Source: Sciscionella marina DSM 45152 (lineage in GTDB: Bacteria; Actinomycetota; Actinomycetes; Mycobacteriales; Pseudonocardiaceae). Taken from it: DNA of 64,000 nt. The notes beneath the pieces are model-generated. The model made no database searches. It worked only from the letters and a program-made list of their open reading frames with translations, and was not told the origin of the DNA. The translations under genes were made by a program, and so were the position numbers. Positions 1 to 64,000 of this stretch are shown here, in pieces. How positions within the stretch are numbered: position 1 is the stretch's first letter; each line of letters opens with the position of its first letter. The stretch lies in assembly GCF_000379465.1 (NCBI RefSeq), contig NZ_KB905403.1, positions 564,452-628,451 on the forward strand. The letters are read 5' to 3'.

Positions 1-872
1 AGCACGAACGGCTGGCGGCGGCCCTGCTCGCCGAGCAGCTGAGCGTGCCGGTGATCCGTGGCGGCGAAACCGAGGCGCTCGGGCTGCTGGAACGGGAGAA
101 CACCGCCGTCCTCGATGCCGCCATGACCGCCGCGGTCGATGCCCGGATCGGGGAACTCACCGCCGTTCTCAGTGCACGGCAGCCGAACGCGGAGCTCTTC
201 GTCCTCCGTGGGGACGGGACGGTACTGCCCGCCCATCGGGCACGGCGTCACGCCACGGCGCTGATCGGTGCCGCCCGGGCCGCCGCGCTGCACGGTGCGG
301 TCCGGCTGGCGGGAACGGCTTCGGCCGTCGTCGTCGAGGCGCGCTCCGATGCCGCCGTAGTGGGCCGCGTCCGGGGCGGATTGCTGCCCGGAGCGGGGCG
401 GTTGCGGGAGATCGCCGGTATCCGGACCGGAGTGCGCACGCCCCGGCCGGTCGTGGTTTCCCGGCGCCAGGCGGGTTTCCCGGATCGGTTCGGCGCCGCG
501 CTCGCCCGGATGCGGGCCGGGCACGATGAGCTTCCGGTGGTGGTTCTCGGTGACCTCGCCGACGAGATCGCGGGGGTTCCGGTCATTCGGCCACCGGACG
601 GCGAACTCGCGGCGGTGCTCGGTGCCGCGACCGCCGAGGCGGCGGGTTCGGTCGACCGGATCTTCTGGCAGGGCGCGGGGGACCGGCAGGAGAGCGCGAA
701 CCGGGCCAGGCGGTTGGCGCGCGATGCCGCGGTGCGTGCCGGTGCGGATCCGCGCACGCTTCGCGAGACACCGGTACGCGCGGCCCTGACGACCTACGTC
801 CCCGTCCCCGCGGCGCGCCTGCAGGTGACCGCGATCGGGGCGTTGCTGCAACCGGCTCCGGTGACGCCATGA
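1..872 (+). CDS. Hydantoinase/oxoprolinase (HyuA)-like protein, 5' end missing
   Basis: The frame is open from base 3 with no stop upstream of the first GTG (45), so the gene starts outside the window; at least 289 C-terminal residues are present. The segment reading LERENTAVLDAAM, followed by a 'DGTVLP' stretch and then GIRTGVRTP, follows the layout of the hydantoinase A / N-methylhydantoinase domain. In that family the ASKHA-type phosphate loop usually reads like DVGGTTTDVG. Here the equivalent stretch reads VEARSDAAVVG, so nucleotide-dependent catalysis may be impaired or this is a divergent subfamily. The stop codon overlaps the ATG of the next gene (ATGA at 869-872), so it is translationally coupled to the PucR regulator. 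This arrangement is typical of clusters for ring-amide or purine-related catabolism, but the substrate cannot be read from this fragment. Confidence 0.7.
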   Translation, partial: HERLAAALLAEQLSVPVIRGGETEALGLLERENTAVLDAAMTAAVDARIGELTAVLSARQPNAELFVLRGDGTVLPAHRARRHATALIGAARAAALHGAVRLAGTASAVVVEARSDAAVVGRVRGGLLPGAGRLREIAGIRTGVRTPRPVVVSRRQAGFPDRFGAALARMRAGHDELPVVVLGDLADEIAGVPVIRPPDGELAAVLGAATAEAAGSVDRIFWQGAGDRQESANRARRLARDAAVRAGADPRTLRETPVRAALTTYVPVPAARLQVTAIGALLQPAPVTP

Positions 873-2458
873 ACTCCGTCCCGATCACCCTCGGCCAGCT
901 TCTGGAACTCGGCCTGCTGCCGGAGCACGAGGTGCTCGGCGGGGCGAGCGGACTGCACCGGCCGGTCCGGGTCGTGGTCGGCTCGGACGTGCACGAGATC
1001 CCCGAGCTCGCCCCGGGAAGCGTCGCGGTGTTCGGCAGGGAACAGCTCGTCCTCGACGACCTCGCGGTGGATCTCGCGGTCCGGCTGGCAGGCAGCGCCG
1101 GTCTCTCCGGCATCATCGCCGCGCACCCGCACCGGCGGATTCCGTTCGTCACCACTCGGCTCGCCGATCGGCTGGCCCTGCCGCTCATCGGCGTGCCGGA
1201 CATCGCTCCTGCGGCGGTCGTGACCGCGTTCGATCCGTATGTCCGTGCCCCCGAGATCGCCGGGCTGAAGGTGCTCGGCGAGGTGGCCCGCCGATTCCAG
1301 CGTCCACCGGCGGACGCGCAGGCGCTGGTGTCCTCGCTGACCGCGGCCGTGGGTGAACCGGTGGCCCTCGTCGATGCGGAATCCCGCCTTCTCGCCGGTG
1401 ATCCGGCGGTGCACGCCCTGCTCGACGGTGCGGCGGTGCGGCTCGGTGAACGGCATCCGGTCGCCGCGACGACCGGGACCGATGACGAAGGCCTGCTGCT
1501 GCATCCGGTGCAGGCCGATCCGAGCGGGCCCGCGGTCTGCTGGATCGTGGTGCGCCGGCCGCGATTCGGGACCGGGGTGCTGCTCGAACCGGTCCGGAAC
1601 GCGATCGCGATCGCCGCGCTGTCCTTCGCGCTGCACGTGGCCGGTGAGGCGGTCCGGACGGAACGCGAACACCGGCGCCGTTCCCTGCTGCTGAACGAGA
1701 TCCTCGAACAACCGGAGGAGCTGGGCAGCCGGAGCGTCGAGCGGGCGACCGCGCTCGGCTGGCGGCTCGCCGGATGGCACACCGCGGTGCAGGTGCAGGT
1801 CTCGGCGCTGCCCGCAGCCGTCCGGGTTTCCGCGCTCGGCAGCGAACTCGAGGAACGGCTCACCGAGCACGGGATGCCGGTGACACCGGTGGAGCGCGCC
1901 GAGGGCTGGATGTTCTGGACGACGAGCGAGGCAGCCGCTGACCCGGCCGATCCCGGACCGCTGATCGGGTGGATCGTGCGGACCCTGGCCGCCATCGAGG
2001 CGGAGCACCCGGGGCTGCGGCTGTGCGCGGGCATCGGCGGCGCGCATCCGGGCGCGGCGGGCATCGGCCGCTCCGCCGAACAGGCGCGCCAGGCCGCCCT
2101 GCTCGCGCGCACCGCGCACCGCCCGGCGGCCGTGGAACACATCGACGCGGCCAGCACCCGGCGGTTGCTCGCGGGCTGGTACGGCACGGCCGCGCTGCGC
2201 GGGGCGACCGCCGAACTGCTCGCCCCACTCGATGCCGCCGACCCGTCCGGCGCACTGGTCCGCACCCTGCGCTGCTATCTCGACTGCCAGTCCTCGGCGA
2301 AGGCCGCCGGGGAGGTGCTCGGGATCCATCGCAACACCGTCATGCAGCGGATGGACCGGATCGCCGAGCTGTTGCCCGCCGACCTCGGGGACCCAGACGA
2401 CCGGCTGGCCGTGCACCTGGCCACCCGCGCTGTCGGCGTGGAATGGGACGAGTCCTGA
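869..2458 (+). CDS. PucR-family transcriptional regulator
   Basis: 529 aa. The N-terminal ~130 residues resemble the PucR ligand-sensing domain (begins TLGQLLELGLLPEHEVLGG). The middle is a GGDEF-like/CdaR-type region. The last ~60 residues carry the PucR C-terminal helix-turn-helix, with QSSAKAAGEVLGIHRNTV followed by a recognition helix. Family members sense purine-catabolism or amino-acid-type metabolites and bind DNA through the C-terminal HTH. The start ATG overlaps the stop of the hydantoinase-like gene by four bases, implying that the regulator is made with and probably controls that upstream operon. A strong hairpin follows at 2491-2530. The family call is secure; the effector is unknown. 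Confidence 0.9.
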   Translation: MNSVPITLGQLLELGLLPEHEVLGGASGLHRPVRVVVGSDVHEIPELAPGSVAVFGREQLVLDDLAVDLAVRLAGSAGLSGIIAAHPHRRIPFVTTRLADRLALPLIGVPDIAPAAVVTAFDPYVRAPEIAGLKVLGEVARRFQRPPADAQALVSSLTAAVGEPVALVDAESRLLAGDPAVHALLDGAAVRLGERHPVAATTGTDDEGLLLHPVQADPSGPAVCWIVVRRPRFGTGVLLEPVRNAIAIAALSFALHVAGEAVRTEREHRRRSLLLNEILEQPEELGSRSVERATALGWRLAGWHTAVQVQVSALPAAVRVSALGSELEERLTEHGMPVTPVERAEGWMFWTTSEAAADPADPGPLIGWIVRTLAAIEAEHPGLRLCAGIGGAHPGAAGIGRSAEQARQAALLARTAHRPAAVEHIDAASTRRLLAGWYGTAALRGATAELLAPLDAADPSGALVRTLRCYLDCQSSAKAAGEVLGIHRNTVMQRMDRIAELLPADLGDPDDRLAVHLATRAVGVEWDES

Positions 2459-2490
2459 CCGGTTCCGGTGGTTGCCCGGATTCGATGGTT

Positions 2491-2530
2491 GCGCAGCGCC
2501 CTGCCGGGCATCGAGGACAGGGCGCTGCGC
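2491..2530 (+). terminator. Perfect 13-bp stem hairpin after the PucR gene
   Basis: GCGCAGCGCCCTG (2491-2503) is followed after a 14-nt loop by its exact reverse complement (2518-2530). It lies 33 bp after the PucR stop and 41 bp before the next ATG. There is no U-tract, which is common for actinobacterial hairpin terminators. It could instead be a regulatory dyad for the downstream gene. Confidence 0.55.
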
Positions 2531-2556
2531 CCACTGACGGGCACCGGATCCGTATC

Positions 2557-2562
2557 TAGCCT
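2557..2562 (+). promoter_or_regulatory. Candidate -10 box of a leaderless promoter
   Basis: TAGCCT fits the actinobacterial -10 consensus TANNNT and ends 8 bases before the ATG at 2571. No Shine-Dalgarno sequence precedes that ATG, so transcription would begin at or beside the start codon. No -35 box is obvious. Confidence 0.4.
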
Positions 2563-2570
2563 CGTGTGCC

Positions 2571-4115
2571 ATGACGGTCGTGGACAACCGGAGGGATCAC
2601 TCCCCGGCACCGATCCAGGAGGGGCAGCCTCGCCTGTCCCGCCTGGTCGGGGCCCGGCGTGGCTGGTTCGCGGTACTGGCCACGGCGGCGGGCCTGGAGC
2701 GGCCACTGGCCGGAGCGGTGATCTGGGATCCCACTCAGCCGCTGCGTCGGCACCAGGTGGTCCTGCTGACCGCGGCCCGCCCCTCGCGTGCCGAGCTCGC
2801 CGAGGCGGCGCTGGCCGGTGAGCGGGCCGAAGCCGCCGCGATCGTGCTGCGCGACGGTTGTCTGCCGGGGGATTTCGATGTCACCGCGGCCGGGATCCCG
2901 GTGCTGGCGGTACATGCCGGGGTCGGCTGGGAGGAACTGGGCGCACTGGTTCACTCGCTGGTGTCCCGCCACAGGCTTGGCGTCCCGGATTCGGTATCCA
3001 CCGCGAGCGGGTTGTACGAACTCGCCGACAGCGCGGCGCTCGCCTTGGCGGGTGCCGTGGTGCTCACCGATGCCGCGCTGCGGGTGCTCGCCTTCGGCCG
3101 CGAGGGCGGGGCCGAGGAGGTCACCGAGGAACCGGTTCTCACCCGCCGGGTCTGCGGGGACGAACTCGCCGCCGTCCGGAAACTGCACGGCATCGCCTGG
3201 ATCGGGCAGCGGCTGGTCGCACCGATCGAGGCGGCGCACCGCGTGGTCGGATACGTGCTGCTGACTCCCGGACCGGACACTCCCGGCTTCGCGGAGCGCG
3301 TGCTCGGCGATGTTTCTGCTGCGGCGGCCGCCTGGTTCCCGGACGCCGGTGCCGGACCCGACGCCGAGGACGAGGTCCGGGCCGAGCTGCTGCGCGGGCT
3401 GCTGGCCGGAAAGGGGTCACTGGAGGCACTGACCGAGCGGTTACCTGCCCGGCGCCGGGCGTGGTATCTGCTCGCCCTCGGCACGTATGGCCCGGAGTCC
3501 GCCTTCCCGTCGGAACGGGAACCGCCGCTGGCGCGCTGTGCCCGGATGCTGAATCCGGAAACGATCACCGTCATCCACGATTCCGTCGCCTATGTGTTGT
3601 TCACCGGTGCCGGTGATCCCGGTGCGTTCGCCGAGCAACTGCGCGGGCGTGCCGCGCGGTTGTCCGGTGTTCCGGTGGTCGCCTGCCTGACGGCGGCGGT
3701 GACCGCGGCCGAAGAGATCCGCGCCGAACGTGAACCGCTACGGCATGCCGTTGCCGTGCTGGCCGCGCGGCGCACGCCGACCACCGCGCCACTCGCCGAG
3801 CTCCGCCCGGACATCCTGATCGCCGAGCTCGCCGGTCTGGTCGCCGAGCATCCCGGACTGTTGAGCGGTCCCGTCGACATCCTGCGGCGCGGCGGGTCCC
3901 GGCGCGGTGCCGAATACCTGGACACCCTGCTGAGCTGGTTCGACGCTGGTTGTGACGTGACAAGGGCGGCCGCCGCGTTGCGGGTGCACCGGAACACGTT
4001 CCGGTATCGCTTACAGCGCATCGAAAAACTCTGCGCCCTTGATCTGGAGGATGCCGTGCAGCGATTCACCCTCGAACTCCAGGTGCGATTACTTGTGCTG
4101 CGCGGCGGCTGGTGA
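2571..4115 (+). CDS. PucR/CdaR-type helix-turn-helix regulator
   Basis: 514 aa. The C-terminal ~65 residues match the PucR-type HTH: a helix with CDVTRAAAALRVHRNTFRYR, then RIEKLCALDLEDAVQRFTLE. The N-terminal part (~1-140) looks like a diverged PucR ligand domain, and the central region (~150-330) is consistent with a GAF-like sensor. It is monocistronic: a hairpin precedes it and the next gene is on the opposite strand. Its last 27 bases overlap the 3' end of the convergent XRE gene (4089-4115), which may allow mutual interference. Regulatory target unknown. Confidence 0.8.
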   Translation: MTVVDNRRDHSPAPIQEGQPRLSRLVGARRGWFAVLATAAGLERPLAGAVIWDPTQPLRRHQVVLLTAARPSRAELAEAALAGERAEAAAIVLRDGCLPGDFDVTAAGIPVLAVHAGVGWEELGALVHSLVSRHRLGVPDSVSTASGLYELADSAALALAGAVVLTDAALRVLAFGREGGAEEVTEEPVLTRRVCGDELAAVRKLHGIAWIGQRLVAPIEAAHRVVGYVLLTPGPDTPGFAERVLGDVSAAAAAWFPDAGAGPDAEDEVRAELLRGLLAGKGSLEALTERLPARRRAWYLLALGTYGPESAFPSEREPPLARCARMLNPETITVIHDSVAYVLFTGAGDPGAFAEQLRGRAARLSGVPVVACLTAAVTAAEEIRAEREPLRHAVAVLAARRTPTTAPLAELRPDILIAELAGLVAEHPGLLSGPVDILRRGGSRRGAEYLDTLLSWFDAGCDVTRAAAALRVHRNTFRYRLQRIEKLCALDLEDAVQRFTLELQVRLLVLRGGW

Positions 4116-4973
4116 GCCGTCCGTCGGCGTCGACGTCCAGCTGGCGAGCAGGTTGATGGCTTTGCGGGAGGGGGAGCCGGGTTCGGTGGTGTAGATGTAG
4201 AGGGTCGTGTCCGGGTCGCCGGGAGGCGTGAGGCTTTCGTATTCGACGGTCAGTTCGCCGACCAGTGGGTGGTGCAGGTGTTTCGAGCCGTGGGTGCGCT
4301 GGTGGACCCGGTGCTGTTCCCACCATTCGCCGAATTCGGGACTGTGTTCGCGGAGCTCGGCGATGAGTTCGGCGGTCGCGCGGTCATCCGGGTCCCGGCC
4401 GACTTCGAACCGCAGGCTTTCGACGGCGGCTCTCGCCTGGTCCGGCCAGTCCACGAACAGCGATCGGGCGTCCTGGTCGAGGAGCATCCAGCGGGCGTAG
4501 TTGCGCCGTACCGCGGGCATCCGGTCGAAGTCGGCGAACAGTGCCTTGGCCATCCGGTTGGCGGCCAGGATGTCGGTGCGGCGGCCGAGGACGAGCACGG
4601 GTTCCCCGTCGAGGGCGTCGAGCAGCTGATGGATCCCCGGGCGTACCCGTTGCACACCACGGGATTGCCTGCGCGTGGTCGCCGAGCTCGGCCCGATGAG
4701 GTCGTCCAGATGGGCGCGCCCCGCGGCATCGAGTTCGAGGGCCCTGCCGATCGCTTCCACGACCGCGGGCGAGGGGGTGATGGGCCTGCCCTGTTCGAGC
4801 CGGGCGTAGTAGTCCGCGGACACGCCCGCCAGCCGGGCGACTTCCTCACGGCGCAGTCCCGGGACCCGGCGCACCCGTCCGTCCGGTGGTAGTCCGGCCC
4901 GGGACGGATCGACAACGGCGCGGGCCCGGCGGAGGAAGTCGGCGAGTTCGCGATTGGTGACCACGGAACCCAT
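4089..4973 (-). CDS. XRE-family regulator with MmyB-like ligand-binding domain
   Basis: 294 aa from the ATG at 4973. The in-frame extension further upstream is low-complexity sequence created by the tandem repeat at 5014-5073 and was excluded. Residues ~1-80 form a helix-turn-helix (LRREEVARLAGVSADYYARL). Residues ~100-270 match the MmyB-like regulator ligand-binding domain: DILAANRMAKALF, a WP/DQARAAVESLR stretch, GKHLHHP-like and SPSRKAINLLASW segments. Such regulators are abundant in actinomycetes and often sit divergent to an oxidoreductase or hydrolase. Here the divergent neighbour is a DJ-1/PfpI gene, 214 bp away. Confidence 0.88.
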   Translation of the reverse strand: MGSVVTNRELADFLRRARAVVDPSRAGLPPDGRVRRVPGLRREEVARLAGVSADYYARLEQGRPITPSPAVVEAIGRALELDAAGRAHLDDLIGPSSATTRRQSRGVQRVRPGIHQLLDALDGEPVLVLGRRTDILAANRMAKALFADFDRMPAVRRNYARWMLLDQDARSLFVDWPDQARAAVESLRFEVGRDPDDRATAELIAELREHSPEFGEWWEQHRVHQRTHGSKHLHHPLVGELTVEYESLTPPGDPDTTLYIYTTEPGSPSRKAINLLASWTSTPTDGSPAAAQHK

Positions 4974-5013
4974 TGTCGCCGATCTCGCCGCCCGGTGGCT
5001 GGACCTGTGCGAC

Positions 5014-5073
5014 CTGGGTCGCCCCGTCCTGGGTTGCCCCGTCCTGGGTCGCCCCGTCCTGGGTTGCCGGGTC
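5014..5073. repeat. Four tandem 15-bp repeats in a divergent promoter region
   Basis: The units begin at 5014, 5029, 5044 and 5059. The consensus is CTGGGTYGCCCCGTC, with base 7 alternating C/T and the last unit ending CCGGGTC. They lie between the divergent XRE and DJ-1 genes. They may be iterated regulator half-sites or a simple slippage repeat. Confidence 0.75.
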
Positions 5074-5187
5074 CGAGCCCGCACAGGGCGCGAGATGGGC
5101 CCCCGGAACCCTCTGTTCGACGGCAGGCTCGAGGCATACCGGCGCCGGTAGGCGCGACCGGTGAATCGTCAGCAAAGGATCGAATTC

Positions 5188-5880
5188 GTGAGCAAAGTCT
5201 TGATCGTCATGTCCGCTGCCAGCACCTGGGAGCGCACCGATGGTTCCTCGTACCCGACCGGCTACTGGGCCGAGGAACTCGCCGCACCGCACAAGGAGTT
5301 CGCCGAAGCCGGGTTCACCGTCGATTTCGCCTCCCCGGGCGGAGTGTTGCAGCCACTGGATGCGCACAGTGCCGATCCGGAACTCGCCGGGCCGGACTGC
5401 GCGAGCCACGTCGAGCACGCCGCGGAAGCACTGCGGAGCTTCGGGCCGTTGCTCGAGCTCGAGGAGATCGACATCGCCGACTATGTGGCGGTGGTGCTTC
5501 CGGGCGGACACGGCCCGGTGGTGGACCTCTACCAGGACGCGCATCTCGGCCGCCTGCTCGCCGCGGCCGAGGCAGGCGGAAAGCTCATCGGCGCGGTCTG
5601 CCACGGACCCGCGGGCCTGTTGTCCGCGGTGGACGAGGAAGGGAAATGGCTGTTCGCCGGGCGGGAACTGGCGGCGTTCACCGATGAGGAGGAGCAGCTG
5701 TTCGGTACCGCCGAGGGTGCGCCGTGGCTGCTCGCCGGCAGGCTGCGTGAGCTGGGCGCGAAGCACTCCAGTGGCCCGGCCTACGAGGCGTTCACCGTCC
5801 GGGACCGGAACCTGTTCACCGGGCAGAACCCCGCGTCGAGCGCTCCGATGGCCGAGGCGATGGTGGCTGCCCTGACCTGA
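5188..5880 (+). CDS. DJ-1/PfpI family protein (Hsp31-like glutamine amidotransferase fold)
   Basis: 230 aa from GTG 5188, chosen because AAAGG at 5174-5178 sits 9 bases upstream; an in-frame GTG at 5161 is the alternative. The nucleophile-elbow motif GAVCHGPAGL places the catalytic Cys at 138 followed by His139. The conserved acidic residue lies in GYWAEE (E29/E30). VVLPGGHGPVVDL is the family's oxyanion region. Members are glyoxalase III/deglycase, chaperone or protease-like stress proteins; the Hsp31-type layout favours methylglyoxal or other aldehyde detoxification. It is divergent from the XRE/MmyB gene. An aldehyde dehydrogenase remnant follows directly, so an aldehyde theme is plausible but inferred. 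Confidence 0.85.
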   Translation: MSKVLIVMSAASTWERTDGSSYPTGYWAEELAAPHKEFAEAGFTVDFASPGGVLQPLDAHSADPELAGPDCASHVEHAAEALRSFGPLLELEEIDIADYVAVVLPGGHGPVVDLYQDAHLGRLLAAAEAGGKLIGAVCHGPAGLLSAVDEEGKWLFAGRELAAFTDEEEQLFGTAEGAPWLLAGRLRELGAKHSSGPAYEAFTVRDRNLFTGQNPASSAPMAEAMVAALT

Positions 5881-5920
5881 TCGGTCTCGGCTGTTTCCGC
5901 GGGACTCCTATCCAGCACCG

Positions 5921-5948
5921 TGATCAATCCAGACTGTGATCAATCCAG
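5921..5948 (+). repeat. Two direct copies of TGATCAATCCAG
   Basis: Exact 12-base copies at 5921-5932 and 5937-5948 with a 16-bp period, immediately before the GGAAGGAG ribosome-binding site of the aldehyde dehydrogenase stub. They could be a local duplication or two binding half-sites left from the original promoter. Confidence 0.7.
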
Positions 5949-5965
5949 GAAGGAGCGTGAACGCT

Positions 5966-6181
5966 GTGGCCATGTCCCCCTCGGTCGCCGACATCCTCGC
6001 AAGTGTGCAGCATGGCGTGCTCATCGGCGGCAGCTGGCGACCGGCACCGAGCGGATCCGCACTCGAGACCGCCCCGGCCGACCCGGCCGGAGTTGACGAA
6101 TCCGGCCCGCGCCATGGTTTGTCGGCCGCGTGGTTATTCAGCGGTAGGAGCGCACGAAGACGGTGCGGACTCTGGCGGTGA
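5966..6181 (+). pseudogene. Aldehyde dehydrogenase N-terminal stub
   Basis: Starting at GTG 5966 (GGAAGGAG 5948-5955, good spacing), the translation begins AMSPSVADILASVQHG and continues VLIGGSWRPAPSGSALE. This matches the first ~40 residues of aldehyde dehydrogenases (typically 'LFIGGEW..A.SG.TFE'). After about base 6090 the similarity stops, and the frame runs into the 3' end of the opposite-strand Pr6Pr gene before terminating at 6181. A full enzyme would be ~480 aa. The remnant therefore keeps promoter, ribosome-binding site and N-terminus of a gene whose body was deleted. Whether the ~70-aa peptide is made is unknown. Confidence 0.6.
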
Positions 6182-6713
6182 CATAGAGCAGGTAACCGAC
6201 GACGAGTACGGCGAGCAGGAACCCGCCCACGGTGGTGGGAAAGGCGCTGCTGTCGGGGTCGAGGAAGCTGCCGTAGAGCCCGGGATCGGCGATGAGGAAG
6301 TACACCAGGTAGGCGAGCGGGAACACGACCCAGCTCAGCGGCTGCCACCAGGCGCAGTTGCCCTGGTTGCGCCCGACCAGGATCCAGTCGAGCAGCACCA
6401 CGAGCGGGGTGACGATGTGTTCGAACACGGACCAGAGCTGGTCGTAGTCGCCGCCCATCAGCCCGGCGTAGACCGCGGCCACGAGCAGCAGGAGGACCGT
6501 CGTGGCACCGCGCGGCCACGGGTTGCGTGGTTCGCGGCCACCGGTGCACAGCGGATAGGCGGCCAGGCCGAGATAGACCAGCGCGGTGAGCAGGCTGGCC
6601 TGCTGGCTCAGCCCCGGAATCGCGTTCGCGAACCCGGAAAGCTGGACCGCGGCGATGAATCCGGTGAGTGCGCAGGCCACGATGAGTAGCCGCCACAGGA
6701 TCACTGCGAGCAT
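6138..6713 (-). CDS. Pr6Pr family integral membrane protein
   Basis: 191 aa with six predicted hydrophobic segments. The first is at ~residues 4-25 (LAVILWRLLIVACALTGF) and the last near 160-182. The signature FEHIVTPLVVLLDWILVGR in the middle is characteristic of the Pr6Pr membrane family of actinobacteria, whose biochemical role is not established. It lies 38 bp downstream of bioF on the same strand and could be co-transcribed with the biotin operon. No RBS could be recognised with confidence. The 3' end overlaps the aldehyde dehydrogenase stub on the other strand. Confidence 0.8.
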   Translation of the reverse strand: MLAVILWRLLIVACALTGFIAAVQLSGFANAIPGLSQQASLLTALVYLGLAAYPLCTGGREPRNPWPRGATTVLLLLVAAVYAGLMGGDYDQLWSVFEHIVTPLVVLLDWILVGRNQGNCAWWQPLSWVVFPLAYLVYFLIADPGLYGSFLDPDSSAFPTTVGGFLLAVLVVGYLLYVTARVRTVFVRSYR

Positions 6714-6750
6714 GGCAAGAGTGTGCCCGATTCGGGGGAAGTGTGGGCGA

Positions 6751-7914
6751 TCAGGGCGAAAATACCGGTAGCGTGCCCGTTCGGTCGCGGTGACCGTCGA
6801 TGATCTCGGTCAGCGTGCGGACCGCCGCGGCCCACTGTGCGTCGTCGAGCCCCATGCTGACGGTGATCCGCAGCCGGGAGATCCCGTCCGGTACCGAGGG
6901 CGGGCGGAAGCAGCCGACCCGGAGCCCCGCGGCGCGGGCATGGGACTGGGCGGTGAGGGCGGCCTGGGGGGACCGCATCGGCACCGAGACCACGGCGCCC
7001 GCGGGCCGCGGTACCGCGAGCAGATCGGCCAGTTCGGCGCTCCGTTCGTGAATCCGCGCGGGCAGATCCGGACTATGGCGCAGGATGCGCAGGGCGGTCA
7101 ACGCTCCGGCCACCGGGGCCGGGGCGAGGCCGGTGTCGAAGATGAACGGGCGCGCCCGGTTGATCAGGTGGTCGATCAGGGCGCCGGGCCCCAGTACCGA
7201 TCCGCCCATGGCGCCGAGCGACTTGGACAGTGTCGCGGTCATGATCACGTGCGGATGCCCGGCCAGTCCCGCGCGGTGCACGAGTCCCCGGCCGCCGTCG
7301 CCGAGCACGCCGAGCCCGTGCGCCTCGTCGACGAGCAGCAGCGCACCCGCTTCGGCGCAGGCGGCCGCGAGTTCGGTCAGCGGCGCGGTGTCCCCGAGGA
7401 CGGAGAACACCGATTCGGTCAGCACGAGCGTGCGGCGGTCCCCGGCCTCGGCGAGCGCTGCCCGGACGGCGTCGAGGTCGTTGTGGGCCACCACTTCGAT
7501 CCGCGCCCGGGAAAGCCGTGCGGCGTCGATCAGCGAGGCATGGATGTGCGCGTCCGAGATGATCACCGTGTCCCGGTCCGCCAGTGCGGTCACCGCGGAG
7601 AGATTGGCGTGGTATCCCGTCGAACAGACCAGCGCCGCCTCGTGCCCGGTGAATCCGGCGAGTTCGCGCTCCAGTTCGGTGTGCCCCGCGGTGGTTCCGG
7701 TGACCAGCCGGGAGGCGCCCGCGCCCGCACCCCAGTCCAGTGCCGCCTCGGCCGCGCCGCGGCGTACTTCGGGATGACCGTTCATGCCGAGGTAGTCGTT
7801 GCCCGCGAGGTCCAGGAGCTCCTCCCCGAGCTCGCGCGGCCGCAGAATACGTTGCAGGCCCGCGGCTTCCCGTGCGCTGCGTTGCTCGGCGAACCAATCC
7901 GCCCAGGCGCTCAT
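6751..7914 (-). CDS. bioF: 8-amino-7-oxononanoate synthase
   Basis: 387 aa. A PLP-dependent alpha-oxoamine synthase that condenses pimeloyl-ACP/CoA with L-alanine to give KAPA in the cytosol. Visible motifs: GNDYLGM near residue 39, DEAHGLG (196-202) for cofactor binding, and [11 protein letters not shown] with the Schiff-base lysine K231. Length is normal for the family. The start overlaps the bioA stop by four bases (7911-7914), so it is the last gene of the translationally coupled bioB-bioA-bioF operon. That operon is presumably repressed through the operators at 10273-10300. Confidence 0.95.
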
Positions 7915-9170
7915 CCTGCCTCCGCGGCGGCCACGATCCCGGCACAGAGTGCGGCGATGTCCGCATCGGTGCACACATACGGCGGCATCGTGTAGATCAG
8001 GTCCCGGAACGGGCGCAGCCACACTCCCTCGGACAGTGCCGCCTCGGTGGCCGCGGCGACATCGACCTCGTGGTCCAGTTGCACCACGCCGACCGAGCCC
8101 AGCACGCGGACATCCACCGCCGGAATCTCGTGCAGTGTCTGCAAACCCGCGTTGATCCGGCGCACATCGGCCAGCCAGTCCCCGGTGGCGAGCAGATCCA
8201 GGCTCGCGGAGGCGATCGCGCACGCCAGCGGATTGCCCATGAAAGTGGGCCCGTGCATCAGCACGCCGGACTCGCTCGCGGAAAGCCCACGGGCGACCTC
8301 GCTCGTGCACAGGGTCGCGGCCAGCGAAAGGTAGCCACCGGTGAGCGCTTTGCCGAGGCAGAGCACATCCGGGAACACCCCGCCTTCCTCGGTGGCGAAC
8401 AGAGTGCCGGTGCGGCCGAAACCGGTGGCGATCTCGTCGAACACCAGCACCAGCCCGTGTTCGTCGGCGACCTCGCGGAACACCGTGAGGCACTTCGCGG
8501 GGTAGGGGCGCATTCCGCCCGCGCCCTGCAGCAGTGGTTCCACGATCAGCCCGGCCAGCCGGTCCGCGTGTTCGGCGGCGAGCGCGCGAAAATCCTCCGC
8601 CCACCCGGTGATGTCCTCGCCGAGTGCGGGCGGGCGGTCACCGAAAACCTGTTGGGGAAGGAGCCCGGACCACATCGTGTGCATTCCGCCATCGGGGTCG
8701 CACACGCTCATCGGGTTGACGGTGTCGCCGTGATAACCGCCGCGCACGGTCAGGAATCCGGTGCGCCCGGGACGGCCGGTGCCGCGCTGGTACTGCAGCG
8801 CCATCTTCATCGCGACCTCGATGCTCACCGATCCGGAGTCGGCGAGGAACACGTGCTCCAGCCCGGCCGGGGTGAGCTCGACGAGGCGCCGGGCCAGTTC
8901 GACGGCCGGTTCATGGGTGAGGCCGCCGAACATCACATGCGACATCCGGTCGAGCTGGCGATGGGCCGCTTCGTCCAGCACGGGGTGCCGGTACCCGTGA
9001 ATCGCCGACCACCAGGAGGCCATGCCGTCGACGACGGGACCGTGGCCCTCGATGCTGATCCGGCTGCCCGAGGTCGCGGTGACCAGCCGGGCCGGTGCCG
9101 GATCGGTCATCGAGGCGTAGGGATGCCACACGTGCTCGCGGTCGAAGGCGAGCAGTTGCTCGGGTGTCAT
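7911..9170 (-). CDS. bioA: Adenosylmethionine-8-amino-7-oxononanoate aminotransferase
   Basis: 419 aa from the ATG at 9170. It converts KAPA to DAPA using S-adenosylmethionine as amino donor and PLP as cofactor. Motifs: [12 protein letters not shown] near the N-terminus (a BioA hallmark), [13 protein letters not shown] (112-124), GGYHGDT (144-150), [13 protein letters not shown] (243-255) and CLGKALTGG with the PLP lysine K274. It overlaps bioB upstream and bioF downstream by four bases each. Function, length and context agree fully. Confidence 0.96.
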
Positions 9171-10240
9171 GCGTTCGGGAGGACGTCGGTGCCCGCGCCG
9201 CGCCGCCGGATCGAGGGGTCGGGTACCGCCGGGGAAACGGCCTGCTGTTCGCGCTCCTCCGGGGAACCGAGGACGACGAAACCGTTGTCCCGGATCATTT
9301 CCAGATCTGCCTCGGCGGCCTGGCCCTCCGAGGTGAGGTAGTCCCCGAGGAAGATCGAGTTCGCCACGTGCAGTGCGAGCGGTTGCAGCGAACGCAGGTG
9401 CAGTTCCCGGCCGCCCGCGATGCGAACCTCCTTGTCCGGGCACACGAAACGCGCCAGCACCAGGATCTTCATGCACCGCGCCGGGGAGAGCTCCCTGGTG
9501 TGCTGGAGCGGGGTTCCGTCGAACGGGATCAGGAAGTTCACCGGGATCGAGTCGGAGTCCAGTGCCTTGAGCGCGAACAGTGCCTCGACCAGTTGCTCAT
9601 CGGTCTCGCCGAGTCCGGCGATGAATCCCGAACACGGGGAGAGGCCGCCGTGTTTGGCTTTCTCCACGGTGTCCACCCGGTCCGCGTAGGTGTGGGTCTG
9701 GACGATGTTCTCGTGGTTGCTCTCGGCGGTGTTGATGTTGTGGTTGTAGGCGTCCACCCCGGCATCCTTGAGCCGCTCGGCCTGATTCTCGGAGAGCAGC
9801 CCAAGGCAGGCGCACACCTCGACATCCGGGTTCTCCCGTTTGAGCGCTTCCACCATCTCGGAGACCCGGCCGATGTCCCGGTTGGAGGGACCGCGCCCGG
9901 AGGCGACGAGGCACACCCGGCTGGCGCCACCGGCGAGGCCCGCTCCGGCCTGGGCGAGGGTTTCCTCCTCGGAGAGCCAGGAGTACTTGAGGATGGGTGC
10001 CTGGGAACCGAGCGCCTGGGAGCAGTAGTTGCAGTTCTCCGGACACAGCCCCGATTTCAGGTTCACCAGGTAGTTGACCTTCACCGTGTTGCCGAAGTGC
10101 GCCCGGCGCAATCGGCTCGCGGCGGCGACGAGGGGCAGCAGCTCGGCGTCCTCGGTGCGCAAGATTGCGAGGGCCTCGTCCGGCGTGGTGGGAGTCCCGT
10201 CGAGAATGGTGTCGGCGAGCTGCTCGAACGTGGAACGCAT
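9167..10240 (-). CDS. bioB: Biotin synthase
   Basis: 357 aa from ATG 10240, preceded on the coding strand by AGGAG. A radical-SAM enzyme that inserts sulfur into dethiobiotin. The CxxxCxxC motif is C66, C70, C73 ([12 protein letters not shown]). Other family signatures are [19 protein letters not shown]-type residues, [11 protein letters not shown] and [13 protein letters not shown]. It is first in the bioB-bioA-bioF operon and faces a BioQ-like repressor gene. bioD, usually present in such clusters, is not adjacent and was not seen in the window. Confidence 0.97.
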
Positions 10241-10272
10241 TGCTTCTCCTGTGTCGAGTCGGCCTTGCAACC

Positions 10273-10300
10273 TGAACGTTGTTCAGGTGAACAGCGTTCA
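10273..10300. promoter_or_regulatory. Tandem BioQ-type operators between bioB and the TetR gene
   Basis: Two 13-bp palindromes of form TGAAC-N3-GTTCA: TGAACGTTGTTCA (10273-10285) and TGAACAGCGTTCA (10288-10300), 15 bp centre to centre. The actinobacterial BioQ operator known from Corynebacterium and Mycobacterium is TGAACN3GTTAC, nearly identical. A -10-like TAAACT (10304-10309) for the TetR gene abuts the second site. Both divergent promoters would be occluded by bound repressor. Confidence 0.85.
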
Positions 10301-10342
10301 GGTTAAACTGGACGGTTCCATCGGTCAACAGGAGGAGCCAGG

Positions 10343-10897
10343 GTGCGCTACCACCGGGAGGATGTCGTGCGCAAAGCGATCGAGGTGCTCGACGAGTACG
10401 GGCTGGAATCGCTCACGATGCGGAGGCTGGCCACCGAACTGGGGGTGCAACCGAGCGCGCTGTACCACCACGTGCCGAACAAACAGACGCTGCTCGCCGC
10501 GATCGCCGACGAGATCGTGGCCCGCGGCAGGCGCACCCAGCGGGCCGGCGAATGGGACCGGCGGGTGGTCGAGATCTGCGCCGAGCTCCGGGATGCGATG
10601 CTGGCCTATCGGGACGGGGCCGAAGTGGTGGTCACGGCCTACACCTTCGGTCTCGGTGCGGTGGAACCGGCGAGCAGGCTGCGCGAGGTGCTGCGGGAAA
10701 GCGGCCTGCCTGCCGGTCAGGTCGAGATCGGTACCCGGGCGTTGCTGCACGTGGTGTTCGGGCACACCGCGGAGGAACAGGTGGCGCTGCAGGCGGCCAG
10801 TGCCGGGGCGATCGAACGGGAACCACAGGGGGCGGACGATTTCGAGCACGAGCTCGGGCTGATCGTGGCGGGACTGCGCGCCACCGTCCACCGGTGA
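10343..10897 (+). CDS. bioQ: TetR-family regulator, BioQ-like biotin repressor
   Basis: 184 aa from GTG 10343 with GGAGGAG at 10331-10337. The N-terminal HTH spans ~residues 15-45 (SLTMRRLATELGVQPSALYHHV). The C-terminal domain resembles the TetR_C family, with HVVFGHTAEEQVAL. It is divergent from bioB, and two BioQ-type palindromes lie between the genes, so autoregulation and repression of biotin synthesis is the natural reading. In known systems a biotin-dependent signal (BirA activity), not biotin itself, is thought to drive BioQ control. The symbol rests on context plus operator; sequence alone says TetR. Confidence 0.8.
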   Translation: MRYHREDVVRKAIEVLDEYGLESLTMRRLATELGVQPSALYHHVPNKQTLLAAIADEIVARGRRTQRAGEWDRRVVEICAELRDAMLAYRDGAEVVVTAYTFGLGAVEPASRLREVLRESGLPAGQVEIGTRALLHVVFGHTAEEQVALQAASAGAIEREPQGADDFEHELGLIVAGLRATVHR

Positions 10898-10903
10898 ACG
10901 GGT

Positions 10904-12082
10904 TCACTGGTACACGGTGAGCCGGACTCCTTCGGCGATCCGGTACGGGCGGGTGTCCACGATGGTGCCCAGCAGCTTGCGCAGCCGGGACACCTCGGCA
11001 CGCACCGTCACCACATGATCGGCGTCGCCGAACAGCGCCCGGCTCAGCGCTTCGGCGGACAGCCCGTCCCGTCCCGCCCGGTGCAGGGCGACCAGGGTCT
11101 CGGCGTGACGCCGGGTGATCGTCCGCCGCCATCCGGAATCCTCGGCACGCACCCGCAGTAGTGGTGTCGCCGAAAGTTCGAGATCCAGGAACAGGTTCCG
11201 GCCGGGGCCGACCGGGCGGATCAGCCAGCCATCGGCCAACCGCTCCGGCAGGCAGGCACCAAGCCCGGGAACGGCGAGGGCATGGCCCTGCCGGGGTGCG
11301 GCCACCCGATCCTGGGGCGCGATCCCCGAGCTGTGCGCGACCCAGCCGTGCTCGTCGGCGACGACGGCGGGTCCCGGAGAACCGGCCAGCATCGGCTCGG
11401 CGGCCTGCCGCAGCCGGTCCAGCCGCTGCTGGTGCGAACGCCAGAGCTGGGCTTCGGCGAGCCGGCACCCGGTCTCGACCAGTGCCCCGATCGCCGGATG
11501 CAGGGTCAGCGCCGGACCGCTGACGTCCACGATGCCGAGCAGCTCCCCGGTGCGCGGATCGTGCACCGGGGAGGCGGAGCAATACCACGGGTGCTGGCCC
11601 TGTTCGAAGTGTTCCCCGGCGAGGAGCTCGACCGGGGCCGCCTCGGCAAGGGCGGTGCCGATCGCGTTCGTGCCCACCTTCGCCTCGGTCCAGTCCGTGC
11701 CCTCGATGAACCCGAGAGCATCCGCGCGGCGGCGGACCGCCGTGGTGCCCGCGCGCCAGAGGATGATGCCCTCGGCATCGGTCACCACGAGCAGCATGTG
11801 GGCCGCGTCCGAGGTGGCGCCGATGCTCTGGCCGAGCCCGTCCACCACCTCGTGCAGCGGGGAACCCTGTCGCCGCTGCGCGAGTTCTTGTTCGGCAACG
11901 GAATCACGGGCATTGATGCGGTCCGCGGTGAGACCGAGCCGCAGCATCCGGGACCAGGACTGGGAGACGATCTCGCGCGGGCGTACGGGCGGGCGACCGC
12001 CGCCGAGCACGGCCTCGTGCATCCGGACGAGTTCGCGCGCGTGACTCGGCAGGTTCCGTCCCGGAGGGATCGCACTGCGCAC
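10904..12082 (-). CDS. GAF-domain helix-turn-helix transcriptional regulator
   Basis: 392 aa if started at GTG 12082, which has GGGAGG eight bases upstream; ATG 12088, 12103 or 12148 are longer alternatives. Features: an N-terminal segment with SWSRMLRLGL, a GAF-like sensor (~75-215) containing GTDWTEAKVGTNAIGTAL and the HPWYCSASPVHDP(R)TGELLGIVDVSG signature of AcoR/MimR-type activators, and a C-terminal winged HTH (~320-392, LSRALFGDADHVVTVRAEVSRLRKLL). The AAA+ domain of classical AcoR proteins is absent, as is usual in the short actinobacterial form. It is divergent from a flavin monooxygenase, which it probably activates. Confidence 0.85.
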   Translation of the reverse strand: MRSAIPPGRNLPSHARELVRMHEAVLGGGRPPVRPREIVSQSWSRMLRLGLTADRINARDSVAEQELAQRRQGSPLHEVVDGLGQSIGATSDAAHMLLVVTDAEGIILWRAGTTAVRRRADALGFIEGTDWTEAKVGTNAIGTALAEAAPVELLAGEHFEQGQHPWYCSASPVHDPRTGELLGIVDVSGPALTLHPAIGALVETGCRLAEAQLWRSHQQRLDRLRQAAEPMLAGSPGPAVVADEHGWVAHSSGIAPQDRVAAPRQGHALAVPGLGACLPERLADGWLIRPVGPGRNLFLDLELSATPLLRVRAEDSGWRRTITRRHAETLVALHRAGRDGLSAEALSRALFGDADHVVTVRAEVSRLRKLLGTIVDTRPYRIAEGVRLTVYQ

Positions 12083-12160
12083 GTGCATCACCTCCCGCAC
12101 CATCGCGGCAGCGGTCCCAGCATAGGTGAGCCCGGGTGCCCCCGCCATGGGCAATTCGCG

Positions 12161-12176
12161 TGCAACTCGCTGCAAC
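12161..12176. promoter_or_regulatory. Direct TGCAAC repeats in the GAF regulator/FMO intergenic region
   Basis: TGCAACTCGCTGCAAC holds two TGCAAC hexamers one helical turn apart (10-bp period), midway between the divergent regulator and monooxygenase starts. This is a candidate binding site for the regulator; no independent support. Confidence 0.3.
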
Positions 12177-12244
12177 CCTTGTCCGCGCCTGCCGAGCGGA
12201 GTGTGATCGGCGCTATAGCACCGACACCGTTCGTAGGAGCTCCG

Positions 12245-14056
12245 ATGACGCAAATGCAGGACAAGGTGGCGCCTTCCGCGCAGTCGCGTGTCGACGACTG
12301 GCTCGGCCGGTTCGAGGCGGCACTGGCGGCGCGCGATATCGATGCCGCGGCCGCGCTGTTCGCCGTGGACAGCTTCTGGCGGGATCTGGTGGCCTTCACC
12401 TGGAACCTCAAGACCGTCGAAGGACGCGACGGGGCCTCCGGGCTGCTCGCGGCCTGCCTCGACAGCATCGATCCGTCCGGCTTCCGCACCAGTGAACCGC
12501 CGACCGAGGCCGATGGGGTGCTCGAGGCTTGGATCGAGTTCGAGACCGCGACCGGCCGGGGGAAAGGGCATCTGCGCCTGAAAGCGGAAGGTGCCTGGAC
12601 ACTGCTGACCAGCCTGCGCGAGCTCAAGGACTTCCCGGAACCGCGGGCCGAGCTGCGGCCCAAAGGCGCGCGGCACGGCGCGGTCGCCGGGCGCCTGTCC
12701 TGGGCCGAGGAACTGGAACTGGAACAGGACCGGCTCGGTCGCCGGGACCAGCCGTTCGTCGTCGTGATCGGTGGCGGGCAGGGCGGAATCGCGCTCGGCG
12801 CCCGGCTTCGGCAGCTCGGCGTACCCGCGCTGGTGGTGGAGCGCAACGCGCGCGCCGGTGATTCCTGGCGCAACCGGTACAAGAGCCTGTGCCTGCACGA
12901 TCCGGTCTGGTACGACCACCTGCCCTACCTGCCGTTTCCGGAGAACTGGCCGGTTTTCGCGCCGAAGGACAAGATCGCGGACTGGCTGGAGATGTACACG
13001 CGCGTGATGGAAGTGCCGTACTGGACCAGTTCCGAGGTCACCTCCGCCGCCTACGACGAAGAGACCGGGTACTGGTCGGTCACCGTGCGCCGCGACGGCG
13101 AGGAGATCCTGCTCCGGCCGCGCCACCTCGTGTTCGCCACCGGAATGTCCGGCAAACCCAACCTGCCCTCGTTCCCCGGGATGGACGAATTCGCGGGCGA
13201 GCAGCACCACTCCTCCCGGCATCCGGGACCGGACGCGTACCGGGGCAAAAAGGCCGTGGTGATCGGTTCCAACAACTCGGCACACGACATCTGCGCCGCA
13301 CTGTGGGAGCACGACGCCGAGGTCACCATGGTGCAGCGATCCTCGACGCACATCGTCAAATCCGATTCACTGATGGAGTTCGGCCTCGGTGATCTGTACT
13401 CCGAACGCGCCGTGCGGTCCGGAATGACGACCGAGAAAGCCGATATGGCCTTCGCCTCTCTCCCCTATCGGATCATGCCCGAATTCCAGATACCGATCTA
13501 CCAGAAAATCCGGGAACACGACGCCGAATTCTACGAGCGGCTCGCCAAAGCCGGATTCCAGCACGACTGGGGCGACGATGGATCCGGACTGTTCCTGAAA
13601 TACCTGCGGCGCGGCTCCGGCTACTACATCGACGTCGGTGCCGCCGACCTCGTCGCGAACGGCGAGATCCGACTCGCCCACGGCCAGGTCGACCACCTCA
13701 CCCGCGACTCCGTCATCCTCGGCGACGGCACCGAACTGCCTGCCGACCTCGTCGTGTACGCCACCGGATACGGCTCCATGAACGGCTGGGTCGCCGATCT
13801 GTGCGGCCAGGCCATGGCCGACCGCGTCGGCAAATGCTGGGGCCTGGGATCCGAGACCACCAAAGACCCCGGGCCATGGGAAGGCGAACAGCGCAACATG
13901 TGGAAACCCACCCAGCAACCGGGATTATGGTTCCACGGCGGAAACCTGCACCAGTCCCGGCACTACTCGCTGTACCTCGCCCTCCAGTTGAAAGCGCGCT
14001 ACGAAGGGATTCCCACTCCGGTCTACGGGCTGCAGGAGGTACACCACCTGTCCTGA
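12245..14056 (+). CDS. Flavin-containing monooxygenase with N-terminal SnoaL/NTF2-like domain
   Basis: 603 aa from ATG 12245, RBS TAGGAGC. Residues ~15-140 form an NTF2/SnoaL-like domain (WLGRFEAALAARDIDAAAAL, FWRDLVAFTWNL). The rest is an FMO/Baeyer-Villiger-type oxidoreductase. Its FAD dinucleotide motif VVVIGGGQGGIALG lies near residue 172, its second Rossmann motif VVIGSNNSAHDICAAL near 338, and an ATGYGSMNG segment near 500. Such proteins oxygenate ketones, amines or sulfur compounds with NAD(P)H and O2. The long reading frame upstream is only antisense to the GAF regulator. Divergent pairing with that regulator suggests inducible catabolism of a small organic compound. Confidence 0.88.
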   Translation: MTQMQDKVAPSAQSRVDDWLGRFEAALAARDIDAAAALFAVDSFWRDLVAFTWNLKTVEGRDGASGLLAACLDSIDPSGFRTSEPPTEADGVLEAWIEFETATGRGKGHLRLKAEGAWTLLTSLRELKDFPEPRAELRPKGARHGAVAGRLSWAEELELEQDRLGRRDQPFVVVIGGGQGGIALGARLRQLGVPALVVERNARAGDSWRNRYKSLCLHDPVWYDHLPYLPFPENWPVFAPKDKIADWLEMYTRVMEVPYWTSSEVTSAAYDEETGYWSVTVRRDGEEILLRPRHLVFATGMSGKPNLPSFPGMDEFAGEQHHSSRHPGPDAYRGKKAVVIGSNNSAHDICAALWEHDAEVTMVQRSSTHIVKSDSLMEFGLGDLYSERAVRSGMTTEKADMAFASLPYRIMPEFQIPIYQKIREHDAEFYERLAKAGFQHDWGDDGSGLFLKYLRRGSGYYIDVGAADLVANGEIRLAHGQVDHLTRDSVILGDGTELPADLVVYATGYGSMNGWVADLCGQAMADRVGKCWGLGSETTKDPGPWEGEQRNMWKPTQQPGLWFHGGNLHQSRHYSLYLALQLKARYEGIPTPVYGLQEVHHLS

Positions 14057-14206
14057 ACACGCGCCTCAGGAATGGCTGCGATCGAGCCCGGTGTGTACAT
14101 TTCCGGCAAGCGGTGGCGTGCGCAATGAGGACAACCTCGTCGTCGGGGATCCGGCCGGTGCCACGTCCCCGCAGTCCATCCCGCACGAGCCGAATGTGGT
14201 CAGCCG

Positions 14207-15020
14207 ATGAGGATCACCGAAGCCGAAGTCATCGTCTGTTCTCCCGGGCGGAATTTCGTGACGTCGAAGATCACCACGGACGACGGCGTGAGCGGCATCG
14301 GTGATGCGACGCTCAACGGCCGGGAACTCGCGGTGACCGGTTATCTGACCGGGCACATCGTGCCGCTGCTGATCGGCCGGGACGCCGCAGCGATCGAGGA
14401 CACCTGGCAGTACCTGTATCACGGTGCCTACTGGCGGCGGGGACCGGTGACCATGTCGGCCCTTTCCGCGGTCGACATGGCGTTGCGGGACATCACGGGA
14501 AAGGAGCTCGGGGCTCCCGTGCACCAGCTGCTGGGTGGCCCGAGCCGGGAGGCAGTGCTCGTGTACGGGCACGCGTCGAGGATCTGCTCGAACAGGAGAT
14601 CGTTCCGCACCTTCCCGCGGTCGACGCGGACGCATCCGCTTATGCCGCCACGGTACTGCGCCGGTTCGCGAACCCCGAGGTGCCCTACTCCCTCGCCAAA
14701 CCGGGTGCCGATGGGAGCCAGAAGATCCGGCAACGACTCGCGCCGACGGCCGTGGCGGCGCTGGAGCAGGGCCACCCACCGAACCGGGTCGCGGCGGTTC
14801 TCGCTTCCTGGATTCGCTGGGTCACCCACTGCGCGCACTGGAACAGCCGGACCGGCTGGTGGATCCGCATTCCGCGACCCTGCCGGAAATCGTTCGCACA
14901 CACCGTGGCGCGAGCGCCGCGCTCCGCATCCTGGACACGATTCCCGTGGTACCGAACGGCTGTCGAGCGATACGAGGTTTCGGGCGAGCGTGGCTTCGCA
15001 GGTTCAGGACGCGACACGGT
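14207..15020 (+). pseudogene. Chimeric remnant: mannonate dehydratase N-terminus joined to fructuronate reductase C-terminus
   Basis: The first ~122 codons (14207-14575) read as the N-terminal part of D-mannonate dehydratase (ManD/RspA, enolase superfamily): [49 protein letters not shown] and [16 protein letters not shown]. At 14575 the similarity jumps to another frame and another family: [37 protein letters not shown] and SQKIRQRL match the C-terminal domain of mannitol dehydrogenase/fructuronate reductase (UxuB). Near 14817 it shifts again ([17 protein letters not shown]). Sequential enzymes of hexuronate catabolism were thus merged by an internal deletion and frameshifted. No function is expected. 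Confidence 0.8.
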
Positions 15021-15042
15021 AAACGGGAGATCGCCCGGTAGG

Positions 15043-15690
15043 TCAACGCCGATGTCCGGGTGCGCTTTCCTCCGGCCCGGGTGGTGACAGCGCGGGGAAC
15101 CAGATGTCGCCGAGTGTCCTGGCAGGGTCGAGCTGCGAGCTGATCGTGCCCTGCAGCCTCCAGCGCACGAAGAATCGTTCGAGCTGGCTGACCAGCAGCT
15201 CGATGCGCAGACAGGCTTCCGCGTGCCGATCCTCGCCCCAGCGTCGCAGGTAATCGGGCATGGCGGCGGGCAGGTCGTCGATGGCGCGCTTGGCAATCGG
15301 TCTGAACGCCGGTTCGAGGGCGACGGCTTCGTCCCAGGCCGGCAGAATCGCTTGGTTGGACTCGAACCATTCCAGTGCCCGCCGTACCCAGTCGTCGAAC
15401 GCGGTGCGGGAACCCGAGGTCAGCACGGCGTCGAGATCCTGGTAGACGGTCCGTGCGCGCTGGGCCATCGTTTCGGCGCCGATTTTGTGCAGCACGTCCG
15501 GCTTGTCGGCGAAGTGCAGGTAGAACGTCGCCCGGGAGCAGCCGACGGCGGCGGCGATATCGTCCACGGTGACCGCGGCGTAGCCCCGTTCGACGAACTG
15601 GCGTTTGGCGCTTTCCAGCAGCTCACGCCGGGTGCGTTGTTTCTGTTGCTGGCGCAGTGTGGTTCTGGCCTCCCCGCCCTGCTTGCCCAC
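15043..15690 (-). CDS. TetR/AcrR-family regulator
   Basis: 215 aa from GTG 15690, with GGGAGG six bases upstream on the coding strand. HTH at ~residues 25-65 (VTVDDIAAAVGCSRATFYLHFADKPDVL). The C-terminal ligand domain is typical of the AcrR group, with FDDWVRRALEWFESNQ. It is divergent from the second flavin monooxygenase, 123 bp away, so the monooxygenase-esterase pair is its likely target. No clean palindrome was recognised in the gap. Confidence 0.88.
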   Translation of the reverse strand: MGKQGGEARTTLRQQQKQRTRRELLESAKRQFVERGYAAVTVDDIAAAVGCSRATFYLHFADKPDVLHKIGAETMAQRARTVYQDLDAVLTSGSRTAFDDWVRRALEWFESNQAILPAWDEAVALEPAFRPIAKRAIDDLPAAMPDYLRRWGEDRHAEACLRIELLVSQLERFFVRWRLQGTISSQLDPARTLGDIWFPALSPPGPEESAPGHRR

Positions 15691-15813
15691 CCTGACCTCC
15701 CGGGTCTCGTCCGCGCAGCCTCACCCTCGGCGAGTATACATTCGCGCACTCACTAGACATCGCGTCAGTGAAATGGCACGGTGAGTCCACCCGCACCAAA
15801 GAGAGGTTGGGCG

Positions 15814-17145
15814 ATGGTCGCACCACCGGCGGTCTGCATCATCGGAGCCGGTTGTTCGGGTTTCACGACCGCGAAACGGCTCCATGACTTCGGTATCCCG
15901 TTCGACTGCTTCGAGGAATCGGACGATGTCGGCGGAAACTGGTATTTCGGCAACCCGAACCGGCGCTCGGCGTGCTATGAATCGCTGCACATCGACACGT
16001 CCACCTCGCGGTTGCAGTTCGAGGACTATCCGGCGGGCGAGGGCTGGCCCCATTTTCCCCATCACACGCTGATTCACCAGTACTTCCGCGACTACGTGGA
16101 CCATTTCGGCCTGCGCGAGAAGATCACGTTCAACACGCGAGTGGAACGAGCGGTCCGGGACGAATCCGGGCGCTGGGCCGTCACGCTGGACACCGGGCAG
16201 ACGCGCTGTTATGACGCGCTCGTGGTCGCGAACGGGCACCACTGGAATCCGAATATTCCCGAATACGCAGGCGAATTTCACGGCCCGGTGTTGCACAGCC
16301 ACGAGTACCGCAGCCCGTTCGAACCGGTCGACATGCACGGGAAACGGGTCGTGGTGGTCGGCATGGGGAACTCCGGGCTGGACATCGCTTCGGAACTGGC
16401 GCAGCGCACCGTGGCCGACCACGTGTGGGTATCGGCGCGCCGCGGTGTCTGGGTGCTCTCGAAATACCGCAACGGCAAACCGGCCGACAAAATGATGATG
16501 CCACCGTGGATGCCGAAAAAGCTCGGCCTCGCGCTTTCCAGGCGGGCGATCAAGAAAACGCTCGGCCACATGAGTGCGTACGGCCTTCCCGAACCGGATC
16601 ACGAGCCGCTTTCGGCGCACCCCTCGGTGAGTATCGATTTCCTCGCACGGGCGGGTTCCGGTGATCTGACCTGTGTTCCGGAGATCGAACGGTTGGACGC
16701 GGACGCCGTGGTCTGTGCCGATGGCCGGCGTATTCCGGCCGATGTGCTCGTACTGGCGACGGGATACCGCATCAGTTTTCCGTTCTTCACCGACCCGGAG
16801 CTGCAACCGGACGGGCAGCATCGGTTTCCGTTGTTCAAGCGGATCCTCAAACCCGGAATCGACAATCTCTACTATGCCGGACTGGCGCAGGCATCCCCGA
16901 CGATCGTCAACCTCGCCGAACGGCAGAGTAAGCTGATCGCCCGGCATCTGGCCGGCGAATACGCGTTACCATCCGAGCGGGAAATGCGGGAAATGCTCGC
17001 CCGCGATGAGCGTAAGCATCTCGGGCAGTACTACGACACTCCGCGGCACACGATCCAGGTGGATTTCGCGCGCTATGTCAAGGATCTGGACAAGGAGATC
17101 GAAGCGGGTGTCCGGCGCGCCCGATCGACCACGGGGGCCCGGTGA
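15814..17145 (+). CDS. Flavin-containing monooxygenase (FMO/Baeyer-Villiger type)
   Basis: 443 aa from ATG 15814, preferred over GTG 15781 because GAGAGG lies seven bases upstream. FAD motif GAGCSG sits at residues ~11-16. An FMO-type signature, FHGPVLHSHEY, lies near residue 156, followed by the NADP-binding GMGNSGLDIASELA. The C-terminal ATGYRISFPFF motif is also classical. It uses NAD(P)H and O2 to oxygenate soft nucleophiles or ketones. Its stop overlaps the start of a serine hydrolase (GTGA, 17142-17145), as in ketone degradation clusters where a Baeyer-Villiger enzyme makes an ester and an esterase cleaves it. Confidence 0.9.
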   Translation: MVAPPAVCIIGAGCSGFTTAKRLHDFGIPFDCFEESDDVGGNWYFGNPNRRSACYESLHIDTSTSRLQFEDYPAGEGWPHFPHHTLIHQYFRDYVDHFGLREKITFNTRVERAVRDESGRWAVTLDTGQTRCYDALVVANGHHWNPNIPEYAGEFHGPVLHSHEYRSPFEPVDMHGKRVVVVGMGNSGLDIASELAQRTVADHVWVSARRGVWVLSKYRNGKPADKMMMPPWMPKKLGLALSRRAIKKTLGHMSAYGLPEPDHEPLSAHPSVSIDFLARAGSGDLTCVPEIERLDADAVVCADGRRIPADVLVLATGYRISFPFFTDPELQPDGQHRFPLFKRILKPGIDNLYYAGLAQASPTIVNLAERQSKLIARHLAGEYALPSEREMREMLARDERKHLGQYYDTPRHTIQVDFARYVKDLDKEIEAGVRRARSTTGAR

Positions 17146-18290
17146 CCGTGGCGGGCGTGTGCGCACCCCGTTTCGCGGGTGTGCACGCATTGTTGGCGCA
17201 CCGGCTCGCCAGCGGTGCGGAGGCGGGCGCGTCGATCTGCGTCATCCAGAATGAGCAGACCGTGGTGGATTTGTGGGGCGGTACCGCCGATCCGGGCACC
17301 GGCACGCCATGGACGCGGGACACCCTGGTCAACACCTACTCGCTGACCAAGACCATGACGGCATTGGTGGCACTCAAGCTCATCGACGAGGGGTTGCTGG
17401 ATCCCGGGGCGCCGGTGGCACGGTACTGGCCGGAGTTCGGCGGTGCGGGCAAGCGCGGAGTGCTCGTACGGCACGTGCTCGGTCACACTTCGGGTGTCTG
17501 CGGTTGGGAACGCGCGGTCACCCTGGAGGATCTCTACGACACGAGCCGGGCCGCGGCGCTGCTTGCCGGGCAGGAACCGTGGTGGTCTCCCGGTGTGGGT
17601 TCCGGTTATCAGGTGATCAGCCACGGGCATCTCCTCGGCGAACTCGCCCGGCGGATCACCGGGTGCAGCCTCGGAGCCTTGCTCGGCGAACAGTTCTCGG
17701 CCGTGCGGGAAGCGGACTACTGGCTCGGTGCCCCGGAGAGCATCGACGACCGGGTCGCGACGCTGATACCGCCATCCCGACCGGTGACCGATCGCGCGGC
17801 AGTGGATCCGCACAGCATCGCGGTGCGCACCATGACCAATCCGCTGATCCGCACCGATGTGACGACCACCAGGGCCTTCCTCGCGGCGGAACTCGGCGGT
17901 TTCAACGGTCAGGGCAATGCGCGGTCGGTGGCCAGGCTGCAGTCGATCATCTCGCACGGTGGCCGGTTCGGGGGGCGGCGTTATCTGCGCGCGGAAACGG
18001 TGGACCGTATCTTCGCCGTGCAGGCCGACGGCGTGGACCGGGTGCTCGGCGCGCACCTGCGCTTCGGCCTGGGATACGCCCTGCCGAGCCCGCATGCGAT
18101 GCCGGTGCTTCCGGACGCACGGATCTGCTGGTGGACCGGTTACGGCGGATCCGTGGTGGTCAACGATCTCGACCGGCGTCTGACCATCGCGTACGTCATG
18201 AACAGGATGGAACCGAGGCTGGTCGGCGCCGAAAATGGCCGTGCCTATCTGGAGGCGGTCTACGCGGCACTGGAGGGCTCCGGCCGATGA
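17142..18290 (+). CDS. Class C beta-lactamase-family serine hydrolase (EstB-like esterase)
   Basis: 382 aa. The nucleophile motif S67-L-T-K70 is present, followed by a GHTSGV segment and a C-terminal WTGYGGS in place of the KTG/HxG triad. There is no signal peptide, so it is probably a cytosolic esterase and not a beta-lactamase; the EstB/EstA-type subgroup is typical next to Baeyer-Villiger monooxygenases. Translational coupling to the upstream FMO (four-base overlap) supports a two-step oxygenation/ester-cleavage role. The true substrate is not apparent. Confidence 0.85.
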   Translation: MTVAGVCAPRFAGVHALLAHRLASGAEAGASICVIQNEQTVVDLWGGTADPGTGTPWTRDTLVNTYSLTKTMTALVALKLIDEGLLDPGAPVARYWPEFGGAGKRGVLVRHVLGHTSGVCGWERAVTLEDLYDTSRAAALLAGQEPWWSPGVGSGYQVISHGHLLGELARRITGCSLGALLGEQFSAVREADYWLGAPESIDDRVATLIPPSRPVTDRAAVDPHSIAVRTMTNPLIRTDVTTTRAFLAAELGGFNGQGNARSVARLQSIISHGGRFGGRRYLRAETVDRIFAVQADGVDRVLGAHLRFGLGYALPSPHAMPVLPDARICWWTGYGGSVVVNDLDRRLTIAYVMNRMEPRLVGAENGRAYLEAVYAALEGSGR

Positions 18291-18359
18291 GCCGGGACGG
18301 CGGGCACTCTTGACGGCCGGGGCGGCGCGGGATCCGGCGGAATGTGACAAGCTCGGCGT

Positions 18360-19103
18360 ATGCCCATCACCACGCTGCGGATCCCTACCGCGGACGGCCA
18401 GGCCGACGCGCTCGCCGCGCACCCCGGGGACGGCGCACCGCATCCGGGAGTGCTGCTGTACACCGACGCCTTCGGTATCCGGCCTGAACTGGAGCGGAAG
18501 GCCACCGAACTCGCCGGGCACGGCTACTACGTACTGGTGCCCAATCTCTACTACCGCCACGGCCCGGCTCCGGTGCTCGACCTGCCCGAGCACATCAGCG
18601 AGGAGAACCGGCCCGCGGTGTTCGCCGAGCTGATGCCGCTGCTCGAGGAGCACAGCACCGAGCGGGTGCTGCGCGATGCCGAGGCCTATCTCGGGTTCCT
18701 CACCGAACAGCCCGGGGTCAGCGCCGGGCCGGTGGCGGCGATCGGGTACTGCATCGGTGCCCTGCTGGCGATGCGCACCGGGATCGCGCATCCGGACCGG
18801 GTGGCCGCCGTGGCCGGATTCCACCCTGCCCAGCTGGTCACCGAGGAACCGGACAGCCCGCACCGCCAGGTCGGCGCGCTCGCCGCCGAGGTGCATCTCG
18901 GGCTCGCGGAAAACGACATGACCCCGGAGGCAATCAGCGAGCTGAACGAGGCGTTCGGGGCTGCGGGGGTCAGCTATAGCACCGAGATCTATCCCGACAC
19001 CGTTCACGGCTTCACCATGTCGGACACCGCCGCGTTCGATCCGGCCGCGCTGCAGCAGCACTGGGATCGCCTGCTCCCGCTGCTCGACCGCGCACTGCGC
19101 TGA
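18360..19103 (+). CDS. Dienelactone hydrolase-family protein
   Basis: 247 aa, alpha/beta hydrolase fold. The nucleophile elbow GYCIGA carries a cysteine (near residue 137) as in dienelactone hydrolases. The acid is probably the Asp of LAENDMTPE and the histidine is in DTVHGFTM. There is no signal peptide. It lies 69 bp after the serine hydrolase and 13 bp before thyA. Family members open dienelactones from chloroaromatic degradation, but many actinobacterial copies have no known substrate. It could belong with the preceding monooxygenase-esterase pair. Confidence 0.88.
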
Positions 19104-19116
19104 GGAGTTTCCCACC

Positions 19117-19911
19117 GTGCGGACATATCTGGAACTGCTGGACCACGTACTGACCACCGGGGTGCGCAAGCAAGACCGGACCGGGACGGGCACGCTGAGC
19201 GTGTTCGGCCATCAGCTGCGGTTCGACCTCGGCAGCGGATTTCCGTTGCTCACCACGAAGAAGGTGCATACTCGCTCGGTGTTCGCCGAGCTGCTGTGGT
19301 TTCTCCGGGGAGCGACCGATGTCGGGTGGCTGCACGAGAACAAGGTCAGCATCTGGGACGAATGGGCGGACGAGAACGGCGAGCTCGGCCCGATCTACGG
19401 TTACCAGTGGCGCTCCTGGCCGAGTCCCGATGGTGAGCACATCGACCAGATCCGCACCGTGATCGAGCGGATCAAGACCGATCCGGACTCGCGCAGGAAC
19501 CTGGTCAGCGCCTGGAATGTCGCCGATTTGGACCGGATGGCGCTGCCGCCGTGCCACACGCTGTTCCAGTTCTACGTCGCCGAGGGACGACTGTCCTGCC
19601 AGCTCTATCAGCGCTCGGCGGATGTCTTCCTGGGGCTCCCGTTCAACATCGCCTCCTACGCGCTGCTGACCCAGCTGGTCGCCCAGGTGTGCGATCTCGA
19701 GGTGGGCGAGTTCGTGCACACCCTCGGTGACGCGCACCTCTACCTGAACCACCTCGACCAGGCCCGCGAACAACTCAGCCGGGAACCACGCCCGTTGCCG
19801 CGGCTCGTGCTGAACCCCGCGGTGCGCGATATCGACGAGTTCACCCTGGCGGACATCACGGTCGAGGGCTACGACCCGCACCCGAGGATCAGCGCGCCGA
19901 TCGCGGTGTAG
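19117..19911 (+). CDS. thyA: Thymidylate synthase
   Basis: 264 aa, exactly the length of the E. coli enzyme. It methylates dUMP to dTMP using methylene-tetrahydrofolate. GTG start with TGAGGAG upstream. The catalytic nucleophile is C146 in [12 protein letters not shown]. Also visible are [11 protein letters not shown] (folate/phosphate loop), GPIYGYQWR and [22 protein letters not shown]-type residues. In most bacteria dihydrofolate reductase follows thyA; here the downstream sequence is a LacI remnant on the other strand, and no folA was seen. Confidence 0.98.
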
Positions 19912-20174
19912 TCGATTCGCGGATCTCGAGCGCGGCGGGCAGCAGCACGGAATCGGTCGGCTCCTGACCGTCCAGCAGCTGCATCAACAGGGCGACGGTC
20001 TTGCGGGTCCCGGCCTCGAACGGGACCCGGACGGTGGTGATGGCCGGGCGCGTATTTCCGTTCCCCGGCCACGGTCCGGCGGTGTTCGGCGCAGATGTGC
20101 CCGGCCCACAGCGTGATCAGGTCATCGACCGGCTCCGCGCCGAGCTCGGTCAGCGCGGCGCGCAAGGGCGGCAT
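19889..20174 (-). pseudogene. Remnant of a LacI-family regulator
   Basis: Reading leftward, bases ~20052-19889 encode ITTVRVPFEAGTRKTVALL and then LLDGQEPTDSVLLPAALEIR ending in TTPRSAR and a stop. This is the characteristic C-terminus of LacI regulators. Bases 20174-~20060, in a different frame, read LRAALTELGAEPVDDLITL, which resembles an upstream segment of the same domain (inference). The HTH and most of the sensor are missing. The remnant's last 23 bases overlap the end of thyA. It is clearly non-functional. Confidence 0.6.
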
Positions 20175-20219
20175 GACTCTCCCCGCTCGACCGGGCGCTG
20201 CGCCGTGCCGCGGTTTCGC

Positions 20220-21020
20220 TCAGCGCAGCGCCGCGCGGATGAGGTAGCCGTGCGGGACCCCCGGTGTTCCCCGCGGCGCGTCCGGGTACGGCCAGCGGCC
20301 CAGCCGGGTGCCGACCGTGCTGAACAGGGAAACCTCGGGATCCCAGCCGCGCGCGGTCAGCAGGGCCTCCGGTTCCTCGGTACCGAACAGCCACGGTGCG
20401 CCGTGCTCGGCCATCCAGTCCAGCGTCGCGCGCATCGCGTGCGCCTCCAGCACCGAACGGCCGACCACGTCCAGCAGCAGGGTGCTGCCCGGCGCGCTGA
20501 GGTCGGTGAGGCGGTCGAGCAGGGTGAGCACGGCGGACTCCTCGAGGTACTGGGTGAGCCCTTCGACCAGCCAGCAGGTCGGCAGGTCGGCCCGGAAACC
20601 CGCTTCGCGCAAGGGATCCCGCCAGTCCGCGGCCAGATCGACACCCACGGTGCGGCGCGCGCAGCGCGCCTGGGCGTCGATGACCCGCTCCTTGTAGGCA
20701 AGCACTTCCGGCCGGTCGAGTTCGAACAGGGTGGTGCCGGGCGTGAAGTCCAGCCGGAAGGCGCGGGTGTCCATGCCCGCGGCGAGCAACGCGATCTGAC
20801 TCGGCCGCAGCTCGGCGAACGCATCGTCGAAATACCTGGTGCGCACCGGGATTGTCGGCCCGCCGTCGAACTCCTCGGCCAGTTGCCTGGCGGATGCGCC
20901 GGCCAGTTGTTCGGCGAACGGGTCGGCGAACAGCGCGTCGGGCCGGCGGCTTTCGGCGGCGCGCATCGCGGCGGTCAGCCTGCTGGTGTGCGCGACCGGA
21001 TCGAGTTCGTCTGTCTGCAT
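20220..21020 (-). CDS. SAM-dependent methyltransferase, leucine carboxyl methyltransferase-like (TIGR00027 type)
   Basis: 266 aa from ATG 21020; the extension upstream lacks family similarity. The SAM-binding segment LLAAGMDTRAFRL, the FELDRPEVLAYKERVI strand and VEGLTQYLEE are diagnostic of the actinobacterial methyltransferase family related to leucine carboxyl methyltransferases and widespread in mycobacteria. The natural substrates are mostly unknown. It is divergent from the Lrp/AsnC gene by 81 bp and may be its target. Confidence 0.88.
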   Translation of the reverse strand: MQTDELDPVAHTSRLTAAMRAAESRRPDALFADPFAEQLAGASARQLAEEFDGGPTIPVRTRYFDDAFAELRPSQIALLAAGMDTRAFRLDFTPGTTLFELDRPEVLAYKERVIDAQARCARRTVGVDLAADWRDPLREAGFRADLPTCWLVEGLTQYLEESAVLTLLDRLTDLSAPGSTLLLDVVGRSVLEAHAMRATLDWMAEHGAPWLFGTEEPEALLTARGWDPEVSLFSTVGTRLGRWPYPDAPRGTPGVPHGYLIRAALR

Positions 21021-21101
21021 GCTTCGAGGTTCGCAGAGATCGGCGGTTCCGCTACCATTAACCGCCGTATTCGGCTGATAGTGCTGCACGATTACCCTTG
21101 T

Positions 21102-22070
21102 GTGGTGGAAACCGTCACACTGGACGAGCTAGACCGGCGGATCCTGCATGCGCTCGCGATCGCCGGGCGGACACCGCTGCGCCGGATCGCCACCGTGCTC
21201 GGCTGCTCGGAGCGCACGCTTGCGCAGCGGTACCGCAGGCTGCGGGACGCCGGGATGCGGGTGGTCGCGGTCCCGGACCGGCGCAGGCTCGGCCGGGCCG
21301 ACTGGCTGGTGCGATTGCGCTGCGCACCGGACGCCGCGCCGCGGATCGCGCAGGCGCTGGCGCGCAGGGAGGACACCTCGTGGGTCGCGCTCGCCTCCGG
21401 TGGTACCGAGCTGACCTGCATGGCACACGCCGAATCCGGTTCGGGCAGCCTGCTGCTGGAGAAACTGTCCCGCACGCCGCGAATCGATGCGATCACGGCG
21501 CACTGCGTCCTGCGCGACCTCGCGGGCGCCCATGGCTGGCCCGGCAGGCTCGGCGCGCTCGAGGCCGAGGAGATCGAGCGGTTGCGGGAACCCGAACCCG
21601 CCGAACACCGCGGCCTGCCCGAGCGCATCACCGCAACCGATCAGGCCCTGCTGCGTGCGCTCGCGGTCGATGGGCGCACCGGCTATCCGACCCTCTCCGC
21701 GCTGACCGGGACGCCGGAATCCACGCTGCGCAGGCGGTTGACCGAGCTGCACCGGCGCGGGGTCTTCTACTACGACGTGGACATCGATCCCGGGTGGTTC
21801 GACTACGACTGCACGGCCGTGCTCTGGCTGACCGTGGCACCCGGGGAGCTCGACGCGGTCGCCACGGCGCTTGCCGGGCACATCGAGGTCGCCTATGCGG
21901 CGGCGACGAGCGGCGCGGCGAACATCGTGGCCTTCACCGTCTACCGGGATCTGGACGCGTGTTACGGCTATCTCGCCCACCGCCTCGGCGCACTGCCCGG
22001 GGTACTGACCGTGGAGACCTCGCTGATCACCCGGCAGATCAAGGGCCCGGGCGCCGACCTGGCACCCTAG
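21102..22070 (+). CDS. Lrp/AsnC-family regulator with two AsnC modules
   Basis: 322 aa, about twice a normal Lrp. Module 1 has an HTH at ~5-50 (LDELDRRILHALAIAGRTPL, IATVLGCSERTLAQRYRRL) plus a ligand (RAM-like) region. Module 2 repeats it at ~170-215 (ATDQALLRALAVDGRTGYPT, LTGTPESTLRRRLTELHRRG) with a second RAM domain (~225-310). Start: GTG 21102 or 21105, both in frame and neither with a good RBS, so the message may be leaderless. Such duplicated AsnC proteins occur in actinomycetes and archaea. Divergent to the methyltransferase gene. Confidence 0.85.
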   Translation: MVETVTLDELDRRILHALAIAGRTPLRRIATVLGCSERTLAQRYRRLRDAGMRVVAVPDRRRLGRADWLVRLRCAPDAAPRIAQALARREDTSWVALASGGTELTCMAHAESGSGSLLLEKLSRTPRIDAITAHCVLRDLAGAHGWPGRLGALEAEEIERLREPEPAEHRGLPERITATDQALLRALAVDGRTGYPTLSALTGTPESTLRRRLTELHRRGVFYYDVDIDPGWFDYDCTAVLWLTVAPGELDAVATALAGHIEVAYAAATSGAANIVAFTVYRDLDACYGYLAHRLGALPGVLTVETSLITRQIKGPGADLAP

Positions 22071-22356
22071 CCGGTCGCGGCCCGCTGCTGGGTTCCGGTG
22101 GAATCGGGCTGGGCCGGGGGACGAAATCCTTGCCACGGATGAGGATCAGCGCGAGTAGCCCGTGCCTGAGCAGCAGGTCTGCACCGACGAGTACCAGGCC
22201 ACCGTCGACCAGCCGGCGCGCCAGGAAAGCAAGTCCTGTTCGGTCTTGTCCGCGGCCTGCTGCCAGCGTTTCCTCGTCGGTGATGTTCATCGTCAACTGC
22301 GCGACTGGATGGCCGTTCGTCGCTTCCCGCGGCCCGGATTCTTCTGCTCGGCTCAT
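22039..22356 (-). CDS. Possible small membrane-associated protein
   Basis: A 105-codon frame from ATG 22356. It contains NITDEETLAAGRGQDRTGLA and a hydrophobic stretch LVDGGLVLVGADLLLRHGLL, and ends in a proline/arginine-rich tail that overlaps the AsnC 3' end by 32 bases. No RBS is visible and no family is recognised. The hydrophobic segment and its ordinary, non-repetitive composition are the only reasons to list it; it may be spurious. Confidence 0.3.
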   Translation of the reverse strand: MSRAEESGPREATNGHPVAQLTMNITDEETLAAGRGQDRTGLAFLARRLVDGGLVLVGADLLLRHGLLALILIRGKDFVPRPSPIPPEPSSGPRPARVPGRRPGP

Positions 22357-22463
22357 GGGACGGAGGTCACCAGCTCCGGCGGCTGCGGGAACGTATACGC
22401 GAAAGCGCCGCCTCGCTACCATGTGCGAGCGATCGGATACCAGGTAGACGGGAGCGCGCAGGG
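22071..22463. other. 393-bp gap before the ESX module
   Basis: No gene is supported on the + strand. The only candidate is the small reverse-strand frame listed separately. The last ~100 bases presumably hold the promoter of the ESX genes, but no clear -35/-10 pair was found. Confidence 0.5.
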
Positions 22464-22790
22464 ATGACCACACCGCAGGATGCGGGCTATGAATTCGACC
22501 CCGAGACGCTCCCCGCGCTGATCCGCGAGTTCGAGGACATCGCCGAGGACTCCAGGAAGTTCGAGAGCGAGATCCGCGAGGCCTCCGCTGTCGCCACCGC
22601 CCCGGCCCCGGATGTGCAGAGCGAGTCGTACCTCGCCGCGTATCAGGCGTCGCTGGACAACGCCGCGAACGAGGCCAAGGGGGCGACCACCTATCTCGAT
22701 GGCCTGGTGCGGAGCATGAAGAAGGCGCTCGCCGACTACCGCGGGGCCGAGGATCGCAACGCACAGGATCTGCGAAGGAATCGGACGTGA
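22464..22790 (+). CDS. PE-like / small ESX (type VII) secretion substrate
   Basis: 108 aa, almost entirely helical, with a predicted helix-turn-helix hairpin (helix 1 ~14-40, helix 2 ~55-100). Near the end of helix 2 is Y92-R-G-A-E96, fitting the general type VII signal YxxxD/E. It lacks the WXG motif, as PE and EspC-like partners do. The next gene, overlapping by four bases (GTGA), encodes a WXG-bearing PPE-like protein, and an EspG chaperone follows, so it is most likely the PE-like half of a heterodimeric substrate. Confidence 0.65.
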   Translation: MTTPQDAGYEFDPETLPALIREFEDIAEDSRKFESEIREASAVATAPAPDVQSESYLAAYQASLDNAANEAKGATTYLDGLVRSMKKALADYRGAEDRNAQDLRRNRT

Positions 22791-23701
22791 CGGCGGGGTA
22801 TACCGGGGCGGAGATCTACCGGAGGCTCGTGGAGCAGAAGCGTGGCACCGAGGGCCTGCAGCAGTCCACGGACCAGGTTTTCCGGCTGATGCAGCGGTTC
22901 ACCGAGCTGTCGAGCCGGATCGAGAACGCCGCGGGCAAGCTGGAGGGCAGCTGGACGGGCCCGAGCGCGGGTGCCGCGCAGCGGGGCGCGGGCCCGGCTT
23001 CGGCGATGTTCTCCAGGATGGCGGAAAGCCTGGACAAGGCCCAGGAAATGACCCGGGCACAGGCGGAGATGACCGATGAGGTCAGCGGGAAGCTGGTGCC
23101 GGTTCCCGCGATTCCCGCGCAGCCGAGCGGCTTGACGAAACTCGACGCACTCCTGCCCGGTCATCCGGGGGCCGCCGACTACGGTGCCGCGATGCAGGCG
23201 AAGCAGGGAGCCGAGGCGCACAACATTCACCAGTACCGGAGCCTGGCGGCCGCGACCGGCCGGCACATCGACAACCTGCCCCGGACGTATCCCGCCCACG
23301 GCGAGGACACCGCGGGCGGTGGGCATCCGATGCGGGTGCAGGCGGCGCAGGACTCCGCGAGCGGTGCCGCGGGGCGAACGGATATCTCCGCGTACACCCC
23401 GCAGGCCGGTGCGGACACCGGAACCGGTACGGGCGGTAATGCCGGGTCCGGCTCGGCGTCCGGCCCGTACGGTGGAATCGCGGCCGGCCATGTGCCCGGT
23501 GGCCCGCGCGGCACGGGTACCGGGCAGCGGCCGGTGTCCGGTACGGGACGAGGAAGGAAAGCGGACAGGGAGAAGACAACACCCGATTTCCTGGTCACCC
23601 GCGGGCACGGCAACGAGGTCGTCGGGGATATCCCGCCGACGGCGCCGCCGGTGATCGGGCAGGACACCGAACCGCACCACGACCCGAACGACGAAGGCTG
23701 A
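22787..23701 (+). CDS. PPE-like type VII secretion substrate
   Basis: 304 aa from GTG 22787. Residues ~1-110 are a helical bundle with the W56-T-G58 turn (KLEGSWTGPSAG), typical of PPE/WXG100 relatives. Residues ~150-304 are a Gly/Thr/Pro-rich, low-complexity tail (TGTGTGGNAGSGSASGP region) ending in an acidic/His segment. PPE proteins pair with a PE partner and are recognised by EspG; both are flanking genes here. The effector role of the disordered tail is unknown. Confidence 0.75.
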   Translation: MTAGYTGAEIYRRLVEQKRGTEGLQQSTDQVFRLMQRFTELSSRIENAAGKLEGSWTGPSAGAAQRGAGPASAMFSRMAESLDKAQEMTRAQAEMTDEVSGKLVPVPAIPAQPSGLTKLDALLPGHPGAADYGAAMQAKQGAEAHNIHQYRSLAAATGRHIDNLPRTYPAHGEDTAGGGHPMRVQAAQDSASGAAGRTDISAYTPQAGADTGTGTGGNAGSGSASGPYGGIAAGHVPGGPRGTGTGQRPVSGTGRGRKADREKTTPDFLVTRGHGNEVVGDIPPTAPPVIGQDTEPHHDPNDEG

Positions 23702-23708
23702 GCCAGCG

Positions 23709-24479
23709 ATGCTTCCTGGTGGCAGGGTCGTCTGCCATGCCGAGCACTTCATCAGCCTGGCGCGCCATTTCCAGGTCGGCGAACCGCATTCGGTGCTGGC
23801 CGGTGAACTCCTGTGGCGCTCGCAGGAGGCCGAACAGGATCAGCTCACCACCGCACTGCGGGCCTTCGGCGAGCGGGGGCTGCTGGAGGACCAGGACCAC
23901 CTGGACCGGGATTTCGCGGTCAGCATGGGGGTGCTGTGTCATCCCGATGCGGCCTACTATGGCTGGTTCCGGGACACCCAGGACCGCTGGGAGATCCTTG
24001 CCGCGCAGCGTGGCCAGGAAGCGGTGTGCGCGGTGCGCTGCAACGGCGGCCTGTGCCTCGACCAGATCTCGCCGGGCGCGCTCGCCAAGGGTTTTCTCGC
24101 GGAATGGCCTGCCGCGACCGCCGCCCGGTTCGCGCCCATCCGGCTGTCCCTCACCGAGTTCGTCGAGCCGCCCCGCGCCGAGGACAGCGTGCTGGTCAGC
24201 AACGACTACTCGGAAACCGATGATGACCGGGCCACGGTGTTCACGCTGATCCGGGCGGGGATCAGCACGGCGAGCGCCGAAGCCTACGTCCAGGTCCGGG
24301 ACCGCGCGGAGCGTCCGCAGCGCAGCCCGTACTCGCTCGGTTACGTCGCCGGTCGCCGTGGTGCCTGGTACAACCTGTTCGAGACCGACCAGCTCGGCGA
24401 CACCCACGTGCTCTGCGGACCCGCCACCGAGGACGCGCTCACCGAACAACTCGACCGCATGCGCGCGGAGTTGAGTTAG
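23709..24479 (+). CDS. EspG-family ESX secretion chaperone
   Basis: 256 aa. EspG proteins bind the hydrophobic tip of PE-PPE heterodimers in the cytosol and route them to the ESX membrane complex. Family-like features are LLEDQDHLDRDF, a central RCNGGLCLDQI strand and the C-terminal SPYSLGYVAGRRGAWYNLF. It starts 8 bp after the PPE-like gene. The membrane components EccB-E and the EccA ATPase are absent, so this is an orphan substrate-chaperone module that must use an ESX system elsewhere. Confidence 0.85.
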   Translation: MLPGGRVVCHAEHFISLARHFQVGEPHSVLAGELLWRSQEAEQDQLTTALRAFGERGLLEDQDHLDRDFAVSMGVLCHPDAAYYGWFRDTQDRWEILAAQRGQEAVCAVRCNGGLCLDQISPGALAKGFLAEWPAATAARFAPIRLSLTEFVEPPRAEDSVLVSNDYSETDDDRATVFTLIRAGISTASAEAYVQVRDRAERPQRSPYSLGYVAGRRGAWYNLFETDQLGDTHVLCGPATEDALTEQLDRMRAELS

Positions 24480-24491
24480 GAGTCGGCGGGG

Positions 24492-24669
24492 CAGGTGTGC
24501 TCTAGGAGTGCGTCTGATGACTCTCGTCCGTCGCGAGCGGGAGCCAGATCGGATGCATCGCAAGGCGGACGACGACAGCGCAGCGGCGCTGCGCGGGAGG
24601 AGGACAACGCCGCGAGGCGCCGATATGGCCCCGCGCAGCAGGACACGGAGCCATCAGGTGTGCTCTAGG
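24492..24669. repeat. 178-bp element bounded by direct CAGGTGTGCTCTAGG copies
   Basis: Exact 15-base copies lie at 24492-24506 and 24655-24669 (163-bp period). Internal blocks GAGTGCGTCTG (24506-24516), CTCTCGTCCGTCGC (24521-24534) and GGACACGGAG (24641-24650) recur in the same order at 26383-26440. A perfect hairpin, GCGCAGC-GGC-GCTGCGC, sits at 24578-24594. No reading frame is convincing. It ends 9 bp before the PucR gene. Confidence 0.7.
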
Positions 24670-24671
24670 CT
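24666..24671 (+). promoter_or_regulatory. Candidate -10 box of a leaderless PucR promoter
   Basis: TAGGCT matches the actinobacterial -10 pattern and ends six bases before the ATG at 24678. No Shine-Dalgarno is present, consistent with a leaderless transcript. The box overlaps the second CAGGTGTGCTCTAGG copy. Confidence 0.4.
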
Positions 24672-24677
24672 GTTCCG

Positions 24678-26303
24678 ATGGCCCGGGCGAGTCTGACGCG
24701 GATCCTCGACGACCTGGGCGGCACCCTGCTCGAAGTGGTGCACGGCGATCCGGACCGGGTCGGCGAGGTCGGCGGTGTGGTGATCCACGATGCGGTGGAG
24801 GAACCGGCGCTGCCCCCGGCCGCCGTGGTGCTCGGGGTCGGGCTGCGCGAACCCGCGGGGATCGCGGCCCTGCTCGACCGGCTGCGCGGCCGGGCGGGGG
24901 CACTGGTGATCCGTTCCCCGGTGCCCGCAGGGCAGCGGCTGCGCACCGCGGCGGCGGATGCGGGGGTCGTGCTGCTCGCGGTCGCGCGGGGCGCCTCCTG
25001 GATGCAGCTCGCCGCGCTGTTGCGCTCGGTGCTCACCGAGGACGGCATCCGCGTCGAGGACACCGAGACACTGGGCGGTTTCCCGGCCGGGGACCTGTTC
25101 TCCCTGGCGAACGCGATCGCGGCGCAGCTGGATGCCCCGGTCACCATCGAGGACCGGGGTTCCCGGGTGCTCGCGTTCTCCGGCCACCAGGAGGAAGCGG
25201 ACCAGTCCCGGGTGGAGACGGTGCTCGGCAGGCAGGTCCCGCAACGCTATTCGCAGCTGCTCACCGAGTCCGGGGTGTTCGACGAGCTCTATCGCAGCAG
25301 GCGGCCGGTCTACGTGGATTCCACCGGACTGGGCACGGAATCGATCACGATGCCGCGGGTGGCGATCGCGGTGCGCGCGGGTGCCGAACAGCTCGGCTCC
25401 ATCTGGGCCGCGGTGCACGGACCGCTTTCCGCCGAACGCGAGGCGGCGCTCACCGATGCCGCGAAGGTGGTGGCGCTGCACCTGCTGCGCATGCGGGCCG
25501 GGGCGGATGTGGGCCGCAGGCTGCGCGCGGACCTGCTGAGCACCGCGCTCGAGGGTGGCCCGGACGCGCACGCCGCGGTGGACCGGCTCGGGCTCGCCGG
25601 AACCCCGGTGATCGTGCTGGCGCTCGCGATGCGCGGCTCGCAGGAACCGAGTGGTTCGCTGAGCGAGGAGACCAGCAGGGAAACCGAACGCCAGCGGATC
25701 GCCGACGGCTTCGCGATGCATCTGGCCGCGATGCACCCGCGCAGTGCGGTCGCGCTGCTGGAGAACCACGCCTACGGGTTGCTCCCGGTGGACGGGGAGG
25801 ATAGCGATGCCGGGGAACGGGCCCTGCGGGTGGCCGGTGACTTTCTCGGCAGGCTCGGGGACCGCACCGATGCGGTGATCGGGATCGGTTCCTGCGCGCG
25901 CACCAGCGCGGAACTGGCCACCGCGCGGCACCGGGCGAGCCGGACGGTGCGGGCCTTGCGCGCGCACGAGGACGGTCCGCGGGCGGCCCGGTTCGCCGAG
26001 GTGCACGGGTGGATCCTGGTTTCCGAGCTGCGCGAACTCGCCATCGGACAGGGTGACCGGCCCAGCGGGGCGCTCGCCGTGCTGCGCGAGTACGACGAAC
26101 GGCACGGGGCGAGCCTGGTGCCCACCCTCGCGGCCTGGCTGGACGCGTTCGGGGATGTCGGCGCGGCCGCCGCGGCCCTGCACGTGCACCCGAACACCTT
26201 CCGTTACCGGTTGCGCAGGCTCACCGAGATCGGCGGCATCGATCTGGCCGATCCGGCGGACCGGTTCGCGGCCATGCTGGCACTGCGGGTGTTCAAGGAT
26301 TAG
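24678..26303 (+). CDS. PucR-family regulator of the D-amino-acid/peptide cluster
   Basis: 541 aa. N-terminal PucR-like sensor (TRILDDLGGTLLEVVHGDPD), a central CdaR/GGDEF-like region, and a C-terminal HTH with GDVGAAAAALHVHPNTFRYR (~490-510) followed by LTEIGGIDLADPADRFA. It is the first gene of a long unidirectional block. Shared repeat blocks occur directly upstream of it and again before the next gene, so it may autoregulate and control the catabolic operon from those sites. That link is inferred; the family assignment is firm. Confidence 0.9.
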   Translation: MARASLTRILDDLGGTLLEVVHGDPDRVGEVGGVVIHDAVEEPALPPAAVVLGVGLREPAGIAALLDRLRGRAGALVIRSPVPAGQRLRTAAADAGVVLLAVARGASWMQLAALLRSVLTEDGIRVEDTETLGGFPAGDLFSLANAIAAQLDAPVTIEDRGSRVLAFSGHQEEADQSRVETVLGRQVPQRYSQLLTESGVFDELYRSRRPVYVDSTGLGTESITMPRVAIAVRAGAEQLGSIWAAVHGPLSAEREAALTDAAKVVALHLLRMRAGADVGRRLRADLLSTALEGGPDAHAAVDRLGLAGTPVIVLALAMRGSQEPSGSLSEETSRETERQRIADGFAMHLAAMHPRSAVALLENHAYGLLPVDGEDSDAGERALRVAGDFLGRLGDRTDAVIGIGSCARTSAELATARHRASRTVRALRAHEDGPRAARFAEVHGWILVSELRELAIGQGDRPSGALAVLREYDERHGASLVPTLAAWLDAFGDVGAAAAALHVHPNTFRYRLRRLTEIGGIDLADPADRFAAMLALRVFKD

Positions 26304-26382
26304 ACGCTACGTCGGATCGCACGAAAGCCCGGTACCGATTTTGGCCGCGCGCACCGAAGCCCCGTGCCCGCTTGTCGCCCTA

Positions 26383-26440
26383 GAGTGCGTCTGCGAGCTC
26401 TCGTCCGTCGCAGCGGGACACGGAGTTCTCAGATGTGCTC
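26383..26440. repeat. Shortened second copy of the 24492-24669 repeat
   Basis: Contains GAGTGCGTCTG (26383-26393), CTCTCGTCCGTCGC (26398-26411), GGACACGGAG (26416-26425) and a TGTGCTC end, in the order found in the first copy but lacking ~105 bp of its middle. It lies 39 bp before the D-amino-acid dehydrogenase ATG. Confidence 0.65.
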
Positions 26441-26478
26441 CTGGGTTGACAGGCACGAACAGCGAACGGAGCTGGTGC

Positions 26479-27714
26479 ATGGGTCCACGCAAGGTCATCG
26501 TCATCGGTGCGGGCATGGTCGGGTTGTCCTGCGCCTGGTCGCTGCAGGAGTACGGCATCGAGGTGGAGGTGCTGGACAAGGCAGCGGCCGGGTCCGGGGC
26601 GTCCTGGGGTAACGCGGGGTATCTCGCCCCGGCCTTCACCGTTCCGCTCCCCGAACCCGCGATCCTGCGCTATGGGATCCGTGCCGTGCTCGACCGGCAC
26701 TCCCCGGTCCGGCTGCCCCCGCGCGCCGATCCGGAGTTGGCCCGGTTTCTGCTGCGGTTGAGCCGGAACTGCACCAGCGCGCACTGGACCCGAGCGATGG
26801 CCGGATACCGGGTGCTCAACGAGCGGATCTTCGAGTCCTTCGACGCGCAGCTCGCCGACGGGGTGCGCGGCGAGGTGCACTCCGCCGATGTGCTCGCCGC
26901 CTTCGCCGGGGCCGCCGAGGCGACCGGACTGCAGCACGAACTCGACGGAGTGGTCGCCAGTGGGCAGCAGGTCGATCTGGAACTGCTCACCGGGGAACAG
27001 GCCCGCAAGGCCGAACCCAATCTCTCCGGGCGGGTCGGGCTCGCGATGCGGGTGCGCGGGCAGCGTTACCTCGATCCGGTCGCCTATGCGGGCGCGCTCG
27101 CCGCGAGTGTGCGCGCCCGGGGTGGCACGATCACCGAACAGGTCCCGGTCTCGGCCGTCCGGCACTCCGCTGGGCGGATCCGGGTGCGGTGCGCCGATGG
27201 TGGCCGCGAGGCGGACGCGGTGGTGCTCGCCAGCGGTGCCTGGCTGCCGGAGCTGGCCGCCGCGCACGGAGTGCGGATGCCGCAATTCGGCGGGCGCGGG
27301 TACAGCTTCACGGTTGCCCTGCGCGAGCCGCTGCGCACTCCGTTGTATTTCCCCACGGCCAGAGTCGCGCTGGCCCCACGCGGGGACCGGGTGCGGATCG
27401 CGGGCGTGATGGAGTTCCAGCGGCCGGACGCCCCGCTGGACCCGGCGCGGATCACCGCCACCGTCCGGTCGCTGCGGCCGCTGCTCGCCGGTGCCGACTG
27501 GTCGGACATCCGGGACCAGTGGGTGGGTGCGCGGCCGTTGAGCGCGGACGGGATCCCGCTGGTCGGCCCTTCGGCCACCGAGGGCGTCTACATCGCGGGC
27601 GGGCACGGCATGTGGGGAGTCACCCTCGGCCCGCTCACCGGAAGACTGCTCGCCGAGCACATGGCCACCGGCGCCACCGGCCCCGAACTCGATTGGTTGC
27701 GCCCGACCCGCTGA
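26479..27714 (+). CDS. FAD-dependent D-amino-acid dehydrogenase (DadA-like)
   Basis: 411 aa from ATG 26479; the in-frame region upstream belongs to the PucR antisense/overlap zone. The FAD motif VIVIGAGMVGLSCAWSL (~6-22) is followed by GSGASWGNAGYLAPAFTVPL, a DadA hallmark. The C-terminal GHGMWGVTLGPLTGRLLAE is the usual flavin-closing segment. DadA-type enzymes oxidatively deaminate D-amino acids at the membrane, passing electrons to the respiratory chain. It opens the operon whose other products include a D-aminoacylase and an oligopeptide importer, so free D-amino acids are the probable substrate. Confidence 0.88.
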   Translation: MGPRKVIVIGAGMVGLSCAWSLQEYGIEVEVLDKAAAGSGASWGNAGYLAPAFTVPLPEPAILRYGIRAVLDRHSPVRLPPRADPELARFLLRLSRNCTSAHWTRAMAGYRVLNERIFESFDAQLADGVRGEVHSADVLAAFAGAAEATGLQHELDGVVASGQQVDLELLTGEQARKAEPNLSGRVGLAMRVRGQRYLDPVAYAGALAASVRARGGTITEQVPVSAVRHSAGRIRVRCADGGREADAVVLASGAWLPELAAAHGVRMPQFGGRGYSFTVALREPLRTPLYFPTARVALAPRGDRVRIAGVMEFQRPDAPLDPARITATVRSLRPLLAGADWSDIRDQWVGARPLSADGIPLVGPSATEGVYIAGGHGMWGVTLGPLTGRLLAEHMATGATGPELDWLRPTR

Positions 27715-27756
27715 GCCCGGCTCGCTGAGTAGGGCTCGAGATCAATGGAGATCGCG

Positions 27757-29013
27757 ATGCTACGAGAGCGTATCGAGACCGAGCCGAGCCCGGCGCGGGT
27801 GCGCCGGATCGGCCTGCTGACCGGTGTCGTGCTGCTGCTCGCCTACACGATCGACTACGTGGACCGGTTCGCGATCAGCATGGCGCTGCCCTCGATCGGC
27901 ACCGAGTTCGGGCTTTCCAAGACGGCACAAGGGCTTCTGGTCACGGTGTTCGCCGTGGTGTACATGCTCTGCCAGATCCCGGCCGGGGTGGTCGCCGACC
28001 GGTTCGGTGCCCGGATCCTGTTGCTGACCACGCTGTTGCTGTGGTCGGCGTTCACCATGTTCACGGCACTCGCCGGGACCTTCGCCCTACTGCTCGTACT
28101 GCGCGCCACATTCGGTGCCTCGCAGGGATTTTTTCCCGCGGCGAGCTTCAAGACGGTGGCCGAGCGCACCACCCCGGACAACCGTGGCACGGTCATGGGG
28201 CTGGTCATGTCCGCGAGCGGGATCGGCAGCGGGCTCACCCCGTTGCTCGCCGCCCCGCTGCTGATCGCCTTCGGCTGGCGCGGCACGTTCGGCTGGCTCG
28301 CCGCGGCGGGCGCGGTGCTCGGCATCCTGCTGTGGCTGCTGATTCCGCGCCGGCTGCCCGCGCGGATGTGCGAACTGTCCGCGCAGCCGCCGAAACCGAC
28401 CCCGGCCGCGCGGCGGGCGGTGCTGCGCTCCCCGCAGGTGTGGTTGTTCGCCGGACTGTTCTGCGCCAAGAACTTCGTGGTGTACGGGCTGATCACCTGG
28501 GTGCCGAGTTATCTGCAGGAGGCCGAACAGGTCTCCATCGGGCAGACCGGGGTACTGGCCGCGATCCCGGCGCTGATCGGGTTCGCCACCACGATCCTCG
28601 GCGGCTGGCTGTTCGACCGCTACTTCCGCACCCGCCCGCGCTGGTACCTGTTCGCCACCACGCTCACCTCGGCGATCCTGCTGGCTCCCATGGCCCTGGC
28701 GAACACCGCGGGCCAGTTCATCCTGTTCGAGGCGCTCGCGCTCGCGGTGGACGGGCTCGGTTCCATGGCGCTGTTCGGCCTGCCGATGCGGGTGTTCCCC
28801 ACCGCGCTGACCGGATCGGGGATGGGCGTGATCAACTTCGGCGGTCAGGTCGCGGGTGCCGCCGCGCCACTGCTGCTCGGCATGCTGGTGGACGGATTCT
28901 CCTACGCGGCCGCGTTCGGTCTGCTCGTGGTGGCCGGGCTGATCGGGGCCGGGCTCGCCGTGCGGATCCCGCAGCGTGCCGAGGATTTCAGTTTCGCGGT
29001 GAAGGGAGCCTGA
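27757..29013 (+). CDS. MFS transporter (anion/cation symporter-like)
   Basis: 418 aa from ATG 27757, preferred because GGAG lies six bases upstream; ATG 27745 is the alternative. About 12 membrane segments. The segment IDYVDRFAISMALPSIGTEF and the loop-2 motif GVVADRFGARILL (~70-82) are typical of the major facilitator superfamily. The DYxDR start resembles the anion:cation symporter group that carries organic acids. It lies between the D-amino-acid dehydrogenase and D-aminoacylase genes, so it may carry N-acyl or free D-amino acids. Its stop overlaps the next start (TGATG). Confidence 0.85.
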   Translation: MLRERIETEPSPARVRRIGLLTGVVLLLAYTIDYVDRFAISMALPSIGTEFGLSKTAQGLLVTVFAVVYMLCQIPAGVVADRFGARILLLTTLLLWSAFTMFTALAGTFALLLVLRATFGASQGFFPAASFKTVAERTTPDNRGTVMGLVMSASGIGSGLTPLLAAPLLIAFGWRGTFGWLAAAGAVLGILLWLLIPRRLPARMCELSAQPPKPTPAARRAVLRSPQVWLFAGLFCAKNFVVYGLITWVPSYLQEAEQVSIGQTGVLAAIPALIGFATTILGGWLFDRYFRTRPRWYLFATTLTSAILLAPMALANTAGQFILFEALALAVDGLGSMALFGLPMRVFPTALTGSGMGVINFGGQVAGAAAPLLLGMLVDGFSYAAAFGLLVVAGLIGAGLAVRIPQRAEDFSFAVKGA

Positions 29014-29894
29014 TGGAAGACGAGATCATCGCCCGCGCCGAACAGGTGGGGCTCCGGGTCCGGATGCACGCCCGCGCCATCGACGGGACCGGGAGTTTCG
29101 GGATCGGCGCGGACGAACCCGTGGTGACCGCCTCGGTGCTCAAGGTGCCGCTTGCCGTGGAACTCGCCGACCAGGCCGAGCGGGAGCACTGCGATCTCGC
29201 CGAGCAGATCACCGTGCCCGCCGGGCCGAAAGTGCCGTCCCCGTACGGATTGGCCACGTTCCGGCATCCGGTGACGCTGTCCCTGGACGCGCTGGCCACC
29301 CTGATGATCGGGATCAGCGACAACGTCGCCACCGATCTGGTGTTCGCGAAGATCGGCAAACCCGCCGTGCGCGCCCTGCTGGACCGGCTCGGCCTCGCGG
29401 GCACCGTGATCGAGCAGGACTGCGCCGAACTGCTCGGCACCATCGGCGAGGACCTCGGCTATGACTATACCGATGACGAGCGCGCCCTGACCGAGCTGAC
29501 TCCGGAACAACTGCGCGGCCTGCGTGCCCTGGATCCGGCACAGACCTGCCGCAGCACGGCGGCGGAGATGACCGCGCTGCTCGGCATGATCTGGCGGGAC
29601 GAAGCGGCGGGCCCCGGCGCCTGCGCGGATGTGCGCCGCTGGCTCGGATTGCAGGTGTGGCCGCACCGGCTGCGGTCCGGTTTCCACACCGACGAGGTGC
29701 GGATCAGCGGGAAAACCGGGACGCTGCCCACGATCCGCAATGAGGTCGGGGTCGTGGAATACGCCGACGGGGGCAGGTTCGCGGTCGCGGTGTTCACCGA
29801 GGCGGTCGATGCCCGTTCCCAGGCACCGGAACGGGACGCGTTCATCGGATTCGCCGCGGCACGGGCGATCGAGGTAGTGAGGAGCCAAGCATGA
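29013..29894 (+). CDS. Class A beta-lactamase-like serine hydrolase, cytosolic form
   Basis: 293 aa. All three active-site boxes of class A/penicillin-recognising enzymes are visible: S41-V-L-K44, S102-D-N104 and K234-T-G236. There is no signal peptide or lipobox, which is unusual for a resistance enzyme. A convincing omega-loop ExxLN is also lacking. A role as an intracellular D-peptidase or amidase for imported D-amino-acid peptides fits the context better than antibiotic resistance. It is coupled to MFS upstream (TGATG) and to the D-aminoacylase downstream (ATGA). Confidence 0.82.
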   Translation: MEDEIIARAEQVGLRVRMHARAIDGTGSFGIGADEPVVTASVLKVPLAVELADQAEREHCDLAEQITVPAGPKVPSPYGLATFRHPVTLSLDALATLMIGISDNVATDLVFAKIGKPAVRALLDRLGLAGTVIEQDCAELLGTIGEDLGYDYTDDERALTELTPEQLRGLRALDPAQTCRSTAAEMTALLGMIWRDEAAGPGACADVRRWLGLQVWPHRLRSGFHTDEVRISGKTGTLPTIRNEVGVVEYADGGRFAVAVFTEAVDARSQAPERDAFIGFAAARAIEVVRSQA

Positions 29895-31354
29895 ACGAGA
29901 ACGTACTGCTGCGCGGCGGTCAGGTGTGCGATCCGGGAACGGGGACCACGCGCACGGCCGATCTGCTGGTCCGCGATGGCCGGGTGGCCGAGATCGGGAC
30001 GGATCTTCCCGTGCCCGAGGATGTTCCGGTGCTCGACGTGACCGGGCTCGTTGTCGGGCCGGGATTCATCGATCTGCACAGCCATGTGGACTCCATCGCC
30101 GGGCAGCGACTGCAGGCCATGGACGGGGTGTGCGCGACCCTGGAACTGGAAGCGGGCGCGGCGCGGGTGGAAACCGCGTACGCCGCGGCCGCGCGGGACG
30201 GGCGCCCGCTGCACTACGGGTACGCCGCGTCCTGGGCCGGTGCCCGGTTCGCGGCCCACACCGGCGCGGACCCGGACGACATCCTCGGCGTGCTCGGCGC
30301 ACCGGAATGGCAGCGATCCTCCACCCCGAGCGAGCGGGCGACCTGGCTGAACAGGCTGGAGACCGAACTCGCCGCGGGCGGGCTCGGGATCGGCATTCTG
30401 CTCGGCTACGCGCCGCGCACCGATCCGGCGGAATTCCTCGATGTGGCACGGCTTGCCGCGAATGCGGGAGCGCCGACCTTCACCCATGTCCGCGAACTGG
30501 TGGAGGCCGACCCGACCACCCCGGTGGACGGTTCGAGCGAGATCGCGATGGCCGCGGCGGAAACCGGTGCGGCCATGCACCACTGCCACGTGAACAGCAC
30601 CTCGCGCAGGCACATCGACCGGGTGCTGTCTACTTTGGACTCTTCGCGATCCGCGGGTTCCCCGGTCACCGTCGAGGCGTACCCCTATGGCGCGGGTTCC
30701 ACCGCGATCGGCGCGTTCTTCCTTTCCCCGGACCGGCTGCCCGCCTGGGGCATGAGCCCCTCGGATCTGGTGCTGGTGGACACCGGGGAGCGGATCGCCG
30801 ATGCGGCGCGACTGAACGAGGTGCGCGCGAACGATCCGGGCGCGCCGTGCATCGTGCACTATCTGGACGAGCGCGCCGAGGCCGATCGTGCGCTGCTGCG
30901 GCACGCGCTCGCCTTCGAGGACAGCATCGTGGCCAGCGACGCGATGTTCGTCAGCTGGCCCGACGGCAGCAGGGAGAGCACCGAGTGGCCGCTGCCCGCC
31001 GGTGGGCGCACCCATCCGCGCACCGCGGGCACGTTCAGCAAATCTCTGCGCCTGATGGTGCGCGAACAGGGCGCGTGGACCTGGCTGGAGGCCTTCCGCC
31101 GGTGCTCCTATCTGCCCGCGCGGGTGCTGGACCGGGTGTGCGCCACGGCGAGCGGGAAGGGGCACCTCGGGATCGGCGCGGATGCCGACATCGTGGTGCT
31201 CGATCCGGAAACCCTCACCGACCGCGCCACGTTCGCCGATCCCACGCGTACCGCTCAGGGTGTGCGGCATCTGCTGGTGGACGGCACCTTCGTGGTGCGG
31301 GACGGTGAACTGCGCGCGGACGTGTTCCCCGGACGGGCATTACGCGGTCACTGA
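29891..31354 (+). CDS. N-acyl-D-amino-acid deacylase-like amidohydrolase
   Basis: 487 aa, amidohydrolase superfamily. The metal motif H63-S-H65-VD follows VVGPGFIDL, and a late GHLGIGADADIVVLDPETL segment matches D-aminoacylase/D-hydantoinase-type enzymes. THVRE and HHCHVNS supply further candidate metal ligands. It hydrolyses N-acyl-D-amino acids or D-glutamyl-type peptides to free D-amino acids, which the DadA-like enzyme could oxidise. Start overlaps the previous stop by ATGA. A dihydroorotase-like or isoaspartyl dipeptidase-like activity cannot be excluded. Confidence 0.85.
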   Translation: MNENVLLRGGQVCDPGTGTTRTADLLVRDGRVAEIGTDLPVPEDVPVLDVTGLVVGPGFIDLHSHVDSIAGQRLQAMDGVCATLELEAGAARVETAYAAAARDGRPLHYGYAASWAGARFAAHTGADPDDILGVLGAPEWQRSSTPSERATWLNRLETELAAGGLGIGILLGYAPRTDPAEFLDVARLAANAGAPTFTHVRELVEADPTTPVDGSSEIAMAAAETGAAMHHCHVNSTSRRHIDRVLSTLDSSRSAGSPVTVEAYPYGAGSTAIGAFFLSPDRLPAWGMSPSDLVLVDTGERIADAARLNEVRANDPGAPCIVHYLDERAEADRALLRHALAFEDSIVASDAMFVSWPDGSRESTEWPLPAGGRTHPRTAGTFSKSLRLMVREQGAWTWLEAFRRCSYLPARVLDRVCATASGKGHLGIGADADIVVLDPETLTDRATFADPTRTAQGVRHLLVDGTFVVRDGELRADVFPGRALRGH

Positions 31355-31396
31355 ACCGAAACCAGGGCTCAGCCGAATTTCAGGAAGGGGCAAGGG

Positions 31397-34300
31397 ATGT
31401 CCATCTTCGACATCGCGGATATCGCAGGTATCGAGCAACCGATCGATCTCACGTTGAGCCCGGACGGCTCCACCGTGGTGTACGTGCTGCGCACTGCGGA
31501 CACCGAGGCCGACGAGAATGTGCACGAGTTGTGGTCGGTCGGTGCCGATGGCACGCCGCCCCGCCGGATCGGGGAGGGCACCGATCCGGCGATCAGCCCG
31601 GACGGTGAAACGCTGGTTTTCCTACGGCAGAACCAACTCTGGACGATGCCCATGCACGGCGGCGCCCCGGAACAGCTCACCGATCGCCCGCTCGGCGCCG
31701 GTCCCGCGGTGTGGCATCCGGACGGTCGCAAGCTGGCGTTCACCGCCGCGTTCGACTTCCGTGGTGGCACCGCGCATTCGCCCATCGTCACCACTGCCGC
31801 GGTGCACAAGATCGACGGCGGTGCCCGGTTCCGCGGGGTGTACGGCCAGCTTTTCCTGCTGGATCTGGACAGCGCCGAGACCACCATGCTCACCGGTGGC
31901 GAGTTCGAGGTGCACGCCCCCGTGTGGTCCCCGGACGGCAGCGAACTGGCCTATCTGCGCGGTTTCGCCGAGGACACCCCGACCGCGCGGGCCTATGTGC
32001 TCGATCCGCGGGACCCGGCCGCCCCGCATCGGCTGGTGCCCGGACCGGTCTCGGTGTCCGCGCTCGCCTGGCACGGCACGGATCTGCTGCTGGTCGGCGA
32101 ACCCGAACCCGGGGTCCGCAATGCGGTGCTCACCCGGGTCGACAGCGAGGGCGATGCCTCGGTGCTCACCGCGGAGCTGGACCGCGCGGTGCTGCCGGGT
32201 GCTGTCGGTTACCCCGGCGCATCGCCCGCCGTGCTCGGCGAGCAGGTGCTCTACTGCGTCCGCGACCGCGGGTGCACCCATCTCTACCGGGACGGCGAAC
32301 CGCTGCTGGCCGGGGAACACGTGGTCTCCGGGTTGAGTGTGTCCGGCGGGAGTATCGCGGTTGTGGTCGCCGATCCGCGGCACAGCGGGGAAATCGGCGT
32401 GATCGACCCGGAAACCGGGCGGTTGCGGCTGTTGACCGAACACACCCCGGACCGGTGCGTCCCGATCGTCCCGGTCGAGCGCACCTTCACGGTGCACGAT
32501 GGGGTCCAGGTGCACGGCTGGCTGGTACGCGATCCGGAACAACGGGAACCGGGCCCGCTGCTGCTCGATGTGCACGGCGGACCGCACAATGCCTGGCATC
32601 CGGCCCTTGATCCGGCGCACCTGTACCATCAGGTGCTCGCCGCGCGCGGCTGGTCGGTGCTGCTGCTCAATCCGCGCGGCAGCGACGGCTACGGCGAGGA
32701 GTTCCTCCGTGCCGGAATCGGGGCCTGGGGCACCGCCGATGAACGGGATTTCCTGGATCCGGTGGACCAGCTGGTCGCCGAGGGCCTTGCCGATCCGCGG
32801 CGGCTCGCGCTCTGCGGCTACAGCTACGGCGGGTTCATGGCGTGCTGGCTGTCCACCAGGACCGAGCGGTTCGCCGCGGTGGTCACCGGTGGGGTGGTGT
32901 GCGATCTCGACCTGCTGCGCGACACCTCCGATATCGGGGAATGGTTCTACGAACAGGAAATCGGTTCAGCAAAAGCACAGTCACCGATCCAGCACATCGA
33001 CCGGGTCAGCAGCCCGACACTGGTGCTGCACGGGCTGGCCGATCAGCGGTGCATCCATGCGCACGCCGAGCTGTGGTATTCCGGGTTGCGCCGTCGTGGG
33101 GTGCGCACCGAGCTGGTCAGCTATCCGGAAGCGAGCCATCTGTTCATTCTGGACGGTCGTCCGACGCAGCGGATCGACTACAACCGGCGCATCCTCAACT
33201 GGGTCACCAGGCACACCGGAACCCGGGTGCGCGGCGGCGCCGATCCGGACTACTGGCAGCGCAGGCTCGCCGCGCTGGTCGAGTCGCACGGCGTCGTGGG
33301 TGCCTCGCTCGGTATCGCGGTCGGGGACGAGATCAGTACCGCGGCTGCCGGACTGCTGCACACCGGGACCGGGGCCGCGGCCCGCACCGGCAGCCTGTTC
33401 CAGATCGGTTCCATCACCAAGGTGTACACCGCGACGGTGCTCATGCGCCTGGTGGAGCGCGGGGAACTCGGGCTGGACGAACCGATCGAGCGCTATGTTC
33501 CGGGCATCGCCGAAGGTGTCACCGTGCGGCATCTGCTCACCCACACCAGCGGCATCGACGGCGATCTGTTCCACGACACCGGGCGCGGGGACGACTGCCT
33601 CGAGCGGTACACCGCCAAACTCGCCGAGGCAGCCCGGATTCACCCGATCGGCGAGACGTTCTCCTACTGCAACGCGGGATTCAGCCTGCTGGCCCGGATC
33701 GCCGAGGTGTGCACCGGAAAGGTGTGGGACGAGCTGTTCGGCGAACTGCTGCTCGAACCGCTCGGCCTGGAACACACCGTGCTGCTTCCCGAACAGGTGC
33801 TGCGCTTCGACGCCGCGATGGGGCACGTCACGGGCAGGGACGGCAAGCTGGCCCCTGCCCCGCAGTGGCATCTGCCGCGCGCGGTCGCACCCGCGGGCGC
33901 GATCTGCGCCACCGCCGAGGATGTGCTGCGGTTCGCGCGCGGACAGGTACTGCGCCAGGAAACCGCCGAGCTGATGCGCAGCGAACAGGCCGAGCTTCCG
34001 GATGCGAGCCGTGCGGATGCCTGGGGTCTCGGCTGGTGGCGCAACATCTGGGACGGCACGCGGTTGATCGGCCACGATGGCAACACGGTCGGCCAGTCCG
34101 CGTTCCTGCGGGTGCTGCCGGAGGCGGATATCGCGGTCACCCTGCTCACCAATGGCGGCGAGGCGAACCCGCTTGCGCACGAACTGTTCACCGAGATCTT
34201 CGGGAAGTTCGCGGGCATCACCCCACCGGAACCCGTGCGCCCACCGGAACAGGGCAGCGTAGACAACGGAACCGGGGAACCGGCGGACTGGCACCTCGGT

Positions 34301-34561
34301 GTCTACGAACGGGCCGCGCTGCGCTTCGAGGTTTTCCGGCAGGACAACGGATTGCGCGCTACGTACACAACATCCGCGGTCGGTTCGCTCGGGGAACCCG
34401 AACCACCGCGCGAGTTCGCCCTGGTGCCCTGCGCGCAGGACGCCTATCTGATCCGGGAACCACGCACCCGGGAATGGCAGCGGGTGCGGTTCTTCCGGCT
34501 CGCCGACGGCACCGCCTACGTGCATTTCGGGTTGCGTGCCACGCCCAAGGTCCGGCCGTGA
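31397..34561 (+). CDS. S9 prolyl-oligopeptidase fused to a class C beta-lactamase-like domain
   Basis: 1054 aa from ATG 31397 with GGAAGGGG upstream. Residues ~1-380 form the beta-propeller (repeated SPDG/HPDG motifs). Residues ~390-610 are the S9 catalytic domain with triad S476 (GYSYGG), D549 (HGLADQR) and H581. From ~610 a second enzyme begins: S672-I-T-K675, Y757-C-N759 and H893-D-G895 are the three boxes of class C beta-lactamase/D-aminopeptidase-type hydrolases. A ~110-residue C-terminal beta domain follows, as in DmpB/Pab87-type peptidases. There is no signal peptide. One chain thus combines an L-oligopeptidase with a probable D-specific peptidase. The fusion is in frame with no stop or shift. 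Confidence 0.9.
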   Translation: MSIFDIADIAGIEQPIDLTLSPDGSTVVYVLRTADTEADENVHELWSVGADGTPPRRIGEGTDPAISPDGETLVFLRQNQLWTMPMHGGAPEQLTDRPLGAGPAVWHPDGRKLAFTAAFDFRGGTAHSPIVTTAAVHKIDGGARFRGVYGQLFLLDLDSAETTMLTGGEFEVHAPVWSPDGSELAYLRGFAEDTPTARAYVLDPRDPAAPHRLVPGPVSVSALAWHGTDLLLVGEPEPGVRNAVLTRVDSEGDASVLTAELDRAVLPGAVGYPGASPAVLGEQVLYCVRDRGCTHLYRDGEPLLAGEHVVSGLSVSGGSIAVVVADPRHSGEIGVIDPETGRLRLLTEHTPDRCVPIVPVERTFTVHDGVQVHGWLVRDPEQREPGPLLLDVHGGPHNAWHPALDPAHLYHQVLAARGWSVLLLNPRGSDGYGEEFLRAGIGAWGTADERDFLDPVDQLVAEGLADPRRLALCGYSYGGFMACWLSTRTERFAAVVTGGVVCDLDLLRDTSDIGEWFYEQEIGSAKAQSPIQHIDRVSSPTLVLHGLADQRCIHAHAELWYSGLRRRGVRTELVSYPEASHLFILDGRPTQRIDYNRRILNWVTRHTGTRVRGGADPDYWQRRLAALVESHGVVGASLGIAVGDEISTAAAGLLHTGTGAAARTGSLFQIGSITKVYTATVLMRLVERGELGLDEPIERYVPGIAEGVTVRHLLTHTSGIDGDLFHDTGRGDDCLERYTAKLAEAARIHPIGETFSYCNAGFSLLARIAEVCTGKVWDELFGELLLEPLGLEHTVLLPEQVLRFDAAMGHVTGRDGKLAPAPQWHLPRAVAPAGAICATAEDVLRFARGQVLRQETAELMRSEQAELPDASRADAWGLGWWRNIWDGTRLIGHDGNTVGQSAFLRVLPEADIAVTLLTNGGEANPLAHELFTEIFGKFAGITPPEPVRPPEQGSVDNGTGEPADWHLGVYERAALRFEVFRQDNGLRATYTTSAVGSLGEPEPPREFALVPCAQDAYLIREPRTREWQRVRFFRLADGTAYVHFGLRATPKVRP

Positions 34562-36060
34562 AACGCGCCGCGGTGGCACTCGCGCTGCTGCCGCTGCTCG
34601 CCGGTTGCGCGGTCGGGGCGCACACCGGCGGGGACACGATCACCATCGCCATGCCCGCGGGGTCGGCGAAGTTCGACCCGCAGGCTTCCTCCTCCTCGAT
34701 CAATATGGCGCTGGTCCCGCTCGCCTACCAGAAGCTGGCCAGCACGAACCCCGATCACACCCTGGCCCCTGACGTGGCCAGCGGCTGGACGGTCAGCCCG
34801 ACCAGTGCGCGGCTGCGCATCCGGGACGGAGTGCGCTGCGCGGACGGGGAAACCCTCGATGCGGCAACGGTGGCGGCGAACCTGAACTATGTCGCTGATC
34901 CGGCGAACAAATCCGAACTGCTCGACGTCGCCGTCCCCTCGGGAGCCGAGGCAAGCGCGCACGGCAAGGAAGTGGACGTCCGGCTCGCCGCCCCGGAACC
35001 ATTCTTCATGCAGAACGTAACGATGCTGGGATTGGTGTGCCACAAGGGAATGCGCGATCGTGCGGCGCTGAACAAGCACAGTGAAGGGTCCGGGCCCTAT
35101 GTGCTCACCGAAGTCGCGCCCGGGGATCACCTCGGCTACACCAAGCGGCCCGGTCAACCGGAACGGCTGCCGCGCAGCATCGTGGTGAAGTTCGTCAATG
35201 ACGAGACCACCATGGCGAACCTGCTGCTCGGCCGCCAGGCCAATATCGCCGGTATCCGCGGACCGGACCGGGACCGGCTCGCCGCGGCGAAACTCTTCCG
35301 GCGCAACACTCCGGAGACGGTCGGTGAGCTCTACTTCAACCAGGGCAAGAAGACCTTCGCCGATGTGCGGGTGCGCCGGGCACTGGCCATGGGGGCGCGG
35401 TTCGACAACGCGGCCAAGGCGATCACCATGGGCGAGGGGCGGCGATCCACCGGACTGATGCCGGACCCGAAGCTCTGCCCCGGCGACAATGCGCGTGCGC
35501 TGCCCGGCTACGACCCCGCGCGGGCGCGTGCCCTCCTGGACGAGGCGGGCTGGCGGACCGGTCCGGACGGGGTGCGCGCCAAGAACGGCACGCCGCTTTC
35601 CTTCTCGCTGAAGTTCCCGCCGCTTGGCGCGGCGGCCGCGGAATACCTCGCGCAGCAGTGGCGTGCGATCGGCGTTACCGTCCGGCTCGAACAGCGCACC
35701 ACCGAACAGCTGCTCGCCAGCATGATGGGCGCCGGGGACTGGGACACGGCGTTCGAGAACGTGAACGTCACCAACCCGTCGACCATCCGCGCCTTCCTCT
35801 CCGGACCGGCCCCGCCGGACGGCTCGAATTTCGCGCACATCGAGAATCCGGGCTATGTGGCAGGGATGCGGGCGGCCAGTCAGCGCACCGGGACGGCGGG
35901 CTGTGCCGACTGGAACGCCGCGGAGACCGCGCTGTTCCGGAACGCCGATGTACTACCGTTCGCGGATTCGAGCACCCCGTCGTTCGGTGCCGGGGCGCGG
36001 TTCGAGCTGGACGGCAACGGAGCCTTCGTGCCGACCGCGTTCCACCGGGGCACGTCATGA
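34558..36060 (+). CDS. Peptide ABC transporter substrate-binding lipoprotein
   Basis: 500 aa from GTG 34558, overlapping the previous stop (GTGA). The N-terminus is a lipoprotein signal, with lipobox LLAGC and the modified residue C17. It belongs to extracellular solute-binding protein family 5 (dipeptide/oligopeptide/nickel): PLAYQKLAS, LAPDVASGWTVSP, SEGSGPYVLTEV, ELYFNQGKKTFADVRVRRAL. It captures the peptide outside the membrane and delivers it to the permeases encoded directly downstream. Confidence 0.93.
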   Translation: MKRAAVALALLPLLAGCAVGAHTGGDTITIAMPAGSAKFDPQASSSSINMALVPLAYQKLASTNPDHTLAPDVASGWTVSPTSARLRIRDGVRCADGETLDAATVAANLNYVADPANKSELLDVAVPSGAEASAHGKEVDVRLAAPEPFFMQNVTMLGLVCHKGMRDRAALNKHSEGSGPYVLTEVAPGDHLGYTKRPGQPERLPRSIVVKFVNDETTMANLLLGRQANIAGIRGPDRDRLAAAKLFRRNTPETVGELYFNQGKKTFADVRVRRALAMGARFDNAAKAITMGEGRRSTGLMPDPKLCPGDNARALPGYDPARARALLDEAGWRTGPDGVRAKNGTPLSFSLKFPPLGAAAAEYLAQQWRAIGVTVRLEQRTTEQLLASMMGAGDWDTAFENVNVTNPSTIRAFLSGPAPPDGSNFAHIENPGYVAGMRAASQRTGTAGCADWNAAETALFRNADVLPFADSSTPSFGAGARFELDGNGAFVPTAFHRGTS

Positions 36061-37004
36061 ACCACTGGCTGGTTTTCGCGGCACGCAGGCTGTTCCGGTT
36101 CGTGGTTTCGCTGTTCGTGCTCGCCGTGGCCACCTTCGCCATGGTGCACGCCATCCCCGGTGATCCGGTGCGGGTCGCGCTGGGACTCAAGGCACCGGCG
36201 GCGCTCGTCACGGCGAAACGGCACGATCTGGGCCTCGATCTGCCGCTGCCGCAACAGTTCCTCGACTATTTGCAGCGACTGTGCACCGGACGGCTCGGCA
36301 GTTCGCTGATCTCCGGTCTGCCGGTGCGCCGGTTGCTCAGTGAACAGCTGCCCGCGACCGCGCAGCTGGCCTGCTATGCCTTTCTGCTCGCGGTACTGCT
36401 CGCGGTGCCGCTCGGCATGTTCGTCGGGGTGCGCACGCGCAACGGCCGGGCGCGCGGCACCGAGGCCGGTTTCGTCACGGTGACCGGGTTTTTCTCGGTG
36501 ATACCGGATTTCCTGCTCGCCGTGGGATTGGTGTTCGTGTTCGCGGTGACGCTCGGCTGGTTCCCGCCCGCCGGTCTGGCCAGCCCGGTGGCGTTCGTGC
36601 TTCCGGTGCTCGCGCTCGCCGCGGCACCGGGTGCGCTGTTGTCCCGGATCGTACGGGTGGAGACCAGGCGGGTGCTCGATGCCCCGTATCTGCGCACCGC
36701 GCGCGCGAAACGGCTGCCGGACCGGCTGCTGTACCTGCGGCACGCACTGCCCAATCTGCTCACCTCGACGCTGACCATGAGCGGGCTGATCCTCGGTTCG
36801 CTGCTGGCCGGGACGGTGCTGGTGGAGAACATCTTCGCGATCCCGGGGGTCGGCATGCAGCTGGTGCAATCGGTGCTGAACAAGGATTATCCGGTGGTGC
36901 AGGCCCTGGCCATCGTGTTCGGTGGTGCCGCATTGCTGATCCACCTCGTCGTGGACATCGCCATCGCGGCCGCCGATCCGCGTTCCACGATCAGGGAGCG
37001 CTGA
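36057..37004 (+). CDS. Peptide ABC transporter permease (DppB/OppB-like)
   Basis: 315 aa, six membrane segments. The N-terminus RRLFRFVVSLFVLAVATFAM and HAIPGDPVRVALG are typical of DppB-type permeases. The EAA-like loop YLRTARAKRLPDRLLYLRHA precedes the last two helices, and VENIFAIPGVGMQLVQSV is a family signature. It overlaps the binding-protein gene (ATGA) and ends one base before the next gene. It pairs with the permease domain of the following fusion protein. Confidence 0.93.
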   Translation: MNHWLVFAARRLFRFVVSLFVLAVATFAMVHAIPGDPVRVALGLKAPAALVTAKRHDLGLDLPLPQQFLDYLQRLCTGRLGSSLISGLPVRRLLSEQLPATAQLACYAFLLAVLLAVPLGMFVGVRTRNGRARGTEAGFVTVTGFFSVIPDFLLAVGLVFVFAVTLGWFPPAGLASPVAFVLPVLALAAAPGALLSRIVRVETRRVLDAPYLRTARAKRLPDRLLYLRHALPNLLTSTLTMSGLILGSLLAGTVLVENIFAIPGVGMQLVQSVLNKDYPVVQALAIVFGGAALLIHLVVDIAIAAADPRSTIRER

Positions 37005-37005
37005 G

Positions 37006-38820
37006 ATGCGCCAGCTGACTCGCCCACTCGGGCTCACCACCCTCGTACTGGTCAGCGTGACCCTGCTGCTCGCGGTGTTCGGCCCCGTGCTGTGGTCGGC
37101 GCGCGCGGATTCGATCGATATCGACGCGATGCGCCAGGGAATGTCGGCGGCGCACCCGTTCGGCACCGACTATCTCGGCCGCGATGTGCTGGCCAGAACC
37201 CTGGTGGCCACCCGGCTTTCGGTGCTGCTGGCGCTGCTGGCCACGGTGCTCGGGGCGGCGCTCGGCATCCTGCTCGGTACGCTGCCGGTCGTGCTCGGCA
37301 GGCGGATCGGCGGGCTCGTGGTGGCGTTCATCAACCTCACCGTGGCCTTTCCCGGCCTGCTGCTGGCGATCTTTTTCGGCGTGGTGTTCGGGGTCGGCGC
37401 GGACGGTGCGGTGCTCGCGCTCGCGGTGGCCCTGACGCCCAACTTCGCCCGGTTGACCTATACCAGGGCGGTAGCGGTGGCCGAGGCGGATTTCGTGTCC
37501 GCGGCGCGATTGCTCGGGGTGCCGCGCGCTGTGGTGATCACCAGGCATGTGGTGCCGAACATCGCCGAGCCACTGGTGGTGAACTTCGCCTCGGCGATCG
37601 GCAGCGCACTGCTCAGTTTCGCGGCGCTGTCCTATCTCGGTTTCGGGGTGCAGCCGCCCTCGTACGACTGGGGTCGGCTGTTGAACGAGGGCCTGCCGCG
37701 GATCTACACCGACCCGGCCTCGGCGCTGCTTCCCGGCTTCGCGATCGTGTTCGCCGGGATCACCTTCGTACTGGCCGGTGAACTGACCGCCCGGCTGCTG
37801 ACCGCGGAACCGCCCGGTCATCGCGCGGCGCCGCGGGAAACCGCCGCACCCGGGGAACCGGAACCCGGCGGGGAACACGGCGTGCTGCGAGTGGTGAACC
37901 TGCGGGTGCGGTTCCCCGCCGCGAACCCGGTATGCGGCGCCAGCTTCACCCTGCACCGTGGAGAAATCCTCGGCCTAGTCGGGGAATCCGGCTCCGGGAA
38001 GAGCGTCACCGGTGCCGCCATCGCCGGTCTGGTACCGCATCCCGGACAGGTCGAGGCCGAGCGGCTGGAGTTCGACGGCGAACCGCTCGATCCCGCCCGG
38101 CTCGGCGACCGGCTGGCCATGGTGTTCCAGGATCCGATGAGTTCGCTGAACCCGGCGCTGCGGGTGGGCAGGCAGCTCGCCGAGGTCGCCGAGGTGCACC
38201 GGAACGCCGATCGCCGCTCCGCCATGGCCCGTGCGGTGGATCGGCTGCGTGCGGTGCGCATCCGGGATCCGGAACGCCGGGCCGCGCAGTATCCGCACGA
38301 GTTCTCCGGCGGAATGCGGCAGCGTGCGATGATCGGCATGGGGCTGATGGGCGAGCCGAGGCTGATCATCGCCGACGAGCCGACCACGGCACTGGATGTC
38401 ACCGTGCAGCGGGACATTCTCGGCCTGCTCCGCGAGGTGCGCGATACCCAGGGGACCGCGGTGCTGTTCGTCAGCCACGACATCGCCGTGGTGCGTGAGC
38501 TGGCCTCCCGGGTGCTGGTGATGTACGCCGGGCGGATCGTCGAGGAACTGCCCGCGAGCGCGCTGGACACGGCGGCGCACCCGTACACCAGGGCACTGGT
38601 GGCCAGCTCCCCGGATCTGCGCACCGACCGTTCGCTGCCGCTGGCCACGATCGAGGGCCGGGCGCCGGATGCCACCGAGGAGCTGCCCGGCTGTCCGTTC
38701 GCGCCGCGTTGCTCCTACGCCGACGAGCGCTGTCACACCGAGCTCCCCGCGCCGCGGGACCTCGCCGGGCACCGGGTGAGCTGCTGGCATCCCATCGGGG
38801 CACTGGAGGTCAGGGCATGA
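37006..38820 (+). CDS. Peptide ABC transporter permease-ATPase fusion (DppC-DppD-like)
   Basis: 604 aa. Residues ~1-270 are a DppC-type permease: HPFGTDYLGRDVLARTL, EAA loop ADFVSAARLLGVPRAVVITR, SYLGFGVQPPSYDWGRLL. After a ~25-residue Pro/Glu-rich linker, residues ~290-604 are a DppD-type ATPase with Walker A GESGSGKS (326-333), signature FSGGMRQ (433-439), Walker B IIADEP with D457/E458, and the C-terminal CPFAPRCSYADERC motif of peptide importers. Permease and ATPase are normally separate proteins; here a single unbroken frame joins them. Overlaps the next gene by ATGA. Confidence 0.92.
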   Translation: MRQLTRPLGLTTLVLVSVTLLLAVFGPVLWSARADSIDIDAMRQGMSAAHPFGTDYLGRDVLARTLVATRLSVLLALLATVLGAALGILLGTLPVVLGRRIGGLVVAFINLTVAFPGLLLAIFFGVVFGVGADGAVLALAVALTPNFARLTYTRAVAVAEADFVSAARLLGVPRAVVITRHVVPNIAEPLVVNFASAIGSALLSFAALSYLGFGVQPPSYDWGRLLNEGLPRIYTDPASALLPGFAIVFAGITFVLAGELTARLLTAEPPGHRAAPRETAAPGEPEPGGEHGVLRVVNLRVRFPAANPVCGASFTLHRGEILGLVGESGSGKSVTGAAIAGLVPHPGQVEAERLEFDGEPLDPARLGDRLAMVFQDPMSSLNPALRVGRQLAEVAEVHRNADRRSAMARAVDRLRAVRIRDPERRAAQYPHEFSGGMRQRAMIGMGLMGEPRLIIADEPTTALDVTVQRDILGLLREVRDTQGTAVLFVSHDIAVVRELASRVLVMYAGRIVEELPASALDTAAHPYTRALVASSPDLRTDRSLPLATIEGRAPDATEELPGCPFAPRCSYADERCHTELPAPRDLAGHRVSCWHPIGALEVRA

Positions 38821-39533
38821 GTGAACTCACGGTGGACGGGTTGACCGTGCGGTTCGGCGCGCACACCGCGGTCGACGGGGTCAGCCTCGCCGTCCCCGCG
38901 GGTTCGGTGCTCGGCCTCGCGGGCGAGTCCGGGTCCGGCAAGTCCACGATCGCGCGCGCCATCGTCGGGATGGCACCGATCAGCTCCGGGAGTGTCCGCT
39001 ACGACGGGACGCCACTGCGCACCCCGGACCGCCGGATCCAGCTGGTGTTCCAGGATCCGGCCGCGGCACTGGATCCGCGGCGCAGCATCGGCTCGTCCAT
39101 CGCGGAAGGCGTGCGCGCCAAGCGAACCGCGCGCCGCGCCCGGGTACGCGAGCTACTGGAACTGGTGCACATCGATCCCGCGCGGGCGAACCTGAACCCG
39201 CGCGAGTTCTCCGGAGGACAGCTGCAGCGGGTGTGCCTCGCGCGCGCCCTCGCGGCCGAACCGGAGTTCCTGATCGCCGATGAGATCACCTCGGCGCTGG
39301 ACGTCTCGGTGCAGGGCGCCGTGCTGAACGTGGTGCGGGAAATACAACGGGAGACCGGGATCGGGATCCTGTTCATCAGCCACAATCTCGCCGTGCTGCG
39401 CTACCTCGCGGACACCATGGCCGTGCTGCGCGCCGGAAAGCTGGTCGAACAGGCGGAGACCGAAACCCTGCTCGGCGCGCCGGAACACGAGTACACCAAG
39501 CAGTTGATCGACGCCGTTCCCGGACAGGAATAG
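38817..39533 (+). CDS. Peptide ABC transporter ATPase (DppF-like, short form)
   Basis: 238 aa. Walker A GESGSGKS (36-43), Q-loop LVFQDPAAALDPRR, signature FSGGQLQRVCLARAL, Walker B FLIADEITSALD, H-loop FISHNLAV. It is shorter than usual DppF/OppF (~320 aa), ending straight after the core ATPase without the Cys-containing peptide-importer tail. It presumably forms a heterodimer with the ATPase half of the preceding fusion. Confidence 0.93.
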   Translation: MSELTVDGLTVRFGAHTAVDGVSLAVPAGSVLGLAGESGSGKSTIARAIVGMAPISSGSVRYDGTPLRTPDRRIQLVFQDPAAALDPRRSIGSSIAEGVRAKRTARRARVRELLELVHIDPARANLNPREFSGGQLQRVCLARALAAEPEFLIADEITSALDVSVQGAVLNVVREIQRETGIGILFISHNLAVLRYLADTMAVLRAGKLVEQAETETLLGAPEHEYTKQLIDAVPGQE

Positions 39534-39534
39534 G

Positions 39535-41079
39535 GTGAGAACCGTGTCCTACGAAACCTTGCGCGTGTCCATCGCGGACGAACTGGACGCGTTCTTCGCG
39601 CAGTACACCGCCGCCGGGCAGGCCAAGGGGCTCGTCTACGGGTTCAGCGATACACGCGGGCTGGTGCACTCGGCCGGATTCGGCGTGGCAGACGAGGCGG
39701 GCACGGTCCCGGACGCGGACACCCTGTTCCCCATCGCCTCGATGTCGAAGAGTTTCATCGCCTGCGCGGCGCTGCTCGCCAGGGACCGCGGTGTGCTGTC
39801 CCTGGAAGACCCGATCACCAAGTATATTCCGGAGTTCCGCGCGAGCGCCGCGCCGGAGGACCCGTGCGAACCGCCGAGCATCGGGATGCTGCTCGCCATG
39901 CGCGGCGGGCTCACCGAGGACAATTCCTGGGTGGACCCGTTCATCGGCATGCCCGAGCGGGAACTGCTCGAACTTGTCGGCAAGGGTGTCCGGTACAGCA
40001 ACCTGCCCGGCACCGTGTTCGAATACTCCAACCTCGGCTATACGCTCGCCGCGATCGCGGTCGGCCGCGCGGTGGGCAACCCGATCACCGATTTCGTGCG
40101 GGACGAGGTGATCGCGCCACTCGGCCTGGCTTCGACCTGTTTCGACAGCGCGGCACCGGAACGACGCGCGGTCGGTTATTCGCTCGACGCGCACGGCGAC
40201 TGGGTGCCGTATCCGCCGAACATCTCGGACGGGTTCGCCGGGGCGGGTGGCATCATGAGCACCGTCCGGGACATCGCGGGCTGGATGACCTGGCTGGGTG
40301 CGGCGTTCCGCCCGCAGTCCGGCAAGGATCGAATACTCGGCAGGGCGGCGCGCCGGGATATGCAGCGGCTGCACAGTATCGCGCGCCCGGCCGTCGTGCT
40401 GCGTCCGGACGGCGGGCTGCACGCCGGGCTCGGCGGATACGGTCTCGGGCTGAGCATCGAGGAGGATCCGCGCTGGGGCACCGTGGTCTCGCACGGCGGC
40501 GGACTGCCCGGGTTCAAGCTGTTCATGTGCTGGCATCCGGATTCCGGGCACGGTGTCACCGTGCTCACCAACAGCCACCGCGGCGATCCCGCCGCGCTGT
40601 GCACCGAGGCACTGCAGCGCATCCTGACGCGGGAGAAGGCACCGGCGCGGACCGTCACGCTGTGGCCGGAAACCGAACGGCTGCGCGCCGAGGCGGATCG
40701 CCTGGTGCGGGACTGGGACGAGGAACTGGCCGCACGGATCTTCGCGGAGAACGTCGACTTCGACCGCCCGCTCGCGGAACGCCGCGCCGAGGTCGCCGAA
40801 CTCATCGCGGAGATCGGCCCGCTCGCCGATGCGCCTGCCGCGGTGGTCTCCACCTCCAGCCCGGCCGATGTGACCTGGTCGATCCCCGGCGAGCGCGGCG
40901 AACTGCTGTGCATGATCCACCTGACCCCGGTCGATCCCGCGCGGATCCAGGAATTCGAGGTGCGTGCCGTGCCCGCGCACCGGCCACGCGCGGCGGCTCC
41001 GGTGGACATCTCCCCGCGGCGCACCCGGCTCGGTGACGCGTTCATCGGCCCACCACGAGACATCCTGCTCCGGGGCTGA
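39535..41079 (+). CDS. Class C beta-lactamase-family serine hydrolase / D-aminopeptidase-like
   Basis: 514 aa from GTG 39535; GTG 39544 is a close alternative with GGGTGAG upstream. Active-site boxes: S69-M-S-K72, a YSN tyrosine box in FEYSNLGYTL, and SHGGGLPGF as the third box. A ~150-residue C-terminal extension follows. No signal peptide, so probably cytosolic. It begins two bases after the ABC ATPase stop and closes the cluster; it is the third penicillin-recognising-fold hydrolase of the run. D-aminopeptidase or D-Ala-D-Ala-type dipeptide cleavage is inferred from context. Confidence 0.85.
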   Translation: MRTVSYETLRVSIADELDAFFAQYTAAGQAKGLVYGFSDTRGLVHSAGFGVADEAGTVPDADTLFPIASMSKSFIACAALLARDRGVLSLEDPITKYIPEFRASAAPEDPCEPPSIGMLLAMRGGLTEDNSWVDPFIGMPERELLELVGKGVRYSNLPGTVFEYSNLGYTLAAIAVGRAVGNPITDFVRDEVIAPLGLASTCFDSAAPERRAVGYSLDAHGDWVPYPPNISDGFAGAGGIMSTVRDIAGWMTWLGAAFRPQSGKDRILGRAARRDMQRLHSIARPAVVLRPDGGLHAGLGGYGLGLSIEEDPRWGTVVSHGGGLPGFKLFMCWHPDSGHGVTVLTNSHRGDPAALCTEALQRILTREKAPARTVTLWPETERLRAEADRLVRDWDEELAARIFAENVDFDRPLAERRAEVAELIAEIGPLADAPAAVVSTSSPADVTWSIPGERGELLCMIHLTPVDPARIQEFEVRAVPAHRPRAAAPVDISPRRTRLGDAFIGPPRDILLRG

Positions 41080-41649
41080 ATTATCTCACCGGCTCGTCTT
41101 GCTGGTGGGCATGTGGGTGACGGATTTCGTGGCGCGTCTTCGGGCCGAGCACCTGCCGGGCGACCGCGATGGCCGCGGCCAGTTCCGTCAGTTCCGCGTC
41201 CGGCACGTCCCCTGCTTTCGCGCACACCGGTCGTTCCCTGGGATTGCTGTCGTGCGCCCGGGCCGGGACGCGGTCGCCGCGTGCAGGATGTTGCACTGGA
41301 TCCGGCCGAGTTCCCCGCACCCGGCGGACCGGCCGTGCCGGTCACCACGATTCCCTGCTGCGCCGGTCCAATGGACAACGGCACGTATCGCGGGCGCGCG
41401 CCCCTGCCGACCTGGGAACCGAGCCCCGCCGTGCGGCTCGCGGAGCCGGAGTAGCGCCGCCAACCGCCATGAGTCTCGGCCCGCTCCGCCTTTGGGAGCG
41501 GTGGGGTACCCCGTCAGGTGCACCTTTGCATTGCGGCCTTGCGCACTTCCGATGGACCGATCCTGCCCGATCAGGCGTACCGTGCACCCGGAGTCTCGGT
41601 GTTAAGTACGTTTCGTGTCTGTCTGGTCGGAACGCCGCTTGGAGGTCCG
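41080..41649. other. 570-bp gap before the AfsR-type gene
   Basis: No gene is supported. Short frames exist on both strands, for example the reverse-strand 41081-41320 with a plausible DAELTELAAAIAVARQVLG helix and the + strand 41113-41454 ending in AVRLAEPE. None has an RBS plus a recognisable family; they may be decayed remnants. GGAGG at 41641-41645 is the RBS of the next gene. Confidence 0.5.
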
Positions 41650-44607
41650 ATGCGCTATCGCCTGCTCGGGCCGTTGACGCTGGACGATGCTCCCCTCGAG
41701 CATCGCAGGCAGCGGACGGTGCTCGCCGCGCTGCTGGTGCACGCGGGGAAACCGGTGCCACTCGCCGCGCTCATCGACGAACTCTGGTCGGATCCACCGG
41801 AATCCGCGCAGGTCATGGTGCAGATGTGCATCTCGGAGCTGCGCAAATCACTCGCTCCCGGGGTCGCCGCGCGCGATCCGGGGCAGGTGCTGCGCGGCCG
41901 CCGCGGGGGCTACACCCTCGATGTGCCGGGCGGGGAACTCGACCAGACCCGCTTTCTCCGGCTCGCCGAGCACGGCAACCGGCTGGCCTGCGAGGGACGT
42001 GCGGACGAGGCCTCGGCCGTGCTGCACGATGCGCTCGATCTGTGGCGCGGCGCTCCGCTCGCGGATGTGGACGGAGGACCCGCACTGTCCGCGCATGCCG
42101 CCTGGCTGGCCAATCTGCGCACCGTGGCCATGGAGCGCGCGGCCCGGGTGGATTTCGAGCTCGGCCGCTACGCCGAGGTGATCGCCATGCTCCAGGTCGA
42201 GGTGCTCACCGATCCGGCGCAGGAGGCCCTGGCCGCGCATCTGGTCAAGGCACTCGCCGCGACCGGACGGCGCGGGGAGGCGGCGAACGTGTTCGAACAG
42301 GTCCGGTTCGCGCTCGATGAACAGCTCGGAGTGCGCCCGGGAAACGAGCTGATCGACGCGCTGCGCTCGATCGAACCGGCAAACCGGCCGAGTGATCCGC
42401 CCGCGGCGCAACTTCCGCCACAGCTGGGCGATTTCACCGGGCGCCGGGACCTGCTCGCCGATATCCACGCCCTGTTCGAGGAAACCGATGGACCACGGGT
42501 GCTCGTGCTGTGTGGACAGGGCGGGATCGGCAAGACCACGCTCGCGGTCCGCGCGGCGCATCTGCTGCGCGAACGATTTCCCGGCGGACAGCTCGCGGCG
42601 AACCTGCGCGAGGACGGCAGCCGGATCCACGAGACCCTGGCGCGATTCCTGCGCGCGCTCGGGGTGGACGAGTACCGGTTGCCCGCCGACCACACCGAAC
42701 GCAGACAGCTCTGGCGCAGCCATACCGCTCGCGCCGAGGTGCTGGTGTTGCTGGACGACGCCGCCAACGAGGCGCAGGTGCGGGAACTACTGCCGACCGG
42801 ATCGCGCTGTGCCGCCATCGTCACCTCGCGGCGCAGGCTGCTCGGCCTGGAGGGCGCGCGCACCATCGAGGTCCCCGAGCTGCCCGGGCAGGACGCGGCG
42901 GAGCTGCTGGACAATCTGGTCGGCGCGCACCGGGTTGCCGCCGAACCCGGGCAGGCCGAGCGGCTGCTCGCGCTGTGTGCCGGGTTGCCGCTCGCGGTGC
43001 GGATCGTGGGCGCGACGCTGGCCGCGGCGGCGCATGAACCGATCCGCGAGCTGGCCGACCGGATCGCCGACCGGCACCGGAACCTGTTGCGGTTGCGCGC
43101 CGGTGACCTGGATGTGCGGGCGACGCTCGAGGTCGGGATCGCCGAGTGCGATGCGGCCGCGCGGCGGGCGCTGTGCCTGCTCGGCGCGTTCCGGTTCGCC
43201 ACCTTCACCGCGTGGACCGTTGCCGCGCTGACCGATACCCCGGAATCCGAGGCCACCGACATCCTGCGTGGGCTGGTCACCGCGCAACTGGTGCAGGCCG
43301 CGGGCCGGGACCGTCTCGGCAGCACCCGGTACCGGATGCACGAGCTGATCGCGGCCTGTTGCGCGGAGCGTGCCGATGCGGCCGAGGTCGACGCCGCGCT
43401 GGACCGGATCTGCGCGGGTTACCTGTTGCTCGCCGGGCTGGCGCGGCGCACCTTGCGGCGCGGCTGGTTCCCACCGGACGAGCCGGACGCCGCACCGGAA
43501 TCGGCCACGGCGCACGCGGTCGTCGAGAATCCGGGCGGCTGGTGCCGTGAGGAGCTGGCCAACCTGATCGCGGTGATCGGCATGGCCTTCGAACGCGGCT
43601 GGTGGTCGCTGACCGCGCAGCTGTCCGGGGCGTTCGCCGGTATCGCCGAACCACGGCCGGGCAGTGTGGAAACCCGGCAGGTGACCATTCTCGGCCTGGT
43701 CGCGGCCCGGCAGAGCGGTGATCAGGGCGCCGAGGCGCGGAGCTTGTGCGCGCTCGGCGATCTGCGCTGGGACATCGGCCAGGCGAAGGTTGCGCTGCCC
43801 TGCTATTCGCTGGCGATTCGCCGCTTCGAGGCCAGTGATGACCGGCCCTCGGCTGCCCGGGTGCTGCTCGCCCGCTCCGAGGTGCTGCTCGACCTGGGCA
43901 GGCTCGGCGAGGTGCGCGCGGACCTGCACGCCGCGATGCACATCCTGGAACGCGAGGGCGACCGGTTGTGGTATGCGCAAGCGCTGCGCCAGCTCGGTTC
44001 GCTGCTGTTCGATATCGGCGAGATCGATGAGGCGCTGCGGCTCTATCAGGAGGGCAGGCAGCTGATCCTGCGCCACGGGACCCGGCACGAGCTGGCCAGG
44101 GCGAGCAAGACGCTCGCCGACATCCACTCCTGGCACGGTGACCATGCCGAGGCGGAGCGCCTGCTCGCCGAGTCCTTCGACATCGCGACCGAGCTGGCCG
44201 ACCGGCACTGGCGGGCGCACGTGCTGCGCTCCATCGGCAATCTGCGCAGACGGGAAGGCAGGCTCACGGAGGCGGACAAGGCGCTCGGCGAATCACTGAC
44301 CCTGTTCGAGGAGCTGCAACATTCGCACGCGCGCGCCTACACGCTGCGCTGGATCGGCGAACTGCGCCTGGACCAGGGTGACCCGGTCGGCGCCGAGCAG
44401 CAGTTCCTCGCCTGCCAGACGCTCTGTTACGCATCCGGTGACCGGCGCGGTCAGGGATATGCCCGCTATGGCCTCGGCAAATGCCGCCTGGCCTGTGGGG
44501 AGATCGAGGCCGGGAACCACCTGCTGCACAGCGCGGCGCGCATCTTCGGCGCCCTCGGTTTTCACCGCTGCGTCGACCTGGTCGAATCGGCGCTCAAGCG
44601 TATCTGA
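41650..44607 (+). CDS. AfsR/SARP-family regulator with NB-ARC ATPase and TPR domains
   Basis: 985 aa from ATG 41650 (GGAGG four bases upstream); the longer upstream frame lacks similarity. Order: OmpR-type winged HTH (~1-95, LGPLTLDDAPLEHRRQRTVL), bacterial transcriptional activation domain (~100-245), NB-ARC/STAND ATPase (~260-600; P-loop GQGGIGKTTLAV near residue 294, LVLLDDAANEAQVRELLP, TSRRRLLGL), then TPR repeats (~690-985). STAND regulators of this type activate secondary-metabolite or developmental operons after ATP/ligand-driven oligomerisation. The four secreted cell-wall genes directly downstream on the same strand are candidate targets. Confidence 0.93.
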   Translation: MRYRLLGPLTLDDAPLEHRRQRTVLAALLVHAGKPVPLAALIDELWSDPPESAQVMVQMCISELRKSLAPGVAARDPGQVLRGRRGGYTLDVPGGELDQTRFLRLAEHGNRLACEGRADEASAVLHDALDLWRGAPLADVDGGPALSAHAAWLANLRTVAMERAARVDFELGRYAEVIAMLQVEVLTDPAQEALAAHLVKALAATGRRGEAANVFEQVRFALDEQLGVRPGNELIDALRSIEPANRPSDPPAAQLPPQLGDFTGRRDLLADIHALFEETDGPRVLVLCGQGGIGKTTLAVRAAHLLRERFPGGQLAANLREDGSRIHETLARFLRALGVDEYRLPADHTERRQLWRSHTARAEVLVLLDDAANEAQVRELLPTGSRCAAIVTSRRRLLGLEGARTIEVPELPGQDAAELLDNLVGAHRVAAEPGQAERLLALCAGLPLAVRIVGATLAAAAHEPIRELADRIADRHRNLLRLRAGDLDVRATLEVGIAECDAAARRALCLLGAFRFATFTAWTVAALTDTPESEATDILRGLVTAQLVQAAGRDRLGSTRYRMHELIAACCAERADAAEVDAALDRICAGYLLLAGLARRTLRRGWFPPDEPDAAPESATAHAVVENPGGWCREELANLIAVIGMAFERGWWSLTAQLSGAFAGIAEPRPGSVETRQVTILGLVAARQSGDQGAEARSLCALGDLRWDIGQAKVALPCYSLAIRRFEASDDRPSAARVLLARSEVLLDLGRLGEVRADLHAAMHILEREGDRLWYAQALRQLGSLLFDIGEIDEALRLYQEGRQLILRHGTRHELARASKTLADIHSWHGDHAEAERLLAESFDIATELADRHWRAHVLRSIGNLRRREGRLTEADKALGESLTLFEELQHSHARAYTLRWIGELRLDQGDPVGAEQQFLACQTLCYASGDRRGQGYARYGLGKCRLACGEIEAGNHLLHSAARIFGALGFHRCVDLVESALKRI

Positions 44608-44677
44608 GGCCGGCATTTAAGGTTCGTTTAGTCCCCTCCGGTTCCCTATCGGTACGTTCCGTCGAACTGGAGGGCAT

Positions 44678-45409
44678 ATGCATTACAAGTCCGGAATCGC
44701 GATCCTCGCGGCGCTCGCGTGCACCACCCTTACCGCGGCCACGGCGACCGCGTCGAACGCACCGGAGCTCGCCGCGAAGCAGGCGCTCGGCGTTGACGTG
44801 TCCAACCACAATGGCTCGGTCGATTTCAAGAAAGTCAAGGCATCCGGGCGGGAGTTCAGCTTCGTGCTCGCCTCGGACGGGAAATCCTTCAGCAATAAGC
44901 TCTTCAAGTCCCAGTACTCCGGTTCGGCCAAGGCCGGACTGATCCACGGCGCCTACCATTACGCTCGGCCGAATCAGTCGTCCGCCGCGCAGCAGGCGAA
45001 ACGATTCCTCGGCATCGCGAACTACAAGCACGACGGAAAAACCCTGCCGCCGGTCATCGATCTGGAACCGGGTGGGGCCAACGGCTGTTACGGCATGTCC
45101 GCGAAGCAGACCAAATCCTGGATCACCGCGTTCAACAAGGTCGTCAAGGACCGGACCAAGCACAACGCGATCATCTACACCAACCCGGGCTTCTGGTCGA
45201 AGTGCACCGGTAACTCAAAGGGCTTCACCGGCAATCCGCTCTGGGTCGCCTCCTGGGGAGTCTCCAAGCCGCAACAGGTCGGCGGCTGGAAGGGCTACAC
45301 CTTCTGGCAGTACAGCGATTCCGGGAAAGTCCCCGGGGTCAGCGGGAAAACCGATCTGGACAAGTTCTCCGGCAGCAGCGCCGAACTGAAGAAATTCGCC
45401 GAAAAGTGA
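44678..45409 (+). CDS. Secreted GH25 (Chalaropsis-type) lysozyme
   Basis: 243 aa with a signal peptide (charged HYK, then AILAALACTTLTAATATA; cleavage likely near residue 25-28). Glycoside hydrolase family 25: GVDVSNHNG gives D40, and PPVIDLEP gives D128 and the catalytic E130. AGLIHGAYHYARP and FWQYSDSGKVPGVSGKTDLD complete the barrel. It cleaves the MurNAc-GlcNAc bond of peptidoglycan. Strong RBS GGAGG before the ATG. First of four consecutive secreted cell-wall proteins. A lysine-rich composition with abundant AAG codons contrasts with the Ala/Arg-rich neighbours. Confidence 0.93.
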   Translation: MHYKSGIAILAALACTTLTAATATASNAPELAAKQALGVDVSNHNGSVDFKKVKASGREFSFVLASDGKSFSNKLFKSQYSGSAKAGLIHGAYHYARPNQSSAAQQAKRFLGIANYKHDGKTLPPVIDLEPGGANGCYGMSAKQTKSWITAFNKVVKDRTKHNAIIYTNPGFWSKCTGNSKGFTGNPLWVASWGVSKPQQVGGWKGYTFWQYSDSGKVPGVSGKTDLDKFSGSSAELKKFAEK

Positions 45410-45420
45410 AAGGAGCAGTA

Positions 45421-45948
45421 ATGCGCAGTCGAACGACCAAGGGGATCGCCACCGCGGCCATCGCGGTAGCACTGTCCATCTCCGGAACCGGGATCGCCAC
45501 CGCCACGGCGGACACCGCGGCCCCGAAACAGGACAGTGCCGCGGCGAAGAGCATCACCAGGGGTGAGGTCATCAAGCGTGCCCAGAAATGGGCGAAGAAC
45601 CCCGTCCCGTACAACATGAACAAATACAAGGACGGTTATCGCACCGACTGTTCCGGCTATGTCTCGCTCGCCTGGAAACTCGGGGACAGCCTGTCCACGG
45701 TGACCCTGCCCAATGTCGCGAAGCCGATCAAGAAGAGCCAGCTCAAGGCCGGTGACATCCTGGGCAATCTCGGGCCGGGAACCGGTGGGGCGGCGGGACA
45801 TGTGGTGATCTTCGAGAAGTGGGCGAACAAGAAGCACACCGCCTACTGGACCTACGAGCAGACCCCGCCGCACACCATGCACCACAAGGTCTCCTACCCG
45901 GGCCACAAGAACTTCAAACCGTACCGTTACAAGAACATCAAGGACTGA
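45421..45948 (+). CDS. Secreted NlpC/P60-like cell-wall peptidase
   Basis: 175 aa from ATG 45421 (AAAGGAG eight bases upstream), 11 bp after the GH25 gene. Signal peptide ends around ATATADTAA (~30). Catalytic Cys C77 in TDCSGYVSLAW and His H127 in AGHVVIFEKW fit the NlpC/P60 papain-like fold, which cleaves peptidoglycan stem peptides (usually D-gamma-Glu-mDAP). It is a single-domain form without binding repeats, and the third polar residue of the triad is not certain from sequence alone. Confidence 0.82.
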   Translation: MRSRTTKGIATAAIAVALSISGTGIATATADTAAPKQDSAAAKSITRGEVIKRAQKWAKNPVPYNMNKYKDGYRTDCSGYVSLAWKLGDSLSTVTLPNVAKPIKKSQLKAGDILGNLGPGTGGAAGHVVIFEKWANKKHTAYWTYEQTPPHTMHHKVSYPGHKNFKPYRYKNIKD

Positions 45949-45950
45949 TC

Positions 45951-46451
45951 ATGATGCGTAGCCAGCTCTCCCGCGGTCTGCTCGCCGTGGCCCTCGCCGG
46001 CGCCACCCTGCTCGGTGGCGCGGGAATCGCGAGCGCCGCACCGGCCGCGGGACAGAAACCCGTCGACGACTACAAAGGACACTGGGGCCAGACCTACGGT
46101 TTCGCCAAACAGAACTGCACCGCGTTCGCCGCCTACCGGATCGTGCATCGCTTGGGTGTCAAGGGATTCAAGAACCAGTGGAAAGGCCAGGTGTTCGGTG
46201 ACGCCGGGCACTGGGACAACGCGGCGCGCGCGGCGAAACTCAAGGTGGACAACAAACCGGCCGTCGGCGCGATCGCGGTCAACGATGTGCACAAGGTCGG
46301 CCACGTCGCCTATGTGAACAAGGTGAACTCCAACGGCAGCTTCGATGTCGAGGAGTACAACTGGAACAACCCGCTGCATTACGGGACCCGCAAGGGCGCC
46401 AAGCACGGAAACGGGCAGGCACAGTTCCAGCACTTCATTCACTTCAAATAG
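45951..46451 (+). CDS. Secreted CHAP-domain amidase/peptidase
   Basis: 166 aa from ATG 45951 (or 45954), two bases after the previous stop. Signal peptide with AXA-type site around GIASAAPAA (~28-31). CHAP features: C56 in KQNCTAFAAYR, H118 in KVGHVAYVNKV, then FDVEEYNW supplying the acidic and Asn residues. CHAP enzymes are N-acetylmuramoyl-L-alanine amidases or endopeptidases. With GH25 and NlpC/P60 it would attack glycan and peptide bonds together. Confidence 0.88.
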   Translation: MMRSQLSRGLLAVALAGATLLGGAGIASAAPAAGQKPVDDYKGHWGQTYGFAKQNCTAFAAYRIVHRLGVKGFKNQWKGQVFGDAGHWDNAARAAKLKVDNKPAVGAIAVNDVHKVGHVAYVNKVNSNGSFDVEEYNWNNPLHYGTRKGAKHGNGQAQFQHFIHFK

Positions 46452-46488
46452 CACAGCATTTCAAATAACACGGTATTCACTTCAAGTA
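46438..46488 (+). repeat. AT-rich direct repeats at the end of the CHAP gene
   Basis: TTCACTTCAAATA (46438-46450) recurs as TTCACTTCAAGTA (46476-46488), with a further TTTCAAATAACAC between. The period is 38 bp and it spans the CHAP stop codon. The low GC is out of keeping with the window and suggests recent slippage or import. Confidence 0.6.
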
Positions 46489-46509
46489 ATTCAAACACGA
46501 AGCGAGCGT

Positions 46510-46542
46510 ATCGGGGCCGGGTCACCGAAGTCCGGCCCCGAT
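46510..46542 (+). terminator. 11-bp stem hairpin between CHAP and rlpA-like genes
   Basis: ATCGGGGCCGG (46510-46520) pairs exactly with CCGGCCCCGAT (46532-46542) around an 11-nt loop. It lies 20 bp before the ATG at 46563 and just upstream of its GGAGGG. It could terminate the upstream operon or limit read-through/translation of the rlpA-like gene. Confidence 0.55.
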
Positions 46543-46562
46543 CGCGTTGGAGGGCAAGAAGA

Positions 46563-46961
46563 ATGCGCAACAGAAGAATCCTCGCCGTGTTCCTCGCCGG
46601 GGCCGCCTCGCTGACCGTGACCGCGGGCGCCGCACAAGCCACGCCAACCGAACGGGCCACACAGGCCGCGCCGAAACGGTGCACGGCCACCTGGTACGGC
46701 AAGAAGGGTGAATTCCCGCCGGGTGCCCACACCGCGAACGGGGACAAATTCGACCGGTTCGCCATGACCGCGGCGAACAACAAACTTCCGTTCGGCACCA
46801 AGGTCAAAGTAAGCTATGGCAAGAAATCCGTGACGGTGCGGATCAACGATCGTGGTTCCTTCCACGATCCGGTCTGTCTCGACCTCACCTATGGTGCCTT
46901 CGGCAAGATCGCCGATCGGGACAAGGGCATGATCAAGGTGAAATACCAGGTTCTCGACTGA
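46563..46961 (+). CDS. Secreted RlpA-like double-psi beta-barrel protein
   Basis: 132 aa, RBS GGAGGG. Signal peptide ends near AAQATPTE (~26). The DPBB core reads CTATWYGKKGEFPPGAHTAN, FAMTAANNKLPFGTKVKV and VRINDRGSF, the RlpA/expansin-like signature; the usual His of TAAH is replaced by Asn. The aspartate of NDRG, important for lytic transglycosylase activity in RlpA, is present. It may cleave denuded glycan strands or loosen wall non-enzymatically. Last of the secreted cell-wall set. Confidence 0.88.
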   Translation: MRNRRILAVFLAGAASLTVTAGAAQATPTERATQAAPKRCTATWYGKKGEFPPGAHTANGDKFDRFAMTAANNKLPFGTKVKVSYGKKSVTVRINDRGSFHDPVCLDLTYGAFGKIADRDKGMIKVKYQVLD

Positions 46962-46979
46962 GGCCCGGCACGCCCGGGT

Positions 46980-47543
46980 TCACTCCCCCGCGAGGCCGAG
47001 CAGATGCGCCAGCTCGGCCTCGACCGCGTCGAGCGGGGCGAGGCTGTGCTGTCCGCGGGCGAGCGCGATGGCGCCCTCGACGGCCGCGATGATCAGGGTG
47101 GCGAGCGTGTCGGCGCGGTCGCTGGTCGCCGGTTCGGCGCGCAGGATCCCGGTCAGTGCCTCGTGCCAGTCCCGGAAAACGTCACCCGCGGCCCGCTGTG
47201 CGGCGGTCGCGTCGTTCTGCAGCGCCGCGGAGAGAATGGGGCAACTCTCCGCATAACCCGTGCTCCGGAGCATGTCCCGCCAGTACTCGATCAGCGCGTG
47301 CAGCCCATCGGCGAGGCCCTGCTGGTCGACCACCGTGGTGATCAGGTCGGTCAGATCCTGCCCGGATGTGCGGACGGCCTCCTCGGCGAGCTCGGCCTTT
47401 CCACCGGGGAAATGCGTATAGATCGATCCACGGCCCGCACCGCTGTGCGCCAGGATCTCCGCTACCCCGCACCCCGCGATCCCGCTGCGCCGGAACAGCG
47501 TGACCGCGCTGCTCAGCAGGCGTTCGCGTGCTCCTCGTGACAT
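46980..47543 (-). CDS. TetR-family regulator (LmrA/YxaF-like)
   Basis: 187 aa. HTH ~20-50 (AEILAHSGAGRGSIYTHFPG). The C-terminal domain, with YAESCPILSAAL and GAIALARGQHS, matches the LmrA/YxaF-type group that senses flavonoids, quinones or other aromatics. It is divergent from the OYE-Ddn fusion gene. Two mirror-related 16-bp sites lie between them, giving a standard self-limiting repression circuit. Confidence 0.9.
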   Translation of the reverse strand: MSRGARERLLSSAVTLFRRSGIAGCGVAEILAHSGAGRGSIYTHFPGGKAELAEEAVRTSGQDLTDLITTVVDQQGLADGLHALIEYWRDMLRSTGYAESCPILSAALQNDATAAQRAAGDVFRDWHEALTGILRAEPATSDRADTLATLIIAAVEGAIALARGQHSLAPLDAVEAELAHLLGLAGE

Positions 47544-47556
47544 GCCACACCTTGAC

Positions 47557-47611
47557 TAGACCGATCGTTACAGTCACTCTACCAAACAACCGAGCTGTAC
47601 CAATCGGTCTA
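47557..47611. promoter_or_regulatory. Paired TetR operators in the TetR/OYE divergent region
   Basis: Site 1 TAGACCGATCGTTACA (47557-47572) and site 2 TGTACCAATCGGTCTA (47596-47611) each approximate the palindrome TAGACCGATCGGTCTA. Each keeps one perfect half, and they are near reverse complements of each other. The outer halves CTAGACCGAT/ATCGGTCTAG are a perfect inverted repeat. Each site sits close to one of the two divergent start regions. Confidence 0.8.
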
Positions 47612-47648
47612 GTGACGAAGGTATCCAAGGTGTTCAGGAGGAGGACCC

Positions 47649-49343
47649 ATGACCGGACTCGGCGATCCCCTGCGGCTGGCATGCGGACTGGTGCTGCCCA
47701 ACCGGCTGATGAAGGCCGCGCTCAGCGAGGGGTTGGCGGACGGCGAACATCGGCCGGACGATCGGCTGGAACGCCTCTTCGCCCGCTGGGGCAGTGGCGG
47801 CTACGGGCTCGTCGTGACCGGAAATGTCATGGTCGACCGGGATCACCTCGGCGAGCCGGGCAATGTGGTGCTCGACCGGGAGCGGGACCTGGATCGGCTG
47901 TCCCGCTGGGCGAAGACCACCAAGGACGGCGGGGCGCCGATCTGGGTCCAGCTCAACCATCCGGGCAGGCAATCCAATCCGCTCGCCACCCGGAGCCGCC
48001 CGGTCGCGCCATCGGCGATCGCGCTGAACCTGCCGGGCCTGCCGACCCCGCGCGCGTTGGGCGAGGCGGAGATCGAGGAGATCCTCGAGCGGTTCGCCGC
48101 CGCGGCCGCGCTGGCCGAGTCGGCCGGGTTCGACGGTGTCCAGGTGCACGGGGCGCACGGCTATCTGGTCTCCCAGTTCCTTTCCCCGCTGTCGAATCAG
48201 CGCGAGGACGCCTGGGGCGGTGATCCCGCGCGGCGGATGCGGTTCGCTCTCGAGGTGGTCCACCGGATCCGCGCCACGGTGAGCCCGGGATTCGCGGTCG
48301 GGATCAAGCTCAATTCCGCGGACTTCCAGCGTGGCGGATTCGGTCAGGACGAATCGCGGGCGGTGATCGAGCACCTGGCCGCCGAACAGGTCGACCTGAT
48401 CGAGATCAGCGGCGGAAGCTATGAATCCCCGGCCATGATGGGCCGCCCCGCCGTGCAATCCACGAGCACCAGGGAGCGCGAGGCCTATTTCCTCTCCTAC
48501 GCGCAGTCCGCGCGGGAGGCTGCCGGTACCGTGCCGCTCGCGGTGACCGGTGGATTCCGGTCCCGTGCGGTGATGGACGGGGCGATCGGTTCCGGGGCCT
48601 GCGAGGTCATCGGGCTCGGCAGGCCGACGGTGATCAGTCCCGAGGCGGCGAACGAGATTCTGGCCGGCCGGGATCGCCTCGACGCGCCGCGGATCTCGAC
48701 CGGGTTGCCGCGCGGGCTGGCGAAACGGAGCGCGGTGAAGTCCCTCGACGGTGCGCTGGACTTGCAGTGGCACACCGACCAGCTGCACCGGCTCGGCGCG
48801 GGCCGCGATCCTGCGCCGGACCGGCCCGCCTGGCGGACCGGGATCTCGATGGTCAAACGCAATGGCCTCGACGCCTTCCGGGGCAGCGGCAGGAGCGCGG
48901 GGTCCGGATCGGAGCGGGTGCTCCGCCGGTTCCGTTTCGAACGCGCCGTCGGCCGTTATCTCGCCAATCCCGCCGTGCGCGGGCTTTCCCGTCTCGGCAT
49001 CCGGGTATCGCTGGCGACCGAGATCGAGACGACCGGACGCAAAACCGGGCAGCCGCGGCGGGTTCCGGTCTCCGTACTGTTCGACACCGAAGGTGCCTGG
49101 CTGATCTGCCAGCACGGCACCCGCTCCGGATGGGGAGCCAACCTCACCGCGCATCCCGGGATCCGGGTGCGGCAGGGAAACCGCTGGCGCACCGGGACGG
49201 CCGTGTTCGTGCCCGAGGACGACGTCGAGGCCCGCGCTCGCAGCTTCGCCCCGCATCCGGCGCTCGGCGTGCTCAGTGCGGCGACCTTCCGCGCGCTGCA
49301 GACCAGGCCCGTCTCGGTGCGGGTGACCTTCACCGACGGCTGA
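47649..49343 (+). CDS. Old Yellow Enzyme-family oxidoreductase fused to a Ddn-like (F420-type) nitroreductase domain
   Basis: 564 aa. Residues ~1-390 form an FMN-binding TIM barrel of the NADH:flavin oxidoreductase/OYE family: ANRLMKAALSE-type start, IWVQLNHPGRQ, the active-site VQVHGAHGYLVSQFLSPLSN and NQREDAWGG. After a Gly/Ser-rich linker (~415-425), residues ~425-564 match the deazaflavin-dependent nitroreductase (Ddn) fold: EIETTGRKTGQPRRVPVSVL, WLICQHGTRSGWGANL, WRTGTAVFV. The two are usually separate, OYE using NAD(P)H/FMN and Ddn using reduced F420. The joined frame has no interruption. The likely substrates are enones, quinones or nitroaromatics. Confidence 0.9.
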   Translation: MTGLGDPLRLACGLVLPNRLMKAALSEGLADGEHRPDDRLERLFARWGSGGYGLVVTGNVMVDRDHLGEPGNVVLDRERDLDRLSRWAKTTKDGGAPIWVQLNHPGRQSNPLATRSRPVAPSAIALNLPGLPTPRALGEAEIEEILERFAAAAALAESAGFDGVQVHGAHGYLVSQFLSPLSNQREDAWGGDPARRMRFALEVVHRIRATVSPGFAVGIKLNSADFQRGGFGQDESRAVIEHLAAEQVDLIEISGGSYESPAMMGRPAVQSTSTREREAYFLSYAQSAREAAGTVPLAVTGGFRSRAVMDGAIGSGACEVIGLGRPTVISPEAANEILAGRDRLDAPRISTGLPRGLAKRSAVKSLDGALDLQWHTDQLHRLGAGRDPAPDRPAWRTGISMVKRNGLDAFRGSGRSAGSGSERVLRRFRFERAVGRYLANPAVRGLSRLGIRVSLATEIETTGRKTGQPRRVPVSVLFDTEGAWLICQHGTRSGWGANLTAHPGIRVRQGNRWRTGTAVFVPEDDVEARARSFAPHPALGVLSAATFRALQTRPVSVRVTFTDG

Positions 49344-49351
49344 GCGTGAGG

Positions 49352-49843
49352 TCAGCCGATCCGGGAGAGCACCGCGCGCAGCAGCCGGGTGTACGGGTGC
49401 CAGCGCGCGGGGGAACCGACCGTGCCGGTCAGTGTCCGCTCGGCGCGGTCGAAGCAGTCCTCGAGGCAGGCGTCGTGCAGGTGGCGGAACACGAGCGGCC
49501 AGCTCAGCCTTGCGGGCCCGGTGGTGCGCATGGCGAGCAGGTGGCGCAGCACGGTGTCACCGGAAGCGCTGGGGTGCACGGTGAATTCGTGCAGACCGTC
49601 GAAACCGCGTGGCGCGCGGAACCGGAACCGGACGAGCCGCCCCGGAAGGTATTCCTCGACGGCGTAGCGCACCGGTCCGTGCCCGCCATCGGCGCCGACC
49701 GTGAGCGGGCCGTCCAGCAGCAGCGGGGGCCAGTGCTCCACCGGCCAGAGCGGGTCCTGTTCTCCGGACAGCCCGTCGAGCAGGGCCGCCGCGCGCTCGG
49801 CAGGCACGGGCAACCGGCGTTCGTGCAGGTTGTACACGGGCAT
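49352..49843 (-). CDS. SRPBCC-like polyketide cyclase/START-fold protein
   Basis: 163 aa from ATG 49843 with AGGAGC upstream. Predicted helix-grip layout with a VPAERAAALLDGL start, EEYLPGRLVRFRFRAP and GDTVLRHLLAM strands, and a C-terminal long helix (HLHDACLEDCFDRAE). The SRPBCC family binds hydrophobic ligands. It is divergent from a TetR gene across a clear palindrome, so it may be the regulated target. No catalytic role is evident. Confidence 0.65.
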   Translation of the reverse strand: MPVYNLHERRLPVPAERAAALLDGLSGEQDPLWPVEHWPPLLLDGPLTVGADGGHGPVRYAVEEYLPGRLVRFRFRAPRGFDGLHEFTVHPSASGDTVLRHLLAMRTTGPARLSWPLVFRHLHDACLEDCFDRAERTLTGTVGSPARWHPYTRLLRAVLSRIG

Positions 49844-49854
49844 GGCAGCTCCTA

Positions 49855-49872
49855 TTAGAGATGGCTCTCTAA
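49855..49872. promoter_or_regulatory. TetR operator TTAGAGA-N4-TCTCTAA
   Basis: Perfect 7-bp inverted repeat with a 4-bp spacer, located 12 bp from the SRPBCC ATG and 14 bp from the TetR ATG. It is well placed to block both divergent promoters. Confidence 0.75.
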
Positions 49873-49885
49873 AAGAGCGAAGCAT

Positions 49886-50488
49886 ATGCTTGCCGCCATG
49901 GCAAGGCCTGCGCGGTTCAGCACGGAGGATCTGCTCGATGTCGCGGTCTCGCTCGCGGCGCAGGGCGGGCCCGCCGCGGTGACCATGGCCGCCGTGGCAC
50001 GGGCGGCGGGTGCCCCGAGCGGTTCGCTCTACCACCGGTTCCCCGGCCGGACCGCGCTGCTGGCCGGGACCTGGCTGCACGCGGTGGAGGCGTTCCAACA
50101 GGGCTGCGCGGAACGGCTGCGCACCCGTCCGGCGCTCCCCGCCGCGGTGGGGACCGTGTGGTTCGCCGTGGACTGGAGCCGCCGCAACCCCGAACGGGCG
50201 CGGGTGCTGCTGCACGGCGCGGGCGAGTTCGATCAGGGGAACTGGCCGGAAGCGGACCGAACCCGGCTCGGTGAGGGCAATGCCGCGCTCGGTTCGCTGC
50301 TGCGCGAGCTGGCCGGGGTGTTGCGCGCGGACGGCGAGACGGCCGAGCACGCGCTCGAACGGCTGCGGCTGGCCGTGGTGGACCTGCCGCTCGCGCTGGT
50401 GCGGCGGCATCTGCTCGGCGGGGAACTGGGCACCGGAACCGCCGCGCTGGCGGCGAGCTCGGCGCAGCGGCTGCTCGAGCACCCATAG
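49886..50488 (+). CDS. TetR-family regulator
   Basis: 200 aa from ATG 49886; ATG 49898 (starting MARPARF) is equally likely and neither has a strong RBS. HTH at ~25-60 (VTMAAVARAAGAPSGSLYHRFPGR). It is divergent from the SRPBCC-like gene with one palindromic operator between. The C-terminal sensor has no assignable ligand. Confidence 0.88.
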   Translation: MLAAMARPARFSTEDLLDVAVSLAAQGGPAAVTMAAVARAAGAPSGSLYHRFPGRTALLAGTWLHAVEAFQQGCAERLRTRPALPAAVGTVWFAVDWSRRNPERARVLLHGAGEFDQGNWPEADRTRLGEGNAALGSLLRELAGVLRADGETAEHALERLRLAVVDLPLALVRRHLLGGELGTGTAALAASSAQRLLEHP

Positions 50489-50601
50489 TCGTTAACTATG
50501 TCATCGATTCATGATCGCTCTTTCCGTCTATCGCAGTTCTGTGACGTGCAGAGATCGTGAGGCGGATCGGCGCATTCGAGTGCGTTCGCGGGCTCGGGGG
50601 C

Positions 50602-50629
50602 TTGCATTCGATCGCGAGCGACCTAGGCT
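50602..50629 (+). promoter_or_regulatory. Candidate housekeeping promoter of the sulfatase gene
   Basis: TTGCAT (50602-50607) and TAGGCT (50624-50629) are separated by 16 bp and lie about 40 bp before the GTG at 50670, a good match to the actinobacterial primary sigma consensus. Confidence 0.45.
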
Positions 50630-50669
50630 CGTTCCCCGAGTTCACCGTGCGCGGCCGAGGAGGTAACAG

Positions 50670-53018
50670 GTGTCAGAGGATCGTTCGCGGCTTCCGCTCC
50701 CGGACCCGGAGGCGCCACGGGCGACCGCCCTGGATGTGCACGATCAGCACCCGCCGTTCGAACCGCGGCAACCGCGCCGGGCCCCGGAAGGCGCGCCGAA
50801 CGTGGTCCTCGTGCTGCTCGACGATATGGGATTCGGGGCACCGAGCGCGTTCGGCGGCCCCTGTTCGATGCCCACCGCGGATCGCCTCGCCGATGGCGGG
50901 CTGCGGTACACGCGGTTCCATGTCACCGCCATCTGCTCGCCGACCAGGCAGGCGTTGCTGACCGGGCGCAATCACCATTCGGTCGGCATGGGCGTGACCA
51001 CGGAGATGTCCAGTGCCGCACCGGGCTACACCGGGATCCGTCCGCAGTCGGCGGCCACGATGGCGCAGCTGCTCTCCGGTAACGGCTACAACACGGCCGC
51101 GTTCGGCAAATGGCACCAGACCCCGGCCCGGGATGTGAGCGCGGCAGGCCCGTTCGACCGGTGGCCGACCGGCGAGGGCTTCGAGAAGTTCTACGGTTTC
51201 CTGTGCGCGGAGATGAACCACTGGTACCCGGTGCTGTTCGACGGTACGAATCCGGTGGAGCCCAGCCGGTCCCCGGAGGAGGGCTATCACCTCTCCGAAG
51301 ACCTTGTCGACAAAGCGATCGACTGGGTGCGCACCCAGCGTTCGCTGAAACCGGACACGCCGTTCTTCGCCTATCTGCCGTTCGGCGCCACGCATGCGCC
51401 CTATCACGTGCCCGCCGAATACCGGGACCGCTACAAGGGCCGGTTCAGCCACGGCTGGGACCGGCAGCGCGAGATCACCCTGGAAAAGCAGAAGGAACTC
51501 GGGGTGGTGCCACCGGACACCGAACTCGCGCCATGGGCCGAGGGAGTGCCGCACTGGGACGAGCTCGGCGCGGCCGAACGCGGGGCGGCCGAGGCGCTGA
51601 TGGAACTCTACGCGGGGTTCGCCGAACATACCGATGTCCAAATAGGACGGTTGGTGGACGCGCTCGGCGAACTCGGCGAGCTGGACAACACGCTGTTCGT
51701 CTACATCCTCGGGGACAACGGTGCCTCGGCCGAGGGAGGCCTCGGTGGCACGCTGAACGAGCACCGGATCGCCAGCGGGATCACCGACACCGCCGAGCAC
51801 ATCCTCGACAACGTCGAAGCACTCGGGGATCCGAGTACCCACGCGCACTATCCGGTCGGCTGGGCACTCGCGATGAACACGCCCTATCAGTGGACCAAAC
51901 AGGTCGCCTCGCACTTCGGCGGCACCAGGGACGGGATGATCGTGCACTGGCCCGCGGGGATCGCCGAACGCGGCGGGATCCGCGACCAGTTCCACCACGT
52001 CATCGATGTGCTGCCGACCCTGCTGGAGGCCGCCGGGATCCCGGAACCCCGTGCGGTCAACGGAATCACGCAGCAGCCGATCGAGGGCACCAGCATGCTG
52101 TACAGCTTCGACGCCCCGGAGGCTCCGGACCGCCATCGCACCCAGTACTTCGAGATGGTCGGCAATCGTGGGATCTATCAGGACGGATGGACCGCGGTGA
52201 CCAGGCACGGCACCCCGTGGGAGATGGTGCAGGATCAGCGGCGCGGCTTCGATCAGGATCGCTGGGAGCTCTACGACACGAACACCGATCCGAGTCAGGC
52301 GCACGATCTGGCCGCCGAATTCCCGGAGAAGCTCGAGGAACTCAAGCAGTTGTTCCTCATCGAGGCGAGCAGGTTCAACGTGTTCCCACTGGACGACCGG
52401 ATGACCGAGCGGGAGAACCCGAAGGAGGCGGGCAGGCTCGACCTGATGGGCGACCGGCGCTCGATCACCTTCCACGGCGGCGCGCCACGGCTGACCGAAG
52501 AGACCGCGCCCAATGTGAAGAACCGCTCGCACGTACTCACTGCCGATATCGAGACCGGAGAACGGACCGGCGGGGTGCTGCTCGCCCAGGGCGGCCGGTT
52601 CGGCGGCTGGTCGCTGTACCTGGTGGACGGAAAACCGTGCTACGCCTACAACTACTTCGGCACCCAGACCCATCACGCGCGGGCTACGCAGCCGATTGCG
52701 CCCGGCAGACACGAGATCCGGCTGGAATTCGACTATGACGGCGGCGGGGTCGGCAAGGGCGGAACGGCCCGGCTGTACGCGGACGGCACCGCGCTCGCCG
52801 AGGTGCGGGTGGATGCCACGATCCCGTACTACTTCGCGTTCGACGAGACCTTCGATATCGGGGTCGACCGCGCATCCCCGGTCACCGAGGACTACGCGCC
52901 GCTGCGCAATGCCTTCGAGGGGGTGCTGCACTCGGTGCGGGTGGACCTCGGCGCGGATCTGCACAGCGATGCGGAGACCGACCGGGAAGCGGACCTTTTC
53001 CGGGCCGCCCATGAATGA
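50670..53018 (+). CDS. Arylsulfatase (type I sulfatase)
   Basis: 782 aa from GTG 50670, RBS GGAGG. The formylglycine-forming motif is C89-S-P-T-R93, followed by QALLTGR. The metal site includes D51/D52 in VLVLLDDMGFG, FGKWH, and GDNGASAEGG later. The alkaline-phosphatase-like fold spans ~40-560, and the remaining ~200 residues form a C-terminal beta domain usual in the larger PAS-type arylsulfatases. It hydrolyses sulfate esters; activation requires a formylglycine-generating enzyme, not encoded here. No signal peptide, so probably cytosolic. A LysR gene follows 22 bp downstream. Confidence 0.93.
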   Translation: MSEDRSRLPLPDPEAPRATALDVHDQHPPFEPRQPRRAPEGAPNVVLVLLDDMGFGAPSAFGGPCSMPTADRLADGGLRYTRFHVTAICSPTRQALLTGRNHHSVGMGVTTEMSSAAPGYTGIRPQSAATMAQLLSGNGYNTAAFGKWHQTPARDVSAAGPFDRWPTGEGFEKFYGFLCAEMNHWYPVLFDGTNPVEPSRSPEEGYHLSEDLVDKAIDWVRTQRSLKPDTPFFAYLPFGATHAPYHVPAEYRDRYKGRFSHGWDRQREITLEKQKELGVVPPDTELAPWAEGVPHWDELGAAERGAAEALMELYAGFAEHTDVQIGRLVDALGELGELDNTLFVYILGDNGASAEGGLGGTLNEHRIASGITDTAEHILDNVEALGDPSTHAHYPVGWALAMNTPYQWTKQVASHFGGTRDGMIVHWPAGIAERGGIRDQFHHVIDVLPTLLEAAGIPEPRAVNGITQQPIEGTSMLYSFDAPEAPDRHRTQYFEMVGNRGIYQDGWTAVTRHGTPWEMVQDQRRGFDQDRWELYDTNTDPSQAHDLAAEFPEKLEELKQLFLIEASRFNVFPLDDRMTERENPKEAGRLDLMGDRRSITFHGGAPRLTEETAPNVKNRSHVLTADIETGERTGGVLLAQGGRFGGWSLYLVDGKPCYAYNYFGTQTHHARATQPIAPGRHEIRLEFDYDGGGVGKGGTARLYADGTALAEVRVDATIPYYFAFDETFDIGVDRASPVTEDYAPLRNAFEGVLHSVRVDLGADLHSDAETDREADLFRAAHE

Positions 53019-53040
53019 AAGCCGAGACCGGTAGTCCACT

Positions 53041-53937
53041 GTGGAGCGTCGCGAACTCGAGTATTTCCTCGCCATCGCCGAGCACGGCAGCTATACCGCC
53101 GCCGCGCAGGCGCTGCACGTCGCGCAGCCCTCGCTCTCGCACGCGATGAGCGCACTGGAACACCGGCTCGGCGGGAAGTTGTTCCATCGCTTGCCGAACG
53201 GGATCGCGCTGACCCCGGCGGGCCGGGCGCTCGTCGATCCGGCGCGGCAGGTGATGCGGGATCTGGCCACCGCAACCGATTCGGTGCGCGAGGTGCTCGG
53301 CCTGACCGGTGGCCAGCTGGACATCGTCGCGCAGACCACGCTGGCCGTCGACCCGCTGGCCGCCCTGCTCGGCGAATACCTCGCCAGCTACCCGAATGTC
53401 GCGGTGCACGTGCTCGATCCCGAGCTCGGCAGGGAGGTCAGCGCCAGCGTGCGCAGCGGGGAATGCGAGCTCGGCATGGTGGATTCGGCGACCGAACTCC
53501 CGGAAATGCGCAGTACGCTGCTGCCCGGAAGGGAGATCCGCGTGGTGCTCCCGCCCGCATTCGCCGAACGCGCCGGAACCCGGATCGGGCTCGCCGAACT
53601 GGCCACCATGGATTTCATCGCCACTCCGGTGGGCACCGCCACCCGGGAGATCATCGAGGATGTGCTCGGCGGCTGCGCCGATCCGCCCCGGGTCGCGATC
53701 GAGACCGCACACCAGGCGATGATCGTGCCGCTGGTGGTCGCCGGGGCCGGGGTGAGCCTGCTGCCCAGATCCATGGCCGATGACGCGACCCGCGGCGGGG
53801 CGGTCGTGCTTCCACTGCGCCCCCGGGTGGTGCGCCGGGGCCGGTTGTTCTGGCGTTCCGGCCCGCTTTCCCCGGCCGCCGAACAGTTCGTGCGGCTGGT
53901 CGACCGGACCGGGAACGGGCGGAAGCAGGGGCGATAG
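53041..53937 (+). CDS. LysR-family regulator
   Basis: 298 aa from GTG 53041. N-terminal winged HTH (ELEYFLAIAEHGSYTAAAQA, VAQPSLSHAMSALEHRLG) and C-terminal substrate-binding fold with GQLDIVAQTTLAVDPLA. Located between an arylsulfatase and an MFS transporter on the same strand, it may control uptake and cleavage of a sulfated or aromatic compound. Not divergent to a target, which is less usual for LysR. Confidence 0.92.
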   Translation: MERRELEYFLAIAEHGSYTAAAQALHVAQPSLSHAMSALEHRLGGKLFHRLPNGIALTPAGRALVDPARQVMRDLATATDSVREVLGLTGGQLDIVAQTTLAVDPLAALLGEYLASYPNVAVHVLDPELGREVSASVRSGECELGMVDSATELPEMRSTLLPGREIRVVLPPAFAERAGTRIGLAELATMDFIATPVGTATREIIEDVLGGCADPPRVAIETAHQAMIVPLVVAGAGVSLLPRSMADDATRGGAVVLPLRPRVVRRGRLFWRSGPLSPAAEQFVRLVDRTGNGRKQGR

Positions 53938-54069
53938 CGGTGTTCTATCGACTGCCTAGAAATCGGGTATCGCCCTTTTGTTGACCCGCAGTGAAATTCG
54001 GTGCGAGCATCTACGAAATTGTTGATGCGCCGACCATTTCGGACCGGAAACCGATCGTGAGGAGTCACC

Positions 54070-55431
54070 ATGAGTTTCACGGCCGTGGACAACGCGCCCA
54101 TTACCGGGTTCCACCGAAAACTGGTCGTCGGCTGCTGTGGTGGCCCGTTGCTGGACGGGTACCTGCTCGGTATCGTCGGGGTCGCGCTCGCCGGTGCGAC
54201 CACGGAACTGCGCCTGAGTGCGACAAGCGTGGCCGTGGCCGGGATCGCGGCGCTGGTCGGCATGTTCTTCGGCGGGCTCGTCTTCGGCCCGATCACCGAC
54301 CGGGTCGGGCGCAAACCCATGTACACCCTCGATCTGCTCGTGCTGATCGCCGCCTCGGTGCTCTCGGTTTTCGTCACCTCGTCCTGGCAGCTCATCGTGC
54401 TCCGGTTCGTGATCGGGGTCGCGATAGCCGCGGATTATCCGATCGCGACCACCCTGCTTTCCGAATGGTTGCCGAAAAAACACCGCGGCCGGATGTTCAC
54501 CGCGGTCATCATCATCTGGTACATCGGGACCGCGCTCGCCTATTTCGTCGGCTATCTGCTCACCGAGATGCTCGGGGAAGCGGGCTGGCGCTGGATGCTC
54601 GGCAGTTCCGCGGTGCTCGCGATCATCGTGTTCCTGATGCGGCTGAGCACCCCGGAATCTCCGCGCTGGCTCGCCGGTGCCGGCCGGATTTCCGAGGCGC
54701 GCCAAGTGATCGAGCGCGCGCTGCAGACCAGGGTGGACCTCGCCGAGCTGGAGAACATCGGGGAGAGCGAGACCGAACGCGGCCGGATCGGGGAACTGTT
54801 CCGCGGGATCTACCGGCGCCGTACCCTGTTCGTGGTCGTCTTCTTCACCTGCGCGATCATTCCGCTGTTCGCCCTGCTGACCTTCGGGCCCCGGCTGCTC
54901 GGCTCGTTCGGCATGGGCGAGGGCAACGCGTCGAACCTCGGCACCGCGCTGATCAATCTGGTGTTCGCGCTCGGCTGTCTGCCCGCGATGCGGCTACTGG
55001 AAACAGTCGGGCGGCGGCGCACGATCGTCTTCTCGTTCGCGCTCATGGTGCTACCACTGGTGGCGCTCGGTCTTTTCCCGGCCGCCTCGCCCTTGCTGAC
55101 CATCGGGTTCTTCTGCCTCTACGCGCTGTTCTCCGGTGGTCCCGGAATCCTGGAATGGGGCTACCCCAACGAACTGTTCCCGACCCGCATCCGCGCGGCC
55201 GCGGTCGGCATGGCGGTGGCACTCACCAGGTTCGGCGCCGCGGTCGGTACTTTCCTCGTTCCGCTCTCGCTGACCGGTCTCGGTGCCTCGACCACCCTGT
55301 TCATCGGCGCGGGAATCACCTTCCTCGGTTTCCTCGCCTGTGTGGCCTGGGCCGAGGAAACCTCGCAGCGTTCGCTCGAGGAGACCGGAGGCGGTGTGGC
55401 CGCTCGGCCGCGCGCCCGAAACCGTGTGTGA
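54070..55431 (+). CDS. MFS transporter (sugar/aromatic-acid symporter type)
   Basis: 453 aa, 12 membrane segments, RBS TGAGGAG. MFS motif GPITDRVGRKPMY in loop 2-3, DLLVLIAASVLSVF, a central loop with RLSTPESPRWL (the PESPRW motif of the sugar-porter/SP-like and organic-acid carriers) and NELFPTRIRAAAVGMA. It probably imports an organic acid or sugar-like compound by proton symport. Its placement beside the sulfatase/LysR pair suggests linked use; the 3-hydroxyanthranilate operon is 1.9 kb away. Confidence 0.88.
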   Translation: MSFTAVDNAPITGFHRKLVVGCCGGPLLDGYLLGIVGVALAGATTELRLSATSVAVAGIAALVGMFFGGLVFGPITDRVGRKPMYTLDLLVLIAASVLSVFVTSSWQLIVLRFVIGVAIAADYPIATTLLSEWLPKKHRGRMFTAVIIIWYIGTALAYFVGYLLTEMLGEAGWRWMLGSSAVLAIIVFLMRLSTPESPRWLAGAGRISEARQVIERALQTRVDLAELENIGESETERGRIGELFRGIYRRRTLFVVVFFTCAIIPLFALLTFGPRLLGSFGMGEGNASNLGTALINLVFALGCLPAMRLLETVGRRRTIVFSFALMVLPLVALGLFPAASPLLTIGFFCLYALFSGGPGILEWGYPNELFPTRIRAAAVGMAVALTRFGAAVGTFLVPLSLTGLGASTTLFIGAGITFLGFLACVAWAEETSQRSLEETGGGVAARPRARNRV

Positions 55432-55580
55432 CCGTAAGATTTTCGCGTGCTCCGATCGCGCACCAATGATCGAGCACGTCGAGTTCAGTGGCGACTGTCG
55501 CCTCGGTAGGCATGGTCCCGGCTGAATCGGTGTTCGTGCGTGGCGGGTGGCCATCTTGGTCGGGCTCCGCGCCGGTCGGC

Positions 55581-55955
55581 TCAGCCGTTCTCCTCGAGGT
55601 AACGGCCGGTGATGACCTGCACCGGGATCCGGATGAACAGATCCCCCGCGGCCCGTAGCCGACAGGAGAGCGCGCGCTTCTCCTCGGCGCCCTCGATGCG
55701 CCGGGCCATGCCGACCGCGACCACACTCCATCCGCTCCGGCGCACTTCATCGATGCTGTCGGCCTCGAAGGCGACGACCGTGTCCGCGAGCCTCCCGAGC
55801 GCCCCGTCCGTCGTGGTGCGCACGAGGATGTCCTGATCCTGCATCAGGAATCCGACCGGCCGGATCGCGGGGAGCGCGTCCTTGGTGAACACCAGCCTGC
55901 CGATGGTCGCCTTGCGCAACAGCCGGAGACACTCATCCCAGGGCAACTCACGCAT
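55581..55955 (-). CDS. PPOX-class (pyridoxamine 5'-phosphate oxidase-like) flavin-binding protein
   Basis: 124 aa. The split beta-barrel start LPWDECLRLLRKATIGRLVF and PAIRPVGFLMQDQDILVRTT are typical of the small PPOX proteins that bind FMN, F420 or heme and act as reductases. WSVVAVGMARRIEG and IRIPVQVITGRYL follow. Monocistronic. The cofactor cannot be read from sequence. Confidence 0.82.
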   Translation of the reverse strand: MRELPWDECLRLLRKATIGRLVFTKDALPAIRPVGFLMQDQDILVRTTTDGALGRLADTVVAFEADSIDEVRRSGWSVVAVGMARRIEGAEEKRALSCRLRAAGDLFIRIPVQVITGRYLEENG

Positions 55956-56082
55956 GATCCCTCCCTCGCCTCGGCCTCACCTGTGACCATTACTCAACGG
56001 CGGTTTCCCCGTACAGGGCAGAAGGTCATCATCCGGGACGACGACCGGCACGAGTCGGCAACCCGGGCGTGCCCGGGGTGAC

Positions 56083-56229
56083 TCATCCCTCCGGACAGGG
56101 TTCGGGGACATCGGGGGTGCCCTTCTCCGGTACAGCGACGGGTGCGCCGGACGCTTCTGTCCACAGTGGACGCATCCGGATCCCGGGGAAGAGTTCGCGG
56201 ACCGGGGACTCGGTGACGAGGATGCTCAT
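56083..56229 (-). pseudogene. Cupin-domain remnant
   Basis: A 48-aa frame from ATG 56229 (9 bp after the LysR stop) reading VRELFPGIRMRPLWTEASGA. This resembles the beginning of small cupin/ChrR-like proteins, then ends at a stop after PDVPEPCPEG. The metal-binding strands of a cupin are missing, so it is probably a truncated relic. Similarity is short; moderate doubt. Confidence 0.4.
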
Positions 56230-56237
56230 GTGCCGGG

Positions 56238-57167
56238 CTAGGCGAGTTCCGCGCGGATGGCCGAACCGACCGCGTCCAGTTCACTGAGCAGTCTGCGCGC
56301 GGTGGGGCTCGGCGGTGTGCTGTCCGCGAGGGTGACCCCGACGGTGCGCGTGGTCTCGAGTTCGGTACCCAGCAGGCTCAGCTGGTCCTCCCCGCGTGCG
56401 ACGAGTTCGGGAAGCGCAGCGAGCACATCGGTTTCCAGCAACAGGGACCGCATGGTCAGGATCGAGGTGCACTCGATCCGGTCGGCGGGCAGCGGGAGGC
56501 CGTGTCTGGCCAGCGCGGTCTCGAGTTCCTGGCGCAGTGTGGTCTGCGCGATCGGCACGATCCACGGATAGTGCAGCAGTTCCGTGAGTGGTGGCGGTGT
56601 GGCCGATCTCGTCACGGGATGCCCGGCACGGGTCACGAGCCGGATCGGTTCGCGGTAGAGAGCCCTGCGCACGGTGCGGTCCGCTTCGACCGAGGACAGC
56701 CTGCCGACGGTCAGGTCCAGTTCACCGGAGAGCAGTTCGGTGCGCAGCAGTTCCGGGGAACCCTCCTGGACGATCACGGTGATCCCGGGATGGGCCCGCT
56801 TGAGCCGGGCGATGGCGCGTGGCAGCAGCACATTGGACCCGGCGAGATGGGTGCCGACGATGACGGTTCCGGTCGCGCCCGCGGAGAGCTCGCTGAGGTG
56901 TTTGCCCGCGCGGCGCACCTCGCCGAGGATGGCGTCCGCGTGCTCGAGGAAGGCCGTACCGTGCTCGGTCGGGCTCATCCCGCGCACGGTGCGCTCGAAC
57001 AGGCGCACGCCGAGCAGGTCCTCGAGTTCCCGGATACCGCGGGTGACCACGGGCTGGGTGATGTGCAGGTGTTCCGCGGCGGTCACCACGCTGCCGTGCT
57101 CGGCGACCGTGGTCGCCAGGACGAGGTGCCGCAGCTTCAGCCGGCCGTCGAGCAGATTGTCCGCCAT
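56238..57167 (-). CDS. LysR-family regulator of the aminomuconate operon
   Basis: 309 aa. HTH at ~15-60 (LRHLVLATTVAEHGSVVTAA, HITQPVVTRGIRELEDLLG), effector domain with TGTVIVGTHLAGSNVLLPRA and hinge. It belongs to the GbpR/PcaQ-like group by layout. It is divergent from the six-gene 3-hydroxyanthranilate operon, its presumed target, with a 121-bp intergenic region containing an imperfect dyad. Confidence 0.9.
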   Translation of the reverse strand: MADNLLDGRLKLRHLVLATTVAEHGSVVTAAEHLHITQPVVTRGIRELEDLLGVRLFERTVRGMSPTEHGTAFLEHADAILGEVRRAGKHLSELSAGATGTVIVGTHLAGSNVLLPRAIARLKRAHPGITVIVQEGSPELLRTELLSGELDLTVGRLSSVEADRTVRRALYREPIRLVTRAGHPVTRSATPPPLTELLHYPWIVPIAQTTLRQELETALARHGLPLPADRIECTSILTMRSLLLETDVLAALPELVARGEDQLSLLGTELETTRTVGVTLADSTPPSPTARRLLSELDAVGSAIRAELA

Positions 57168-57184
57168 GGGCCCATCCTAGCCAG

Positions 57185-57203
57185 GCCCTATAGCCATATG
57201 GGC
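57185..57203. promoter_or_regulatory. Imperfect dyad in the LysR/nba intergenic region
   Basis: GCCCTATAGCCATATGGGC has GCCC/GGGC ends and a perfect CCATATGG core (57194-57201). It is a plausible LysR recognition site 18 bp upstream of the LysR start codon; not more than suggestive. Confidence 0.3.
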
Positions 57204-57288
57204 ATGTCCGGTTCGCAGGAAAGTATTTCCCCGGCATGCCGGGAGCGCGCGAAGATCGTCCTGGCACGGTGAACAGGAGGTGGTCGGT

Positions 57289-58725
57289 GTGCCCCTTGCG
57301 CACTACATCGGTGGCCGGTTCGAGGAATCGGGTGTTCCGTTCGAACTGGTCGATCCGGCCGACGGGACGGTGATCGGCACGGTCCCCGAAGCGGACGCGG
57401 CGACCGTGGACCGCGCGGTCACCGCGGCGCGCGCGGCGCTGACCGGGTCCTGGGGTGCCTGCGGCGATCAGGAACGCGGCGCGATGCTGCACCGGATCGC
57501 CGAAGGAATCCAGGTCCGGTTCGAAGAATTCGTCGCCGCCGAGGTCGCGGACACCGGCAAACCGGTCGAGCTGGCGCGCACCGTGGACATTCCGCGCGCG
57601 ATCGCGAACTTCCACGCCTACGCGGATCTGTTGTGGGGCCGCGCCGAGGACAGTTATCACACCCCGACCGAGGACGGCGCGGGCGCGCTGAACTACACGG
57701 TCCGCCGCCCGCTCGGCGTGGTCGCGGTGATCGCGCCGTGGAATCTGCCGCTGCTGTTGCTTTCCTGGAAGGTCGCCCCGGCACTGGCCGCGGGGAACGC
57801 GGTGCTGGCCAAACCTTCCGAGCTGACCCCGTCGAGCGCCACACTGCTCGCCGAGGTCGTCGACGCGGCCGGGCTGCCCGCGGGCGCGTTCAATCTGCTG
57901 CACGGTTTCGGCGCGGACAGCGCGGGGGCGATGCTCACCGCGCACTCCGGAGTGGACGCGATCGCGTTCACCGGGGAATCCGCGACCGGGAGCGCGATCA
58001 TGCGGTCCGCGGCGCAGCGGCTCGCCCCGGTCTCGTTCGAGCTCGGCGGCAAGAATCCGGCCCTGGTGTTCGCCGACGCGGACTTCGAGGCCGCGGTGGC
58101 CGGCACCGTCCGCTCCGTGTTTACCAATGCGGGCCAGGTCTGCTTGTGCACCGAACGGGTCTATGTCGAGCGGTCCATCTTCGGGGAGTTCGTCGAAGCG
58201 CTCGCCGAACGCGCGAAAACGCTGCGCCTCGGTGCCCCCTACGATCCGGGCACCGAGATGGGGCCGCTGATTTCCGCGCAGCACAAGGAAAAGGTGCTCG
58301 GCTACTACGAGCTCGCCAAACAGGGCGGCGCCACGGTGCACGCCGGTGGCGGCGCCCCGGACCGCAGCGGCTTCTTCGTGGAGCCGACCGTGCTCACCGG
58401 GCTGCGCGAACAGGACCGGCCGGTGCGCGAGGAGATCTTCGGCCCGGTCTGCCATCTGGCCCCGTTCGATACCGAGGAGGAGGCGCTGCAACTGGCGAAC
58501 GACAGCGAATACGGCCTCGCCGCGACGGTGTGGACCGGCTCGCTTTCCCGCGCGCACCGGGTCGCGCCACGGCTGCAGACCGGGATCGCCTGGGTGAACT
58601 GCTGGAATCTCCGGGATCTGCGCACCCCCTTCGGCGGGGTGAAGGCCTCCGGGATCGGGCGCGAGGGCGGAAAACACTCCCTCGACTTCTTCTCCGAACC
58701 GATGAATGTGTGCGTGAAACTGTGA
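57289..58725 (+). CDS. 2-Aminomuconate 6-semialdehyde dehydrogenase (NbaE/AmnC-like)
   Basis: 478 aa from GTG 57289 with AGGAGG eight bases upstream. Aldehyde dehydrogenase fold: [20 protein letters not shown] (NAD-binding), E251 in FELGGKNP and catalytic C285 in [13 protein letters not shown]. The CLCTERVYV form and the C-terminal [18 protein letters not shown] are characteristic of hydroxy/aminomuconic semialdehyde dehydrogenases. Context with HAO, ACMSD and a RidA-type deaminase identifies the substrate as 2-aminomuconate semialdehyde. First gene of the operon. Confidence 0.9.
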
Positions 58726-58736
58726 CCGGACAAGCG

Positions 58737-59513
58737 ATGACCGAAGCCGCGGACCGCTTGGCGCGGGCACACGCCAGCGGCGAACCCGTCGAACCGGTGC
58801 GCGAACTGCTCACCGATGTGGATCAAGCGTACGCGGTACAGCGGGAGCTGGCCCGGCGCTGGACCGGCGAGGGTGCCCGGCGCACCGGCCGCAAAATCGG
58901 GCTCACCTCGCCGAGTGTGCAGCGCCAGCTCGGCGTGGACACCCCGGATTTCGGCGCGCTGTTCGCCGGGATGGCGGTGCCCGAAGGGGCGGAGATCCCG
59001 GTGGGTGCGGTACTGCAGCCGCGGGTCGAGGCGGAGATCGCGCTGGTGCTCGACGCGGATCTGACCCAGGAGCGGCACACGATCACCGAGCTGATCGGCG
59101 CCTGCGGCTATGCGCTGCCCGCGATCGAAATCGTCGGCAGCCGGATCCGGGACTGGGACATCAGCCTGCTGGACACGGTGGCGGACAACGCTTCGGCGGG
59201 GCGCTATGTGCTCGGCGGCACCCCGGTTCCGCTGCCCGCGGCCGGGGACCTGCGGCTGGCCGGGATGGTGCTGGAGCGCCGCGGGGAACCGGTCTCCACC
59301 GGTGCGGGCGCGGCCTGTCTCGGGCACCCCTTGCGTGCGGCGCTGTGGCTCGCGGACACTCTCGCGCGGTACGGGGAACCATTGCGCGCCGGGGACACCA
59401 TCCTGACCGGGGCGCTCGGCCCGGTCGTCGCGGCGGAGCCCGGGGATGTGTTCGAGGCGCGCATCGAAGGGCTCGGCGGCGTGCGCGCCGCGTTCGCGAA
59501 GGAGACGGTATGA
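58737..59513 (+). CDS. 2-Oxopent-4-enoate hydratase-like (fumarylacetoacetase-fold)
   Basis: 258 aa from ATG 58737; GTG 58722, overlapping the previous stop, is the alternative. Hydratase/decarboxylase family: [32 protein letters not shown] and the metal-site [16 protein letters not shown]. It adds water to 2-oxopent-4-enoate in meta-cleavage. Paralogous to the next gene; which is hydratase and which decarboxylase is assigned by the [16 protein letters not shown] loop, typical of the hydratases, so there is some uncertainty. ATGA overlap with the next gene. Confidence 0.82.
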
Positions 59514-60268
59514 GTGTGGCAGTCATGGCCGGGGTACTCGACACGGCCGCGCGCTCGGCGCGGGCGGTGCCCCGGCTGACCGAGGAACGCGAACTCGATG
59601 TGCCGCAGGCCTACGCGGTGCAGCGGGCGCTCGTGGATCTCCGGCTCGGCCGCGGGGAACGGCTCGCCGGAATCAAACTCGGATTCACCAGTGCCGCGAA
59701 GATGCGCCAGATGGGCGTCTCCGATCTGATCTGGGGACGGCTCACCGATGCGATGCGGCTGGCCGACGGCGCACACCTGGAACTCGGGAACTTCGTGCAT
59801 CCGCGCATCGAACCGGAGATCGCGTTCCTGATCGGGGACCGCATCGACGAGCGGACGGCCGATCCGGTGCGCGCGATCGAGGCGGTCGCTCCCGCCTACG
59901 AGATCATCGATTCCCGCTACGAAGGCTTCCGGTTCTCCCTTCCCGATGTGATCGCGGACAATTCCTCGTCCGCCGCGTTCGGGGTCGGGGCCTGGCGCGC
60001 ACCCGATACCGAGCTCGGCAACCTCGGCATGCTGCTGGAGATCGATGGCCGGGTCGCCGAAACCGGGAGCAGTGCGGCGATTCTGGGACATCCGCTGCGT
60101 TCGGTGCACGCGGCCGCCCGGCTGGCCGCGACCGCGGGGCTCGCGCTCGAACCGGGCTGGGTGATCCTCGCCGGGGCCGCGACCGCGGCGGTCGCGCTGG
60201 AACGCGGCACACACGCGCGAGTCCGGACGAGCGTGCTCGGCACGGTGGAGGTGACGGTGCATGACTGA
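59510..60268 (+). CDS. 4-Oxalocrotonate (2-oxo-3-hexenedioate) decarboxylase
   Basis: 252 aa. Same fold as the upstream hydratase but with the decarboxylase-type [28 protein letters not shown] and [10 protein letters not shown]. The metal-ligand region [20 protein letters not shown] follows. Converts 4-oxalocrotonate to 2-oxopent-4-enoate, usually as a complex with the hydratase; the two adjacent genes overlap by four bases. The stop overlaps the next ATG region by eight bases. Confidence 0.87.
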
Positions 60269-60692
60269 GCAGGCGATCACGGTGGCCGGAAAGGCCGTTC
60301 CCCGCGGACGGTTTCCGCATCTGCGCCGTGCCGGGGACTTCGTCTATGTCTCCGGGACGAGCGCACGCCGGCCGGACAACAGTTTCGCCGGGGTCGAGGT
60401 GGATGAGTTCGGCACCACCCGGCTGGACATCAAGGCCCAGACCGCCGCGGTGCTGGAGAACATCCGGGATGTGCTCGCCGCGGCGGGCGGCACACTGTCC
60501 GATGTGGTCAATGTGACCGCGTATCTGGTGAACATGAACGATTTCGGCGGCTACAACGAGACCTACGCCGGATTCTTCGACGAACACGGACCGGCGCGCA
60601 CCACCGTGGCCGTGCATCAGCTTCCCCATCCGCACCTGCTGATCGAGATCGCCTGTGTGGCCCATCTACCCGTCGACCGGAAGGAGTCCTGA
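60261..60692 (+). CDS. 2-Aminomuconate deaminase, RidA (YjgF/YER057c) family
   Basis: 143 aa from ATG 60261. RidA fold: [35 protein letters not shown] and the C-terminal [13 protein letters not shown], with the substrate-binding Arg in GPARTTVAV. The long-loop form with [15 protein letters not shown] is that of AmnD/NbaF 2-aminomuconate deaminases, which release ammonia to give 4-oxalocrotonate. Its place between decarboxylase and HAO supports this over a general enamine deaminase. Confidence 0.88.
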
Positions 60693-60695
60693 GCA

Positions 60696-61280
60696 GTGTC
60701 GCCCAAGACAGAGTTGCCCCGGAACAGCCGCAAACCGTTCAATTTCCAGCAGTGGATCGCCGAACACGAGCATCTGCTGCGCCCTCCGGTGGGCAATGTG
60801 CAGCTCTGGGAGGACGCCGATCTGCTGGTCACCATCGTCGGCGGGCCCAATCAGCGCACCGATTTCCACGATGATCCGATCGAGGAATTCTTCTATCAGA
60901 TCAAGGGGAACATGGTGCTGCGGGTGATGGCCGAGGAAGGTGAACCTCCCGAGGACATTCAGATCAACGAGGGCGAGGTGTTCCTGCTCCCGCCGCACGT
61001 CCGGCATTCCCCGCAGCGCCCGGAACCGGGCAGTATCGGCATGGTCGTGGAATTCGCCCGCCCGCAGGGATCCCTGGACGCCGTCGAGTGGTACTGCACC
61101 GCGTGTTTCCATCGGGTGTACCGCGCCGAGCTGCAGCTCGAATCGATCGTGCGCGATCTGCCCCCGGTGTTCGCGGACTTCTTCGACGAGCAGGGGCACT
61201 GCGCCAACTGCGGGGCCGAGCATCCGGGCCGGGAATGGCCCGCGCAGCTGCGCCCGGTGACCGGCGGGGGAGCCCGGTGA
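60696..61280 (+). CDS. nbaC: 3-Hydroxyanthranilate 3,4-dioxygenase
   Basis: 194 aa from GTG 60696. Cupin dioxygenase; GGPNQRTDFHDDPIEEFFYQ is diagnostic. Iron ligands H58 and E64, with H101 in LPPHVRHSPQRPEP inferred as the third. Four cysteines C134, C137, C169 and C172 form the second rubredoxin-like iron site of bacterial HAO. It opens the ring of 3-hydroxyanthranilate to 2-amino-3-carboxymuconate semialdehyde. Confidence 0.95.
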   Translation: MSPKTELPRNSRKPFNFQQWIAEHEHLLRPPVGNVQLWEDADLLVTIVGGPNQRTDFHDDPIEEFFYQIKGNMVLRVMAEEGEPPEDIQINEGEVFLLPPHVRHSPQRPEPGSIGMVVEFARPQGSLDAVEWYCTACFHRVYRAELQLESIVRDLPPVFADFFDEQGHCANCGAEHPGREWPAQLRPVTGGGAR

Positions 61281-62275
61281 CCGTCGTCGACGTGCACACC
61301 CACGTCTTCCCGCAACTGTCCCAAGTGGAGTCCGCCATCCTGCACCAGGAGGACGGGCCGTGGCTGCGGACCGATGATGCGGAGACCGGGATGATGATGA
61401 GCGGGACGCAGGAGTACCGCCCGGTGCACGCCCCGCTGTGGGACCCGGTCTCCCGGATCGCCGACGCGGACCGTACGGGCGTGGACATCCAGGTGATCTC
61501 CTCCACCCCGCTGCTGTTCGGGTACACCCATGATCCGGGGCGCGCCACGGACTGGTGCGAGCTGATCAACACGCGGATCCTGGAGTTCTGCGCGTATGCA
61601 CCCGATCGCTTCGTCCCGCTGTGCCAGGTTCCCTTGCAGGACACCGAACGCGCCTGCGAACAGCTCGACAAGGCGCTCGCCGCCGGGCATCGCGGTGTGC
61701 ACCTCGGCAATCACGTCGGCGAGCGCGGCTTCGACGACGGTGGGATCCGGGAATTCCTCGGCCACTGCGCGCTGCGCGAGGCGCCGGTGTTCGTGCACCC
61801 CTGGGACATGCTCGGTGCCGATCGCATGCCGCGCTACATGCTCTCCTGGCTCGTCGGCATGGCCGCGGAAACCCAGCTGACCGTGCTCGGGCTGATCCTG
61901 TCCGGCGGTTTCGAAGCGCTGCCGGAGAACCTGCGGCTGTGTTTCGCGCACGGCGGCGGGAGTTTTCCCTTCCTGCTCGGCAGGGCGGACAATGCCTGGC
62001 GGCGCAGGGATATCGTGCGGGCGGACTCGCCGAAACCGCCATCGTCCTATGTGGACAGGTTCTTCCTGGATTCCGCGGTGTTCGATCCGGGCGCGCTGCG
62101 GCTGCTGACCGAGGTGATGGGCACCGAGCGGGTCATGCTCGGCAGCGACACCCCGTTCCCGCTCGGTGAAGAGCAACCGGGGGAGCTCGTGCGCTCGGCC
62201 GATTGGCTCAGTGCCACCGAACGGCAGGCCATTCTCGGCGCGAACGCCCTGGAGTTCTTCGGCATCGAGAACTAG
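61277..62275 (+). CDS. nbaD: 2-Amino-3-carboxymuconate-6-semialdehyde decarboxylase (ACMSD)
   Basis: 332 aa from GTG 61277, overlapping HAO by four bases. Zn-dependent amidohydrolase-fold decarboxylase: H7/H9 in VDVHTHVFP, VFVHPWDMLG, FAHGGGSFPFLLGR and LGSDTPFPLGEE supply the metal site and catalytic Asp. It removes CO2 from ACMS to give 2-aminomuconate semialdehyde, the substrate of the first enzyme in this operon, diverting flux from NAD (quinolinate) synthesis. Last gene of the operon. Confidence 0.95.
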   Translation: MTVVDVHTHVFPQLSQVESAILHQEDGPWLRTDDAETGMMMSGTQEYRPVHAPLWDPVSRIADADRTGVDIQVISSTPLLFGYTHDPGRATDWCELINTRILEFCAYAPDRFVPLCQVPLQDTERACEQLDKALAAGHRGVHLGNHVGERGFDDGGIREFLGHCALREAPVFVHPWDMLGADRMPRYMLSWLVGMAAETQLTVLGLILSGGFEALPENLRLCFAHGGGSFPFLLGRADNAWRRRDIVRADSPKPPSSYVDRFFLDSAVFDPGALRLLTEVMGTERVMLGSDTPFPLGEEQPGELVRSADWLSATERQAILGANALEFFGIEN

Positions 62276-62288
62276 GGCGCGCCGGGTC

Positions 62289-64000
62289 TTAGGGCATCCG
62301 CAGCCGCGCGGGATCGATCGCGGTCATGGCGGTCGTCCCGTCCAGTTGCCACCCCGAATCGTAGGCCGCGGCGAAGGTTTCCGCGCCGAGCACGGTTTCC
62401 GCCCGGTCGCTGAGTTCGCGGACCTGCCGGTCTGTGTGGTCGTGCGCGCCGCGCAGCCGGGAGGCCGCGCCGAGCAGCACGGCGGCCGGGCGCCACCGGC
62501 CGAGTTCCCCGGCGAGTGCGGCGGTGTTCACCGCGACCCGGGACAGGATCGGCAGGTCCCTGGTCTCCAGCCCGACCGCGTACGCCCGCGCCAGCGCCTG
62601 TTGCGCGCCGGCCGGATCACCAGCCGCCATGCACAGCGAGGCCCGTACGTTGCCCGCGAAGGTGCGCGCGTGGTCACCGGGGAAGGTGGCGTCCCCGCAC
62701 AGTTTCCGGTCGGCGTCCTCGAGTAGTTCGCGCGCCGGCTCCGGTTCGCCTTGCTGCACCCGGAAACTGGCCTCCCACACGTCCACGAGTGCCGACATTC
62801 CCGGCGCGCGCACCCGCAACGCCCGCTCCCGCGCCGATTCGATCATCGCGATCGTCCGGGCGGTGTCCCCACGCCGCAGGTACAGGTCGATCCAGCGCAG
62901 ATCGGTCAGCACCTCGTCGCCGAGGGACAACGTGCCGAACTGCCCGGAGAGCTCCCGGGCCTCGCGCAGATCGGCGAGCGCACCGTCGAGGTCGTCGTAC
63001 TGCCGCAACTGAGCGCGCATCGGCAGGGCACTCGACTGGCCCCAGCGATCGCCTGCCTGCCGGAAGCTCGTCAGTGCGGCCTCCAGGTCGGTGCGGACCC
63101 GGTCGAGCTCGCCCGCGTTCTCCGCGAACTCGGCCCGGAACATCCGGGCCAGCCCGGAGCGCCAGACATCCGCGCTTTCCGCGTAGCGGTCCAGGATCGC
63201 GAGCGCGGTCCGCTCCTCGTGCAGCAGCGCGAACGGGACCGCGATGAGCACGCTGTGCGGATTCGGCAGCTCCGGATACCCGGACAACCGCCCGGCGAGC
63301 TCGGCCAGCCGTTCCGCGTCCCCGTCCGTCGTCCCCGCGGTGCTCGTCCTGTTGAACAGGCAGATCACTTCGGCGCAGTCCCGATCCGGTGCCGGTGTGC
63401 CGCCGGGCACCGCAAGCACCTCGCCGAGCCAGTAGGCCGCGTCGGTGTGCCGGTCGAGAATGTGCCAGTACCAGGTCAGGTTCATGGCGATGGCGAGGGC
63501 GCCGGTGGCGTCTCCGGTGGCGCAGCGCCTGCGGATGGCGGCGAGCACGTTGTCGTACTCCGCGCCGATCATCCGGACCGCGCCCAGCTGCTCGGGTCCA
63601 CGCAACGCGGGGTCGTAGGCCGCGAGCAGTGCGGCGAAGTGGTCGGCGGCGAGATCCCCCGCGGTGCCCCGATCCCCCGCGGCGGCAAGCTGTTCCGTGC
63701 CGTACCCGCGCACCGTCTCCAGCATGCGGTAGCGGCCGGGCTCGGCCAGCTGCAACAGCGAGCGGTCGACCAGTCCGGAAAGCAGCTCGGGGACCTCGGC
63801 GGGCGGCACGGCGGTGTCCGCGCAGACCGCGACGGCCGATTCCGGGGTGACCCCGCCGGGCAGGATCGCGATGCGCTCGGCGAGCGTGCGCTCGTGTTCG
63901 CCGAGCAGATCCCAGCTCCAGGCCAGCACCCCGCGCAGGGTGCGGTGCCGGGGAAGCGCGGTGCGGTTGCCGGTGGTGAGCAGCCGGAACCGGTCGGAAA
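62289..64000 (-). CDS. AfsR-like/ATPase-TPR transcriptional regulator, N-terminal part missing
   Basis: The frame is open to the window edge; the last ~570 residues are visible. The first part reads FRLLTTGNRTALPRHRTLRG then VLAWSWDLLGEHERTL, the winged-helix end of the NB-ARC/AAA ATPase module in SARP/LuxR-type regulators (DRFRLL...LPRHRTLR is conserved). Then come a YRMLETVRGYGTEQL linker and ~350 residues of TPR-like helices (repeated ALADLREAREL/RAYAVGLE). The DNA-binding domain lies outside the window. Convergent to the 3-hydroxyanthranilate operon with a 13-bp gap. Confidence 0.85.
   Translation of the reverse strand, partial: SDRFRLLTTGNRTALPRHRTLRGVLAWSWDLLGEHERTLAERIAILPGGVTPESAVAVCADTAVPPAEVPELLSGLVDRSLLQLAEPGRYRMLETVRGYGTEQLAAAGDRGTAGDLAADHFAALLAAYDPALRGPEQLGAVRMIGAEYDNVLAAIRRRCATGDATGALAIAMNLTWYWHILDRHTDAAYWLGEVLAVPGGTPAPDRDCAEVICLFNRTSTAGTTDGDAERLAELAGRLSGYPELPNPHSVLIAVPFALLHEERTALAILDRYAESADVWRSGLARMFRAEFAENAGELDRVRTDLEAALTSFRQAGDRWGQSSALPMRAQLRQYDDLDGALADLREARELSGQFGTLSLGDEVLTDLRWIDLYLRRGDTARTIAMIESARERALRVRAPGMSALVDVWEASFRVQQGEPEPARELLEDADRKLCGDATFPGDHARTFAGNVRASLCMAAGDPAGAQQALARAYAVGLETRDLPILSRVAVNTAALAGELGRWRPAAVLLGAASRLRGAHDHTDRQVRELSDRAETVLGAETFAAAYDSGWQLDGTTAMTAIDPARLRMP

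Follow-up and report, generated by a model that had tools for sequence, protein, structure and literature searches.

A Sciscionella marina gene cluster predicted to import and break down D-amino-acid-containing peptides, and the alternative endings of its actinobacterial relatives

We analysed a window of 64,000 nucleotides from Sciscionella marina DSM 45152 (contig NZ_KB905403.1, positions 564,452 to 628,451; coordinates below are those of the window). Eleven co-directional genes occupy positions 24678-41079 of its + strand, and the positions, strand and domain composition that the original prediction, made from the letters alone, had given for them were confirmed, the domains by Pfam and curated-model matches:

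24678..26303, + strand: gene A, PucR-family regulator, 541 aa (PF13556, 81.5 bits)
26479..27714, + strand: gene B, DAO/DadA-like FAD oxidoreductase, 411 aa (PF01266, 193 bits)
27745..29013, + strand: gene C, MFS carrier, 422 aa (PF07690, 196 bits)
29013..29894, + strand: gene D, class A-fold serine hydrolase, 293 aa (PF13354, Beta-lactamase2, 174 bits)
29891..31354, + strand: gene E, D-aminoacylase-like amidohydrolase, 487 aa (Amidohydro_3; NF006560, 598 bits)
31397..34561, + strand: gene F, fusion of an S9 peptidase with a class C (S12-type) domain, 1054 aa (PF00326, 139 bits; PF00144, 228 bits)
34558..36060, + strand: gene G, SBP_bac_5 solute-binding protein (SBP), 500 aa (PF00496, 159 bits)
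36057..37004, + strand: gene H, permease, 315 aa (PF00528, 86.5 bits)
37006..38820, + strand: gene I, permease-ATPase fusion, 604 aa (PF00528 + PF00005 + oligo_HPY)
38817..39533, + strand: gene J, second ATPase, 238 aa (PF00005, 101.5 bits)
39535..41079, + strand: gene K, second class C hydrolase, 511-514 aa depending on which of two possible GTG starts is used (PF00144, 181 bits)

From A to K, the successive gaps measure 175, 30, -1, -4, 42, -4, -4, 1, -4 and 1 bp. Overlapping junctions had been described as the rule; they are present at five of the ten, with the 4-base ATGA/GTGA form at four, and 'most' was too strong. The 175-bp gap between the PucR and DAO genes contains part of a dispersed repeat, and PucR may therefore be a separate transcript. 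The claim that D, F and K lack signal peptides agrees with their N-terminal hydropathy, the basis used here in place of a predictor.

Genes G to J encode ABC components of importer type rather than exporter type. An LAGC motif near the N-terminus of G, found by eye, makes it probably a lipoprotein. All 96 homologues of I scoring above 90 bits are fused in the same way (count not de-duplicated), while weaker, unfused homologues occur at loci L056 and L073. The neighbourhood search with the F fusion that had been proposed as a check supports an association beyond chance: in 80 named loci retrieved by F alone, a permease-ATPase gene lies within about 10 kb of F at 71 and an SBP gene at 70. Counted over distinct F sequences, all from Actinomycetota, the importer is near F in 84 of 106.

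F appears to carry two active sites. Across 110 fused copies (not de-duplicated), S476, H581, S672, K675, Y757, N759, H893 and G895 are invariant and D549 is kept in 109. The N-terminal part has the S9 fold, with S476, D549 and H581 as its Ser-Asp-His catalytic residues, and its best Foldseek match is the S9 carboxypeptidase 8wt1 (TM 0.84 by target length); a carboxypeptidase-like activity is predicted. The structural model of F is moderate (pLDDT 78.6, pTM 0.62), and because the class C residue Y757 falls within its low-confidence stretch, 717-758, we argue no geometry from the model. The S-x-x-K, Y-x-N and H-x-G motifs read SITK, YCN and HDG in F, and SMSK, YSN and HGG in K. Both proteins match the Pab87 structure 2qmi, the class C domain of F at 107 bits and K, for which it is the best PDB match, at 76.6 bits. 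A K match above 90 bits was found at only one of the 80 named F loci, that of the other Sciscionella.

The class A-fold protein D retains SVLK (41-44), SDN (102-104) and KTG (234-236), and its predicted model has a pLDDT of 91.6. In an alignment of D with 29 close and 40 of 47 more distant homologues, the Glu166-type region reads QDCAELL with C137 conserved, and the omega-loop region holds no Glu common to close and distant homologues; both readings come from alignment only. Many lactamase models, of class A as well as class C, match weakly, and those compared here stay far below the curated cut-offs: D scores 66 bits against bla_class_A (cut-off 200), and F and K score 65 and 49 bits against bla_class_C (cut-off 415). 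On these scores, and for D also on the alignment of its omega-loop region, we rejected a beta-lactamase identity for all three. D and K are candidate further penicillin-fold peptidases or amidases. The solved relative closest to D in both sequence and fold is BlaB (2wuq), named a beta-lactamase regulatory protein, and D may thus be a sensor.

E scores 598 bits against NF006560, over its cut-off of 340, and the NCBI name is only 'amidohydrolase family protein'. Its best PDB match is the N-acyl-D-glutamate deacylase 3gip (92 bits), and the D-aminoacylase 1m7j follows at 71 bits. H63, H65, E87, H199, H230, H233 and D350 are invariant in 30 of 30 sequences above 250 bits, one cluster being counted twice. 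A Cys metal ligand is a feature of canonical D-aminoacylases, and it is absent from E, where the metal-site region reads LELEAG with E87 invariant. Of the five distant relatives compared, three have GNCG here and the other two GEG/GEA. Because Glu stands where three of the five have GNCG, the specificity of E is not secure.

The remaining proteins are assigned at family level. A reaches 117 bits against the AdeR model (cut-off 700), and homologues of A above 90 bits occur at 66 of the 106 distinct F loci. B belongs to the DAO fold family; no curated model over its cut-off names it a D-amino acid dehydrogenase, NF001933 (DadA) giving 190 bits against a cut-off of 383, and among solved structures glycine oxidases come closest to it (best 73 bits). 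In clusters of the Amycolatopsis type, homologues of C (54-58%) lie next to the class A gene.

The most informative evidence is comparative. A pathway of N-succinylamino acid racemase (NSAR), a GNAT protein and an M20 protein, reportedly described in 2006 by Sakai for Geobacillus kaustophilus, is a known D-to-L route. This trio is present in most F relatives, whereas the Sciscionella cluster has a DAO-family gene instead. Among 106 distinct F loci, where counts are lower bounds given flanks of mostly 10 kb or less, NSAR occurs at 70, usually with GNAT and M20 genes, and any of the three at 80. DAO occurs at three, NSAR and DAO together at none, and neither at 33, many of them read only to 10 kb. 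The whole trio lies within the flank at 44 of the 80 named loci; NSAR and GNAT without an M20 match were seen at eight, M20 alone at four, GNAT and M20 without NSAR at one, and none of the trio and no DAO at 21. An M19 dipeptidase is found at 11 of the 80. The 29 E loci fetched from 39 matches listed at 60% or more have NSAR at 16, DAO at four, neither at nine and both at none.

Amycolatopsis azurea (G106) carries the commoner arrangement, with both halves present, in one 20-kb run, E-M20-GNAT-NSAR-PucR-MFS-clA-clC-clA-SBP-perm-permATP-ATP-F, with the trio adjoining PucR at the position that DAO takes in Sciscionella. This locus was labelled 'none' on the F tree (FastTree only), and its trio sits just past 10 kb, so the 'none' labels are partly a flank artefact. 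Some of the 33 loci with neither ending are limited by the 10-kb flank, A. azurea having been one, and others look truly different, such as that of Nocardia panacis (L088), near a urate-degradation set. Variants also exist: in Arthrobacter sp. 35W, GNAT (by BLAST) and NSAR share one frame, in which Pfam detects only the enolase domain and the NSAR model scores 178 bits (cut-off 200.65), and at L055 a diaminopropionate ammonia-lyase is fused to a class C hydrolase.

The racemase of the relatives fits the NSAR/OSBS model (302 bits) far better than L-Ala-D/L-Glu epimerase models (54-65 bits), and the cluster NSAR matches the characterised Amycolatopsis enzyme 1sja at 644 bits. Racemisation of N-succinyl amino acids in vitro has been reported for Amycolatopsis NSARs (PMC8142540), and PMC7431475 notes NSAR/L-succinylase use.

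The Sciscionella window cluster contains no NSAR, GNAT or M20 gene. A GNAT profile (E 0.001) found no match in any of the four genomes with this DAO, Sciscionella included, and matched ten of ten NSAR-type genomes at 1e-132 or better; four of these (G106, G044, G272 and G113) supplied its seeds, so six matches are independent. One weak match (3e-23) came from G081, which has a distant DAO set. An NSAR pathway in the window itself was therefore rejected, as the trio is missing from the cluster and the genome gives no GNAT match. Elsewhere, the Sciscionella genome holds two NSAR homologues (63-64%), one of them adjoining an M20 gene.

DAO seems to have joined such loci more than once. In Amycolatopsis sp. 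NBRC 101858, which also has an NSAR-type locus (L124), F is followed at L126 by a DAO gene and a Rid-family gene. This DAO had no match in the BLAST screen and was detected by Pfam and the DAO profile, where its score is circular since L126 is among the seeds; its 28% identity to B is free of that circularity, and it is independent of B. In the careful tree of E, four DAO-type sequences form one branch (100/100) inside a 22-row group of uncertain internal order, and a fifth, distant one (L176) is placed elsewhere, so that the DAO label needs two changes. E also occurs without F or the trio (L169, L170 and L173), and DAO-clA-E occurs without F in G018 (L159), which means that the two halves of the cluster are separable.

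Taken together, we propose that the cluster is a catabolic operon under PucR control, serving the use of N-acyl-D-amino acids and of peptides that contain D-amino acids, with a probability of roughly 0.7. The import and intracellular breakdown of D-residue peptides put forward in the original prediction remains the best reading, and the comparison of loci supports it most strongly: the importer and F are retained in homologous loci that vary in their D-handling enzymes. Measured against the refuting condition set with that prediction, conservation of only a subset alongside unrelated genes, the outcome is mixed: a subset is what is conserved, but the genes most often found in the place of DAO, those of the NSAR pathway, are functionally matched. 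Peptides would enter through the Opp importer (G-J); smaller N-acyl or free amino acids would probably enter through C, the MFS carrier. Within the cytoplasm, peptides would be trimmed by F at its two sites, S9 carboxypeptidase-like and S12-type, the latter of a class often acting on D-residues. E would strip D-amino acids of their N-acyl groups, and oxidation by B would yield 2-oxo acids and ammonia from the free D-amino acids. Most relatives would finish differently, by acylating the amino group, racemising the product with NSAR and deacylating it to the L-amino acid; in Sciscionella, oxidation would stand in for these steps. Against this reading we count the want of a curated DadA call for B, with glycine oxidases nearest, and the 33 of 106 F loci with neither ending; further, the separable halves, the possible sensor role of D, the specificity of E, the off-cluster NSARs of the host and the weak GNAT match of G081.

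We also lean, with somewhat less assurance, towards a wider view in which Actinomycetota share a D-peptide locus, consisting of the permease-ATPase-fusion importer, the S9-S12 double peptidase and PucR, with an interchangeable terminal module: NSAR/GNAT/M20, DAO (acquired on two or more occasions, one of them together with Rid) or an L055-type lyase fusion.

A narrower substrate, peptidoglycan stem peptides that are recycled or scavenged, overlaps this explanation and is a tentative possibility. Stem peptides are common among environmental D-peptides, yet the eleven genes include no muramyl amidase, glucosaminidase or L,D-carboxypeptidase (the partners in relatives being Pfam-annotated in part), and the racemase scores above favour NSAR/OSBS over the epimerases. 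In its favour, Pab87 takes the C-terminal Ala off a muropeptide (PMC2651629). It is unlikely that the cluster serves to scavenge L-peptides or N-acyl-L-amino acids in general, with D-related enzymes that are incidental. Opp importers and S9 peptidases do commonly serve L-peptides; set against this, B, E and the S12 fold suggest D-residues, NSAR with GNAT and M20 fits the reported D-to-L route, and loci that share the importer and F differ in which of two unlike D-handling sets they carry. More improbable still is beta-lactam handling, in which D, F and K would act on beta-lactams, imported or opened, by hydrolysis or sensing, and PucR would form a sensor circuit with a BlaB-like D. The kinship of D with BlaB and the many weak lactamase matches point that way, but the lactamase models fall far under cut-off, the Glu166 region of D does not look conserved in the alignment, hydropathy reveals no export signal, and the NSAR, GNAT, M20, DAO, D-aminoacylase and Rid partners are left unaccounted for. 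A role in protecting the host against non-ribosomal peptides that it makes itself, or in turning these over, is the least probable: many named hosts belong to the known producer genera Amycolatopsis, Lentzea and Streptomyces, but the locus also occurs in Kribbella, Nocardioides, Jiangella, Rhodococcus and Arthrobacter, its ABC genes are not of exporter type, and no biosynthetic gene is found among the eleven or the annotated partner genes.

Several known systems resemble the proposed D-peptide operon in part. Bacillus subtilis dpp/ykf and E. coli ddp combine a peptide importer with enzymes cleaving D- or L,D-peptides, but these enzymes (DppA, VanX-type, LD-carboxypeptidase/epimerase) are of other families, none represented among the eleven Sciscionella genes. 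The closest precedent is the Pab87 neighbourhood of Pyrococcus abyssi, which already joins an S12 D-peptidase (Pab87, CubicO), a D-aminoacylase and a dipeptide ABC importer (PMC2651629); the original prediction, made without a search, knew of no operon of this composition, a point that needs correcting. S12-type hydrolase, D-aminoacylase and peptide importer genes are common to both. Pab87 acts on D-residue peptides, and its authors propose use of environmental D-peptides (PMC2651629). The accessible part of that source mentions no S9 fusion, class A hydrolase, DAO or NSAR, and the two of its three CubicO motifs that were checked are absent from F and K, which contain no YAE (YAE-x motif) and never have ERY at the C-terminus. 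The Pseudomonas putida dbu operon places a D-amino acid oxidase, a Rid protein and a transporter together (PMC12724383), and L126 likewise has DAO and Rid-family genes. According to the accessible part of that source, its substrates are free D-branched-chain amino acids, its regulator is XRE rather than PucR as in Sciscionella, and no peptide importer or peptidases are mentioned, while the Sciscionella cluster has no Rid gene. A search of the open-licence literature found no published description of the F/importer locus, a weak negative.

Cell walls and natural products are rich in D-amino acids, and the mineralisation of D-residue peptides by soil and sediment bacteria is poorly mapped. Alternative endings on a conserved locus offer matched strains in which D-to-L inversion can be tested directly against oxidation. 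PMC4215206 discusses the NSAR/OSBS enzyme of Amycolatopsis, which goes by the names N-acylamino acid racemase and o-succinylbenzoate synthase. The locus bears on the standing question of whether this enzyme is a racemase in the cell, as its close homologues sit among peptide importer and peptidase genes. If the reading of interchangeable modules is true, it would give this much-studied enzyme a physiological setting.

Eleven plus-strand genes occupy positions 24678-41079, and domain searches bore out the domains named in the original prediction; the window is part of contig C24 of the 8.5 Mb host genome (genus Sciscionella, Pseudonocardiaceae). The eleven genes encode, in order, a PucR regulator, a D-amino-acid oxidase (DAO)-family protein, an MFS carrier, a class A-fold hydrolase, a D-aminoacylase-like protein, an S9/class C fusion, a binding protein (SBP), a permease, a permease-ATPase fusion, an ATPase and a second class C hydrolase. 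Successive junction gaps measure 175, 30, -1, -4, 42, -4, -4, 1, -4 and 1 bases. The oxidase gene through to the last hydrolase gene look like one transcription unit, from which the PucR gene is perhaps separate. The cluster and its surroundings comprise:

17142-18290, further class C-family hydrolase (201 bits), outside the cluster
20001-22070, 689-aa frame carrying two AsnC-type HTH stretches
23709-24479, EspG-family gene, after the 689-aa frame
24490-24679, dispersed repeat of ~190 bp preceding the PucR gene; 54 more matches, mostly partial, across the host genome
24678-41079, plus strand, the eleven-gene cluster
about 26384-26430, second, partial repeat copy downstream of the PucR gene
41518-44607, large BTAD/NB-ARC/TPR regulator immediately downstream of the cluster

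The fusion protein matches 83 of 200 family genomes at E 1e-60, many via one half only; among the matches listed, nearly full-length ones (to 1054 residues) number 51, in 46 of the 200. Among 84,980 species genomes, 416 stretches matched a sequence pattern; 401 of these were relatives at tblastn 1e-3, and we kept the best 80. Their hosts include Amycolatopsis, Lentzea, Kribbella, Streptomyces, Nocardia, Nocardioides, Jiangella, Catellatospora, Rhodococcus and Arthrobacter. Partners of these 80 loci were counted as BLAST matches above 90 bits in flanks of up to 10 kb. The importer is frequent (permease-ATPase 71/80, SBP 70/80), as is a trio forming a known D-to-L pathway: GNAT (53/80), N-succinylamino-acid racemase (NSAR, 52/80) and M20 (49/80). 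PucR (46/80), class A hydrolase (39/80), MFS (12/80) and M19 (11/80) genes follow, with the D-aminoacylase-like gene in six loci (one at 97%, five at 28-30%). The oxidase and the second class C hydrolase each appear once by BLAST, the oxidase twice once a profile was used. Pooling these loci with others picked from the family search gave 106 distinct fusion sequences, a sample weighted to Pseudonocardiaceae and the best-scoring 80 loci, in which related loci are not independent: 84 have the importer, 66 PucR, 80 any trio gene (GNAT 72, NSAR 70, M20 66), three DAO and 33 neither NSAR nor DAO. Pfam annotation of partner genes beyond the reference set is partial. NSAR and DAO occur together in 0/106, an absence that, like all but those of the genome-wide GNAT search, is soft because each locus stops at 10-20 kb or where its contig ends.

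NSAR and DAO also stay apart in loci found through the D-aminoacylase-like gene. Among 39 matches at ≥60% in 297 genomes, 29 loci were fetched: 16 have NSAR within the stretch, four DAO, nine neither and none both. A genome-wide GNAT profile search found no match in any of the four genomes with cluster-type DAO, the host's included, and a strong match in 10/10 NSAR-type genomes, six of them not seeds; G081, a genome with a more distant DAO set, gave one weak match. In Amycolatopsis azurea (G106, locus L082) a single minus-strand run of ~20 kb reads D-aminoacylase-like, M20, GNAT, NSAR, PucR, MFS, class A, class C, class A, SBP, permease, permease-ATPase, ATPase, fusion. Against this order, Sciscionella has PucR without the adjoining trio, and one oxidase between PucR and MFS. 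Genes at least 70% like the cluster oxidase occur in 3/200 genomes; relatives at about 36-52% are common, 109/200 genomes matching at 1e-60. Four DAO-type D-aminoacylase-like proteins form one branch with full support, and the Sciscionella fusion groups with those of Nocardia uniformis (NSAR-type) and N. panacis (FastTree support 99).

Several variant loci suggest that the cluster consists of two separable halves, one for acyl-D-amino acids (MFS, class A, D-aminoacylase-like, plus DAO or trio) and one for peptides (importer, fusion). Two loci occur in Amycolatopsis sp. NBRC 101858: L124 is NSAR-type, and in L126 the fusion gene precedes a DAO-family gene (28% identity to that of Sciscionella), a PF01042 (Rid-family) gene and a distant D-aminoacylase. 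A gene of G130 (L055, 9024-11516), near fusion, importer and PucR genes, combines a class C hydrolase with a PLP enzyme (diaminopropionate ammonia-lyase model, 329 bits; cut-off 276), and Arthrobacter sp. 35W (L139, 15288-17051) joins NSAR and a GNAT-like part, assigned by BLAST, in one 587-aa frame beside the fusion and PucR. G081 (L176) combines PucR, D-aminoacylase-like, MFS and 50% DAO genes; G208 (L160) has PucR, DAO, MFS, class A and D-aminoacylase-like genes at 72-83% directly before a contig end; and G018 (L159) has DAO, class A and D-aminoacylase-like genes at 84-86% with an MFS gene close by, and no fusion match in its genome. In Nocardia panacis (L088, 4588-14868) class A and fusion genes lie directly behind uricase, amidohydrolase and allantoicase genes, with an MFS gene after.

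Cluster NSARs score 644 bits, and 611 bits for another genus, against the characterised Amycolatopsis enzyme 1sja; one off-cluster Sciscionella homologue scores lower (521 bits). The Amycolatopsis enzyme, originally named a racemase, was subsequently considered an o-succinylbenzoate synthase (PMC4215206, in excerpt), and racemase rates are tabulated for Amycolatopsis NSARs (excerpt of PMC8142540). The gene setting of 1sja homologues, in a comparison outside which 1sja's own neighbours lie, favours a racemase role. On host contig C24 (L063, 8061-10327) an off-cluster NSAR homologue lies beside M20 and MFS genes.

The nearest folds to the S9 half of the fusion are the S9 carboxypeptidase 8wt1 and a Deinococcus S9 peptidase. 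Its class C half scores 202 bits against 7spn (named only IS11), 107 against Pab87 (2qmi), 80 against alkaline D-peptidase (4y7p) and 76 against D-alanyl-D-alanine carboxypeptidase (1cef). Residues S476, H581, S672, K675, Y757, N759, H893 and G895 are invariant in 110 fused homologues, some clusters counted twice, and D549 changes once among them. Loci L056, L057, L058, L066 and L073 carry an S9 protein that lacks the class C part; in all but L066 a separate class C gene adjoins, so the fusion has unfused counterparts. The class A-fold hydrolase has SVLK, SDN and KTG motifs, but its sequence where lactamases carry the omega-loop Glu is QDCAELL, in which the Cys is conserved in the alignment; its model (pLDDT 91.6) is closest to BlaB, then to Sphaerobacter beta-lactamase and PBP-A. 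The D-aminoacylase-like protein falls well above the NF006560 cut-off and retains the His/Asp set; a Glu that never varies stands in the place of the GNCG of canonical D-aminoacylases, which some distant relatives have. The oxidase is a DAO-family flavoprotein that no curated name fits above cut-off among the models shown. Pab87 is nearest among solved structures to the second class C protein. The binding protein has a lipoprotein-like N-terminus, and its nearest solved relatives, nickel and peptide binding proteins, do not tell its ligand.

The excerpted account of Pab87, from Pyrococcus abyssi, describes breakdown of D-residue peptides and places its gene in the neighbourhood of D-aminoacylase and dipeptide importer genes, a direct S12 precedent for the Sciscionella cluster (PMC2651629). 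The dbu operon of Pseudomonas putida, as excerpted, combines a D-amino acid oxidase, a Rid protein and a transporter (PMC12724383), and locus L126 resembles it in part. Beta-lactam resistance does not predict alternating D-amino-acid pathways with a retained importer and peptidases, nor does plain L-peptide use. Judged from gene content, one D-amino-acid pathway alternating with another while importer and peptidases are kept is what D-peptide catabolism would predict.
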